NCBI GenBank assembly: GCA_021234155.1
Contig: JAJEKV010000085.1
Location: 1,080,800-1,144,799 of the forward strand
Length of the DNA stretch: 64,000 nucleotides
From: Isoetes taiwanensis
Taxonomy: Eukaryota; Streptophyta; Lycopodiopsida; Isoetales; Isoetaceae
Reading direction: 5' to 3'
The translations under genes and the position numbers were made by a program. Numbering within the stretch: position 1 is the stretch's first letter; each line of letters begins with the position of its first letter. Below, piece after piece: positions 1-64,000 of the stretch. The notes beneath the pieces were generated by a model, which saw only the letters and a list, made by a program, of their open reading frames with translations, did not search any database and had not been told where the DNA came from.

Positions 1-133
1 CATCAAAATGAATAGGTCTGTCCTAGCCCAAACAAACATTATTATCAGATCTGCAATAATGAACACTTTACAAGTATTTCACCAACTTAACAGATCCAAT
101 AGTAGAATTCTATTATAATACTACATTAGTCTT

Positions 134-529
134 TCAAATCCTAGAATCCATATGATCCCAAACCTGGTTAGCTCGATTTGGCATGCTGGCCTGAGGATCC
201 GCCTCCCTAGTGGCTTTGGCTTTGGTATTTGCCATATCAAGTTGTTTGCTAAATCCAGCTTCATCCATATTACTATTGGTATTCATAACACTTGCTTGAG
301 TCATCTGCAGATCAGGCTGCTGCTCTACATTCTGCATATTGTCTCCATGAATTTCTCCACCTTCAGTAGTAGGTGAAAGCCCAGGAGCCATTTCTTTCTC
401 CTTGCTGCTGCTTGCAATCAGTGCAGGCTTATGAAACTGAAAAACCTTCAATCTTTTGGCCATGCCATTCTCCTCCTCCTGCAACTTCTTCCTGGTGACC
501 ATATTGAGATCACCCTTTCTTCTGCCCAT
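134..529 (-). CDS. Hypothetical ORF, 131 codons, not recognised
   Basis: An uninterrupted minus-strand ORF that starts with a basic stretch (MGRRKGD, then VTRKKLQEEENGMAKRLK) and becomes a hydrophilic, low-complexity chain rich in Gln, Asn, Met and Asp. No domain, signal peptide or membrane segment is visible. It could be the tail of a retroelement ORF1, an exon of a spliced gene or a chance ORF. There is no RT or endonuclease motif beside it. Coding status is uncertain. Confidence 0.25.
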   Translation of the reverse strand: MGRRKGDLNMVTRKKLQEEENGMAKRLKVFQFHKPALIASSSKEKEMAPGLSPTTEGGEIHGDNMQNVEQQPDLQMTQASVMNTNSNMDEAGFSKQLDMANTKAKATREADPQASMPNRANQVWDHMDSRI

Positions 530-2929
530 GCATACACTATACTAATCAGAGCTTACGAAAGCATCTTTATGCCATAGCTGATCTTGGAATTCGGCTTCAA
601 AGAAACCTCCTTATATGCTATTTTCAGGTTAAGATCAGTCCTTACCTGGGAGGACATTACACCCGAAGGTGTTTCCGGTCGTCAAGTCCAGTCCATCCAC
701 GATGATAGTTTAGGTTTTGTTTGTTTCTATTTTGTGGGATATTTAGACCATTGAGTTTTAGCCCTAACACATATTCCATAGTTTCACAACAATGAAAGTG
801 CCCCTTATAGTTCCATGCTCTCACACATAGGTTATTATTTAAACCATGTATTCACTTACACTGATCCTATTACCATGCTTAACATAATATAAAAAAAAAA
901 AAAAAAAAAAAAACCCAGCCTGAACTAGTAAACCTAGACCAGACACCTGCCTCAGTCAATCCCTTGGCAGTATTATCATCCTACTACCAGTATGAGCATT
1001 TCTGGCATAGTATCCTTTTACCCATTTTTACTTGTTCATTCTTGTATTTTCAGCCAATATAGCATTTGGTCATCCATAAAGTAACAGCAAAATCTTATTA
1101 TTTCAACAGAAATACTTTTCTTATCATTAATATCTCGTCAATATTTAAGCATTTCAATATGTATTGATCATAGATCATTGCAATAAGCAATTATCCAATA
1201 AACCTCCTATTGATCCAATATCTGGAGACTAATGTAGCAGATAGTATTGTAATTACAAGTTTGATCTTTCCTAGTCACAGACTCTTGCTAGAAAGCAAAG
1301 CTAAAATGATAATATTCTGAAAAAACCCGTTTGTCAATGTGAACTTCTTAGTGACAAGCTTCCGCAAAAAAGTGAGCAAGATCTCCATCATTCTTCCAGG
1401 CAAATCCAACTACAAAAGCAAAGGGAACAATGGGAAGAAAATCCCGCAGTACCCCGTTAGCGTGAAAACGGTATCAGGGCAAGGGCCAAAAGGTACATTG
1501 GGATTTTCAGTTCATCACTGATTACCCATTGTGCCTTTTGCCCTTCTAGCCAAATTTAACTAAAAGAATAGAAAGAGAAATTTTATGCAACTGCTCAAAC
1601 AAATGTAAATTCTGTAACAAATAGATTGCTGCTGCTATCTATGCATTTATATCAGGGCACTGCATGCTACGGTTCTACATATCAACCCCAGCAACAATAC
1701 ATGTGTGGTTTTTTGTTTTTGTCTGCAATACTCTTATCCAGGAAGAGTATGCTATTATTCTGAAGAGCATAAATTGCTCTTGGAACCTAACAAACAACTT
1801 CTAGAAATAAGAAACTAGAAGTTCTTATTTAGTGAATCGAATACATTCCATGTATATTGTAGAAGAATGAATTCAAAAACATATTATAAAAACCTGAATA
1901 TAATCTGGAGACTATGAAGGATGTGATCATCTGTATCGTCCTCCAAGCATCTGCAGAATGAAGTGAGCATCTATAGAATACTCCAGGTGCATGCAATGTA
2001 CTCCAGACTTTCTGTTTTGGAGCCTTACTGCCAACGGCATCTGCTGAATCCTCTTGATATTTCGAAATGAAGCCCAACCGTAAATAGTACATGGAAAGTC
2101 TATCAAGCTTCTACAAGGCCCTCCGGGCATTTTAAAATGGAGCCCTGCTATAGATTCATCTGCCAAATCCATCGGATTACCTTCTTGGACTTTTAAATGG
2201 TGACGAGATCTCGTTCAAGCCTGCTTGGCTCTACATCTGAAGATATGAAAATATGGAGCATTGCTCAGCAAATGAAGGCGCTTTCCAAAATATACAGATC
2301 AGAGTATGTTCTCAGATTTGCATTCGCTCAACAAATCTGTCTTTTGCATTTGCAAAACATATCCATATACGGTCGTATACGGAACATATCCATATACGCA
2401 CATGGCTATCAGCGGGCATTAGGGCATTCGGCCACAACACTCTGGATGCCCTATTTTGTTAGAGAGACGCTTTTTCCTTATTACAGAAAATCCATTTGGA
2501 AAATCCATACCCAAATTCCAATATGCAAATATGCCAAAATCATGGTAATAGTAGGAAATCCACTTCTTACAAGCCCCATAGGCTTTTTCAAAAGAACGTT
2601 TATTTGCATGTTAACCTCCACATGTCCAACATGCATTTAAAACAAATGCATGCATACATTTTAGTATAATATTAGCAAAAGTTTAAAAGCTTTATCATTG
2701 AATTTCATGTCAAAGAGAGACACGTGGACTATGGCCCTTGAATTTACCAAGATGTGAACTTGCACTCCACGGTAATTATCTTATTGAATGCACCCAATAG
2801 TGAATATCAAAAAAAAAAAAAAAAAAAACGGTCGGCAAGTGAAAAATATGGGAAATACGTATTTAACCTAAAAATATATATTTTTGGTCTTTATACGTCC
2901 AGAAAAATAATTTTGTATGTACAGAACCT
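530..2929. other. Stretch without a recognised gene
   Basis: A/T-rich non-coding DNA. A run of 23 A at 891-913 and a shorter A-run near 2,811-2,828 look like the tails of retroposed copies whose bodies I cannot define. A 147-codon plus-strand ORF (2,197-2,640) contains short internal repeats around CATATCCATATACG near 2,360-2,400 and resembles no family I know, so I treat it as chance. Confidence 0.5.
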
Positions 2930-3089
2930 ATCCCTGGGCAATACCACGAATTTGCTTGGTATCCTTTTTGGAATTCACGCCTCTACTTCAGATGCTTGGG
3001 ATGAAATTATTAGAGGGTTGCAAAAGCACTTATTTTGGTGGAATACATCTAAACTATCCATGCCTCATGTCTACATAGCATCTGTATGA
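2930..3089 (+). pseudogene. LINE reverse transcriptase fragment (L1-like)
   Basis: The end of a plus-strand ORF reads LLGILFGIHAS, then DAWDEIIRGLQKHLFWWNTS, then KLSMPHVYI. This is the pattern found just after the RT core of plant L1-type LINEs: an LG..FG motif, a conserved tryptophan, and W(S/N)..KLS..GR. Nothing recognisable as LINE lies on either side, so this is a small decayed fragment. The A-run about 100 bp upstream belongs to something else, because a LINE tail would be downstream. The family match is good; the limits are approximate. Confidence 0.5.
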
Positions 3090-3359
3090 GTTTGTTCATC
3101 TCAGCTTCAAAAAGATAGGACTAATTTCATCTACTTCTCGTATAGAAATTCCTATGATGAAGCCATAGAAATATTACTTTATCAGTTGAGGGGCCTGAGG
3201 GTATATATGAGAGCATTAAGATGGATTCTTAGCCTGAGCAAGACACCATTTTATAGGTAGGTACTGAGAGCAGGTCAGAAGAGGGCATAGATTGTTCCAG
3301 CATAGCAATGTACTGACTTTGAAACCTAGAGCAAACACTTTGAGGGCCATTGCAGTCTT

Positions 3360-3620
3360 CGAAATCTTTGTGAGATACATGTTCCAATCTATGCCCATAA
3401 GTCCAAGGTGAACGAGCATGGTGTACGAGTGGTGCAAAGAGTATTGTCGCAAAATTACGTCCAGAAAGAGTGCCCTAAAGAGGTCAATTCCATTCTAGAA
3501 ACTCTGGAGGTCGGCCTCTTTTTCAGCCATCTTTCAGTAGGTTATGGAAAATTCACTTTTCAGACGTGTATATCTTGCAACAAATGCCATTCTCAAAGTG
3601 CAGCACCTATATTCAACTGA
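3360..3620 (+). pseudogene. Possible Pumilio-repeat-like remnant
   Basis: The reading frame around 3,405-3,500 gives VNEHGVRVVQRVLSQNYV followed by QKECPKEVNSILETLE. This resembles one PUF repeat (…HG.RVVQ.VL…, helix, then V..IL). Only one repeat is visible, the upstream frame is closed by stops, and the chain loses the pattern after about 40 residues. It may be a gene fragment or coincidence. The PUF assignment is inference. Confidence 0.2.
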
Positions 3621-3843
3621 AGGATACACTTCCATCAACTGCAATACGAAAAGAAAGAATGACAATCAGTGAGCAATTTGCAGATCACCAATCAGACCAA
3701 ATATCAAGTAAAATCACTCAAGAAAAATCATAGATTCCCTAGCAAGTTGTGACATCCTTAGAAATAGAACAACCATGTGGGGGGCAATTGAGACACGATT
3801 TCTTGCCAGAGTCTAGGTGGGAGGGTTCTCAGGGAGCAAGCAC

Positions 3844-3908
3844 TGCTAAGTGCTGAACCACTGTTGTTTCAACATATTATGCTTAGTCAGCATATTTATA
3901 ATCCAACA
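3844..3908 (-). repeat. Truncated 3' LTR stub (65 bp)
   Basis: It matches 8,634-8,698 almost base for base, from TGCTAAGTGCTGAACCA to the terminal CCAACA. It keeps the canonical TGTTGG start on the minus strand. The remaining roughly 287 bp of LTR are absent. Confidence 0.8.
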
Positions 3909-3918
3909 CTCTCCGTTA
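3909..3918 (-). other. Copia polypurine tract
   Basis: The minus strand reads AACGGAGAG immediately before the TGTTGG start of the 3' LTR stub. This is the expected place for plus-strand priming. Confidence 0.6.
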
Positions 3919-3929
3919 AATGTTGCTGA

Positions 3930-4260
3930 CTAAGCATAAGAAAATCAGCTGAAACCAAGCTAATCCTTCTCTCCCTTCAGCTGCAATTTCTTCATAGCTC
4001 AAGCTCTCCTTCATATTGACAAACTTAGATCCAACCAATAGTTTGGTAAAGCCATCGGCAAACTGATCCTGTAAGGAGCAATGAACAAGTTGAGAAGATC
4101 CCAATGGGTGTCAATGTATTTTGCTTTTGGGTTGTACTTAGCATCCTTGGCAAGATGGATGGTACTTGTGTTGTCACAATATAACAATCGAGGATTGAGG
4201 CACCTGCAGATCTGTCCACAAATATTTAAGTAACAATTCCTGCATCTCAACACTGAGTGC
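3930..4260 (-). pseudogene. Copia RNase H, frameshifted
   Basis: Contains LLYCDNTSTIHLAKDAKYNP and KAKYIDTHWDLL (the CDN…A..LA…..R.KHID.. pattern), then in another frame QFADGFTKLLVGSKF (the 'Q.AD.FTK.L' motif closing copia pol). It ends just before the polypurine tract, as expected. Confidence 0.85.
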
Positions 4261-4586
4261 TTTGAATTCTGCCTCCGTGGTGCTTGATACTATAGACTGT
4301 CTTTTGGACAATCAGGACAGCACATTAGGCCATGAATGTGAACATCCCTATTGTGGATCTCTTGTTATCATGACAATTAGCATGATCTGCATCAACAAAG
4401 ACTTTCAGTTGGAAATCAGAGGACCTCTGATAAAAGAGACCTTCCTGTGAAGTCCCCTTCATATATGCCAGCAGTCTTTTAACAGCCTTCCAGTGTAGGA
4501 TTGCTTATAAATCTGCTTAGCACTCTTACAACAAAAGAGATATCAGGTCTAGTGACTGTGAGATATATCAACGCCCCTACCAAGCT

Positions 4587-5321
4587 TCAATAGAGTGTGA
4601 TCACACTCCTCACCATCAAAATCAAGCTCGAGTCTTGTGCTTGGATCAAATGGACTTGCCACAACCTTACAGCTTTGCATAACATTTTCTTGATATATTT
4701 CTGCCGAGAAATATAGATGCCATCTGAGTGCCAGTAATGCATAAGATCAAGATCAGTCATTTCAAAGGACAAGGATAACTTCAATATCAATGTAGAAATC
4801 GGCACATCAACATCTCCTGTGATGATCAAATCATCAACATACAAAAATTACAATGCATGTTCGACATGTGATTTATAATAAAGATTGGGATATGCTGCAC
4901 TTCTCCTGAACCCTTGCTCAAGAAAGAAAGCATTAATTTTCGCATGCCAACATCTTGGAGCCTATTTCAAGCCATAAATGCTTTTCTTCAAATGACAAAA
5001 CAGCCGCTCCTTCCCTTGAGCAACAAATCCTGGAAGAGTTATATAGACCTCTTCCTCCAAATCACCATTCAAAAAAGCAGACTTAATGTCTATTTGAAAC
5101 ATTGACCAACCATTCATCGCAACAAGAGCTATAACTGATCTGATAGTGGACATTCTAGTTACGAGAGCAAAGACTTCATCATAATCTAAGCATTTTTTCT
5201 GTGCAAAATCCTTGGTTACAAGTCTAGCTTTGTGCTTTGAAACTGTTCCATCAACATGAAATTTGGTATTAAATATCCACCTACAGCCATTAACTTGCTT
5301 ACCAGCTAGAAGTTCAACCAA
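4587..5321 (-). pseudogene. Copia reverse transcriptase, frameshifted
   Basis: The 5,321-4,962 piece has CRWIFNTKFHVDGTVSKHKA, RLVTKDFAQ, DYDEVFALV, then QIDIKSAFLNGDLEEEVYI and KSIYGLK, which are diagnostic copia RT blocks. The 4,844-4,587 piece has YVDDLIITG, the catalytic YVDD box. A frame break separates them, so the enzyme is dead although its catalytic box is kept. Confidence 0.9.
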
Positions 5322-5402
5322 TTTCTATGTGCCTTGCTTCATACAGATCACTAGCTGCTTCATGAAAGGTTTGTGGATCAACATGATCCTGGACCTTTGC
5401 CA

Positions 5403-6590
5403 TTAAGCAAGGTTACATGATCTATTAGACTTCTCACGTTTCTCCATCAGGCGTGCTGACCTCCTAGGTTCAACAACAGGTACAACAAGTGCTACAACCG
5501 ATTCTGCAACAATTTGTTTTTCCTTGAGACGTACTAATCTCCTAGGTTCAACAATAGGAGGTATAGTAGGAGGTATAGCAGATGATCTAACAGGTGTTGG
5601 ATCAAGTGCTACAATACCTTCATGTGTGCTGGACTCCCTCCCCCCCATCCCCTGAAAGGAACCAACCTGCTCATGGATCAAAGGGCTAGTGGGATTGAGA
5701 TCATCCCATTCCACTACTTCAGGCAAATGTGAGTTCATTGGAGAAACCACTAGAGAGGGAGAGAAAGGTCTACCAGCAGCAGCTATCAGATCTCCAACAT
5801 CCAAGCTGATGTCATTGTAAACTGTAGGAGAATCACTTGAAGATATACTATCATACACAGCATCTTGAACAAACTGCACTGATCTGCTTACAATAACCTA
5901 CTCGTTGGAAGCATCATGCAATTTGGAACCTTTTTTATTTTCTGGATACCCAATAAAGATGGCTTTGACAGCCTGTCATGCAAATTCCCATACTTTTTCA
6001 GCTTCTCAGCAGGTATGGAAGCATAAGCCAAGCACCCAAATAACCTCAAATAAGACACATCTAGTTTCATTCTCCAAAATGTTTCATAAGGAGTCACATT
6101 TTAGACTGCCTTAGTAGGTGATCTATTTGCCAAATATATTGTTGTCACTACTGCCTCTCCCTAAAAAGATTCTGGCAATTGCTTGCGACTCGTCATATAT
6201 CTTGCCAAATTAAGCAAAGATCTATTCCTCCTTTCAGCTACACCATTTTATAGATGAGCATAAGAAATGATTAACTGTCTTTCAATACCTCCTTCCATGA
6301 GGAACTCATCAAAGGCATTAGAAACATATTCACCTCTGTTGTCACTTCTCAACTTTTTTATTACTCTGTCTGCTTTTCGATTGCTACTTTGAAGGCCCTA
6401 AACTTTCCAAGCACCTCAGATTTGCAGTGCAAAGTACACATCCAAGTGTACCTACTGAAATCATCAATTATGATCAAGAAATACCTCATTCCACCTAGTG
6501 AAACATCATGCATATGGCGCAAATCAGAATGTAGCAGCTCAAGAGGTTGAGTTGCTCGATGAGTAGCCTGCTGTGAAAAAGGCAGTTGAG
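5403..6590 (-). pseudogene. Copia integrase, frameshifted
   Basis: The core (about 6,590-6,100) is spread over several frames. At 6,097-5,888 the minus strand reads MTPYETFW…YLRLFGCLAYASIP, then KLKKYGNLHDRLSK and LLGI. These are the 'TPYE.W…LRVFG' and 'KLD.R….F.GY' landmarks after the integrase core. The open stretch 5,879-5,403 is the acidic, Pro-rich linker between integrase and RT and carries two similar units (EPRRLVRLKEK and EPRRSARLMEK), an internal duplication. Confidence 0.75.
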
Positions 6591-6591
6591 G

Positions 6592-7059
6592 TTACATTCC
6601 GAGATGGCATGCATCACACTCAAGCTTGACACATTTCAGAGAGGGAATACATGTAAACATCTTGTTTTTGTACAAAGCATATACAACAGTGCCTCCGACA
6701 TGACCAAAATGAGCATGCCACAGATGCTCAGCAGTCAAATCAGCACATACAAAACCATGTTCAATCTTATGGACTAAACCATCAAAGATATACAAGCCAT
6801 TATGAAGTGTCCATTGTGCCATGAACTGCACACTTTTCAAGTCAATTCCTTCACGTGGATCCCTACCCAACAGATAGGCTTTGCCATTTTCGAGCAATGT
6901 GATGGCCTTATCAAATTCAACAGCAAACATGATATTACACTGTAATCCGGGTGCAAATATGACATTTTTTATCTTACTAACTGCATCATGTCCATGCAAT
7001 GAAAAAGTTACAATCCCCTTTTCTGTAATAGGAAGAGAATACCCATCATCCATCTTCAC
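6592..7059 (-). pseudogene. Copia protease/GAG-pre-integrase segment
   Basis: A 155-codon open stretch with VIFAPGLQCNIMFAVEF (the 'V..VPGL..NL.SV' motif after the protease) and, at its C-terminal end, LWHAHFGHVGG and CDACHLGM. The last two are the H…H and C..C pieces of the GAG-pre-integrase zinc-binding region. The protease active-site motif upstream is not intact. This is the best preserved piece of the element, but frames around it are broken. Confidence 0.8.
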
Positions 7060-7249
7060 ATCAGCTCTAGATCGAGGCTCAAGTTCAAAAACACATATGA
7101 ATCTCTATACCATGGCTTCTGAGTCCTTAATTCAGTCCTTTTGTACGGTGTTGGCTGCTGCTGCAAGGTTCAAATATTCAACATTAAAAGTGGCACATGC
7201 AACAACACTTGTCTCTCCCTTAGGGTTGACTGCTGTACTTTTCGTGTCA

Positions 7250-8300
7250 CTACCCATTGAGATTTTCTTCTTAGTCTACAATTTGAACTGTAATAATCTT
7301 TTTTACCATAAATCTAGCACTTGAACTCCTTGGATTTTTTACCATCAGACTTCACATTTTCTGACTTCCTGAAGTCTTTACCATCAACAAACTTCTTCTT
7401 GGTGTTAGCCCGAGAACTAGACACAAAATTAGCATGGTCCGCTCTCCCATCCCTTTGCTTCTACACCAACTCCTCTTGTTGCAGTAGAATGATTACGTTG
7501 GCTATATCAATCATCTCCTTGTACCTGATCTTCGAAGAGATAATATCATATAAAGGAGGAAGACCAATCAAGGTATCTTGAATAAGCTGTTTTTTCAGAC
7601 AACACTTCACCAACAACCATGTAATCCAAGCATCATTGCTTCATTTGAGTAAGGTATGCTGTGAGAGATTTGAAATCACCTAATTGAGCATGTCGCATTT
7701 TATTCTAGATCAGCATTTGGGTAGCCATACCCTTGCTATCAAGAGACCTCCAAATGAGACCATATCTCCTTAAACTTAGTAAAATGGTTGATTTCATGAC
7801 CAAATGTCTCTTCCTCTAACATTTTTACAAGTGCACAATCTTCAGCATCGGCTGACTTGGTGCTGATAAAGTCTTCATCAAACACCACTCCCATGTCACT
7901 AAATATCAAATTAATTCACCAGGAACATCTTCTAAGCATGGTAGTTATTATTACTGAGATTTGCATTATGCGAGAACTTGAATGAATCCATGAATTTATC
8001 CCGTTTCTAGCAGCAAGAAAAAAAGGTCGAGAAAACAAAATCGTCACTAAACAAAGCACCCACCAGAAAAGTGGAATCTTGAATTTTATCACCAAAAAAT
8101 TATTGGAAAACTTGAATCTCACACTAGAGCTCGCTGGAAAAATCTGAATCTCTCTCCCAAAACACTTCCTCCAAGCCAAAAAGCAAGAAACTTCTCCAGT
8201 GCTACAAATGAGATTTTCCACCACCAAATTTCAGCCAAAGAACTCCTAGAAACAATGGCCAATCCAATTTGGATGCTTCTCCAATAACTTGCTCTATTCT
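7250..8300 (-). pseudogene. Copia gag region, broken
   Basis: Minus-strand fragments between the PBS and the GAG-pre-integrase region. Near 7,300 the minus strand gives FKC.IYGKKDYYSSNC, a degenerate CCHC zinc knuckle with stops. Nearer the LTR only short broken frames remain. Assignment rests on position between PBS and pol plus the knuckle remnant. Confidence 0.55.
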
Positions 8301-8336
8301 TCCCTTAAGAAAGCGTCTGATACCATGATATCAATT

Positions 8337-8346
8337 TCTGATACCA
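8337..8346 (-). other. Copia primer-binding site (initiator Met tRNA type)
   Basis: The minus strand reads TGGTATCAGA directly inside the 5' LTR, matching the 3' end of plant initiator methionine tRNA. A second copy of the same 10 bases lies at 8,316-8,325, so the leader carries a local duplication. Confidence 0.75.
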
Positions 8347-8698
8347 TGATAGAACTAGTGCAAAATCAGCACAAACCCCGCAAGATCGACTCAAGAGATA
8401 GAATAGAGAATAAGAACAACTCTATTGAGAAAAGCAATAGGAAATACAATCTCTACTTCTGAGCATTGTTACAGTACATAACATACAATGAATATATATA
8501 CAACCAATGAGACTAAGAATAGTAGTCTACCATTTAACCACCGCCCACTAATTACAACACTGATTTAGGGTCGATGCTCAGTGCTGATAAGTTACTGCCT
8601 TTTGTACATGTCAGCACCTTCTCAGCACTTGTGTGCTAAGTGCTGAACCAGTGTTGTTTCAGCATATTATGCTTAGTCAGCATATTTATATTCCAATA
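8347..8698 (-). repeat. 5' LTR of the copia element (352 bp)
   Basis: Read on the minus strand it begins TATTGGAATATAAATATG (TG changed to TA; the 3' copy keeps TGTTGG) and ends at …TAGTTCTATCA beside the PBS. A TATA-like stretch (GTATATATATTC on the minus strand, near 8,491-8,503) fits the LTR promoter. Its outer 65 bp are repeated at 3,844-3,908, which fixes the boundary. Confidence 0.85.
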
Positions 8699-8822
8699 CT
8701 TGGATCCCAACAATGGCTCCAAGTGATTTGTGGGAACCAAGGCCTCAAAGCCGAAGTGGTTTGACCTTCCTAAGTGTGTTAGTAAGGCTTGACGATGAGG
8801 ATTGTCCAATATAGTTAGGAAT

Positions 8823-9129
8823 GACACTCTTTGACGTTACCACCACCATGTCTGATGAGGAGGAGTTGCGTCCGGGATTTCAGGTTCAATATTGAGAGCT
8901 TATTGGGAGGCATAAAAGGGGTAACTTGAAGGAGCAGTACTCCGACTGCTGGGAGAAGAAGTGGATGGCAAATCTTGCTGACCCTCAAATGAGAGAATTG
9001 GTGGAGTGTGTGGTATGGTCATATCCTACTTGTCACATTTCAAAGGACAAGACCCACAAGATCCCCAAGAGGGAAATTGACAAAGCCATGAGCAACCTCC
9101 ATGCTATAGTATTGTATGGGAGTGGATAA
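8823..9129 (+). pseudogene. Unrecognised coding fragment
   Basis: From 8,850 the plus strand reads MSDEEELRPGFQVQY, one stop, then ELIGRHKRGNLKEQYSDCWE and on to IVLYGSG at 9,129, all in one frame. The chain is protein-like (charged, with Trp and Cys) but matches no family I know. It sits just outside the copia 5' LTR. It may be a gene exon with a nonsense mutation or part of an unlisted retroelement. Confidence 0.3.
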
Positions 9130-9193
9130 TATTATTTGTGTTGAACGCTTGAAATTTCTGAGAACTTTCTCAACACGTGGTTTGCAAATTTTA

Positions 9194-9370
9194 AGAATAG
9201 AATAGAATAGAATAGAATAGAATAGATTTTTTATCGTCCACGGAGACCAACTGGCCTATGGGACCCAAACAAAAAGAGAGAAGCATATTACTGTTAGGAT
9301 TAACTCTCCCTCCCCTTCCCCGGAAGGGTTTTCAAGGGAAAAACCTTAGTAGTAATATGTATGCTGGTAC
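9194..9370 (-). mobile_element. LINE 3' end, copy A, with pentamer tail
   Basis: On the minus strand the 3' end reads GGTCTCCGTGGACGATAAAA and passes straight into an ATTCT pentamer run (9,194-9,226). Further in is a hairpin-like block (TTTTTCCCTTGAAAACCC) and GGGTCCCATAGGCCAGTTGG. The same blocks occur at about 13,660, 15,030 and 22,570, which defines a LINE family. Only about 175 bp remain, so this is a strongly 5'-truncated copy. Confidence 0.6.
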
Positions 9371-10245
9371 ACTGTACAATTGTGTAGGACAATTCAATAC
9401 TGCCCCGGAGGACACAACTGAGTCCGTGCATCTATAACCTCTTGGAGGTATGACCCCAACAAGCCCACGGACGCCCCATTCAATAACTCATGCAACGGCT
9501 GGCCAGTCACTAGTAGAGTATACCCCCCAGGGTTGGTTCACTTAAGACTTTGCAAGGCCATAACTGTAGCTTGGTAAGTCCAAATTTCAAGAAAAGAGGC
9601 TCAAATGAAAGCTTAAGTTATGTTCAATCCAAAAATACCAGAATTGGAGCATTTTGGTTTTTATAGCTCAAGATCTGGCCTTCCAAAAATCATGCATTTT
9701 CTTACAGGATTGGTTCACATTCAGGCCCTGATTTTCTGTCAACATATTGACCTATGATGGTGCAGGTTTGGTTCACAACTTCACCTGAGTTGGTGCACAA
9801 ATTGCCCCTGTCGTTCATATGTTACCCTGATATAATTCAACAGTTCACTGTTTATAAATCACATATACAAACAAACAAAACTTGATTTAGGGGAATTGAA
9901 TCCCAATTGGTGTTGAATTACCACCAAGTTCCAGCAATCAAACATGTATCACAGAGATCGAGCATTAGTACACACTTCAAAGATATAATATAATGAAATA
10001 GCAACTCAAAATCCTGTTAGAGTTGATGAAGAACATAACATTCAAATTCTGCAAAAACAGTAAACAGAAGGCTACAATTAGCATCACAGAAATCGAGCAT
10101 TACAGAGCATCACTTCAAAGACATAACATAATGAAATTACAACTTGAAATCCTATTATAGAGTTGATGAAGATCAGAGCATTCAAATTCTGCAAAAACAG
10201 TAAACAGAAGGCTACAATTAGCCCATGGTTTAATTCATGGGTGGT
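9371..10245. other. Non-coding stretch with a tandem duplication
   Basis: No gene seen. Between 9,948 and 10,222 two copies of a roughly 140-bp unit lie head to tail (marker GCAAAAACAGTAAACAGAAG in both, 140 bp apart) with some mismatches. They lie just downstream, on the minus strand, of the possible spliced gene at 10,246-10,738. Confidence 0.6.
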
Positions 10246-10738
10246 CTAAACTACAATTAATTTGTGTAATACTGTTCTTGTGATTTGCTGTGCTATCAAG
10301 CAGCAAAAATTCCGGTTGCTCATCTTGAAAGCCCCCCATGAGTTCAGCAAAACAGCCATCAACATTTCCAATGGGCAATTCAACAGCAACTGATTGCCAT
10401 CTTCTGCTGGATCATTGTTGGCAACTTGGTGAATTTCCTGGACGCCCTGTAACCTGCATTTGGACGCCCTGTAACCTGCATTGCAGCATAAATTAGCATC
10501 TCAAAGATGCAGATTGCATTAAAATTCAATATAACAGAGTAAACTTATACCTTAATCTTCCCTTGCCTCTTTTCTCCCATGTAGCCTTCCTTTCCTTCTG
10601 CTTTTCCTCTTTTTCCTTCTGTTTCTGCTCCTTAATTTGTTTTTCCTTGCCTTTGGAATTCACTCTTCTTCGAGGCCATTGAGGCACAGGACAAATTTGG
10701 GGATCATGAACATGTTCAGCAGGAGCATGGAAGAAGCT
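10246..10738 (-). CDS. Possible two-exon gene remnant with duplicated splice acceptor
   Basis: Minus strand. Exon 1 (about 10,738-10,551) reads FHAPAEHVHDPQICPVPQWP, RRRVNSKGKEKQ and then a Lys/Glu-rich helix ending KATWEKRGKGRLR. It ends at AAG|GTATAAG (donor 10,550-10,549). A 22-bp tandem duplication (10,440-10,483) gives two acceptors, TGCAG|GTTACAG at 10,475 and 10,453. Using the inner one keeps the frame open (LQGVQEIHQVANNDPAEDGN…) to a TAG at 10,246-10,248. Using the outer one shifts frame and meets TGA, after which a protein-like VAVELPIGNVDGCFAELMGG follows. I do not recognise the protein. A stop lies just upstream of exon 1, so the 5' end is missing or in another exon. Confidence 0.35.
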
Positions 10739-11319
10739 TTAGCATGCAAAGGATGCTTCCTACGATGTCTGAAGAGCATGGTGTCAAATGGAAGATTGGA
10801 AAGGGAGACGATGCAAATAGGAACCAGCAAAATCTTGAACTGTGAAGAAACCTTATATAGCTCGCAAGGAGAGGGAAATGTAGTAAAAGGGAGGGAAAAT
10901 TTGAGATCTTCCCCACTCTAAACTCAAAATGAATGATCCTGTGGTTAGATAGCATGCCACAACAGCAATCCTCCATAAAAATGTATCTGTAGCGTTTATA
11001 GATAGGAGGGAAAGTTTTTGTTGGAGGGAAAAGTGATTGCATGCCACAAATCCGCGAGCACAACAACAAATATGAAGCATAGAACATCTAAAAACGGCTA
11101 AATACCATTCCAAATATGGAAAATAACTGCACCACAGGGGCAAATCGTGGACCAACGCCATGCCAGGAATGAATCATCAATGGAATTCCAAATGCACCAC
11201 GCAAAACCTGCAAACGGACCACGTTCTGCCACTTTCAGCGCCATATTGGAATGCTGTATGCGCTTTGCATTGTCGGAACGGACCATTTTAGGTTTAGGTT
11301 TGAGCCATAACAGATGTTA

Positions 11320-12000
11320 ACGTGGTCAGACGTCTGGTCTATGTGGCGGGGCAAAAGTGACCACCGCTCCAATAAGGGCCAACCTACTCTAACCGAACAT
11401 ACCGTGCTCAGATATGGCCAAACACTGGGCAGATCTGGAGGGCATGACATTCATCTTCAATGGCGCCCTGGTGGCAACACTGACAAAGCCTCTCCTCCCA
11501 TGCTTCCGGAGTCCAATGCCATGTCTCAATGCGGAGACGATGTGCACCCGTGCGAATGGAAGCTATAAGTCTGCGCTTTTTCATGGGCAAATGGGTGTAC
11601 AAGTACTGGTGTGGGCCTCTCGTAAGCCTAGGGTTGACTTGCTGCTGATAGTGTGCCAGCAACATGTGTCAGAGCATCTGCATCCCAGAGCTTGCGAAGG
11701 AAAGTAGCATCTAGGTATAACTTTAGGGCATTGTGATCCTTCTTTGTCTGTACCTGTACGCATTTGTTTGCCTGTACTCCCCAACGTGAGAACCACTGAG
11801 CTTGCTTGTCCTTCCAGCAGGCTTTGAGGCGTTGGGGACCCATTGCTACAGCCAAAGCAAGGTTGGGCAAACGTGTATCACCCATAGCGACCACCTTCTG
11901 AAAATAAATAAGTGAGTCAGTTCTTATTTTATGATATGTATTTCTATTAGTCATCCAATCCAAAGCTTTTATTCTTTTTTGTATGAGTTCCATTTTCCTG
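11320..12000 (-). pseudogene. LINE ORF2 C-terminal fragment (copy E)
   Basis: Minus-strand pieces: YFQKVVAMGDTRLPNLALAV then MGPQRLKACWKDKQAQWFSR, then in a second frame IASIRTGAHRLRIETWHW and RLCQCCHQGAIEDECHALQI CP. This is the C-terminal region of non-LTR retrotransposon ORF2, after the RT, with a zinc-binding C..C…H….C motif. It matches the plus-strand copy at 12,781-13,650 block for block. It lacks the RT core and the 3' microsatellite end, so it is a fragment with at least one frameshift. Confidence 0.7.
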
Positions 12001-12780
12001 CATGAGGCCCAAATGTCAGGATCTTACCCACTCTAATTAAATGCGACTTTTCCATAAAATATTCCACGATACAAGAAGAAGCCGAGGTCGTGTATTATCA
12101 CCACTGTACCTGCACATCATTGACACTGGAATACAATGATAAAAAAACAAAACCTCCAAAGGGGAGGGGCCGTTCAAGCGTGCCATACTACAAAACCACT
12201 TCAAAATAGAGAAGTTGGTCGCATGTGCCATGCAACAACATTTATATGAATATACAAAATTTAAGGTTAGCAGAGTGGGAATCAAGAGTACTGCTGAGAG
12301 ATGAATAAACGTCGATGAGAAGCCGATGGAGAACCCTCCTGCAATAAATAGCGATCTTCCAAATTAGTGGCCCAAAAGTACATGCGCTGCATGCAGACAA
12401 TGCATGCAATGCGTGGATGCTCATCCTGCAAGAAAATCTCGACTCTTTACTCGGATCTAGAGATAGATTCAATATTTCAGACATTTTATACTGCAAAAGC
12501 ATGCTAAGTTTGATATTTCACTATTTCAAGGTACAAAAAAAAAAAAAAAAAAAAAAGAGCAAACGCGTGCGCACACACACACATGGCGGGAGGGGTGTGT
12601 CAGAAATAATTCACGTACGCGAAGTAGTTCAGTTCAGTTTAGGCCAATTAATTTGGTTTCTCCTTTTAGACGATATATCTCTTTTTCGATGGTCTAGTAA
12701 ACCATCATAAGCCCTAAAATATATTTAAGGGCAACATGCACCATGGGCAAAATCTAACCAGTATGGCATGACCAACTAAC
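12001..12780. other. Stretch between two inverted LINE fragments
   Basis: No gene recognised. Contains a 22-A run (12,535-12,556) followed by a short CA-rich run. The overlapping short ORFs have no family features. Confidence 0.5.
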
Positions 12781-13877
12781 ATGAATAGACGGGTCAGCGC
12801 GGGATGGAAAGCCATGTATGCTATGCAGAATAGCTGCTACAGAATAGACCTATGTGACTGGGCACGTAGAGCACACCTGTTCAGAGCACTCGTTGAATCA
12901 GTATTGTTGTAGAGGGTGCAGAAGGCCTTCTTAACATACAGTCTAGGTATCAAGGACACGGTGCCTTATCAGATTTTGCTATATGAGACTGGGTTCTGGC
13001 CCCTACAACATTCCGCTATGCGCAGACATCTTGCATATTTCCACAAGGTCACCAGCATGGATGCACAACGTCTTCCCCCGAGGGCTTTGTTATTGGCACA
13101 AGAGCCACAACGATTGAAGAGGGTATGGCAGGAGCCCTGTCAGGGGTGGTTCGCAACATGGTCTATAGACTACCAGCAGATTGTGGCTATGCGATGCCGG
13201 GGCGGGGGCTGCACACCTGAATGGCTTTGCCACCACTGCGTGGGATCGCGACCCTTTCGTGCAAAGCCTAAAGCGAGCACTACCACACACAAGTTAATCC
13301 AACACTTTGGAACATGGCCCACACCCGGTGCTTGAAAGCATATATCTATGAAGAAGCGGAGAGCTATTGCCTCCGTGAGGACGGGTCCCATCATCTCGTA
13401 ATTGAAACAGTCGTTGGACTACGGATGGAGGGCAGAGAATCCCCGGCATGAGAGAATATGCCGTCTTTGCCACATGCGGACAATAGAGGATGAGCACCAT
13501 GCTGCGCAAGAGTGTCCAAAGCATATCACTTATATCCAGAGCAACACATCTTCGATCTTAGATGCTCTGGGCGGTACCCATTTGCATCAATTCTTTGGCA
13601 TCGCCAATGGTTGCACGTCTTGCATCCTACATTTTGCAAGTCTCTACCGTTAGAGAATCCCTTACAGGACAAGGGATCTGAGAGCCTACTACCAGGGTTT
13701 TTCCTCCCATGTGGGGGTTTTTTCATCCCAGTAGTAGGGACACATTGTATAGTAGCATCTGTCTTTTTGGTGTGGTTTTGTCTGCTTTGTGTACTGCATG
13801 TACCGTCTCATAGGTCAAGTTTGGCCTCCGCGGACGTTAAAATATACTTCCTTCCTTCCTTCCTTCCTTCCTTCACC
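12781..13877 (+). mobile_element. LINE 3' part, copy B, with (TTCC)n tail
   Basis: Begins within ORF2 after the RT core: RVSAGWKAMYAMQNSC, DLCDWARRAHLFRALVESVL, a stop, then RVQKAFLTYSLGIKDTVPYQ, ILLYETGFWPLQ and RLPPRALLLAQEPQRLKRVW. Between VESVL and RVQK the usual 'YG.EVWG' segment of this family is missing, so an internal deletion is likely. After a frame change come SHHLVIE and ICRLCHMRTIEDEHHAAQEC, the zinc-binding tail. The 3' UTR follows (CTACCAGGGTTTTTCCTCCC, GGCCTCCGCGGACGTTAAAA) and ends in about seven TTCC repeats (13,847-13,875). The element is dead and 5'-truncated. Confidence 0.75.
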
Positions 13878-15011
13878 TATATGACATTATCCCATCTCAT
13901 ATGTCTCTCCATCCTACAATCTCAAGATGTGCTAGACTTTCTCTCTAATTACTTATCCTTTGCAAAGACCTTGTGAGATGATTGGGAGTGAAGATGCAAA
14001 ATCACTACAGTGGTTCTCAGTTGAATCTTGAATGCCCATATTTTCTACATCCTCGCTAAGTTGAACATTTCCCATCCTTTATATATAAATCTAATGCTAT
14101 TTCTTAAGATTGCGTAACCAAATTTTCAAAACAACTTTATGTTTCTAGGTTTTAACCCATTTATAATCTAGAGAGGGAATCCAAAACATGACTAGTAAAT
14201 TTTGCAAAAAAAGAAAAAAGGGGAAGGGGGTTGGTTTTCGAAAACCTAGCCTAAATCAACCACTAGCCTTGAGGAGGAACATGAGTTCCATGCCATACAT
14301 GTTGTAAACAGATTAATTGTTAGGTCCACTCCTTATATCTCCATGTTGACTTGCCAAACCAAGAACTATGGGATTTTAACTGGATAATTTAATAAAGCAA
14401 AATCTGAAGGAGATGAACATGGCGGAGGTGATAACAGAGATGGAGAAATGGAATCAAAATGCCAAACTCAATGAACATTGCCTAAGGATCCTCCAATCTT
14501 TAATCAAAATTCTTCAAATGTACCTAGGTCATCAACCAACTTTTGTTCATATATCAATGTCTATCACTCAAGCCATCAATTAGGCCATTTTAGAATATCT
14601 TTTGAATAGGAAAAGTTTCCATATTGTCATGATACCTTTACGCAAATCCTAAACCTTTTTAGGTTCTGGGCCACATGCCGATTCGGTGTGGGATCATTTT
14701 ACCCTAGGTTGGGAGATCCCCGAGGTGTGTTATCAAAGGTGGGGGATCCCACATTATTGCACAGTTATTGCGTAAAAAATCTGCCCCTTATAATGGAAAT
14801 TGGACTTTTTTTTTATAGTCAGATTTTCTGCCTCGATTCAAGGCGGAATTGGATGGGATCACTTCAGAGATGATCGAAATGGGCTGGAGAAGAGGAACAT
14901 GTAAGAAGCAAAGAGGAACTGAAATGAACACCACTGCTATCAGAGATCAACAATCCGGCCAAAAATTGGCCCTAAACTGTGCAGTTACCCTTTAACTATG
15001 TGGGGATCTTA
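13878..15011. other. Stretch without a recognised gene
   Basis: A/T-rich DNA with no ORF showing family features. The short ORF at 14,688-14,873 contains no recognisable motif. Part of this may be the lost upstream of the recombinase-like gene, but I could not read any coding sequence in it. Confidence 0.5.
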
Positions 15012-15185
15012 GAAGGAAGGAAGGAAGGTATTTTTATCGTCCACGGAGACCAATCGGTCTATGGGACACAATACAAAAGCGCAGCAAGCGGATTACTACC
15101 CGGATTAAAAACCCCCCGCCCCGAAGGGTTTTCGAGGGAAAAACCGTGGCAGCAATCAGCCTGCTGACAAACTGTTCTAATATAC
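15012..15185 (-). mobile_element. LINE 3' end, copy C, with TTCC tail
   Basis: Minus-strand copy of the same LINE 3' end as at 9,194 and 13,660. The plus strand shows GGAA repeats (15,012-15,028), then TTTTTATCGTCCACGGAGAC and GGGTTTTCGAGGGAAAAACC. Only about 170 bp remain. It abuts the first readable exon of the recombinase-like gene, so its insertion may have removed that gene's 5' part. Confidence 0.65.
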
Positions 15186-15188
15186 AAA

Positions 15189-16384
15189 ATGCATAATCTA
15201 AGTGCCACAAAATTTGAAGATCATCACTTCCGTCAACCTGTTTGGACATACGAGCATGATTTCGTGTTGACTTATAAGCAGTATGTTCAACATTTGCCTG
15301 CCAAAGAAAATGATTCGCAGCCACGTCCTTTTTTTCTGCAGCCTATTCCTAGGTACAAAAAGAATGTAAGTTTCTTTCTTTATTTTATTTCGTTAATTTT
15401 CTGTTTTTTCTTTGTAGTTTTAAGCTTTTTTTGTGTTAACATTTTAGGTGTGGTATGTTGTAACACCTGTTGGTATCAATTCGATTATGAAGTGGCTTAA
15501 TACGATGGCTGCGACAGTTCATCCCGATACTGAAATCTGCAATAAGTCTGACAGGGTTTCATTAGTCTCACGTCTTTCAGCTGCTAGTGTTCCTTGTGAC
15601 GTAGGCATAGCGATTACTGGTCATAGAAGCACGCCAGGTTATGAAAGGTAATTACTATCCTATTCGTTATGTCTATTTTATTTGTTGGTATATTAACATA
15701 TATTTGCAGGTATGATCGAACTGGGGAGTCAAAAATCAATGCGTGTATGAATATAATAAGTCAACCTGTCAATTCTGACGGGCATATGTGAGCGTACAAG
15801 GATGTTCTTGCGGGTAAGATTCCTCTGAACTTTCTTTTTATTATTTTTATTATTTGCTTTATTATATTTTTTAACTTTCTGTTTATATAGATGAAGTCAC
15901 GAAACAGAATGCTGTTGGAACTTCAGTTCCGCCACTCAGGAAGCCTCTTGCTGAGTTGAATGGAAATGTGACAGGATCGTCAGTTCTGCGTGCTGTTAGT
16001 GCATCTGATCAGGGAAAGTTAGAGAATTCAGGAGCTGCCGTTAGTGGATCTGATCAGCAACAGTTAGATAATGTTAGTTCTGCAGTAGTTCAGGTTGGTC
16101 CTGGCGAACTTTCAGAGAGTGGAGCAGGTGGTAAATTCACAGTGTCAAATGGTCCAATTGTTAGACCCTCTATCGAGATTGATGACGATATCTATGATGC
16201 TTCGTTCTATGATGAACTTAGCAAGATGTATCCAGATAGTGCCAGGGCGATAGGGAAGTACACAGGGCCAGTCATAAATACACAAGGCACATTTAACAAT
16301 TGCAATTTCAACTTTTCTGGTGGTGTCAACATGAATCAGGTTCTTGGTATTCTCTCTGTTGCATTGAAGAAGAATCAGGGATAA
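15189..16384 (+). pseudogene. DUF3504/Crypton-like tyrosine recombinase gene, 4 exons, one stop
   Basis: Exons by GT-AG reading: ≤15,189-15,365; 15,448-15,647; 15,710-15,813; 15,891-16,384 (introns 82, 62 and 77 bp). The joined product reads KQYVQHLPAKEN…PFFLQPI, then VWYVVTPVGINSIMKW, SDRVSLVSRLSAASVP, AITGHRSTPGYERYDR, a low-complexity tail and finally GTFNNCNFNFSGG. The 'PFFLQP…VWY..PVGINSI', the Arg in SDR, the TGHR and the Tyr in ERYDR match the catalytic half of DUF3504 (the Crypton-derived domain of ZMYM/QRICH1 proteins), whose members often end near an '…F.NCTFN' motif. Exon 3 has an in-frame TGA at 15,789-15,791 in TGAGCG, as a CpG-to-TpG change of CGA would give. Otherwise every junction stays in frame. 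The N-terminal part is absent. Family assignment is by eye. Confidence 0.6.
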
Positions 16385-16842
16385 ACTTTTTTACATGACT
16401 GTAATTTTGGATTTTGGCAATGCAATGAAACTACAATGAAACTGTGATTTTGGATTTTGGCAGTCCAATCTAAGTCTGATTTTGGATTGTGTTGTGATTT
16501 TCGATAAGAAACTTTTTTACATGAAACTGCACTTTTGGAATTCTGATTGTAATTGTGATTTGTAATTTTGTGTTAATGTTTTACTGTTTAACAAATAGTG
16601 GTCCTGAAATTATATAGTGGAGCTCAAATTATAGTTTTGAAAATACACAGAAAATCACAGTAATCCCACCCTGTTGGATTACAGTGGATTACGACAATAA
16701 GAATTAAACAGATGCAGATGATAAACTTGAGAAACAAGGACAACCCCAATCTCAACATGTATAGTTCCATAACCTTAGAAATAAAGTTGTAATCATGATC
16801 AGCGATGCCTGCAAGAGGCCCTTCACTGCTCGCCATACCGCT
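16385..16842. other. 3' flank of the recombinase-like gene
   Basis: Non-coding. Near 16,400-16,550 a unit around TGATTTTGGATTTTGGCA recurs imperfectly three times. No gene seen. Confidence 0.5.
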
Positions 16843-17010
16843 TTACAACAGGAAGAGGAATGGAAAGGCATGGTTGAGCAGGTCTAAATTCTCCAGGCGT
16901 GTAGCCTCCAAAGGTGCAGGTCCTCGATGCATGCCTCCTTCGTTTCCAATCTCCAACTCTAGCTGCTCCAAATCCGTTGTAGACAAACCTTTGCCAACAA
17001 CATGCCTTAT
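16843..17010 (-). pseudogene. Possible MADS K-box-like exon
   Basis: After an acceptor-like GTCGTTAG at 17,011 the minus strand reads IRHVVGKGLSTTDLEQLELE, then IGNEGG, and closes at a TAA (16,843-16,845). The opening resembles the start of the MIKC MADS K-box exon ('RHL.GE.L..L...EL.QLE..LE'). No other MADS exon is visible, and the chain after residue 25 is not K-box-like. It lies 340 bp beyond the stop codon of the HY2-family gene. It may be a gene fragment or a chance match. Confidence 0.2.
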
Positions 17011-17353
17011 CTAACGACAGCTAATTTTGACAAGAACAAACAAATGCAACAAATGCAAAACATTGCGCAGCCTAGTAAGTAGTTGTGAATCAAAATATCA
17101 TGAAAATTCACAAGTTGCAGATCAAACTATACTCCACACAAAGCGCACTAAGCCTGTTTCAATTGAAGAGTACTTTTGTATGCTTTTGCACAAAAAGGAC
17201 ACGAGAATGTGGCTTTCATTTGGACTCTTTGCACCTCCTACAAAATCACTAAACGGGGATAAACCTTTTCTCCCTTGAATGCTATGCTTTTGTACACTAA
17301 GAATATGAAAGCTAATGTTGTACAAATTACAATACATTTCAATGCTGAGTATA

Positions 17354-20300
17354 TCATGTACAACAAATAAACTGCCCATCGGAATCCCAAGGACGTTTCA
17401 CATACAATTTTCCTGACATGCTTCTTTGAGTATTTATGCTGCCACCACTAGCTTTATATTTGGGAAAATATTCCACAAATGTTTTTGAGCAAGGCGAATC
17501 GACACCATAGAAGAGGAAGTCTGTAATGTATCTCTGTAAAGTAACAAGTCAACATAACATGAGACAAACATCTTTACAAATATCCAAACATAATGCATTT
17601 AGATATGCTCTACATATAACATTTAATCAAAAAGCAACTACAACCTAGCATGATTTTAAATTGCAATACTTATTTTACTATAGAAATTATGCTAGAAAAT
17701 TATGAAGCCTGCAATATATTTGGTCTATGTCATTTTTTGCTTCAGGACAATTTATCCATCTATTCTTTCTTGAGACATGCAAGTCTTTTCCATCTTTGTC
17801 CATCTATTCTTTCTTAGACATGCAAGCCCTTTGCATCTGTGCTGTCTGGAGCTACATCGCGTACTGGTTTGGATCCATAATGCATTGAACTTTAAACATC
17901 TTGTATGTCATGGACTGGCTACTAAACCAAACGGGCACGCAGCTTTGTTTCATTTTCCAAATTTGTGATTTTTAAAGACAAATGTTCAAGCTTTATCAAC
18001 ATGCTAGTGATCAGGATAAACAATATAGAGAGAAGGAGATGGCAACCACCTCACATAGGTTTTCACCAAATAGCCTTGTAAGTAAGGGCCTACCCGGATC
18101 CTGCAAAAAATAGATATAACACAGGAAACTATTTCAATAACATTTTTAGTTAGTTGAAGCCTGGTATAAATTAAATAAAAATGCTATGTCATGCAAAAAA
18201 AGGAAAAGCACAATACCACCTTAGTGGCACGCCATGTCAAGTAACGGTGTTGAGCCTCCCAACACTTAGAGATCTTTTCTTCGTCTGTTAATTCCTTCGC
18301 ATCACTATTCAGTCTCACCCATGCCTGTGGCCATCTACAAAAATAAGGCTCCAATTACATTGACTAGTTAAACTAAAAGTTGAATGATGGTACATATGAA
18401 AGCAATTTCAGCTCATATGGCACATGTAATGTAACATGTTGAAGATATAAATAATATGGCATATGGTGACATGCCCTCATCCCTCCACATGAACTTGTAT
18501 ATAACACACTAGTGAGAACAATACCAAATATACCCTTGGATTTCAACTTTGGAAGACATAACAAGACTGAAATAAACTTAAGTTCAATCGGAATTTTGGC
18601 CATTTAATATCCTATTGTTTGTCAAATTTTTGGAGCTTCAGTTTGTATCAAACAGAAAAGTTACTGGGGAGAAATATTAAGCTAAAAAATCAAGAAAATC
18701 TGCAACTCCTATTGGATGGAAACTTCACAATGGACTGCCAAAATCAGCAAATATGATGATTAAGCACGTGCAACAGTTTAAAACATATACTGAAGGGAAG
18801 ATATGTTCTAGGAATATGCCAAAAGGGTGGCTATTGATAATGGATATTAAAGGTGGATGGAACTCGCAATCAAAACCAAAATGTTTTCTAAGGTCAATAT
18901 CAGAAGAGATAGTCATCATACTTCAACACTGCACAGCACATGCTACCATAAAGAATATCATAGGGATACATATTTTTATACTATGGAGGAGAATGCTGCA
19001 ACTCTAGGCTATAAGCCCACAAAGCATTTTGTCTTCAAGAAATTAACCAGAAGGCTCATCCATCAAAGTCATTAAACACACCAGAAGGTAGTCTTGAAAG
19101 GCTGAAAAAATTGCATCCTGCGTCTGCACATTCATTGCAGGCTTCGACCATATGACAATGGGAGAAAAAAAGTCCAAAGATTCTGCTGTCAACTCACCTC
19201 CCCAAGGAAGAACCTGAAAAACAGACAGCATTGTGCTTTTCAAACAGCGTGTGTTCGTAACGTCACTAGAGATACCAGATTTCATACTGAAAACAAAAAG
19301 CCAGACACAACAGCTTAATTTTAAAGCATCATACTTGTAACTTACACAAACTACGCACATGCCCAGCAAAGATAAGTACTAAATGCTGAAGATTCTACTA
19401 GACTTACTCCCAGCTCAACCAGATTCTTGTCTCATATGTTTGCACAGACGTATTTTGTTTTAGAAGTTGGAAGACCCTGGACACATTTTGGATTAGCTAA
19501 AGTATAAGGCAGCCGAAGACAAAAGACACCAACGTGAATAGGTCGTTTGGATCACTGAAATTGAAATCATGAGTCATGACAAAAACAGAGCTAGTTTTTT
19601 CACCAAAATTAAAATCATGACAGAAGCAGAGCTAGTTTTTTCCATTTTCTACATCTGGCGCTGCCTTTAGGAGAACTGATTCCACATCTGGCCCTGCCTT
19701 GAGGAGAGATGCTGTCTCAAAAACACCCTCGCCTCCATACACCAAGTAGATGCATTATGCTCGGGTAGAAACTGCATGGTAGCATGACAGAAGCAGAAAA
19801 AAATGTAGAGTTTCAAGCTCCCAACTTTTAGCTTTACACGGAGCTTGACAATAGTTGTTATAACATGTTTCAATATAGCCATTGAGAGCTTTGATATCTT
19901 GAATGAAATATGAGCATTCTCTAGTACGTACACCATGTTAAGAATCATCCAACTGATAGATGCAGGATTTCACTTGAGAAACTTACTGTGCTTCATAATG
20001 ATGCAATGTGCACCATCGTTACTCCTATATAAAACCCTGCACCTATCTCTAATGACTATCTTGTCTCCATACACCCTAAGTACAGCTCGTAAAAAGCCCC
20101 CATGGTACGAACTAAAAGGAAATGGGATAGTAAACTCAAGAGAGGTTAGATCCCATTAAGGATTGACATCTCTTGTCTTTGATTGGTTCTATTCATTATA
20201 ATATTGGTATAAGGGCAAGGTTCGATTGCCATAGATGGCAGCTAATCAGTTTAATTGTGTAAATTCCCTGGGACAGAGATGGCAAAGCCTGCAAGTACCA

Positions 20301-21394
20301 GGCATGCCATTTTAATAGAAGATTCCCAACTGTCACACATAAAAGTTAAATAAATGTCCCAATCTGTGATTATACGGGGCAAAAAAATTACCTCCTTATA
20401 CTTGTCCACTAGTGGTAAGAGCGATCTATAGTACTTCTCTCTATATTCACGATCATCCTGTGTATTGAAAAGGGGGTTGAGATCTCTGCAAAAAATTTGA
20501 AGTTTTATTCCAACATGATATCAATGAAATGAATTATGGCATGTGCTATACTCACAAGACCAAAATGTTGCGACTCGATGTTGAGAAAAAATCAGCACAG
20601 AAAATGGGAATATCATATTGAGACCTTGGGAAGATTGCCATATTCAAAACCTGCACATGCAAACGAGTAAATAATGTTTTTATATCAAGTGCAATGTAGA
20701 TAAAGAATTGGATCGGCGTGTAGATGCCAGACCCAGATAAATAGAGCATGTAAAAAAACCCATGCAACTGTGCAGAAGATATGACCTAGCTTGGCAAATC
20801 ATTGGGGAATGCCAAGAATGCCAGTAGCAATGAAGAATACATGAGTATCTACATCAAGATACGCCCCTAGCTTGGATTACTTTCAACAATATGGTTTTAC
20901 ACAATCTCACCTGCATTGCAGTGCCCCCGTCAATTGTTGCAGCTCGACAAAGGCGTATCTTTGGTGATGTATATGCAACGCTCTTTAAGGTGGCCTTCTG
21001 CTGACCACGCACTTCCATGTTCTGAAAATCTTCCTGCAACATTAGAAAACACTGCTCATAACTCAAAGAATCTCCTTGAAGAAATGGCCTACATTTGCGA
21101 TTATTGAAAAAACACGTTGAATTGAAGGCCTATAAAATAAAAACAAGATTGAAAAAGCTCTGTATAGCGTACACTGAAAGGAAATGGCAACAATTTCTCG
21201 CATTGATCAAGTTTTTCCACAGCGAATTTGACAAAACTTTCATATAGGCATTCGCTTTTAATACTTGCACTGGATACAAATGTACAGCATGCTACTCTTT
21301 TATTTCCTCGATCAAGTTTTAAAGCTTCAAAAAGGAGCCCCTGACGAGAAAACTTAGCACTGGGGAAGGGCCCCAAACTCTTGATGCTGTTCAT
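17354..21394 (-). CDS. HY2: Phytochromobilin synthase family, ferredoxin-dependent bilin reductase (HY2-like)
   Basis: Eight minus-strand exons: 21,394-21,173; 21,033-20,911; 20,650-20,556; 20,485-20,392; 19,213-19,082; 18,324-18,220; 18,100-18,050; 17,533-17,354. All junctions are GT-AG, the frame stays open and the length is 333 codons plus stop (Arabidopsis HY2 is about 330). Residues 1-45 are Ser/Lys/Arg-rich with few acids, like a plastid transit peptide. Landmarks: SPKIRLCRAATI, YDIPIFCADFF, VLDLNPLF (residues 146-153), FPWGG-like LPWGGELTAESLDFFSP, CWEAQHRYLTWRATKDPGRP, DFLFYGVDS, TFVEYFPKYK and KRPWDSDGQFI. The family reduces biliverdin IXα with ferredoxin in plastids to make the phytochrome chromophore. 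The KDPG aspartate is kept (residue 258). The position that aligns with Arabidopsis Asp116 is Asn118, so the product could be a related bilin (moss PUBS makes phycourobilin). Start: first ATG of the frame. Confidence 0.9.
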
Positions 21395-22569
21395 TCCTTA
21401 AAAAAGGGCTGTAAGTTTGGTCTGGCTTTCCAACGAAAGTCCCTCTGCTGAGAAATGGTTGGCTGGAGTTCATAGTTCAGCTCACAGGTACGTGGCAGAC
21501 ATGTGGGTTGAAATAAACAGAAACGTTTATTTCTAAACATGTATAATTCCTATAGGCAAGATTCCTTTCAAATATTCTTAAAGGATTCTCATGTCATCGG
21601 AAAAAAATAGATTGCGGGGAAAATTTAGAAAAAGAAAAACGGAAATGACGTCCAGGCCTTTTCTCAGCCGCCATAGGCTAGCCAAGGCTATGTGGCATTT
21701 TAGTGATTCAACACAATAATACTGCCTTTGTTATAGTCTATTCGGAAAAAATTAGAATTTAAAAAAAAAAAAAAAAAGGAAAAGAGTTCATGGCCTTTGA
21801 TTTTTTTCTTTTAGCGGATCCATTACTCGCAGAATATGCTGATTAAAGGAGCCAATGAGGCAATAAGAAGTGCAGTGGCAGAGAGATCTTCCTTGATTTT
21901 CAAAATCTGTTGTGAGGAACTGATGGAATCATGAGAGAAATCATGGAAAACTGCAGCTTTTCTAGGTCAATCTCTGGTAGAAAAAACAAATTGGGTTATG
22001 GATTATTATGGCTTTTGGTTTGATCATAACAGAAAGAGCAGACAAATGGAAAGATGCTAGTATATTCCGACGCAAAATGAGAGCTAAGAGACTCAATATA
22101 GCATATCTTATGCAGTTATGACTAGAATCATTTTTCTCTTTCATACATATAGGCACGAGAACCGCCAACTTATTTGCTTGCTTCTTTGTTCACGAAACAG
22201 CTTATAGATATTGCATCAATTTGTACAGGGTCTCACAAGCTACAGATTGAAATAGGTAGGTGGCAACGACTGCAATTGCCGCGAATGTTGCCAATTACAT
22301 GTTGTTGAAGATGAAAACCATACATTTCTGAGATATCCTTCTTCTGAGATGATCAGGAATCCTATTTGACATTAGCATTACATTCCACGCTTCCACAAGT
22401 TCTCAGAGCACCATTTGTGCATGACTTGGCATTATACATACTTGAGGTTCTAGATATGCGTCTTCAATTGTTGTATCATCAGCAGTCACCATGAGCTCCT
22501 TTGTATAAATTTATTTATTACTGACTATCTAGTATCATCATTATTGGAAATGTTTTTCTCTTGAATAAC
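21395..22569. other. Upstream flank of the HY2-family gene
   Basis: Presumed promoter side of the HY2-family gene. Includes an A-run near 21,762-21,777. No ORF with family features. Confidence 0.5.
21489..21496 (-). promoter_or_regulatory. G-box/ABRE-like core upstream of the HY2-family gene
   Basis: The plus strand reads TACGTGGC (minus GCCACGTA), about 95 bp upstream of the start codon. ACGT cores of this kind bind bZIP/bHLH factors in light- or ABA-responsive plant promoters. A single site proves little. Confidence 0.3.
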
Positions 22570-22690
22570 TTTCGAGGCAGGGGTTTTTTATTCCTAGCAG
22601 TAATGGTTCTATTAGCCCATTGTATGGTCCCATGGCCTTTTGATCTTCAAGGACGTTAAAAGATCTATTTATTCTATTCTAGTCGAAAGC
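22570..22690 (+). mobile_element. LINE 3' end, copy D
   Basis: The plus strand reads TATGGTCCCATGGCC, then CAAGGACGTTAAAAGATCTA and a short decayed ATTCT run (TTTATTCTATTCTA). These are the same blocks, in the same order, as copies A-C. Diverged and only about 120 bp long. Confidence 0.5.
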
Positions 22691-23034
22691 ACACAGGGAG
22701 GTCGATCTCACTGCAAAAGCATAATGCACGCACAAGCATCAACCCTATACTCAAATAAATACTCACCACGAAGGATGAGACACCATCATCATCATAACAT
22801 CGTCATAGACATAAACATCAATGTACACCATGGAGATCCTAACACAAACTCCAACTCTGTGTGGTATGACTGATGACCTAGACCTCAAGATAACAATAGA
22901 TGGAAGTCATAACAATGGAGTTGGCTGGCATAGAACAATGGTAAGGATAGTCTGCTCCAGCCGCTCCTCCTGTGTGCATACTTTGCAAATAGATCGAAAA
23001 TTATCGAAAAGCCTCAAGTCTCAATTATAGCCTA

Positions 23035-23935
23035 CCAGAGACGTAACCTGGAAGCTACTCAGGGTTTCATCTCCCCTGGTTCGATGAGGGAGGAAGGCTA
23101 CTCCTTCGAAGAGGCATGTTGCAAACTATAGGCAGCTAGAGAGACGAGGTCACCTAACCTCACCTCACTTGACCTAACCTCACTAAGGTGACGCATCACC
23201 TAGGAGGGGTCAAACATATAACTTGCCCCCTCACAGTGGCAAGGTATTAGTGTTAAGAATCGGATAAAGGCAGCAAGAATCAACGAAAGAGAGCAATAGA
23301 GCAAGCAAAAAAGAACGGCTAACTTCAAATTATGAATGTAGAGTACATGTACTTATAGAACAAAGCTGATTCTAACGTCTCTATCCTAACTAACTATGCC
23401 ACGTCACTGATCCTTGATGTGGCTCAAATATGGCTTACATGCATGTATCTTAACAATTAGGCCTAACTTGCTATGGATCCCCAGTAGACCTGCATATTGT
23501 GGATCCCTTTGCAACCACACAAGTCCCCTATTCTGAGCCAGTCAAGGCCCTTCACCCACGATCAGGCGGACTCTCTCTGCGCACAAGCCAAATATAATGG
23601 GAATTAATGAGGTCTAGCTACTAGAATCATAAACATGGCTTCTAGGTCTCTACCGCCCTTTTTGCACACATAAGAGGTGCAAAACAAAGTTCATACTATA
23701 GTCATACATCATACTAACGATAGAACATTCTAATATATCACATCTAAACCTAAGGAACACAAGGGTTAGTGTTCCTTAGTCAATTCTGTTTTAGGGTTAG
23801 TGGTCCAAAAATATCTAACATTAAAACAGAGATGCCTTTTAACTTAACTCCTATTGTCAAGATAGGATTGACACATCACCTTAAGACTAAGCTAAAACAT
23901 GGCGATTTACCTCAAGACCAAAGGCTCTGGAGTAG
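23035..23935. repeat. Diverged direct repeat, copy 1 (with solo LTR insert)
   Basis: Shares long colinear blocks with 24,190-24,872, for example GTGACGCATCACCTAGGAGG, CAAGGCCCTTCACCCACGAT and AGTGGTCCAAAAATAT. It is longer by about 210 bp because of the LTR-like insert at 23,251-23,455. No coding features. It could be a tandem duplication or part of an unknown element. Confidence 0.75.
23251..23455. mobile_element. Solo LTR (205 bp) with 5-bp target duplication
   Basis: Starts TGTTAAGA and ends TCTTAACA, so its ends are perfect 8-bp inverted repeats of the TG…CA type. It is flanked on both sides by ATTAG (23,246-23,250 and 23,456-23,460). The sister repeat shows the site with a single ATTAG and no insert. 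No internal region or second LTR is present, so a solo LTR or a very small LTR-derived element fits best. Orientation not determined. Confidence 0.8.
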
Positions 23936-24189
23936 CGCCTGATATGTGCAAGCTCTACTCGAGATCCAAAGCTCGAATGACCCTAGAGCTGCCCGAAACT
24001 ACCTCGAGAAGCTCCCCAATAGGCGAATAGCCCCAATAGGTGAAGGCCTCAAAATTGGGGTCTAGCCATGCGATTGGACCACGTGACCCCAATAATGCCC
24101 TGGCACTTGGCAAGTGGGTTTCAAGATCAGCTTTATCACAAATGTCTATATATAGGTATTTATGTTAGATGTGACTAACTGACATAACC

Positions 24190-24872
24190 CAAAGACTACT
24201 CCAAGGTTTCATCTCCCTGAAGGCTGTTCCTTCCAAGGGGCATATTGCCAACTGCAGGTAGCTAAATAGATGAGTTTGCCCATGCTCGTACTTGACCTAA
24301 CCTCATTGAGGTGACGCATCACCTAGGAGGGCTCAAACCCATAACTTGCCCTCTCACAGTGGTAAGGTATTAGGCTTATGGATACCTGGTAGACCTGCAC
24401 CGTAGATCCTTCTGCAATTGGAACAAGCCCCCTATTCTAAGCCAGTCAAGGCCCTTCACCCACGATCAGGCGGGCTCTCTATGCACATGCTGAATATAAT
24501 GGGAATTAATGAGATCTAACTGCTAGAATCATACTAACATAGCTTATAGATCTCTACCCCCTTCTCCACACACAAGAGGTGCCAAACAAAGCATCATACC
24601 ATGATCATACAACATACTAACCATAGAACAATAGTCCTAATATATACCACATCGAAACCTAAAGAATACAACGGTTAGTATTCCTTAGTCAGTCCTATTT
24701 TAGGGTAAGTGGTCCAAAAATATATAGCATTAAAATAGAGATGCATTTTAGCTTAACTCCTATTGTTGAGCTCGGATTGACTTGCTATCATAAGACTAAC
24801 CTGGTCCTTTGCCCAATTCGTCACTACGAGACCTGACATGGTGATCTACCCCAAGACCTAACCGACAAGGCA
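24190..24872. repeat. Diverged direct repeat, copy 2 (empty site)
   Basis: Colinear with 23,035-23,935 and preserves the uninterrupted GGTATTAGGCTTATGG where copy 1 has the LTR insert. A TATATATAGG stretch lies just upstream (about 24,148-24,158). Confidence 0.75.
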
Positions 24873-24907
24873 TGAGATAGTTTTACCCTAGATTGGATCC
24901 AGTCCTC

Positions 24908-25023
24908 TAACCTCCCGTAATGACATCTTCTCCTCTCTAGCGCCCTCACTGCCCTTGCATAGAGCTAACCTCCCGTAATGACATCTTCTCCTCTCTAGCG
25001 CCCTCACTGCCCTTGCATAGAGC
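24908..25023. repeat. Perfect 58-bp tandem duplication
   Basis: Two identical 58-bp units (24,908-24,965 and 24,966-25,023) starting TAACCTCCCGTAATGACATC. Perfect identity points to a recent event. Confidence 0.95.
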
Positions 25024-25094
25024 CCCCTTGCTTTGCCCCTTTCTGGCTTTCTCTCTCTAGGGTTTACAATCTCTCTAGCCCCAAAACCCCCAAA

Positions 25095-25275
25095 CCCCCA
25101 AAACGGGCTCTGGCCGCATTTTTTACTCCCCAAATTGGATTCTAAGCACCCTTTTCGCAGCCAGAGCCCCCTTAAACTTTGGAACCCCCAAAACGTACTC
25201 TGCCTGCGTTTTTGAGTCCCCAAATTGGATTCTAAGCACCCTTTTCGCAGCCAGAGACCCCTCAAACTTTGGAAG
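25095..25275. repeat. Two-copy 90-bp tandem repeat
   Basis: Two units with a 90-bp period sharing CCCCAAATTGGATTCTAAGC and CCTTTTCGCAGCCAGAG. They lie directly before the LINE ORF1 start codon, in the presumed LINE 5' leader. Confidence 0.85.
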
Positions 25276-25277
25276 TC

Positions 25278-26302
25278 ATGGCCACAGAAGATGGGCTAGC
25301 CTGGGAAACCCAAGGCGAGGGGCCGCCACGCAAACGGTCCCAATCAGCAATCATGGACAGGGAGGAGTCATCAAGGCTAAGGTCCCCTCAGCGCGGCCAG
25401 CCCGGCCGGAAGGGATTGATTGCTCAGACCATACAGGAACTCCTGCCTCGGCAGAGAGGTGGAGCCACGCCAAAGCGGGGTGGAGGCTAACAAGATGCCC
25501 GTATTGGGCTAAGGCGGTGCACCGCTGGCATGGCGTTGGAGATGGAGTCCCGGCACCCCATGTGCTCAGAAGGCAAGCGGTGGTCGAGAAGAACCGCATC
25601 CGCGTGTGCGGAGACCCGCACACAACGTAGAAGATGGCCTTGGCCCGGCACTTCGAGTGGCAACAAAGCCAAGCCGGAGCTTCGGCCGACATGCGGCTGC
25701 CCGGTTTTTGTTCATCACTACGGACACCATGACACGGGAGAGGGCGGGCAATGCATGAGGCGATGGTCACGGTGTCGGCTTCGGTCGAGGTTGAGGAAGC
25801 CACCACCATGGCACGGGGAGCGCAGACCGCTCTTTGCAGCCAGCCCGCACACGCCTGCCGGGTTCTTGAGTACGACGGAGCAGCAAGCCCGTCTCACGGG
25901 CGCCCGTGTCTTTGGGGCTCGAAAGCACGCCTCGCTACTCGAGCACGGAGCTCAGGGGGCGGGCAGCCATCCATAGGCAGGGTCTCCCTACCGAGGTTCA
26001 TAGTCACCGCGGCCCGGTCATGCAGGCGAGGATGATGGCCAAGCAGCGGAGGCCACTGCAAGAGTTGTGCTCCCGGAGCTTCACAGGGGGGAGGACGGCG
26101 GCTCACGACCAGCTACCCATAGCGGCCTCCCGCCGGGCGGCCGGGACCACGCCTGACCGCCGCCCCCACTCAAGCCACCCCCGCCATCCCGGCCACCACC
26201 CGGCACCCCCGGCCAAAGGGCCAGGCCCTCGCCCACCTTTGACCCGCAGGCCGCAGAACTCCAAGAGCGCAGATGGAGAGGCCACAATCTGGTAGTCCGA
26301 GG
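25278..26302 (+). pseudogene. LINE ORF1, 5' half (split by CACTA element)
   Basis: Starts MATEDGLAWETQGEGPPRKR, open to 25,490, then continues through frameshifts (for example AKAVHRWHG and VVEKNRIRVCGDPH). GC-rich, unlike its surroundings. The last frame, FDPQAAELQERRWRGHNLVV RG, stops at 26,302, where the CACTA terminus begins. The same frame resumes at 51,429 as MPEQEGESLAHNIRTHILDR. The joined reading 'R..NLVVRG.PE.E' is the usual opening of the RNA-binding half of LINE ORF1. The LINE therefore pre-dates the CACTA insertion. The 5' limit is unclear. Confidence 0.65.
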
Positions 26303-26329
26303 CACCACCACCCCAAAACTGGATCCACA
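26303..26329 (+). repeat. CACTA left terminal inverted repeat
   Basis: 27 bp starting CACCACCACCCC, inverted match to 51,399-51,425 with four differences. The first pentamer has C where T is canonical, which might impair excision. Confidence 0.8.
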
Positions 26330-27230
26330 TGTTGTTTTTCAGTGTCTTTTTTGCAAAAAAACAACACCAAAAAACTACGTGTTGTTTTTTGTCCGACGTG
26401 TAGTTTTTAACAAAATTTTTATACATGTAGTTTTTTTGTTAAAAGTCTATACGTAGAGTTTTGTCGAAATTATCTACACGTAGGAATTACTCGTGTATCT
26501 ACATGTTGTTTTTTAGAAGTAGATGTGGTTTTCAGGTGTTGCTTTTTCTAAAATAGACATGTGGTTCTTAGTAAAACCTAAAAGGTCCACATGTAGTTTT
26601 TAACTATTGTTTTGTATGAAAAAAACACTAAAAAACTACGTATAGAATTTTGTCCGATTTTGCTAGAAACTACACGTAGTTTCTTTGTTTTTTCTTTTAA
26701 CTATGTTGTTTTCTTAAAAAAGTGATATGTGTTTTCTAGGAAGAATGTGGTTTTTTGTAAACTATGTTGTTTCTAAGTGTTGTTTTCTTAATAAAATGAT
26801 ATGTGTTTTTTAAGAAGAATGTGGTTTTTTTTTTAACTCTGTTGTTTCTAAGTATTGTTTTCTTAACAAAATGACAGGTGCTTTTTAAAAAAAATTGTGG
26901 TTTTTTTTTAATTATGTTCTTTCTAGTTGTTGTTTTCTTAACAAAAAATGATATGTTTTTTTTACCTATGTTGTTTCTAAGTGTTGTTTTCTTAGAAAAA
27001 TGATATGTGGTTTTTAAAAAATACCTGTTGTTTTCAAGTATTTTTTTTCTCATGAAGAAGAATTTCGATATATAAGTTTATATAAAATCAACAAGTGGTT
27101 GTATAAAATAGGCAGTTTCAAGTGTTATTTTTGTGAACAAAAAAACATGGTTTTGAATTGAAAAATATGCAAGTGTTATTTTTGTTTGCTTTTCTAAAAC
27201 AAAGAGGTGGTTTTGAATTGAAGATCTAGA
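26330..27230. repeat. CACTA left subterminal array
   Basis: A/T-rich array of short degenerate units around TGTGTAGTTTTTA, TGTTGTTTCTAAGTGTTG and ATGATATGTGTTTTT, in both orientations near the terminus. It corresponds in reverse complement to the right array (AAAAACTACACC-type units). Repeats of this kind bind the accessory protein in En/Spm. Confidence 0.7.
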
Positions 27231-27299
27231 AACCATTGGAAAATATCTTCTTTTTTATTTTTGGATTGTGTTGGGAATGGTACCCGGAACGCCGCATGT

Positions 27300-27317
27300 A
27301 ACGCCGCATGCGGCGTT
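27300..27317. repeat. 18-bp perfect palindrome
   Basis: AACGCCGCATGCGGCGTT, preceded 13 bp earlier by a copy of its left part (GGAACGCCGCATG) and by TTGGGAATGGTACCC. A GC-rich hairpin in A/T-rich DNA. Could be part of an LTR-like start, but no LTR partner was found. Confidence 0.7.
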
Positions 27318-27489
27318 CCCTTCATCTTGCGTCTCCCCTGCGGGATCAAAGTTCCCTCTCTGCCTGATTTTAGTTGACGAAATTAAATGGGGAATTTGAA
27401 TCGGCTGTGCAGCATTCAATGAAAAAATTTTGAGCAAAGGAAAAAAGTATGATGGATGGGTAGTTCTCCACGAATTTTGCTCAGGTCTC

Positions 27490-28125
27490 TCCTCTATATG
27501 ATCACCTGGCGCCCATTTCATTCGGCACTCAACTGGGTCGGATTGGTAGAAACAGAAGTAGACAGCATCAAATCTGCAGGTAAACCAAAATCTGGCATCG
27601 AATCTGGAGACTTTGGTGATGGCATCATGCTAAAACATATTTTTTTCTCAGTATTTTCTATTCTTCTCTTGCTTTTGGAGCTGGTCCTGGAAGGTTTCTC
27701 ATTGCTCTCCTTTGTTCATTTGTGGTTCTCTGCGAAATTTTCGCTCATGTTTCTCCTCCGTCTCACTTGGCGCCCATTTCATTCGGCACTCAGTTGGGTC
27801 GGATTGGTGGAGGAGTAGATAGCATCGAATCTACAGGTAAATAAAAATCTGGACATTGAATCTAGAGACTTTGATGATGGCCCGTGCTAAAAAGTATTTT
27901 TTTCTCATGATTTTCTGTTCTTCTCTTGCTTCTGGAGCCAATCCTGAAAGGTTTATCATTGCTCTTTTTCGTTCATTTGTGCTTGAGCTGGGTAGGATCG
28001 TCCTAAAAAAGTAACGATGACATTTTTTTTTACAACCTTCTTTAGGATTCAAACCTTCCGAAATCTTTTCTCTTGCTTCTGGAGCTGATCCTGGAAGGTT
28101 TGTCATTACTCTCCTTTGCTAGGCC
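27490..28125. repeat. Tandem repeat, about 261-bp period
   Basis: GGCGCCCATTTCATTCGGCA occurs at about 27,508 and 27,769. The block TTCTCTTGCTTCTGGAGC…CCTGGAAGGTTT recurs three times (about 27,664, 27,922 and 28,071), so two full units and part of a third. Not coding in any consistent frame. Confidence 0.8.
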
Positions 28126-28379
28126 TGACTTGCTTTCCCAGGTTTGAATAAATTTGGAGTTAGGCTTCATCCCTGACCTACTAACCAGGGCATCTGCAGA
28201 GATAGCACTATTATTTCCATTACCACCTAATCATGATACAAATCACTAGCAATAGTTGAGCTCTTAGTACTCCACAAAATGCAGAAAAAATTGTCTGAGC
28301 CAGATCTGTTAAAATGGCAAGGTACATGCTGCAGTCTGTGCAAGGTCTCTTGCTTGGTGTTATCAGAGTTCCCTTTATT
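28126..28379. other. Non-coding part of the CACTA interior
   Basis: Nothing recognised before the transporter fragment. Confidence 0.4.
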
Positions 28380-28520
28380 ATCAGAGCGTCAAAATGTAGA
28401 TATAGATGCTTGCTGTTATGTTATAGTTTCTGCATTAACTCTGCTTCTGCGTTTGCATTTGTTGGCTACCTTGCATTTGGGAATGATTGACATCATTACT
28501 CTCAAGTTGCCATAGGGAAG
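28380..28520 (+). pseudogene. Amino-acid transporter fragment (AVT/SLC36-like)
   Basis: The plus strand reads SASAFAFVGYLAFGND and, after a small frame change, DIITLKLP. This matches the 'G.LGYL.FG..T…ITLNLP' block between two membrane helices of amino-acid/auxin permease family vacuolar transporters (AVT, SLC36-like). Nothing else of the gene is evident. The piece is too short and broken to function. Confidence 0.45.
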
Positions 28521-30869
28521 TTGTACTTATATCTGTAATTCTTTTAGGGCGGCTTCCCATTTTTAAGGGTAGGCTTCCAATAAAGGGATTTCTGACACAA
28601 ATCTGAGGATCTTAGTGAGAACAATTGCTGTTGGCAGATAGCTATAGCCATAACATCCTGATATATTGTATATCATATTAAAGGTAATGAACAATTTGTT
28701 TGACCCATGTTTTCTAATTACAGATTCCATTGATGGATGGTTGCATGTTCTTGCCTGCAAGGCTTTGAGCATTAGGCTCTACCATGGCAATTCTGTTTAT
28801 TGTTCTTACTAATCATCTTTCTTCTTTGTTGTAGGTATTAGGGATGTATGTCATCTTCTATGCATCAGCTTCTTTAGTTGTGGAGGTCTTTGAAGTAGGT
28901 AAGAGAATAATGTTTGAGAATGACATTGCCAATTGTTTAGTTAATGGATGATCTCTTTTCCATATTCCTCTCAGAAAGAATTTGCCATGCAAGGTATGAA
29001 AGCCAGAAGCAGATGATAAACATAATCACAGATGTTTTTTCATGATGATGCCATGTAATGTGCAAGTTTTCTAAAGCTACTGGCAAGTTCTAAAAAGATC
29101 AATCAGCTTCTAGCTTCTGGCACTATAATATGGTAGCAAAATAAGAAAGATTGAGAAAGAGAAGCTTACAGTTAATTTTAGTGTAATTTTGGTGTGGCAC
29201 AAGGACACTAAAAGTTGTTGGGTTTGGTTCAATATTACAGTCAATTTTAAATGGTTTCAAAAGTACACTTATATTCTGTTTCAAGAAAGCCTTGAGCATG
29301 AGGTTATTAAGTTTGTTGTGCTAGAAATTGGCAGGCACATGAAACTTGCACAAGAACAAGTGTCTTGCAAATGCTGTATTTTATAAGAGTATTTTGAAGT
29401 CCAAGTTAGTTCAGTGCTTCTTATCTGTGGATTATGAAGGGAACAGATATAGTCACTATGCTGGCAGATTGTACTGTAGTTTAACAGTTCTTATTTAGAA
29501 GTTTTTCCAAGTTCTGTAGGATTTGTTGGAACGGGGTAATGCTCTGAGTACTTTGATGCCAATGTTTCAATTCCCGGAGTAAAATTTTACAGTTTCTATG
29601 TAGGTGGAACAAAAGTAATAATCCACTAGCATGTAGAAACCAAACAGACGGTTTCTGATTTGTGTACAATCCATAGATGTTTCATCATTTTGTAGCATTC
29701 AAGAAAAAGTATTAGGCCTACGTAGAAATACATCTCACTTCAAATATTCGATGTTTCATCATTTTGTAGCATTCAAGAAAAACTATTAGGCCTACGTAGA
29801 AATACATCTCACTTCAAATATTCGCTAAACAGGAAATGAACAATTATTTTTGGCCTTAAAACTTCACTTGGACTTGGTGCGATGATGGAAATGTGAATAA
29901 GTTTATAAGATTCAACGATATATCTCCCTAAGATTCTTTCTGAGAATACTTTCTTATGGACGTGTAGGAGTTGAATAAAAAGAGAGAACGTAATGGTCCA
30001 ATTAAATGTAGATAACAGATTAAACAGAATAATGTAATCTTTGTGTGCACACCCCTTAACCAAACCCTAAGGGACTGACATGTCCTTGCCCCAGGAAATA
30101 TGGTTCTATAAAGATTGGGCGCTTTGATTTAAGTTTCACATCTCTCTATCAATGCAATGTCCTTGACCATAAAGAACAAAATACATGCATCATTTCTTTC
30201 TCGAGCTTGAGAGAAGTGTGGCTGTTGGATAAGCATATATGCCCTTTATTCCTCGATCTAAGCCGTACATAGAGATCCTCGTTTGTGGGGTATCCCAGTA
30301 CAAGTTTTGGTATACAGTATAACACAATTTGCAAAATACTATAAGATTTAAGACAGTGTACTATATGGTGTTGATTTTGTACATGTATAAAATGATTTTA
30401 GGGGCTCTCGCTGCCCTACGTCACCCCCCGTGTGAATATGCACCCAAACCAAAGGGGGTTTCAGGGGGATTTAATTAAAGTTGTAAGAAGTAATGGTTTG
30501 TGTTGTGGAAAAAAAAAATTTGGCCCCTTCGGGGCCTTAAAAAGGTATTGTACATATCGTAAAGAGAAATATGTAGTGTGAAAAAAGAGAAAAAAAAAGT
30601 GTGTAGAATAATAACACTCCCATGAACATAATAAGGTAGACAAATGACAGGTGTTTACATGACGGACACCAAAACATTGCATAGAATTGAGCACTAACAT
30701 ATACTAACTAAGTACACTAGCCGTCATGCCGTAATAAAAGAAATTTATAATAAGCAAATAAAGGTTATACTTTATCCTCAACAATTGTTTTGGGGATGTG
30801 TGGCTATGTTGCACACTGATTTTTTTTTTTGTTGATGAACACTGATTTTGTGCATGTATATGTAGCATT
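28521..30869. other. CACTA interior, no recognised gene
   Basis: Contains an exon-like piece at 28,836-28,897 (TTTGTTGTAG|GTATTAGG, VLGMYVIFYASASLVVEVFE, GAAG|GTAGG) of unknown origin, a 74-bp duplication (29,676-29,823) and a hairpin GGCCCCTTCGGGGCC near 30,521. No long ORF with family features. Confidence 0.5.
29676..29823. repeat. Near-perfect 74-bp tandem duplication
   Basis: Two units (29,676-29,749 and 29,750-29,823), each starting GATGTTTCATCATTTTGTAG and differing at one position. Confidence 0.95.
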
Positions 30870-30879
30870 ATAACAGGGG

Positions 30880-31240
30880 GGGAGCTTTTTGCTCGTGTCC
30901 TTGACCGTCTTTCTTTTAATGATCATACTGCTCAACAGGTTCTATTGTCTAACATGCCCAGGGATGAATTTGAAAATGGCCAAAATGACAGGGAGGTGGG
31001 TCGACTAGACTCACAAATAAATGAATTGACCAGCAAAGGCACTGACAGATGGAGATAAAGCTCCTGCTTTTGAAGGTGTGCAGCCTTTGGCCTCATGTCA
31101 ACAATTAGCCATACTGCTGCCATTGAAGTTCTGTCACGTATTACGTTACATTCATGTGATACTATATTCGGTGACTCTGATACAACGCTTCTTATGCATA
31201 TTGTTGGCTTGCTTCCTTGGTTGTCGTTGCAACCCAGGCT
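30880..31240 (+). pseudogene. FURRY/MOR2-like (cell morphogenesis) gene fragment
   Basis: The plus strand reads ELFARVLDRLSFNDHTAQQV LLSNMPRDEFENG, then in a second frame DKAPAFEGVQPLA, then in a third GLMSTISHTAAIEVLSRITL HSCDTIFGDS and LLMHIVGLLPWLSLQ. These consecutive blocks are characteristic of plant FURRY/MOR2 (cell morphogenesis protein) HEAT-repeat giants, which work with NDR kinases in polar growth. Two frame breaks lie within 150 bp, and similarity ends after LLPWLSLQ. The full protein has over 2,000 residues, so this is a tiny captured or retroposed fragment. Confidence 0.7.
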
Positions 31241-31346
31241 ATGTCCAGCAATACATTTCTCATCTTATGTTGGGCTGGAAAGCAGGCCTCCACAGTCTAC
31301 TCCACCCTAAATTTGACATTGCAGAATCTCCCCTTATAAGTTTATA

Positions 31347-31610
31347 AGTGGAAATGGGCAGTTTCATCAGGCCTACTCACAATATAGCAGCAACAATAAT
31401 GCTCCTTCTCCTTCTTCTGCCCCCGTTTCTTCTTGTTCTGCACCCCCTGCTGCAACAACTCCGGCACCCAAAGCTGCTTCTATGCCAAATGGTTCCAACC
31501 GCATTGTAAATCCTTTGCCAGCCCATGACAGCAGAGCTAATTTCAATACCGTCCCTGTTTCCGAGTCTGGAAATGGTGGGAAGAGCTGGATTCAGCAGAG
31601 AAAGGTTTAG
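31347..31610 (+). pseudogene. Unidentified gene 3' fragment (Ser/Pro/Ala-rich C-terminus)
   Basis: An open frame of 87 codons ends at TAG (31,608-31,610). It reads SGNGQFHQAYSQYSSNNNAP, a Pro/Ser/Ala stretch, NRIVNPLPAHDSRANFN and GNGGKSWIQQRKV. It looks like the disordered C-terminus of a real plant protein, but I cannot name it. It begins shortly after the FURRY-like similarity ends and overlaps the MATE-like fragment on the other strand by about 24 bp. Confidence 0.4.
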
Positions 31611-31991
31611 AAGATCTGGCAAAGAGTAAAGTAAATATGCTGGCAGGATCTTGGCCACAGAATAGCAGGATTCTTTTCATGTTTAACCATAACAGAGCAA
31701 TGGGCAGGCAGGCATAGAGGAGAAAAATTATGGTTCTTTGAAGAGTTAGCCCATCAGCTTCCATCTTTTGGCCCCAAATGCTTGGCCACAAATGGGTTCC
31801 ATTCCCATTGTGAGGCCTGATAGAACTGAATAGCCTGTTATATTTCCAAATCCTATTGCCAGAGATCCTCCTGCTAGCTCTAGCTCCCCCAGCCTTCCCA
31901 AGAATAGCATTGATATTATTGATCTTGCAATATGTAGCATTATAACCATCAGAACCATTGGCCCTGCTATCCCTCCGATCTGTGTAACTCT
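31587..31991 (-). pseudogene. MATE (DTX) transporter 5' fragment
   Basis: The minus strand reads [74 protein letters not shown], then one frame over [36 protein letters not shown], then a third frame YLLYSLPDLLNLSLLNP. This covers the first three or four membrane helices of a plant MATE/DTX antiporter, including the GQAFGA motif. The first break fits a 1-bp deletion in GGC(C)TAACT. Similarity stops at SLLNP, so only about a quarter of a roughly 500-residue protein is present. Confidence 0.8.
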
Positions 31992-34900
31992 TCTTTAATC
32001 TGCATAAATTACAGTCCCAATCAGTTCCTTGAGCTGGATTAAAGGAAAATAATCGAAACCAACTGCAAAATGATAGATAAGTATTCCGCATTTTCGTCTT
32101 GAAGAAATAATTAGCTTAAGCAGATCAAAATGCTCAGAGTGTAAATCAGCATGCATATTCATCCAATGATTCAGCATAAAATGCAATGGAGATGCTCATG
32201 CAAATCAATCTGCACCATCGAAACACAATGCAAATGGGTTTGCAACTAAGTCCGATCCAGCAGAAACCAACTGTAATCTGCCAAAATCTCATGCAAATCC
32301 GCCTGCATGTCGATGCTGAAGCTTGATCAAACAGAAACACGAAGTAAGCAGAAGCAAGTGCTCTAATGCGTGTGAACATGCTGAAAACTGACAGCAAAAA
32401 CGACCCAATTCAAGAACACAAAGAAAGAAAGTTAATGCAATGCGTGATCTATAAGCCTCAAGCAGATCAACACAAAGATGTGCCTAACCTTGGTGCAGGC
32501 AGAGAACCCACCTCGGAAACTTAATGGCAGGCTGGAACGGGAAAAAGAAAAACTGTTGCACTGCCAGATTTGCGAGGCAAGGAAAGAAGGCTTCAAGCAA
32601 TTGAGGCGTAGAATCCCAGCACAGAAGAAATAGTTCCGCCGTCAGCTTGGCCCCTGTCTCCCCATCTCCCTCTCTTCTTCACTTTCCATGGATCTCGCAG
32701 CAAGTTCAGAAAGGGGATTTGAAGCTCGTACCCTACAAACTAAGACCTCGATTATGGCCCTAATCCACACCCACCACAAAATAAGCCTCCACCACAGGAT
32801 TTGCCCTTTTCTAAAATCAATGGCTAACAAAAGGGTGCACTCTAGAAATACTATTTAGTACACCTGGATGAATACGACCACTAAATCATATTAAAACCTT
32901 AGAGAAAACAGTACAAAAACAGAAAAAAGAACCCCCTGTTATAATGCTACATATTTCTTGGTTTGCCAGTGGTATGCTTTTAGAAATGGGCATGAAGTGA
33001 TAATGCAGAAGTCTTGGATATACATTACCATACTTTATTAAATTAGTACTCAAAAGTGAGAATCTAGCATGTTGTACATCACAAGTTCATATAAATATAT
33101 GCTCCTGCTAATGCGCACAAATTTACTAGATTGTTAGAACATTCTAGACTATATATATTAACATCCCATAGACACATCCTACGTGTACGTGAAAAAACAA
33201 ATAATTCACATCTCAACTCTTATTGCCACTGTCGTTTGCCCGATTTAAAAAGGGAGGGGGTGTGTTTGAAAAACCTTCTTTCAGTTTGAACGCATGCAAT
33301 TTTTGCTTCACAAATTTGGCTTACCCTCACTGTTTATTTCATGAATCAGTCAATACAATATTTTTTCCATATAATTGACAGCATAAAAGGAACAGGAAGT
33401 AATCATCACACCACAAATTTAGGGTTTAGTATTGGGATTTGTGTATTTAGCATGATTATGCACCAAAAATCTTGGACCAAAAATCTATTTGCACCAAAAA
33501 TATGTTGTATTTGCATATAGACCCAGTAAAAATATGTTGTATTTGCATGTAGACCCAATATATTTGGTTAACATTTTGTTTGAACTTCATATTATGTGTA
33601 CACTTTAAAGATAAAGTTTTTTCTAGAGCTATAGAGACAAGGTAGACAAAATGGCTTTAGTGGGCATCTTTATAAACCGAAAACATGCAGAGTAGAGTAT
33701 GAAATAGGACAAAATGACCTTACTGGGCATCTCCATAAATAGAAAACATGCTATCTCTAAGAAGGAAGCTTATCCCCGGAATGAAAACCTCGCCCTTTCG
33801 GGTTTTTAAGGAAACCCTAAAAATAAACAACCGTCTAAGAGATACTATACACAACTGAAAAGTAAAAAGGACCCTCATGCCTACAGGCCTTTTTGGATTT
33901 ATAGATAAGTTGTAGAAGGGAATCCACATGCAGGTGTATGCTGCTAGCTATGAAGGAATATGTTGAAAAGCAGCACCTTCACCAACCAAAATCGCAAACA
34001 TGACTGCGTCATCCTGCAAAAAAAAGGCAAGAGTAACTTTCAATAGCCGACCAGGCTCCGATGCCACCAACACAATAAAACCATGCCAAACCAAGCATGA
34101 ACCTAAGCCAACAAGGCCCTAAAACCATTAAACAGCCACCAAGGCTTAAAACTGTAAACAAGCCACCAAGGCTCTAAAACCATAAACCAACAATCCTAAA
34201 TCAATATAAGCCATCCAGGCTCCATAATCATAAACCTATCAATATAGCAATAACCAAAGCAAGTCATACTAGCAAGGTGTAATAAGAAAACAGGAGTGAC
34301 TGCCATTTATATCAACAAAAAAGAGGATGAGAGAGGGAGGGTGGGGGAAAAAATAAGCTCAGCGAAAATTTCCAAAATAGAGAAGCACACAGAAGCCTGA
34401 TGAGAAAAATGTACATGCCAATCTACAAATAGGGCGAGAGCTTGGCAGTAGCCAACCGCTAGGGACACGTATCCTCTAGCTCTAGAAGTTCTTTTACCAT
34501 CTATTCGTTGAAAACAAAGGTAAATGTGACTTCACTATCTATATGTGTCTATTGCACCTACACTTATATTGCCTTGGATGCATTGCGCACATTCACAATA
34601 CAACCACAACTAACGCACATAAATGCCTTCACACGTCCACGACTAATGCCCGGCATCACCGGGCACACGTTTCCAGTATACCTTTATTTTTCAAGATTGC
34701 AGTTACAATTCACAATCAGAACAAAAATATTTTCAGCAAAACTTGCTTGCTGCCATTAATCAATCTGTGAAACAAATTTGGAAATACAATCATTCTAAAC
34801 AAGATTTAAACAAGGCAGCAAAAATTGCTATATTCTTGAAGAAGCCAAGCAGCAAAATGTTGAACAGAAAATGCTCTGTTATATCAAGAAGATGGGGAAT

Positions 34901-35497
34901 AACATGAAGCCCCTGTTTAATCAACAAATCTATTATCTGTTGTAAATGTTGATAATCATTTTCATCATTGGAAGTAAGAATAGTGGTAAAGCCTATATTT
35001 CGAGGCCGTTTAGAATCACAGCAGTTTTGTAGACTTGAAGCTTGATGAGTTCAGACTATGAACATGAATTTGCGGGCAGAGCATGCAGAATATTGGTTCA
35101 TCTTGACCACAGAACCTAAAAAAAGAAAAACATTCTTGATTAGATAGGCAGAAACAATGGAGGAAGGCAAAGCACAAAAAATAAAAGGGAAGGAAGAGCT
35201 GCCTTTCTTTTGCAAACACTATGCCCTGGAATCTTTTCTCAGCTTGGGTCCTTGGTTGCCGGATTTACCCTGGAATCTTTGCCTGCTGGATTACTCCTGA
35301 ATCATCTTGTTATAACGAAGACGAAGACGGGAACAGACTGAGCTACAAAAAGCTCAAATCTGGCCAAAGCAACATACAAACATCTAAGCGGATAAGAATC
35401 ACGCGTATATAAACCGAAAGAGAACATCTGAAAGGATCGGCAAGGAACAGCGGAAAAAGGCTGGAAAAAACGAGACCAAACAAGGGCAAGAACAGTC
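31992..35497. other. CACTA interior without a recognised gene
   Basis: Minus-strand short ORFs at 32,642-32,830 could be leader sequence of the MATE fragment but show no motif. Small tandem repeats: AAAAATATGTTGTATTTGCA twice near 33,520, about four 31-bp units (AAGCCACCAAGGCTCTAAAA) at 34,108-34,240, and a GCCCGGCATCACCGGGC hairpin near 34,650. A TCGCCCTTTCGGGTTTTTAA block at about 33,790 resembles retroelement 3'-UTR hairpins. Confidence 0.5.
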
Positions 35498-35860
35498 TTA
35501 CCATTGGCATGTCCCCCAAAGGGAATCGAAGACCAAAAGGGAAGAGGAAGCAAGAGGAAGTTTTAAGCTAGAAAATAAAGGAACCCAAGAAAAGCAAAGC
35601 AAAAAAAAAATCGCCGGATTGAGGTCAAGCTCGATAAAACCTAGCCACAGCCGGATCCGGCAAATGCAGAGGAGACACAGCAAGGGCGATGACAGGGGGC
35701 GCAGATGGGCAGAGGAGCAGATTGACAGAACCAATAAATGTGAAAATGTGATAGCGATGCAATCCAGCGAGAGGGGCCGATCGAACGGGTTATTGGGTGG
35801 ATGGGACAAAGCTGCAGCGGAGGTAGGTTGCTGCTTCTTCTTCGCTGTCGCGGCTTCCAT
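35498..35860 (-). CDS. Hypothetical ORF, possible captured first exon
   Basis: 120 codons from MEAATAKKKQQPTSAAALSH, becoming strongly hydrophobic (HLLVLSICSSAHL, FFLLCFSWVPLFSSLKL). The region is GC-rich relative to its surroundings, like a plant first exon plus leader. No family recognised. The hydrophobic part may simply be translated non-coding sequence. Confidence 0.2.
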   Translation of the reverse strand: MEAATAKKKQQPTSAAALSHPPNNPFDRPLSLDCIAITFSHLLVLSICSSAHLRPLSSPLLCLLCICRIRLWLGFIELDLNPAIFFLLCFSWVPLFSSLKLPLASSSLLVFDSLWGTCQW

Positions 35861-38189
35861 TTGCTTGGCCCGTGGCTATGGCGGGACAGATCCTCCCTGC
35901 AGCAACAGAGACATGCACATCGCTCCTTTCTTATGTTATTAAGCTGCCGGATTGCTGGAGGATGAGGAAGACGAAGGCGGGAACAGACATGGCATGCAAA
36001 GCGGCAAGGCGGGAATTCAGTCGACCAATAGAACAATAGGCTCTGGATCAAAATCCAAGTCGTTAATTAAGACCACATCTCGGCCGTTTATTTGTATTTT
36101 TTTTTTAAGTGTTGATATTCGAGCATGCACACTTCCTTTGATTTTTTCAAAATTGCCGCACACTTCTTAAGCATTACAAACAACTCATAAATAAAAATTC
36201 ACAATAATATTACAATTGGTCAACAACAATGATGCCATTTTCCTAACCTTATAAATTTGAGTCTATGAAGGGGCAAATTCGTGTACTAATTCAAGTTCCG
36301 CTATGCCTCCACGTATTTTTCTCTAAACAACCCAAAGCAAGATTTGCTCACAGCAAGTAGAGATAATAATACCTTTTGATAGGAATTATAAAGGCTTGGC
36401 ATATATTCAACTGCTTTAAAAGATGTTCTTATTATGACTAGCCATATTCATATAAAGCAGGTAGTCAGACGGATGTTGTGGCTACATCCATGTTCGTCTA
36501 ATGGCTAGCCATGTTCATATGAAGCAAGTAGTAGTGTTTGTGGCCAGATGTTGTGGATACATGCAATAATGATTTGTTGGGAACACATGATGTATTCAAG
36601 TGCTTAACATGTGTTCAAACTCGTTAAAAAGTGTTCATATTATGGCTTAACATGCGTTAAAAAATGTTCATATTATGGCTAGCCATATTCATATGAAGCA
36701 GTAGTATAGTTTTTGAAGCGAGGTGTTGCAGCTATGACTTTTAGCTACATACCATTATATAATGGCCAAAATAACTAAAGCATTCCATTAGAAAAGCTCA
36801 AATGTGTGGAATTTGTATAAAAATAGCCAGCGGTTTGTGGGTTCAAATAAAAGAGAAGCTATATGGAATGACACATTTAATATAAGAAAGATCGATAGAG
36901 ATAAAAAAATAAAATCACTTACAATTTTACAATATTATGCCTTATAACTTTCAATGATGTGGACAGCATACCCAAGCTTAATACCTTATGAGGTGGGTAA
37001 GCTTCTTTATGAGGTGGGATGGTATGTTTTAATGTTGAATGCTTAAACGATTGCACTGCTTAGGGATATAGTGAAGGGACGAATAATCTCTTACCTATAG
37101 CATCAACAATAATTTGAATTTGACTTGCATCAGTTAAAAGACGAATAATCTCTATTAGAAAACTGGCACATAAAAGATATGTGTGCGTTACATTTGGTGA
37201 ATTCTAGTTGTACTTATCTGCACGGCCAGCATCACTGCACTACACTGCCCAAGCTGCCACTTTTTCTTCAATTTCAGCTGAGCCACTTAAATAAGGGTCT
37301 GGAAAACTCACTCTTTTGTGGTGAGAATGATGACAGAGGAAGGTGCAATCTCACAAGTTTTAATATGGAAAATCGAGTAGCTAAAGCACTAAGAAATGAT
37401 TATGCAAGAAACTATAGACAGCCAGGCATAGAAAAACTCAGATTGCGACAGCTAGGGTTTTGGTTGATTTGTAGCTAGGCCAAAAGAGCTGCAGCGAACA
37501 TATTCGTCTTTAGAGAATTTTTTTCTAGTAGTGCTAGAAAATCAATATATGTATAGGCACATAGGACGGTGGACATGCCCAAAGATTAAGGCTATAGTTT
37601 CTGGAGATTGAAAGACGTGCTCTGATACCAAACCATTGCCGAATCAAGAAATCTAGCAAAAGTGGTAGCAGATAGCTGGGCGACTCGATTTCTTGATTAG
37701 AAAGCACGTTGTAGTGTTTGTGGCCGGATGTTGTGGCCACATGCAATCACGATTTTAGTTGGGAACGTGTATTTTTGTTAGAAGTATAATTCCATTCTGT
37801 CCAGGTCGCTCATATTTACTTGAGTCCAATAATTCACCATAGCAAAGTCGCTCATATTTACTTGAACACAATAATCCATCATGCAAAAGGAAACTGACAA
37901 ACACCAGCTTGAGGACTTCAATAGACTCAAAGAAACTAAAGATTTCCAATTGAAATCATCATACCAAACCATATTTCATCCTTAAAACAAATCATGCAAT
38001 TTTATGACTTTAGTGTCCATGCTTAAAAAACCGCAGTACTTCTATCTAGAAATTTGCCGTTGTATGTCATGCGACACCAGAAGCTAATGAGTATTTGACG
38101 GATCTTGTATAGAAACTCCAAAATTCCTACCAGATATTTTGCCGGCAAGTGAAAACTCGGAATGAAAAAAAAAAAATTTCAACCGGAAA
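35861..38189. other. CACTA interior rich in local repeats
   Basis: A unit around GGCTAGCCATATTCATATGA plus TTGTGGCCAGATGTTGTGG recurs, diverged, at about 36,437, 36,500, 36,660 and 37,711. A 42-bp duplication (TCGCTCATATTTACTTGA) lies at 37,805-37,890. A 12-bp hairpin stem (AATCAAGAAATC with GATTTCTTGATT) spans 37,642-37,698, just after a lone TCTGATACCA (37,621-37,630). No gene recognised. Confidence 0.55.
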
Positions 38190-38561
38190 TTAAGGAGCCT
38201 TGCATCTGTGCTTGGCTTGGTTGGTGTGGCTGATTTGGAAGCGGCGGCGGTTGTGGATCTTTCAGGGGATTCAGCAGCCTGCAGCCTCTCTGATTCCTCG
38301 ACTCAGGTACAAGCTATTTCAAAGCTTTCTGGTATTCCCGGGATTAGTAGAGCGGAAGTTTGCCATCTGGCGGGACTTCTTGGATGTTGTAGATGGTGAT
38401 GGTCGGTTTGTACAGCAGTAGAGTTGCAGTTTTTCTGTGAGTTTGTTGTGGAGTGTCGAGGTATCGCTGTCTCTTTGGGGCAATTCTCCTTCCTCACTTG
38501 CTTTGTAACATTACTATTCTTTTAATATATTGATGACACAGTTCTCCAAAAAAAAAAAAAA
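38190..38561 (+). mobile_element. 5'-truncated LINE-like 3' end with poly(A)
   Basis: A 73-codon open piece (…WRDFLDVVDGDGRFVQQ) is followed by a 3' UTR ending TTTAATATATTGATGACACA, GTTCTCC and 14 A (38,548-38,561). This is the layout of a truncated plant LINE copy. No target duplication was certain. Confidence 0.4.
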
Positions 38562-38929
38562 CCTCCATTGGCAACTCAAAATCCTCAGTTCTGATCACTG
38601 TTTGTAGTTTGACTTTCATTGACCAAATTTTGACCCGACTTTGAACTCGAATTTCTCACAGATCTGAGTTCAGAATTGGCCAAGGTTTTCACCATTGCTT
38701 CCCAACAACTTTTATCTATCAGTGTGAGCAATCAATACTCAAGAATCAATTTACCTCTGCATGCCACCTCGATTTGAGTATGACTACCATTTTCTGGAAA
38801 TGGGAAAGGTATGAACATATGAAGTTTTGAGCTATCCTATTGATATTTTCTTGTATAGATTGATCACCTTGAGTGATCTGGAGGTTCTAACCCTAACTTG
38901 AGCATAGTTTCAAGTTGGCCCAGTGCTAC

Positions 38930-39447
38930 TGCAAAAGTCGCTCTTGACTTCTAATTGCCACACTGGGAGGAGGATAAATCCAAACCTCATTCTGTCAGTT
39001 CCTGCATCTTCAATTGCAACTTCTCGACCATGTTCCAAGTGCAAACGACCAAAACTCGACCTCCATAACGTAAACCCTACAATAAGCTAGCAACACACAG
39101 GGTTTATGCTTCGGAGGCCGAAATGTGGTTGTTTTTACAGATAACTAGATGCACCATTTTTTGAACATGCATGCAGAGCTACGACAACTAAAATAACAGA
39201 GTTTGAATCTATCGGCCATCCCGAACGATCCCAAATAATCTTGTTACTGCAAAAGGTGCTCTTGATTTCTAATTGCCACACTGGGAGGAGGATAAATCCA
39301 AACCCCATTATGTCAGTTCCTATTGCTTCGCATCTTCAACTGCAACTTCTTAACCATGTTCCAAGTGCAAACGACCAAAACTCGACCTCCATAACGTAAA
39401 TCCTACAATAACCTAGCAACACACAGGGTTTACGCTTCTGAGGTCAT
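38930..39447. repeat. Direct repeat of about 190 bp
   Basis: Two copies (about 38,930-39,120 and 39,248-39,447) share CACTGGGAGGAGGATAAATC, CAAGTGCAAACGACCAAAAC and AGCAACACACAGGGTTTA. Diverged by a few percent. Confidence 0.8.
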
Positions 39448-40239
39448 ATCCTAGTCAGATTCGACTAGGATCTTGCGCAATGTCATCACGTAGAGGGAGG
39501 TGTTGACATCAGAAGACGAACCCTTAAAATCTTTTTCTATCTGAAATGTTTACCATGGCATCCCCTGCATAAGTGGCACCTTTGATTAGGTTTTCATGAT
39601 TTTCTGACACTCTGTCTATTTACTGTGATTTCTTATGCTTTTCTGGTTGAAAATTCTCAAGTATGGCATATGTAAGCTTTTGGACCTGAATTTTTGGTTG
39701 TTGGTCTACCACATCAGCAGCCATGTCAAGTAAAAGTTTCAGGAAATTTGGCTAACGGTAAGTGGTTGATGTTTTGCGTTTTTTGCACTTTAGGTGTAGT
39801 TCTTGCTTAATTGCACTTAATCATGGCCAAAAGGTCCATGATCAACCTTATTTGCGCCAACAAACCCTTATATGCAAGAAAAAACAAACTGAAATGGTGG
39901 ATTTGGCAAAAACACTGAAACAGGGGATGTTTCGAAAGGGGATTTGCTCTCAGAGAACGACATGGAATTCTAGTATGAAGACATGTGATAATGGACGTAT
40001 AGGACATATAGTGGTTCAAGTATTCTTTCCTACTACTATAAAGACATGTGATAATAGCAGTTTAGGACATGCAGTCATTCAAGTGTTCTTTCCAACTACT
40101 ATAAAGACATGTGATAATAGAAAGGCTGCTTCCCACTGGTGAGGCATGTGATAAAGGGGCCTCTCCCCACTGGTGAGGCAGCCACACAAAATTTGAGCCT
40201 TGCTCAACTTGGGGAAGGGTGCCAAAAGCGCTCATGTCT
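39448..40239. other. Stretch with a 63-bp tandem repeat
   Basis: AAGACATGTGATAAT starts at 39,978, 40,041 and 40,104 (63-bp period, third unit partial). The 126-codon ORF through it is produced by the repeat; I do not think it is a gene. Confidence 0.6.
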
Positions 40240-41660
40240 AACACATTTATAGTGAACTTGTTGATCCTAAACCTGGCACTTGGATGTCCCTCAGTGGATT
40301 TTTATGGTTAGAACCTCTAGGTTGCTCAAGACAACCAAATTCTATGCAAAATTTGCAAAAAAATATCAATCACTTTGGGATCCTTAAAGCAAAATGAGAC
40401 AGTTGCACTCAGATCTGAATATCTCGAGCTATACTGATTATTTTCACATGATTGTTAAAAGAAAAATAAGAGAAAACTGAAAATGACATGTGGGAAAAAA
40501 TTAGCTCAATTCGGATCTGGCATGAATGAGAAAATTGTGTTCAAAGTGGACATAAAATTTGGCCAGTGCACTTCCCTGAGACAATAAAGGTATGCACACT
40601 CAAATGATGATATTTCGAGTTATATTGATTATTTTCACATTATTTTTTAAGAAGAAATCAGAGAAAACTTGTGGTGACATGTAGGAAAAAGTTTAGCTCA
40701 ATTTGGATCTGGGATGATTGAGAAAAATTGGACAGAAAGTTTGGCCAGTGCACTTCCCTAGCACACTCAAATGAGAATATCTCGATTTATATTAAACATT
40801 TTTTGCTAATTTTTGAGAAGACTAACATGGAAAACTTTTGGGAATATGCCGGAAAAAAATTCGCCTGATTTGAAACTAGGATGATGGAGAACAATGAGTT
40901 CAAAGTGGATCAAAATATTTGTCATTCGTCATAACATGCATCAAAACATTCATCAGAAGATGCGTCAAAGCTTTCGTCAGAACAGAATGACTCCAGCTTA
41001 TGCTATTCCAGAAAATGTTGTTGTCATGGACTATTCTATTCTATATTCATGGACATCAATATCTTTTTGATAATTGCAGGATATTATGCTCTTAAATATA
41101 TCTTAAGAGTACTACATAATGTTGTTCCTCCCCATAAACTATGTTATTATTGGTCGTACTTCATATTTTATATGGGCTTATCCTCAAGTCCAAATGTTCC
41201 TAGTAGATGTTGCTGACATTATATTTGTCATGCACTATCCTTATTCTGTACTTATTCTCCATAATTAGTGATTAAAAAGCTTCATTCCCTCAAAAAAAAA
41301 GAAAAAATAAAATATATCATTTGAGTGTGCATACATGTTTTTGTTTCAGGGAAGTGCACTGGCCAAATTTTTTGTCCAATTTAAACCCATTTTTCTAACT
41401 CATCCTAGATCCAAATTGAGCCAAAAAAAAATTTACATCTCACTCCAAGTTTTCTCTAATTCCTCCTTCAAGAATCATTTAAAAAGATCAGTACAACTCT
41501 GAGTGCAACTGTCTCATTTTGCTTTAAGGATCCTAAAGTGATTCATATTTTTTTTGCAGATTTTGCACAAAGATTGGTTGCCTTAAGAACCTGAGATTCT
41601 AAACCACTGAGGTTGAAGGTTTGCAAGGAGTACCTTCAACATGTGATGCCAAGAAACATA
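40240..41660. repeat. Large inverted repeat with internal tandem units
   Basis: The arm at about 40,320-40,790 (AAAGCAAAATGAGACAGTTG, TTGGCCAGTGCACTTCCCT, CACTCAAATGA) recurs in reverse complement at about 41,310-41,600. In the left arm a roughly 190-bp unit is repeated three times (starts near 40,390, 40,585 and 40,760). The loop is about 500 bp. It resembles a foldback-type element. The right flank of the nested LINE (42,390-42,507 plus 50,341-50,400) is another copy of the same family. Confidence 0.65.
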
Positions 41661-42491
41661 CCCCGCTGCAAAAAACAAGGAAATCGACCCGGATTTAGCG
41701 AGAACCAAACGAAATAAGGGGTTTTAAGGGTTTCTTTTTTCTTTTTTCTTGTTTATCTCAGAGATTTTTCAAAGGCTTCAGCATGATTGTCAACGTATTG
41801 TGATCAAATATTGACTTGGTCAGGATTGCAAATTTGAAGGGATTTTGAAGGGATTTGCACTAATGAAGATCACGCTAAGGGGTTTATTGCTATTCCTTTC
41901 TTGAATCCTAACTTGCAATCAGAGAATGCTTTTCCTTATGGTCCTTCTTCTAGAGACTTCAAAATTGCTGGAACTGGTAGTTCTCTTGGATTTCACGCGC
42001 CATTTGAGACATTTTCGAGTGCTTCAAAAATATAGATGTTTGCAAGCTAATAAATATGCTCCAAAAAGGGCGAAGGATGAGCAACTCCCTCACTCCAAAA
42101 CAGCAAGGCTCTGACAATGGTCTCAGAATGTCAATATTATACCTTGGGTACAAGTTTCGTGGGCAGAAGACCATCGCTTCTCCAAGAAGAGCCAAAAGAG
42201 CTCATGTCTAGTACGTTCGTAGTCAATTGGTCTAGATGGTGGGTGCAGGATACTACCTGGTCGTCATGTTACCTTGTTGCCGCTTGCTCTTCTTGTGGTA
42301 GAGGTCATTTCACTCTTTTGTTTGCTTTATCAATCTTACTTTTTCTATAGCAACCGACCGACGTATATCTAACCACCAGTGGCAGCTTTATATTATGGAA
42401 CATGTTGATCCTAAACCTGGCATGTGGATCAAACCTCAGTGGATTTTATGGTTAGAACCTTCAGGTTGCTTAAGGCAACCAATCCTTATGC
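41661..42491. other. CACTA interior before the nested LINE
   Basis: No gene recognised. From about 42,390 it is a copy of the repeat family at 40,240-40,380 (GTTGATCCTAAACCTGGCA, TTTTATGGTTAGAACC). Confidence 0.5.
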
Positions 42492-43356
42492 AAGATTTGC
42501 AAAAAAGAGAATTCAAGGGAGGAAGTTGAGCAGATGTACACGTCAGCACTGTGCGCCATTTTTCTTGAATCTTTTGTCTTATTAGATTCAAACTAATTTC
42601 TTGATATGTTGTGCTAATCTGTGCTCCTATCTGAAGCAATTACTGGATTAAGATTGCCAGCCTTGTAGGGGCTAGCCTTTCTCATGATTCCCCATAATTT
42701 TCCCTACAGATGGATACCAGAATTTTTGCAATTATCAAGCATAATGCAAGATTAACCTGTGGCTTTTTGAAAGGATCTCCAGTGGCTCTCTGGAATTCTT
42801 TGGTCTCGAACGATATTTTTCGAAGATCTTTTTCGTTCTTTGAATACTTCGTTTGTGCCAAGCTCGGTGGAATTTGAGGTAGAAATTGTGGACTCTTGGC
42901 TTCGAGGGAATTGGGGGAAAAAAGAAATCTACGCTCTTTGGAATCTTTCATGTGCATTGTGGGTGGAGTGATTCGAAAATTGTGGTTAAGGTGTATTCAG
43001 AGCAATGATTCATCCTTTAGTGTAGTTCCCTTTAGTTTTTGGCTTTGAGTGTGGCTTTCCACCTTCTGTAATTTTAATTACGCTTTCGTCTCCCGTTCTC
43101 TTTTTGCCCCTTGTTGTTCCCTCCCGCTATTTCAGCACATGTTCAATCGCTTTTTGTAGTTTCCACCGGTTCTTTCTAGATGGCTCTTAAAAACAAAAAT
43201 TACCCTAAATTTCTTTCTATCCTTCACGCGATTTGCCGATCTTGAGCCCTCCAATCCGGCTCCAATCTTCTCAAGCAACTAAGGTCCTTTCAAGAAAACC
43301 CAAAAAATGTCATTTTCTTTGGTGATTTTGCTAACTCCTTAATTGAACAGTCTTCT

Positions 43357-43986
43357 ATGGATCCTTTGTCTTCCAAAGTGCCATGCTGGGATAATTTATC
43401 CAAGGACCCCGACTATAGAGGCCAATTACCATGCATGGATCCGGCCCGACAAGTTCCTCTCCCCTATGGTGATAAACGGCCGGAACAGCAAAAATTCCCA
43501 GACAAATTCTTCACAAATGCTCTCGGAACAATTCGATCCTTCAATCCTGCTTTCAAAGCCATGAAAACAGTTACTTTTAAAGGTATTTCTTTGGACCTTC
43601 CTTCTGTTCATGCAAAGTTGATTTCTTTTCATGACTCGGCTGTTATTGTCAAAATCAATAAGCATGGTATTAAACTTGATAAACTCTGGGCCTTTTGCTT
43701 GAACCTTCACAAAGAAATTCTTATCAATGCTGTTTATTGGTTACAATCTCCATATGTTATGATTGAATGTGGTAACAAAAGATCTGCCAACCTTTTACTA
43801 AATCGAGGTCCTTTGACTCTGGAGTCCTTTCAACTCACCTTTCTAAAGTGGGATCCCAAATTTGAAGTTGCTAATTTGGATAATCTTTGTGTAGCCTCTA
43901 CCACGCTTCATGGTTTGAATCCTATCTTTGGAATGAGGACCGCCTCAAACCTTTTTAGGTTCCATTGGATCTTATATATGCACTGA
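43357..43986 (+). pseudogene. LINE ORF1, DUF4283-type N-terminal half
   Basis: 209 codons open. Motifs: FKGISLDLPSVHAKLISFHD, KLDKLWAFCLNLHKEI, YVMIECGNKRSANLLLNRGP, LKWDPKFEV and LHGLNPIF. This is the DUF4283 pattern of plant LINE ORF1 (a small RNA-binding fold). The frame then breaks; the following DRLKPF.VPLDLICTEFSP and FVQIDISKDVPS lie in another frame. Confidence 0.7.
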
Positions 43987-44489
43987 ATTTTCGCCATATA
44001 GACCTCCCAAATCTTTTGTCCAAATTGATATATCCAAAGATGTCCCCTCAGTAAATTCCTTTCCTTGATGTTTTTGGTCAAAAGCCTCCCTCTCTTAGAT
44101 GGGCTGGTGCCGCCTCCTCATTGTCAAACCGTAGGGCCGGGCACTTCGGTATGATTCTTGCAAGGATAATTCACCTTCCACAGAAATGAATATGAATTGT
44201 GACATCAATCGGTCGAGGATATGGAAGTCAATCAAGAAGTCAAACAAACAAGTCGAGACTGACAAGTCAATCCCAATGAAAAGCGACAACAGGGGCAGTC
44301 AAGGGACAGCACAAAATGCAATTACCTTGTGCACCAGTTTCAAATTTTGACTCTCTGAATAGGAATAGGGACATTGGCCCTTCAAGCATTTTATCCAAAG
44401 ACAAAGACTTTCAGTGGACCAAAGTCAATGGTAGTTATAAAAGGATCTAGAGAAAGAAAAATCTGAAAGACTCCCAGTCTCAAAATGAT

Positions 44490-45653
44490 ATGACTGGGGA
44501 TGCACCTCCTGTTAGAAATCAAGCTCAAGATGGAACTTCTGAGAAGGGGTTCCAGCAAGTAAAGGTGCTCTACAATGCTGGGCCATCTGCTAATGGCATC
44601 AACAAGGTCAACAGTCTACATGATATTTTGAACAAAATCATTTCGGATGCCAAAAACCTAAACACCAACAGTAAGAGTTCACAATTTTTGAACTCTAACA
44701 GGGGTAAGAGTAGTTCATTAATCAAGAAAGACAGTCATGGAAAGGTCTTAGAAAAGGTCTTTCTGACCAATGATCAGCTCCTTTGTGAGGTAATTGACCC
44801 TAAGGATACTTTGGTTGAAATGGTGCCTGCTCCAATTCCTGCTTCTGCAAGTGATAAAAATCATTCTAAATCAAAGGAGAGGACCATGGTCTTATGCAAT
44901 ACTGAAGACTCAAGGGACAGCATCAAAAATCTAAATGGTAACACCAATCATTTTCAGGTATTGGCTAACCTTAATTCTGAGGTGGATTTGGATGTACTAT
45001 TAGGCAATTCTTACAATGATCCAAACAACCATTCCCAATCTCCCTTTATTGATCTCTCACCAGCCTCTGATCCCTTTCTCCCTCCACCATCCCTCATAGA
45101 CAGTAATATTGCTGAGCAATTAGCTTCCTTGCAAGAGGGTCTTTGCTCTCAATCACAGCAAGTATGCCATGTTTTGGAGGAAGAGATTGTGCAAGATACT
45201 CCAGAAAGGGAGCTGGTGAATTATGAACATGATCAGGATAATTATGGAGAAATTCACAAGAAAGAGGACTTCTGCAAAATGGTTACTCATGAGGTGGCTG
45301 CTGAACTACCAGGTCAGGTTCTCTCTCCTCCTTCTCATAATCATTTGGAGACTTCTAATATTAATTGTGATCTTCCTGCTAGCATAAATGAAATGTTTGA
45401 ATTCATTCCTGGTGGGGCTTCTGATGTCAGTGATTTGGAAATTGATAAGGAAAATTGGGAGGGAGATAAATACCTAGCTGAGTGTTCTCATAAGGAAGAT
45501 ACTTCCAGACATACCTCTGCTCGAGAGGAAAAATTGGCTAAAGCCAAAAAGTATGATACTCCCCTGTCTGAACTCATAAATTTGCATAATACCCCTGCTG
45601 CCAACACTAGAAGTAAAGTTAGAAAAGGGAAAGGGAAAAAGAAAAGATATTAA
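44490..45653 (+). pseudogene. LINE ORF1, C-terminal half
   Basis: 387 codons open, hydrophilic, rich in Asn, Ser, Asp and Glu, ending in a basic tail (RSKVRKGKGKKKRY). No zinc knuckle seen. It lies between the DUF4283 piece and ORF2 and ends 43 bp before the ORF2 start, so it is best read as the disordered C-terminal part of ORF1, separated from its N-terminus by frame breaks at about 43,990-44,480. A stand-alone gene is unlikely. Confidence 0.65.
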
Positions 45654-45696
45654 TCTTTTTCCTTCCTTTTTTTTCTTCATTCTTTTAAAGTCGACC

Positions 45697-48600
45697 ATGA
45701 AGATCATCTCCTGGAATGTTAGGGGTATTAAAGGCCCAATCAAAAGGAGACGTGCCATCTCCCAACTTAGGAATTATAACTCTGATATAATTCTGCTGCA
45801 GGAAGTTAAGCTTCCCAAATTTGAAATCTCCAATCTTGGAGATTGGATTTACCCTGGAGCCTCTTCCACCTGGATTGAGGCCTCTGGTAGAAGTGGAGGT
45901 ATTATCATGATATGGAAAAATCTGAAACATCTCTCTTTCCATAACTCCCCCTCTAAGATGTGGCAAGCTGTCATATTTCAGTTACAAGATTCCACATTTG
46001 GAGTTATAAATGTTTATGCCTCCACCAACCCAAAAGAAAGAGAAGTTCCTTGGTCTGAAATCAAAACTTGGATGCATGCTAATCCTATCCCGAATTTGGA
46101 TTATAGGGGATTTTAATAACACTCCCTCCTGGAATATGAAACTAGGCAACCATCTCAATATGTCTACTTTAGAGAGATCTAATTGGGACTCTTTTATCTC
46201 TGACACTTCATTGGTTTATGTGCCTTCCTCTACTGCTTCTTTTACTTGGTCTAATAAGCAAAAAGGTGACAAAAGAGTCTATTGTACCCTGGACAGATTT
46301 TATGTGTGTAGTCCAACCTCATCCCTTTGGGATAATTGCTATGTCACTAGTGATGAAGGCAATATAATATCAGACCATCAGCCTCAATTTTTATGTACTA
46401 AGCAATTGACTCAAACACCTAGGGATGGCAATGTATCTTACAAATTTAACTGTGCTCTTCTAGAGAATGACTCCTTTGTTAGAGACTTCAAAGATTTCTA
46501 TCTCAATATCCCTGATGAAGGTAATCAGCAGCCAATGAAAAGATTTTATGGCAAAATCAAGAAGGTCAAGAGTTGGATTAAAGGTTGGTCTAAAAGCAAA
46601 CATTTGGCCAAAATCAATGAGAAAGAGCAATTGCTTGCCAAGATGAGGGATATTAGATCTCTCCTTCAAGAAGATCCTCACAATCTTAACCTTCATATTG
46701 GTGAGGAACTTCTAGAAAATTACCTAAAAAGTGTTGAGGAAATTGAGGCCAAAAGCTCTTCCATCAAATGTAAGATTAAATTTAATAAGGACATGGACTA
46801 TGGCAGCTCCAGTTTTTTCTTTAAAATGGCTAAAGTCAGACTGCTTAGAAATGCTATCACTCAAGTTCAGACTGACACTGGAATTTCTCTGAATGACTCC
46901 AAGCTTATTAAGTCTTTCTTCCAAGAGAACTATGCCACTCTTTTTTCCAAAACTCCAGCTCAGCAAATTGACCTTGTCAAGGAAAGAAAATTTCTTGATT
47001 TGCTGGATGTGATCATTCCATCTTCTATGGATAACATGGATGATTCTATTGTGACTCCCCCTGGAGAAGATGAGATTTTCAAGGTTCTCAGATCCTTTGG
47101 CAGAGGCAAATCCCCTGGTCCACGATGGTCTTCCTAGTGAATTCTATGTTCACTGGGGATATTCTTAAACATGATATCATTTCCATGGTTTCGGGTTTTG
47201 GGAGGCCAATTTCTTACATCCTTCAATCTCTGCTGCTTTTATTTCCCTCATTCCTAAAGTGGACAACCCATCTACTTTCTCAGATTGGAGGCCGATCTCT
47301 TTAACCAATACCTCTTATAAGATCTGTGCCAAGATAATTGCAAATAGAATCAAAGTATTTTCTGAGAAGAACATATCTCTCTATCGGTCGACTTTTCTTC
47401 CTAATAGATTTATATTGGACAATTATATCCTTTGCTATGGAAGGTCTTCATTGGAATAGCATCTCCAATCAAAATTGTGTGCTCCTTAAACTGGATTTTT
47501 AAGCGAGCCTTTGATCTGATGAGATGGGATTTTCTTGATCTTGCTCTCTCAAAATTTGGGTTTCATCCTAAATTAAGTTTGCTAATTCATGGTTTGAATA
47601 CTTTCTCTCATTGCTGTCATTATTAATGGCTCCCCTCCCAATTCTTTCCCTTATCTAGAGGAGTCAGACAAGGTTGCCCCCTAGCCCCCTATTTATTCTT
47701 GATAGTAGCTGAAATGCTTACAAAGGCTGTTCTTCATTTCAAGGAGCTTGGGATGATTAAAGGTCTTAATCTGCCAAATAGTGATGAGTCCCTAACTCTC
47801 TCTCAATATGCTGATGATACTTTTGCCTTTTTAGATGCTGATATATCTAACATTGATTTCTTTCTTGACATTATCAATCAATTCTCTGCTGCTTCTGGGG
47901 TCCACCTAAACTTGGCTAAATGTGTGATCATTGGTGATAATATCCAGCCAAACTTTGCTAATCTCAAGGTTGTTAATACTCATCATGCCTCCACTCTATT
48001 AGGTATGCCTTTGTCTCTTAATCCTAATCTTAAAGGCCTATGGCAGCCTATAATAGACAGAATAAGGAAAAAGCTAAATAATTTCAGAGGTGGATTGTCC
48101 TTTGCTGGTAGATCTATTATTGCAAACTCTGTCCTGGCCAGCACTCACATCTATTTTTCCTCTGCTTTAGTGGCCCCTAAGTCAATCTATTCCGAGATTG
48201 AAAAGATTATCAGAAAGTTCATTTGGAAAGGCTCTCATCTTGTTGGATGGAATTATGTGTCCGGGCCTAAAAAAAATATGGTGGTCTTGGCTGCAAGGAT
48301 CTTTATCTGGCTTTGTGCGGCTCTGGTGGCAAATACATATGGAAATCCTTCACGAATAATCTTTGGTCCATCCTCTCATTTTATCGGAATCGGCTCTCCT
48401 GCTCTCACTTGGTTGGCCATCCTACAATTGAGCATATTTTTCCTGATTCCTGTTTTAATGTTCTCCAGGCTGGTGCAAATACTTCCCCTCTTATGAGAAA
48501 CTTCATTATGGCTTGGAACAAAGTACAATCTGCCTATGTTTATGATGATCCTCAAGATCTCAACTTGCAAATGACTATTTTTTGGAATCCAATTCTGAAG

Positions 48601-49440
48601 AATCATCCTAGTAAGACTCTTGCCTTGAGACACCCAAGAATTTATAAGAAATGGTCTGATTATGGCCTTATTTTCCTAGGTGACTTATATCTGAATAAAA
48701 AGCTCATCTCTTGGACCAATCTGAAAAACTTAGTTCATGGCACTTCTAGTGACAAAAAGATCTATCTGCACATTAAGTCGATCCTTCCTCAGACTTGGTT
48801 AAATAATATTGTCCCCAAGGCAACCAATTGGAGCATTGCAGGTAAGTGTTTATATAAGGTCAGTCAAATCTATTCTGCTATTAGCAATTCTGACAATCCT
48901 TCCAAAGCTGGTCTCAAATGGTCTATCACTATGGAGGAGGCCAAATCTCTATTTCATGATGTTTGGAACTCTTATTGCTTCCCCAAGGTCAACTTCTTTA
49001 TTTGGTTGTTAGCTAATAAAAGCATTCCTAATTTACAACTTCTCTCCCTCAGGAATGACAACATATCTGCCTTGTGCCAGCTTCACTGCAGTCTGGAGGA
49101 AGATCTTGAGCACATCTTTATCTGCCCTAAGCTTAATTCTTTTTGGTCTTGGTTTGATGATAAGTTGGGTCAGTTTTTTTCCTAAGGGATCTCGGAAATT
49201 TCTTTGTCTTATATCCAAAATGGTTGCACTTTTGCTAACACTATCATGTTTATTGCTCTTTGGAATATCTGGAAGGCAAGAAATAGAGTAGTTTATGGTA
49301 AAAAGAATTTCTCTATTTTTTGGATCAAATTGCATTTTCAACTTGATATTTGTCTCATTGCTTCTGACACACAAAAGGAAGCAATCGATAAATATGATGA
49401 GAAAATGGGATTTGGTTGGTCATTTCGGGGGGTCTTTTGA
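45697..49440 (+). pseudogene. LINE ORF2: endonuclease, reverse transcriptase, zf-RVT
   Basis: Starts MKIISWNVRGIKGP. Endonuclease residues: WNVRG (Asn), LLQEVK (Glu), IGDFNNTPS (Asp), ISDHQP (Asp/His). RT: RPISLTNTSYKICAKIIANR, LDFKRAFDLMRWDFLD (basal D block), SRGVRQGCPLAPYLFLIVAE and QYADDTFAF (catalytic). Then GGLSFAGRSIIANSVLAS and WKGS. The zf-RVT tail has CFPKVNFFIWLLANKSIPN and CQLHCSLEEDLEHIFICPKL. Frame breaks near 46,105, 47,125, 47,450, 47,625 and 48,265. All catalytic boxes survive, so decay is fairly recent. Confidence 0.9.
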
Positions 49441-50301
49441 TTTATTTGTAGCTAACTTCAATGTTATCAATTCTAATTCTCGCTTTTGGTGATGATGTTA
49501 GCCTACTTGAAGAAATGCAAGAAGAGCATGGGTGAAATGGATGACAATCTACTCAAAAGGGATGTTGATCTTGACCTAAAACTGTTCTTCAACAAACTCT
49601 CCGAAAATGAAGAAAATTTGGACAACGAATATTGCAAGAATGTTCTTAGCGAGAGAGGTGGTGCAAGTCTATACTATGCTTGATTTCCTCTCCATGTACC
49701 CGAGATACATGGTGAGGAACAATTCTCAAGATTGAGGAGAAGCGATTACTATACTCACAGATTTGTTGGCTGATTTGTTTGGTTCCTTGCTTTGTTTGGT
49801 CATGTCGACCTCTCTTGTGTGGATAGCATTGCCGAAAGCGGATTCTTGGCAGTTACACCTTTGGATGGCCGACTCTTTCTATGCCTTCTTCAACTCTAAG
49901 CTTGACTCCTCTCACCTTGCGGACCAAGTAGCCCCATCTTTGTATCTGGCTTCCTATCCAACCCTGCTAAGACATTAATTGCTCAATGGTATTTCCTAAT
50001 CTAGCAGAATTTTGGTTGATGTTACTTTCAGGTTTTAACAATAACTACTGGTTGGGGTCGTGATTTCTACACATTTTTGAAGACTATCTCATTTTTGGAA
50101 GATTATCTCTACTTATCAGCTATCCTTTGATCAATTCAGCTCATCCCAGGATCTGATTCCTGCTGCATATTTTTCAGACTGCACATCACAACATTTTGAT
50201 GGACGTTTATGTATAAAGAACTTTGTTATGCTTTAATCTGCTGATCAAAGCAGAACTATGTACTGTGTTTCTTGATTAATGGGAAAATTCACTCTTACTC
50301 T
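49441..50301 (+). other. LINE 3' UTR
   Basis: From the end of the zinc-binding tail to the poly(A). Contains two short ORFs without motifs and ends CTTGATTAATGGGAAAATTC before the A-run. Confidence 0.6.
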
Positions 50302-50509
50302 AAAAAAAAAAAAAAAAAAAAAAAAAGATTTGCAAAAAAGTATAAATCACATTAGGATGCCTAAAGCAAAATGAGACAGTTGCACTCATATCTCAATATC
50401 CCTTGATTAGTCGTTATGTAACGAGACCTATACGCGAAGTAGGGTACTTCAACATAGGATTCAACGATCAGATAGGAGAACCGAGCTTCGAGAGGGTGGG
50501 CATTAATAG

Positions 50510-51398
50510 CTACTTAAAAACTACATCTGCTTATTATTCACATCTCAAAAAAACCATACTTCTTTAATCAAAAACAGTTACTAGAAACTACACATAGTTA
50601 TAAATTACAACTAAAAAAAAACTATACTTACTTAAGAAATAGCTACTTGAAAACTATGTCTAGTCATAAACCACACCACTTTAGAAAACCATATTTCCTT
50701 AAAATATAGCCACTTAGAAACTACATCTACTTATAAACTACACTTCAAAAAACCATGCTTCCCTAAAAAAACAGCTACTTAAAAACTACACCTAATTATA
50801 TAAACCACACCTCCAAAAAACCATACTTCCTTAAAAATAGCTTCTTAAAAACTACACCTAGTTATAAACTACACCACTTCAGAAAACTATACTTCATTAG
50901 AAAACAACCACTTAAGAACTACACCCACTTATAAACCACACCTCAAAAACCCATACTTCTTTCCAAAACAGCTGCTTAAAAACTACATTCACTTATAAAC
51001 CACACCTCAAAAAACAACACCTAGACTTAAAAAATCATACCACTTCAAGAAACTATACTTCCTTAGAAAACAACTACTTAAAAACTACACCTACTTATAA
51101 ACGACACCTTAAAAAACTATATTTCCTTAAAAAATAGCTACTTAAAAACAACACCTTATTATAAACCACACCTCAGAAAACAACATCCTCTTAAAAACAA
51201 CTCATCTTTAAAAAAAAAACTACACTTCCGCAAAATGAAACCACACCTAAAAAAAAAACCACACCTTCAGAAAAAAAAAAAGCTATAGCTCCTTAAAAAA
51301 ACCTACATCGTCTTCCTAATAAACCACACCTCCACATAACCACATATAGAGTTTTTTGAACAACAACATGTGGTTTTTCTTTTACTGTTGTTTTTAAG
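50510..51398. repeat. CACTA right subterminal array, about 65-bp units
   Basis: About ten imperfect units of roughly 65 bp. Each runs AAAAACTACACCTACTTATA, then ACCACACCTCAAAAAACCAT, ACTTCCTTA and a linker with AGCTACTTA. Units degrade toward the terminus, where shorter AAACCACACCT blocks remain, ending in GTTGTTTTTAAG beside the TIR. Confidence 0.8.
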
Positions 51399-51425
51399 TG
51401 TGGACCCAGAATTGGGGTGGTAGTG
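51399..51425 (-). repeat. CACTA right terminal inverted repeat
   Basis: 27 bp ending GGGGTGGTAGTG; read inward it starts CACTACCACCCC, the canonical terminus. Followed by AGG. Confidence 0.8.
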
Positions 51426-51428
51426 AGG

Positions 51429-53640
51429 CATGCCAGAACAGGAGGGGGAGAGTCTCGCCCACAACATCCGAACACACATTCTTGATCGAATGACATTCCC
51501 GGGGCCAGTTCACATTTCTCGAGCAGCCCGCCATGGGGCTCAGCGCCCGGGTCGTGACTGCATTGTCATATTCGCGGTTGCGGATGCGCAGGTGCGTGAT
51601 GCGATATTGCGCCAGGGCAAGATGTTGAAGGGGACATCCCTGTATGTGGACCAGGACCTCACACCCGCACTGGGGAGGCACGTGAGGCGGGAGCTTGTCG
51701 GGGTGAGGCATTCGCCACCAAAGGGGTGCCGGGGGAGTTGGTTCGAGGCGGGGATGCACATTTTTTCGCCCGATCGCTCGCTCTGCTGGACCCGCATTTC
51801 CAACCGCTTGGTGAGCGTGGCCCCGCTTACGCTTCTCCTACCACGGCCCCCCTTCTCTGCTCCCTCGACCCCGCCCTCTCGCCACATGCTGCCTCCGCTC
51901 CATCTACTTCTCCACTCGGCCTCTGCTTCCCATCCTCCCCGGGCGACTCAGTGCGCAGATACCATTGGCCGACAAATAGGAATTATGCCTCCGGGTGGTC
52001 TCATGGAATTGTCGAGGCTTCCCTTAGCGAAGGGGGCAGTCTCAACTCGTGGCAGCGATATGGATCTCATCTTTCTCATGGAGACATGGGAGCATCTTTG
52101 GGCGCGAGGCTACCTCATTCATTTTCCGGGTTACCAACATTTCCGGTCTTCAATACGCATGCGGGGACGGAGGGGTCATGGTGGGGTTGCTTGCTACTAC
52201 GGACAACCTTGGCACATTCGGTTTACCCTCCGGAAGGCGAGCCCGAACACAACCGGTACTTGTGGGTTCGTGTATAATACCGGTGGCAACCCTCTTTTTC
52301 GGCCTGTTGTTATTTCCCTCGCGTAGAGGCACCTTCTATCGCAGACCACCCCGTCGCGGATAGGATGGACCCTTATGTCGATCTATATGTTGACATCTGG
52401 CGGCCACAAGCGGTTGGGTAGTGTTGTCCTTCTTGGGGATTTCAATGCACTGAGGCAGGAGTAGAGCAGCCCATGAGACTTGACCCCCCCTGACGATGAT
52501 GTCTGCCTTACGTCCCTTGAAGCAACTGGCCACGGGGATCCGATGATGCCAGGTCTTTCGCTTTGGTGACGATTGCTCCTGCTATGTGGTATTTTTGACT
52601 TGATAATTTGCAATGGCTGTCCACGATGGCCGCTTCTCGCGTAAAGTGCACATGCGGACGGGGACAATCGAGGGGAGGGTCTAGTGTGATGGACTATGTG
52701 CTCGTAGTTGCGCAAGATATGCATCTCATCGGTCGTTTCGGGTGGGCACCGACCATCCGGGATGAGGAGGTCGACTCGGATCACCTCCCACTTTATTTGG
52801 ACATGGTTTGGCAAGCCGCCCGCCCCTCGCCATCCTCGGGCGCGACTAGATTATGAGCGGCGGAGGACTCTGCCGAGATGCTCATGGATGCCATCGGCTG
52901 CCCCGCAGACCCCACACTAGGAGCAACAGGACCAGTTGACTTCGCTATTACGGGATCGCGGGCCGGGTGTTTTGGCAGATCCCCCTCCCCGTCGCCATTT
53001 GGTCAGCAATATTTCGGCAGAATCGATGGTTTGATGCGAGTGTAAAGAACATAGCGCCGGCTTCGGCCACAACGGGATCCAGTACCGGCTTATGGGCCAC
53101 CACCGCAAAGCGCCCATCTGAAGGAGACAAAGGCACGGTACCTTGCCAGGCATCAAAGGGAGATGTTCGGCCTGCTGGACACTCATCCTCGAACCTTTTG
53201 GCGCAGAGTGCTTCAAAGGCCAGCCCAGCCTACAGGGGACATCACACCCGGGCAGTGGGAACAGTACTTGCAGCAGCTCCATACCCCCACAGGATGGCCC
53301 CCCATTGGTTCTCGCGGAGGAGGATGTTGTGGAGGGCCCGCAACGCATAGCTAATGGGAAGGTGACCGACCCCGATGGTATCTGACCAGGAGTTACTCAA
53401 ATGGGCGGGGCAGCGGTGCCGATCCTCACTACCCCCGCATTCAACGAGCATTGCGGGGAAGGTTTCCCGACAATGGACCACAAGCAGGGTTGTCCCCATT
53501 CACAAGGCGGCGACCCACCTTTGTCAGGCCATTCCAAGGGACGATCATGGTGTTTGGGGTCGGGTTGGGAACTCACGGAAGACGACCCCTGTGAGAGGAC
53601 CCGTGGATCTAACAGAGAGTCCAGGGGGACTATGTCGCGG
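51429..53640 (+). pseudogene. LINE ORF1 end, ORF2 endonuclease and start of RT
   Basis: Second half of the LINE split by the CACTA element. ORF1: MPEQEGESLAHNIRTHILDR, CIVIFAVADAQVRDAILRQG, KGTSLYVDQDLTPALGRHVR. Endonuclease: DMDLIFLMETW, VVLLGDFNAL (other frame), SSVMDYVLVV and VDSDHLPLYLDM. Linker: ARYLARHQREMFGLL, FWRRVLQRP. RT start: GKVTDPDGI, ELLKWAGQRC, QWTTSRVVPIHKA. Several frameshifts. Similarity ends near 53,640, before the RT catalytic core. This is probably the same family as the C-terminal fragments at 11-14 kb. GC-rich, unlike most of the window. Confidence 0.75.
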
Positions 53641-53691
53641 GATTTGCAAGAAGAGAAGAAAAGAAGGAAACAGAATAAAATGAGAGAAAGA

Positions 53692-54139
53692 TGATAAGCT
53701 TCTTTGATATCAATGATGAAAATACATGAGCTCTCGTAATAGAGAGAAAACCGAAAGGAGACAAGACTCAAAACTCATCTAAAAAACTTATGTGCTAACT
53801 CTACTCATATATATAGTACAATGGCCTTGGGCCCAATATAGACACCGACGACCGATCTCTGGTGCGACTCACGGAAGGAGGATTTTTGCAGGAATGTTGG
53901 CGGTGCCTCTTGAAGTGCCTAGAATCATGGCCCGATGCCGACAGGCGGTGACGGGTCGCCACTTGTCCGAAGCGGGCGCTCTTGTTGATGACCCACGTGC
54001 TTTGATGCGTGGTGGTGCAACGCTTGGTCTTTTGCGAGCCTTGGATGTCCGGACCCGTGGGTGAAGTGGAGGATCCTTGAGCTTGACTTGGTCCGTCAGA
54101 TGCATGAATAGTCCTGTACCAGGAGGCACGGGATTAACA
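53692..54139 (-). repeat. LTR of a minus-strand retrotransposon (448 bp)
   Basis: On the minus strand it starts TGTTAATCCCGTG and ends AAGAAGCTTATCA. It has a TATA box (TACTATATATATGAG, about 53,805-53,820) and a downstream R/U5-like stretch (CTCTCTATTACGAGAGCTCA, CATTGATATCAAAGAAGC) typical of Ty1/copia LTRs. It is preceded by a purine run GGTGGGGGG (54,140-54,148), so it is a 3' LTR. The matching 5' LTR was not found. Confidence 0.65.
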
Positions 54140-55450
54140 CCCCCCACCAAACGACACCCGTGAGTGAAGAAAAGGAGGAAGCGTTTGGGAGGGCGGGAAG
54201 CCATCTGTTCGAAAGTGATCCTCCACGGAGTGAGGACTCCGCACCATTATGGTAATCGGCTTATGAGATCCGGGCGTGATTGAAGAGCTTGAGGAGTGTT
54301 TTTGGCCAAAGGGGGGGATCGGCATCAATAAGAAAGCGAGAGCCGCACCATGTCTTCAAAGGGCGTGCGGGCGTCTCGAAGAAATGTATCTCGACATTCC
54401 ATGAGGAGACAGTCGAAGGCCAAAGGCACCGACACCGCATTCGGATTGCGAAAAAAAATGGGGACGCCGCCAATTTAGGGAGCTTAGCAAAATGCATTTG
54501 AGAGCAGCGCAAAATCCCGCTTGAAAATGGATGTAAGGATCGTGAGGTGGAGGCATTCTGCGCAAGAAGGTGTCGAGACCATGAAGCGCATCATCCGGGC
54601 CGTTGCCAACCACGCCATTAGCAATGTAGATCCAATTGGTGGTGTTGTCCGAGTGGCACCTTCTTCCCAATGTGAGCGGCCGAACAAAGCGTGGATCCCA
54701 CCGGAGATCCGGTCGAGATCCGAGGTGGTGTCCGACTGCATGACCATCCATGACCTTGGTCCAAAAAGGAAGGCCAATCGAAGTCAGGGGAACTGGGCGT
54801 GGAGGTACGCCGTGGGGAAGCATAGGGAGAAGGAACCATGCCCGTGGGCGTGGGTTCTTGAGCGGTCTCCCCTGAATTGATGACAAGATCACGGATCAAG
54901 AGCGACACCAACGATCCCAAAGAGAAGCGTAGAGTGAGAGTTGGGGAGGGCTATCCCATCCCGTGGGGACGTCTTGCTATCCAACGCAGGAGCTTGTAAC
55001 CGATTGTAACCGAAAAAGGTCTTTGCATATAAATTTGTGCATAGGGAAGATCCTCGGGATGTCATAGATACTTCACGATTTGTTGCGGTGCTTCCGCGCA
55101 GAGAGATAAATGATTGGCAAGCTTCGGGCATGTACTCCCGATGAAGAGTTTGGGTCCGGCGGGATCCCGCAAGATATGGATTGTTATCCCCGAAACACCC
55201 ATTGTTAGCCCACATGCGGGCGGACACACAGGTCTATACTTTGCTGCATGAGGGCGAGGCCCCACCGCCCGCGGTGTCCAAGAAGAGGGATCTACAAAGC
55301 CACGGCTGGGTCAAAGCTCCTCCAAGAAGCGAAGACCCAAAGGTAGGACCCGCGGCGGGCCACTACTTGTCTGTTAGCACGGCGGCGGTATGGCTTCAAT
55401 TCTCGTTCGAGTGCCCAAGTAGTGGAGCACGCGTTGTCATGATGAGGATC
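54140..55450. other. Unassigned GC-rich stretch between two LTR elements
   Basis: May hold the internal end of the minus-strand LTR element (polypurine tract at 54,140) and the U3 of the gypsy 5' LTR. Overlapping ORFs on both strands (for example minus 54,356-54,892 with DNTTNWIYIANGVVGNGPDD and FLRRMPPPHDPY) are protein-like, but I cannot assign them. No RNase H or 'AD.FTK' motif next to the polypurine tract. Confidence 0.4.
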
Positions 55451-55806
55451 AGATTCAGGGCAGTAGGCCACTCCGTGTTCCTATATATTGTAGCATTTTT
55501 GCTCCTTCAAAAGAAGGGTTCATAGTGTTCTTTTGTGTCACTCTGAGCGCACATATCTTTGGTGCTTTGTTGCGCTCTTTTGAGCCTTCATTGTACACTT
55601 GTTTTTGATCAATGGATTGCCGTGTTCTCCACAAGTGTCTTGTGTGTTTCATTGTGTATTGCAATTGCTGTTTTTTATCGAAGTTTTTCTTGTTCTTTCC
55701 TCTGTTAGCAAAATCCCGCGTGACAAGAGTGCCTCAGATTTACCTGCCGGGACTTCAAGGATCTCCACAGAGACTGTCCCTCAGCGATCAGCCCGGACCC
55801 CAAACA
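55451..55806 (+). repeat. 3' part of the gypsy 5' LTR
   Basis: Contains a TATA box (CTATATATTG, 55,481-55,490), a transcribed leader rich in T, and ends …CCGGACCCCAAACA three bases before the PBS. The 5' limit of the LTR is not visible to me, and the 3' LTR would lie beyond the window. Confidence 0.55.
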
Positions 55807-55809
55807 TCT

Positions 55810-55827
55810 TGGCGCTTTGTTCGCGGG
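55810..55827 (+). other. Gypsy primer-binding site (Asp-tRNA-like, degenerate)
   Basis: TGGCGCTTTGTTCGCGGG. Its first six bases match TGGCGC of the aspartate-tRNA primer site used by Tat/Athila elements, and the rest is diverged. Position just after the LTR end supports it. Confidence 0.45.
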
Positions 55828-56479
55828 CTCCTTACGAAAGCGTATTGATACCATGTTCAATCCCTTCTTTACTCGACGATATTCAACACGGATGGAGTCA
55901 AGACGCCGTCGCCATGAATCAAGGGACGCCTCCGCGAATATGTCCACATACACTCTGTTCGATTGTCTCTTCTCCAGGTATGCGAGGCGCCAATCTGTTC
56001 CACCTACACCACGACAACTTTTCGGACCGACCTCCCCCGTGGAAGGTCGCCATTGTTCCATTCCCCTCGTTCGCCACATCATGCGAGGCCCCACCGACCC
56101 TTTGAATTTACTCCACGGAATCCCCAACTCAAGATCGTGCCAGAACCACCGCATTTTTCTCGGAACATCCGCAAAATGTTTTCTCTATTGGTAATCTTTC
56201 TTTAGGAACTTCGTACCACCGCTTCCACCTTTGTCAATTCCCCTACCGCTCGTTTCCTTTAATCGTTCCCCACACATTTTCATCATACTGTCACAACCTT
56301 TGTTCCCACTACAACCGCCAAAGACCTTTTTTACTAATCTCACACAACCTATGCGGTTTGGGTACCTATGCAAAGAACCAACACCTCTCTTGTCTTTTCT
56401 TTTCCACAAATGCAAACACCCATTCATGCGCCGACTCCTACACATGCTTTAAAACTCCCATATCCACTCTTTGAAATGA

Positions 56480-57620
56480 TAAAGGTAAACACATAGACCG
56501 AGTGCTCAAGGCTCACATGGATGAATTTGAGTCACTTGCAGATCTCAATGGTCACTCCGATCCAAAACTAAAATTCCACATCTTTTTCGACCACTGCGTG
56601 GAGCACCCCTAATAATGGCTGATGGCAAACAAAAGCCACCGAAACAAGATTGGATACACATGAAGACCTCTTTTCTTTCCCATTACGGCACCCTTGCGGA
56701 TGATCAACAATAACCGAGCGACCTCAACACACTCAAGGAACCGAGGAGAATCGCGCGCCGAGACTTTTGCGGACCGATGCAGATCTTAGTCAACAAGTTG
56801 AAGGAATTTCCAACCCAAAGCCAAATTCTAGTGTGGTTTCTTCAAGGCTTACCCTCTCACATCCGATTTATGACTCGGTATTTGCGCCCCAAGACATTAC
56901 AAAGAAGCCATTGAATTAGTCAATCACTCTGTTCATGTTTCCTCACGCGGTGATCAAGCCACGATACTCCCATTTCCCTCGGCTACACCCATCGCCAAGA
57001 CTGACCTCGTGCCTCCACGGCCAGGTTCCCCAAGAAATAACATTTGGTGTACTATTTGCCATTACTTCGGGACATCTCGGCTAATGAGTGTAACTTCCGT
57101 GGATAGCATGATCCATTGCAAACGCCGCAACATGCGTAACCACACCAGCAGAGAAGAATGTACAAATCCACGACCAAATCCAGATCGACAACGTCTTGTT
57201 CACCAAGTGCGTAAGGTACCCACCCATAAACTCAACCACGCACACAGAGGCACAGCCCACGACAACAACAACAACCCGGCAAAGAACAACAAAGAACCAC
57301 AACGTGGACCTCCTCGCTCCACTTTTGATCCAAGCAAGTCCCAATGTTTCAACTCAGGACCAATGGGGTCATCACCGGAGATTGTCCTCAACTTCCTCAA
57401 GTTCAAATACAAATTCGGCACCAATCAAACCACTACGAAGGCGTCTTACACCTTTTCAAGTATGGGAAGCCAAGGGAAGGCAAGGCCCACGCCAGTTAGT
57501 TTGCTCAAACGGCCACCACGGCCACCACAACAACAACCACGCCAACAAGCAAACAACTCAAAAACAATTGGATGATCAACTCCAAGAAGAAATTTACCAT
57601 GCAATCAACACCAGCCTTTG
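56480..57620 (+). pseudogene. Gypsy gag, broken
   Basis: Frame pieces: HMDEFESLADLNGHSD, DLNTLKEPRRIARRDF, then QILVNKLKEFPTQSQILVWF LQGLPSHIRFMTRYL (a gag helix block), then a possible zinc-knuckle remnant (CTICHYFGTS). The 57,196-57,621 stretch is Asn/Thr/Gln-rich. Assigned by position and the gag-like helix. Confidence 0.6.
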
Positions 57621-58139
57621 AATCCTCCAACCGGATTGAGGTTCTCCTCATTCCCCACGCCATAAGCACCCCTGCACCAAGTTTTTGCAAACATTCGTAC
57701 CGGTGAGCCATCAACCAAATCTGTTCATTTTGCACCCAAACTGATCAACTACTTCCTCATGTTCAACCTAAACTTCAAAAAGTCTGCTTCAACTCATCGA
57801 ACGCGCGGAAGGTAAGGCACTCAAGTCCGTCAATGCTACCACACGACGGAGCCACGCACCCATTTAATGCCCACGACATCCGCAACACCACCACTCAACA
57901 TTGCCGCTGAAGTCGACCTCCTCAACAAGGTAGCTACATCTATTGGCTGAGCAACAACAACCCACCGGATCCACCACAACTACCGCAATCCCTCCCGAAC
58001 TTCAACAAGAACTTGCTAAAATCAAAATTCCTCACCCTTTTACGACTATCCTACAACTATGTCCAAAGACTACGAGCACATTTTACAAAACCTCAGATAA
58101 TTCGGCATGCGTACGCCACATCAACACCCACGGTGCATG

Positions 58140-58674
58140 CATGCACATCGCAATAAAAAGGTCGTTCACCATGTTCGATCGATGGTGGCGTACAAGCATC
58201 AATCTTATTACGGATAATCTCAGACGACAATTGGGCATAAGGGAGCTCCATACGCCCCTTATGACATCAAGCTTATGAATGGCCATATCACGCGACCACA
58301 AGGAGTTACACAACCAATACCACCAATATTGAGATCTACAATTTACCATGGAATTCCCGGGTGTTTGGAGAGCGTGAGAAGATCCCGAGATTATGAAATG
58401 TTAGTAGGACTAACCCTTTTTGAGACAAGCTAAAAGCATTCACCATGGGGCCACAGATCAACTTGTTATCACAGATGGCAAGCTCACTGCCACGATGGAT
58501 CTGACCACGGGCCAGATCATTTCTGTAGATCACGCTGAATCAGACAGTGACTCTGAACAAGTTTGCAACACCTATCAGTTACAAGCCAAGGGTTTGCCAC
58601 TCACGGCTTACCCAGAATACAATCAACCATGGGAAGACATGGATATTGATAAAGGCATAGCATTATTTGGTTGA
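58140..58674 (+). pseudogene. Gypsy aspartic protease region, broken
   Basis: Two frames together give SIDGG (a degraded D-x-G active site) and INLITDNLRRQLGI, the usual sequence right after it. ELHTPPYDIKLMNGHITRPQ G follows in another frame. The open piece 58,420-58,674 (TDGKLTATMDLTTGQIISVD) is the protease-RT spacer. Confidence 0.6.
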
Positions 58675-58999
58675 CCCCTATTTGACACCTTGTAACAACG
58701 CTCACATTGGTTCCACATGAGGAGACGGTACCCCAGCTCCTCCTCCCCGCTCAAGAAGACACCACACCAACTCCTAGTGGCACGCCACTATTTTTCAAAA
58801 TTGGTCAACATGAACATCCTCGTCGCATACTCGTGAGCCAGCCCACACTGTTCAGGATGATCAAGTCATTCCACACATTCAAACTCCTGCAGTAGACATA
58901 ATTGATATTGGAACAAATCAACCAATCCGATTGGCACGCGACCTCACGCCAGCATTCAGGGAGCAAGCCATTGTGCTATTCAAACGTTTCAAGCACATC

Positions 59000-59830
59000 T
59001 TTGCTTGGAGCTACAAAGACCTCCGAGGTATCAAGAAAGAATTGGGACAACTCTCGATTCCCACCAAGCCAGATGCTAGACCCATCTAGCAACGACAGTA
59101 CCGGCTTAACCCAAACTACCGCGGAAAAGGTTAAAGCCTAAAATTGACAAGCTTTTGTATTTGGACTTATCTACGAGGTCAAACATTGAATGGGTAAGTC
59201 CTATTGTTATTGCCCTCAAACATAATGGAAAAATTCGTTTGTGTGGATTATAGAAAACTCAATCAAGCCACGGACCGGGATCATTTCCCTCTCCCCTTCA
59301 CGGATCAAGTGTTGGAAGATGTAGCAGGCCACGAGATGTACTCCTTCATGGACGGCTTCTCCGGTTATAATCAAATATCCATTCGAGAAGAAGATCAACT
59401 AAAGACTACCTTCACTACTCCATGGGGTACCTTTGCTTACAAAGTCGCTCCTTTTGGATTGTCAAACTCACCATCCACATTTCAACGCATTATGCTTGCT
59501 CGCTTTTTCAAGAGTACATGCAAGTTCATCCTTTCTCGCAAGTCTTTCGTGATGACTTCTCCACTTACACCCACGTTATGGACCATTTGGTAAAACTTGA
59601 ACTAGTTTTTCAACGCCGTGATGAATCGAATTAGCCTCAATCCGAAAAAGTGCACCTTCCGTGGTCACCTCGGGTGTATTTTAGGACATGTCGTGAGTCG
59701 ACACGGGCATTACAACGGACCCAGCCAAAATCAGCCGTGGTCATCAGAGCATATCCACCGCGAATATCAAGACACACGCTCCTTTCTTGGCAAAGTCAAC
59801 TTCTATGCCACCTTTATTCCGTAATTGGCA
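59000..59830 (+). pseudogene. Gypsy reverse transcriptase, broken
   Basis: FVCVDYRKLNQATDRDHFPL PFTDQVLEDVAGHEMYSFMD, GFSGYNQISIREEDQLKTTF, PWGTFAYKVAPFGLSNSPST FQRIM, then in other frames VFRDDFSTY (from F.DD), ISLNPKKCTFRG and GCILGHVVSRHG. All major RT blocks are present in order but spread over at least three frames. Confidence 0.85.
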
Positions 59831-59959
59831 CCGATTGCCGATCCAATTCACAAACCGACCGAAATCCATACACATGGACTTGGACATCCGATGCAAATCA
59901 AGCTTTTAAAGAACTCAAAGTCAAGCTCACGTAAGCCCCCTCGCTAGTACCACCTCAAT

Positions 59960-60340
59960 GGGACAAACCATTTCATGTCCATGTTGATGTTTCGTGCTTT
60001 GCGATTGAGCCGTTCTAGCTCAAGAGTATGCACCAAATCGGGACAAGCCCATCGAATCACACGCGTAAAAACTCAATCCCGGCCGAGCGAACTATTCGCC
60101 ACGAGGAAAGGGAAGCCCTTGGCCTTATCTTTTGTGTACAACGCTGACACTATCTTCTTGGTAGTCAAATTCGCTTTTATGTGGATCATCAAGCTCTTCT
60201 ATATTTAATCAATAAGCCAAACCCCACGGGCCGAATTGCTCGATGGATATTGATATTGCAAGAGTTTGCCCTTTTGACATTATTCACAAGCCGACGCGCC
60301 ACACGGCCCCCGACTATCTTTCACACGATACACACGGATG
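59960..60340 (+). pseudogene. Gypsy RNase H, broken
   Basis: Pieces: EEREALGLIFCVQ, FYVDHQALLYLINKPNPTGR IARWILILQEFALL. Typical of the Ty3/gypsy RNase H domain between RT and integrase. Confidence 0.75.
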
Positions 60341-60499
60341 ATCCCCTGAAGGAGTTCACGATGCCCTTCCCGATGCTCAACTGTTCTCGGTCACCGCCAC
60401 GCCCATTGGTACCACGACTATCAACGCTTTCCTCACGGGCGCACTCCCGCCAAGTGACCCCACGCCTTCCGTAAAGACAACTTCTGTGATAAACAACAA

Positions 60500-61760
60500 T
60501 TCCTTCGCTGGCACGAGATTATACGATGGTTGCCGGCCATCTCTATAAATGTGGCAAAGACAATGTGCTCGACGATGTGTTCTTCCTCAATAAGTCCCTC
60601 GATCTAGTCAAACAAGCCCAATTAAGGACTTGGCGCTGGTCATTTCAGCGAGACAACACGCCAAGGAAACTCCTCCTTGCCGGGTATTACCGCCCACGCT
60701 TTTCAAAGATGCTCACAAATACACACGCACGCGGTGATGTTTGTCGAGGCTTGGTAGACCCACGCCCGTGGACGCCTCGCCGCCACGCCAATAGCCACGC
60801 CTCCCCTTTGCCAAATGGGGTATGGATTTTGTTGGTCCCATGGACCCACCCGCAATCAACACTAGGGCACGCTTACATTCTAGTCTTCACGGACTATGCA
60901 ACCAAATGGGCTGAAGCGCAGCTCTCTACTCGACAACACGGGCCGCTAGTACAAATGCCTAAGGTTCTCTACAAGAACATCATCACGATTTGATGTCCCT
61001 TAGAATTAGTTAGTGATCGTGGAGTTCATTTCATCAATCACACTATTGCTGAACTCACTAACTATCCGCACATTCATCACGTAAAAAGCACTTTACTATC
61101 CCCGTGGTAATGGTTTGGCTGAAAGCACAAACAAGGTGCTTATCCACATTCTCAAGAAGATTTGTGATCCTACAAGAAAAGATTGGCAAGATAAGTTACC
61201 CACAGCTTTATGGGCTTACAATACAACATACAAAGTAGCAACCGGTCAAACACCTTTTTCGACTTGTGTATGGCCAAGAGGCTTTTATGCCTTTTGAGTT
61301 CATTTTACCCTCACTCAAATTTGAAGTTAGCAAATGTAACATAATCCATCGCCAGCCTTTGCAAGAACGAAGTTTATCAACCGGAACAACCGGATGAACT
61401 TCAAGAGATGCTTTTCTTAGACTTCAACAAGGCAAACAACTACAAAAACAATGGCATGACAAACACATCAAAAACAAAACTTTTCAAATTGGCTGACTTA
61501 GTTCTTTTTACTTAACTCGAGATATCAACAACATCCCCGCAAACTCAAGCTCGATGGTCGGGACCATACAAAATTTCCGAGATACCACATCCCGGAGTTT
61601 TACAATTACAAGAATTGAATGGCACTCCATTTCCTACATTAGTCAATGGATTTCGACTCAAGAAATTTCAAACCCCCGGCCGCAAAGATCCTTAGCTCAA
61701 GAACAAAATTTACAACAAGATACCACTTGTACAAATTTATGAGAAACACTTTTCTATTAT
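60500..61760 (+). pseudogene. Gypsy integrase and C-terminal domain, broken
   Basis: Core pieces: FADYATKWAEA-like FTDYATKWAEAQL, then LVSDRGVHFINHTIAELTN in other frames, GLAESTNKVLIHILKKICDP and LPTALWAYNTTYKVATGQTP. C-terminal domain: GPYKISEIPHPGVLQLQELN GTPFPTLVNGFRLKKF. Frames are broken repeatedly. Confidence 0.8.
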
Positions 61761-63561
61761 GTACAAAATTGCCCAAAGGCTACAATTACTGTGGGATTTT
61801 TCACCCGAAAAGTCCTAAACTAAACAAAAATTGGGAAAACCCCTATCATGTCAAGCTATCGCCCTTTACTCGGGGCACTCCACTCTGAGGATGCGGAAGC
61901 CCCACAAACCGCGACCACTCCAAATGAACGATCACCTCCCGGGCGATCGAAGTTTATCTCCGGGTTGACGCTGCTGCCTCCAACCAAGGATCCATAGGGA
62001 TCCGGGCGATTCCTCAGACGCCACGATCGACGCCGCCCATCTTGCATGTAATCCGGCCAAGGAAGCTCACCGGACCATGTTATCGAGTTCTCCATCTTCA
62101 TTTTAATTTTGGTTCTTCTCGACGAACCCAACTTCCAATTTATAGGGTAATACCAACCCTAGCAAATGCTTTCTAAAGGTCACCTCACGATATTCCGTGA
62201 ATCATTCCCCCACCGATATTTTTGTACCGCAAACTTTTCGACTTCTCTTTTTAATATTCTCGACAACCGCCAGCCAGCTAATACCGGCCCGCCATTAAAG
62301 TTTTATTCTCCCGCCAGAACTCTCACGATCTTGGTCCAAGGTCGCTCTCTTGAGATTCTCAATCGCCACGATCTTTCACACGCGTGTCTCCCACGCACTC
62401 AAAAAAAACCCTTCCCAACCGCCACTTCCACTCCCTCACTTTTCACTCATACTCCACTCCGCCCTTCCGACTTCGCATCTCGGGCGACCTCGACCTTCAA
62501 GATGGCTTCTACCTCCAAGAACTCAACACTCAACGCGATCGCACCAATGGATCCAGCGCGCACTGAAAAATATCAAGTTCGCTTTTTCATCCGCACCAGC
62601 CCCACATCCGCATCACCTATAACCTCCCCGGTGAGTTCCGGATTGTTTCATTTTCTCGCAACAGAACTCCCCTGCCCCAACAAGAACAAATTACAAAGAA
62701 TTTGTGGTTAACCCGGGTGAAGGCGTAAGATGGATATGCCTCCCAAGTCGATGGAAACCCTATACTCCTAAACCCTCAAACCATAGCCTCTCGCTTTTTC
62801 TACCCAATCCGCCCAATGCCTTGTCTTACCTTGACATTGGTAAATATGATATTTCCAAATTCTCGCTTCTATTCCTTATAATGTCGCACAAACCAAGTTG
62901 TCCACCTTTCCAAAGCAACATGATGCCTTTACCAAGTTTCTTTGAGGAAATTTTGGGTTACTCCATGAAGAATACCTCTATTAACGATGTTTTCTACCAT
63001 CCTCAGACTATATCCTCACCAACACCATAAACAATCAATTGACTCAACTCCTCAGACGTAGATTTCAACAGAACTTGATGCACTCGTAAAAATCCTAACT
63101 CTTCCTGACGCCCCATGGGAGCCCACTTCCGTGCTTTCATTAATCATCGCACTCCCACGCCATCATGCCCCCTTCTCCACCAAGCCAACATCCCCGACCT
63201 TATTATTGATGCTTTGAAAGGTCTTCAACCAAACTCTCCTCCTTCTCAAGACTGGCCAATCTCGGCCGCCCAACTCCGCATGTAAATATTTCACAACCAC
63301 CGCCTCCACCTCCTCAGAATTCCAATTCTCTAAAACCTATTCCTTCGTTGATAACCAACCACCGTAACAAACCACCGCTAACCTTGTGCAACAATTCCAC
63401 TTTCGCACTCAACAAAGACCAAAGAAAAAACAACAAGCAGAAGAAGACAACAAAACTCCCATTGATCTCACGAAGTACTCACAAGGACACTCACAAAGAA
63501 TGACCAAGGATCTATAAACAAGGGTGACAGATCAAAGCCATCCCATCCACCTCCTCACACC
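61761..63561 (+). pseudogene. Downstream accessory ORF region of the gypsy element, unrecognised
   Basis: After integrase comes a leader-like stretch with CCAATTTATAGGGTAATACC (about 62,135-62,155), then protein-like pieces such as MASTSKNSTLNAIAPMDPAR, TYNLPGEFRIVSFSRN and LWLTRVKA in different frames. Tat and Athila elements often carry an extra gene downstream of pol. No domain recognised here. Confidence 0.4.
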
Positions 63562-64000
63562 GTGGATACCTACAAGGAAGCTGTCCTCACCGCCTTTGAT
63601 GCCCTCCGTGATCATCACCGTAACTTCATAGCAGCCACTGTGGCACGACACGAGTCCGTGGACCAACTCCAAGCCAAGTCATCACAATCAAGATCGATTT
63701 GGTCGATCGTGAGGCCGAGAAGAAGCCTTGCACAATCAATTCATGATCCATCGAGAAACCCTTCATCAATCCCAAAGAATTGTCAAGGAACTCAAGGAGT
63801 CCCTCAAACAAAACGACACCAAGTACACCGATCTTGAGACACGCTACAACAACTGGGTCGTCACTTAATAATGCTACTCGACCGAGAACAAAGACACTTC
63901 AGATACCAACTTGATACTTGAGTCCAAGGTCACGACTTTCAAACCACCTTGCGTAATAAGGATGCTCACATCGCATCTCTCCAAGGCAAGTTAGACCAGC
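63562..64000 (+). pseudogene. Coiled-coil-encoding accessory ORF, runs off the window
   Basis: Heptad-like chain over two frames: DTYKEAVLTAFDALRDHHRN FIAATVARHESVDQLQ, then ALHNQFMIHRETLHQSQRIV KELKESLKQNDTKYTDLETR, and near the end TLRNKDAHIASLQGKLDQ. Leu/Ile spacing suggests a long coiled coil. Probably the C-terminal half of the accessory protein begun upstream. Broken by frameshifts; the end is outside the window. Confidence 0.5.

Follow-up and report, generated by a model that had tools for sequence, protein, structure and literature searches.

The closest described systems are large CACTA elements, CACTA derivatives with host gene fragments, and gene-fragment Helitrons. The soybean element Tgmt* is a CACTA (En/Spm) transposon of 20.5 kb, the transposase of which has both tnp2 and TNP1 domains (PMC2613891). 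In Chenopodium, CACTA elements have captured fragments of genes and also contain arrays of satellite DNA (PMC8978399). Elements of the Pack-TYPE, including Pack-CACTA, have no transposase and retain inverted ends and target-site duplications (PMC8903248). The duplication is given as 3 bp for the CACTA superfamily as a whole (PMC8978399), whereas 5-nt duplications are stated for rice and maize CACTA elements (PMC8903248). The element described here occupies positions 26303-51425 of the window, a 64,000-bp stretch of Isoetes taiwanensis DNA, and is an additional member of the known CACTA superfamily. It resembles Tgmt* in its CACTA-type inverted ends, subterminal repeats, and large size, but differs in the lack of a detected TNP2 (PMC2613891). 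With the Chenopodium elements it shares foreign DNA, gene fragments between the ends, and enlargement by additions, although its two large additions are nested transposons and not products of CACTA capture (PMC8978399). It resembles Pack-CACTA in having retained inverted ends and duplications with no transposase, whereas its duplications comprise 3 nucleotides instead of 5 and its named gene fragments travel in another, nested unit (PMC8903248). Helitrons with gene fragments have been described as well (PMC6431247). A nested 7.4-kb unit resembles Helitrons in its TC start, hairpin, CTAG-type end, and insertion between A and T, but two sister Helitrons are devoid of the fragment-bearing unit. 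With a probability of about 95%, the element belongs to a high-copy family of CACTA (En/Spm-type) DNA transposons, is itself non-autonomous, and contains a nested LINE and a nested Helitron that in turn holds a gene-fragment unit.

The boundaries of the element can be read to the base, as the preliminary description had proposed from its 27-bp inverted termini, the AGG on both sides, and the subterminal arrays at both ends. The termini (26303-26329 on the forward strand and 51399-51425 on the reverse strand) agree as inverted repeats in 23 of their 27 bases, and the likeness stops directly inside them; the next best opposite-strand partner of the left terminus within the window matches at 17 of 27. 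The CACTA or CACTG start of the superfamily is found at the right end (CACTACC); the whole 27-bp right terminus is identical in 15 of the 16 siblings read and differs by one base in the remaining one (C1025). The left end of the window copy begins with CACCACC and has two changes, at positions 4 and 21, relative to the common form CACTACCACCCCAAAACTGGGTCCACA, of which 190 exact occurrences, starting with CACTA, are present in the genome (99 + 91); a CACC start was found in 2 of the first 100 terminus places listed. The copies of AGG at 26300-26302 and 51426-51428 represent a 3-bp duplication as is typical of the superfamily; identical 3-bp flanks are present in 16 of the 17 elements read (16 of the 22 sibling pairs and the window copy), and matching flanks of 2, 4, or 5 bp in 0 of 17. 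Short-repeat arrays of the kind found at both ends of CACTA elements lie at 26330-27245 on the left, with a tandem array at 26704-27017 (periods 75 and 54), and at 50505-51398 on the right, with arrays at 50505-51213 (a period of 17 and periods of about 64-67 together with their multiples), both on the forward strand. Motifs such as TGTRGTTTT are common to both ends in the same inward orientation, as are 64 9-mers, vs. 40 in the opposite orientation and a mean of 21 (maximum 39) shared in 200 mononucleotide shuffles. The window sequence includes 0 N.

The insertion site supports the same boundaries. When the element and one AGG are removed, one frame remains open for 347 aa through the join, the remaining frames being open for 38 and 23 aa, in agreement with the in-frame join claimed earlier. 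The interrupted frame lies on the forward strand at 26157-26302 (upstream part) and 51429-52323 (downstream part), as delimited by matches of the joined flanks, the frame test, and the empty copy. With the joined flanks as a query, 40 of 40 scored places (among 968 candidates) matched at 85-94% identity, and all 40 alignments span the join at query position 203/204. In these related copies, the flanking repeat thus continues unbroken where the element inserted, and the one read base by base (L016) has a single AGG; an empty copy of this kind is what the preliminary description had proposed to look for. The flanking sequence is dispersed in the genome as a repeat and contains a long open frame. 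The earlier naming as LINE ORF1 holds for the long open frame, whereas the LINE identity is weaker than claimed: a Pfam search of both parts matched no family, and alignment to a retroelement frame from a sibling yielded a weak match of 17 residues (E 0.002). The frame may resemble L1 ORF1.

The same termini recur throughout the genome. A genome-wide search for the terminus pattern with at most one mismatch yielded 600 matches (291 forward and 309 reverse), vs. 0 for the reversed control, and the possibility that the termini are unique in the genome, raised as a ground for rejecting the element, is thereby ruled out; hundreds of ends were found, including oriented pairs with 3-bp duplications. 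The 69 right ends tried comprise 40 full-length right-end matches minus the window and C919, the match of which stops 2 bases before the terminus, plus 31 more from the first 100 terminus places listed, duplicates removed. A properly oriented exact left end lies within 60 kb of 22 of them, and these sibling pairs span 5.3-32.4 kb; six of the 22 are outside the set of elements read. Many of the siblings read have 1-3 kb of interior in common and two groups have 6-7 kb, in a comparison of element interiors (1,000 bases trimmed from the start and 1,700 from the end) that did not include C963. Among the papers listed in literature searches, none could be linked to these termini, as judged by title and the opening of the abstract.

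The size of the element is largely explained by nesting. Of its 25,123 bp, 15,264 bp (15.3 kb, 61%) belong to two later insertions, and the backbone without the Helitron and the LINE amounts to about 9.9 kb. The window copy with its inserts is the third largest among 23 members sized, itself included, and the description of the element as unusually large needs correction. Pieces of the backbone at 34677-42506 (forward strand) align with the sibling C1029 at 87-97% identity, with the exception of 36290-37363 and most of 38926-39531, and the backbone order between the same two ends is common to both copies. The sites of the Helitron and the LINE are uninterrupted in siblings, which shows that both were added later.

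The first of these insertions, overlooked in the earlier inventory, is a Helitron of 7,431 bp at 27246-34676 on the forward strand. It begins with TC and ends with a hairpin (34647-34665) followed by CCAG, one base off the CTRR of Helitrons, the 3′ ends read in five other copies having CTAG. Helitrons insert between A and T. Here, all 5 copies that have kept their start are preceded by A at the 5′ end, and all 6 are followed by T at the 3′ end, the window copy being included in both counts, and there is no duplication; the site is uninterrupted in C1029, C1094, and C918. A Rep/helicase family, as expected of an autonomous Helitron, was not matched in the domain scan, which covered ORFs from 50 aa upward. 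The second insertion, a LINE of 7,818 bp at 42507-50324 (forward strand), confirms that part of the preliminary description in which a nested LINE was noted: endonuclease (PF03372) and reverse transcriptase (PF00078) domains occur in broken frames, an A run at 50302-50326 forms the 3′ poly-A, the 15-bp target-site duplication lies at 42492-42506 and 50325-50339, and C918 is uninterrupted at the site (97.8% over 368 bases).

Within the Helitron lies a third unit (30222-32954), delimited by copies elsewhere and by sister Helitrons, with a 23-bp perfect inverted repeat (30858-30880 and 32932-32954). Its right edge is sharp, after GCTACATAT, and its left edge is rearranged, a 56-bp piece being inverted in one copy. 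The unit is also found at three other places, 91-97% alike and with different right flanks, and it replaces about 118 bp present in two sister Helitrons; because these two sisters are devoid of it, the unit probably entered the Helitron by further insertion rather than by Helitron capture. It contains, in open frames, fragments of two genes, one for MOR2/PAG1 (FURRY) (PF14225, E 1.3e-7) at 31074-31307 on the forward strand and one for a MATE transporter (PF01554, E 1.3e-13) at 31749-31994 on the reverse strand. The earlier statement that the element carries gene fragments is thus correct for their position between the ends, but both named fragments are housed in the third unit inside the Helitron and are consequently no sign of gene capture by the CACTA element.

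The earlier report of no transposase was borne out by two approaches. Outside the LINE and the end arrays, no transposase family was matched in 127 ORFs of at least 50 aa (of a set of 135, those in the end arrays being omitted), and tblastn with three TNP2 proteins of the same genome, up to E 1, gave no hit in the 17 elements; the three queries represent two lineages, two being 96% alike and the lineages sharing 36-38% identity. The TNP2 transposase that distinguishes autonomous CACTA elements is hence undetected in the window element, which is accordingly classified as non-autonomous. TNP2 sequences are present in the genome (167 matches from 150 scored of 2311 candidates), and none of the 150 TNP2 places listed lies inside an element with these ends, as judged from the exact left ends and the 69 right ends. 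Of these 150 places, a single one comes closer than 60 kb to a listed end, at a distance of 32.5 kb and with the end facing away, and a second, found by eye, is about 28 kb from a left end on C908, which also faces away; since the lists cover 150 of the 2311 candidates and a subset of the ends, such proximity tells little for or against an association.

Two other accounts of the structure have to be weighed. A giant Pack-CACTA, in which the element itself captured host genes and the 25 kb are its own cargo, would agree with the MATE and MOR2/FURRY fragments between CACTA ends and with sibling ORFs that match other families, e.g., AMP-binding at E 9.5e-8 (ORFs of at least 90 aa in the first 10 siblings, six later siblings having been covered by tblastn alone). 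However, the unit bearing the fragments is dispersed with other right flanks and sits in a Helitron that has copies elsewhere and a site uninterrupted in three siblings; the dispersed unit and the uninterrupted siblings rule out that the CACTA element itself captured the two named fragments of this copy. Other backbone sequence may still be of host origin, but this account as a whole is highly improbable for the window copy. Still less credible is a chance pairing of two unrelated CACTA ends that face each other. Such pairing could be suspected from the 47 of 69 right ends with no exact left end within 60 kb, exact left ends alone having been offered, and C918, with unequal flanks (GAT/TGA), looks like such a case. 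The window element, by contrast, has identical AGG at both ends, and a composite is excluded by the empty site with a single AGG and by the backbone, which has the same order in C1029 and is bounded there by the same two ends. What stands from the preliminary description is a CACTA element that has exact boundaries and an inner LINE and in which no transposase is detectable, whereas its own large size and gene carriage do not, and the Helitron had been missed.

For the non-autonomous CACTA reading, the present state of the family is a separate matter. That the element is as described and the family is a relic, no longer mobile, is a serious prospect, to which we give somewhat less than even weight. 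The 17 elements without a detected transposase, the two changes in the left terminus of the window copy, which leave its present mobility uncertain, and 97.2% identity over 4.9 kb as the most similar long stretch between two elements read, implying no very young copies among the elements read, are in its favor, whereas just 17 elements were read, all picked via well-kept ends, and two members on C1100 of nearly equal length (8,260 and 8,257 bp) are outside this set. More doubtful is the broader view that the family is a transposase-less CACTA lineage, the ends of which act as a reusable frame moved in trans while the interiors are largely replaced (members of 5-32 kb); the 1-3 kb of interior common to siblings and the 6-7 kb common to two groups count against it.

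The comparisons show that a backbone of about 9.9 kb, with the 27-bp ends and arrays, inserted into a copy of the dispersed repeat and duplicated AGG, and that the Helitron, holding the smaller gene-fragment unit, and the LINE were added later inside it. The ends and arrays would have been acted on by a TNP2-type transposase encoded at another place in the genome, and the element may have been moved in trans by cut and paste. At base resolution, the locus illustrates how a CACTA transposon of ordinary size comes to look giant and gene-carrying when it has been filled by a LINE and by a Helitron with its gene-fragment unit. Furthermore, because hundreds of closely similar ends exist and the 17 members read revealed no transposase, the family would be a useful system for following interior change against working ends.

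The window element (26303-51425) is a CACTA-type insertion with a target duplication. The 27-bp termini, the AGG repeats on either side, and the subterminal arrays reported in the preliminary description were all recovered at their positions; the inverted termini match at 23 of 27 bases, and similarity breaks off just interior to them. Excision of the segment together with one AGG yields one open frame of 347 aa, as had been proposed from the in-frame join of the flanks. Furthermore, the empty site is found in related copies of the flanking repeat, a dispersed repeat with a long open frame: the joined flanks match at all 40 scored places (968 candidates) with 85-94% identity, every alignment spanning the join, and the one copy examined base by base is uninterrupted across the join and carries a single AGG.

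The element belongs to a large family with conserved ends. Across the 1.658 Gb of genome searched, the terminus pattern matches 600 times at ≤1 mismatch (control, 0), and the common left-terminus form occurs exactly 190 times (99 + 91). For the left 398 bp there are 760 candidates, and all 40 that were scored, the window copy among them, have ≥90% identity; for the right 526 bp there are 1355 candidates, of which 40 were scored. When only exact, properly oriented left ends within 60 kb were accepted, 22 of the 69 right ends tried could be paired, and these siblings span 5,297 to 32,355 bp. Two members on C1100, at 11144610-11152869 (8,260 bp) and 11161195-11169451 (8,257 bp), lie in the same orientation with starts 16.6 kb apart, perhaps through segmental duplication. 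Among the 17 elements read (16 of the 22 pairs and the window copy), the 3-bp flanks are identical in 16, and a matching 2-, 4-, or 5-bp flank was found in none. The sole exception, sibling C918, has well-formed ends and differing flanks (GAT/TGA); it is perhaps a recombinant of two elements. A 3-bp target-site duplication is given for CACTA elements in a passage of PMC8978399, and 5-nt duplications are given for rice and maize CACTA in a passage of PMC8903248.

The window element was described as unusually large. Its length of 25,123 bp stands, but 15,264 bp were added by two insertions (a Helitron, and a LINE with its 15-bp repeat) that are absent at the same sites in siblings, leaving 9,859 bp, and it is only the third largest of 23 sized members, itself included. 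The nesting is later than the backbone. The insert at 27246-34676 is a Helitron because it starts with TC, ends in a 7-bp-stem hairpin and CCAG, lies between A and T, and has copies elsewhere stopping at the same edges. With the window excluded, 33 of 39 listed matches start ≤7 bases from its 5′ edge and 28 of 39 stop 1-4 bases beyond its 3′ edge, the others (6 and 11, respectively) ending short or continuing past. Among the copies read, window copy included, A precedes the 5′ end in all five with an intact start and T follows the 3′ end in all six; the five other copies end in CTAG. The junction 27245/34677 is continuous in siblings C1029, C1094, and C918. The nested LINE of the preliminary description is borne out at 42507-50324 by poly-A, a 15-bp duplication, and predicted endonuclease and reverse-transcriptase domains, and C918 is continuous across the site (97.8% identity over 368 bases).

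Gene fragments are indeed carried, namely MATE (PF01554, E 1.3e-13) and MOR2/PAG1 (PF14225, E 1.3e-7), both within 30858-32954. However, they were most likely brought by a further unit (30222-32954) within the Helitron within the CACTA element, because 30858-32954 has full-length copies at three other places (97, 94, and 91% identity) whose left neighbourhood is the same and whose right flanks differ, and because it is missing from two sister Helitrons (5,163 and 5,539 bp), where its position is taken by about 118 bp. Partial matches occur at other loci, e.g., to the MATE part at C1100 (93%) and to the MOR2 part at C1043 (90%). Eighteen bases in the MATE coding fragment (31929-31946) equal the unit's inverted ends (30858-30880 and 32932-32954), and chance seems an unlikely cause.

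The backbone is collinear, with gaps, with that of C1029 (14,660 bp), the common blocks in the alignment being 26303-27246, 34677-36289, 37364-38925, 39532-42460, and 50505-51425. Among 16 elements compared, interiors fall into groups: C907a, C1044, C1030, and C1025 have 6.4-7.2 kb in common, C907b and C920 6.2 kb, and the window copy, C1029, and C918 3.8-7.0 kb; the remaining pairs have at most about 3.1 kb in common, and some have none. The highest identity over a long stretch, 97.2% over 4.9 kb, is that between C907a and C1044. A backbone segment at 40300-42506 has several diverged direct and inverted self-copies (40300, 41338-41554, and 42444) and also matches other siblings. Long imperfect arrays in several siblings (stretches L005, L006, L008, L012, and L013), translating to repeats like SNMPRWLKHATWAPTCHLG, are likely internal tandem repeats. 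Reverse-transcriptase and endonuclease matches occur among sibling ORFs, and C1094 contains open frames of another retroelement (L003:4716-7951).

CACTA elements of 20 kb (PMC2613891), elements carrying gene fragments (PMC8978399), and transposase-less Pack types (PMC8903248) have already been described. Consistent with the preliminary description, no transposase family was matched by its 127 ORFs of ≥50 aa outside the LINE and end arrays, nor by 141 ORFs of ≥90 aa from ten siblings. Furthermore, tblastn with three TNP2 proteins encoded in this genome, representing two lineages (two are 96% alike), found no match in any of the 17 elements at a cutoff of E 1; the lineages detect each other at 36-38% identity as a positive control, and a more distant or heavily decayed transposase could escape. 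TNP2 sequences are abundant in this genome, with 2311 candidates, of which 150 were scored. The motif TGTRGTTTT points inward eight times in the left subterminal region and seven times in the right, and occurs 0 and 1 times, respectively, in the opposite orientation; in En/Spm, motifs of this type have an established role. The window element was probably mobilized by a TNP2 transposase acting in trans, with a partner protein binding subterminal motifs such as TGTRGTTTT, and two changes in the left terminus of the window copy may affect its present mobility.
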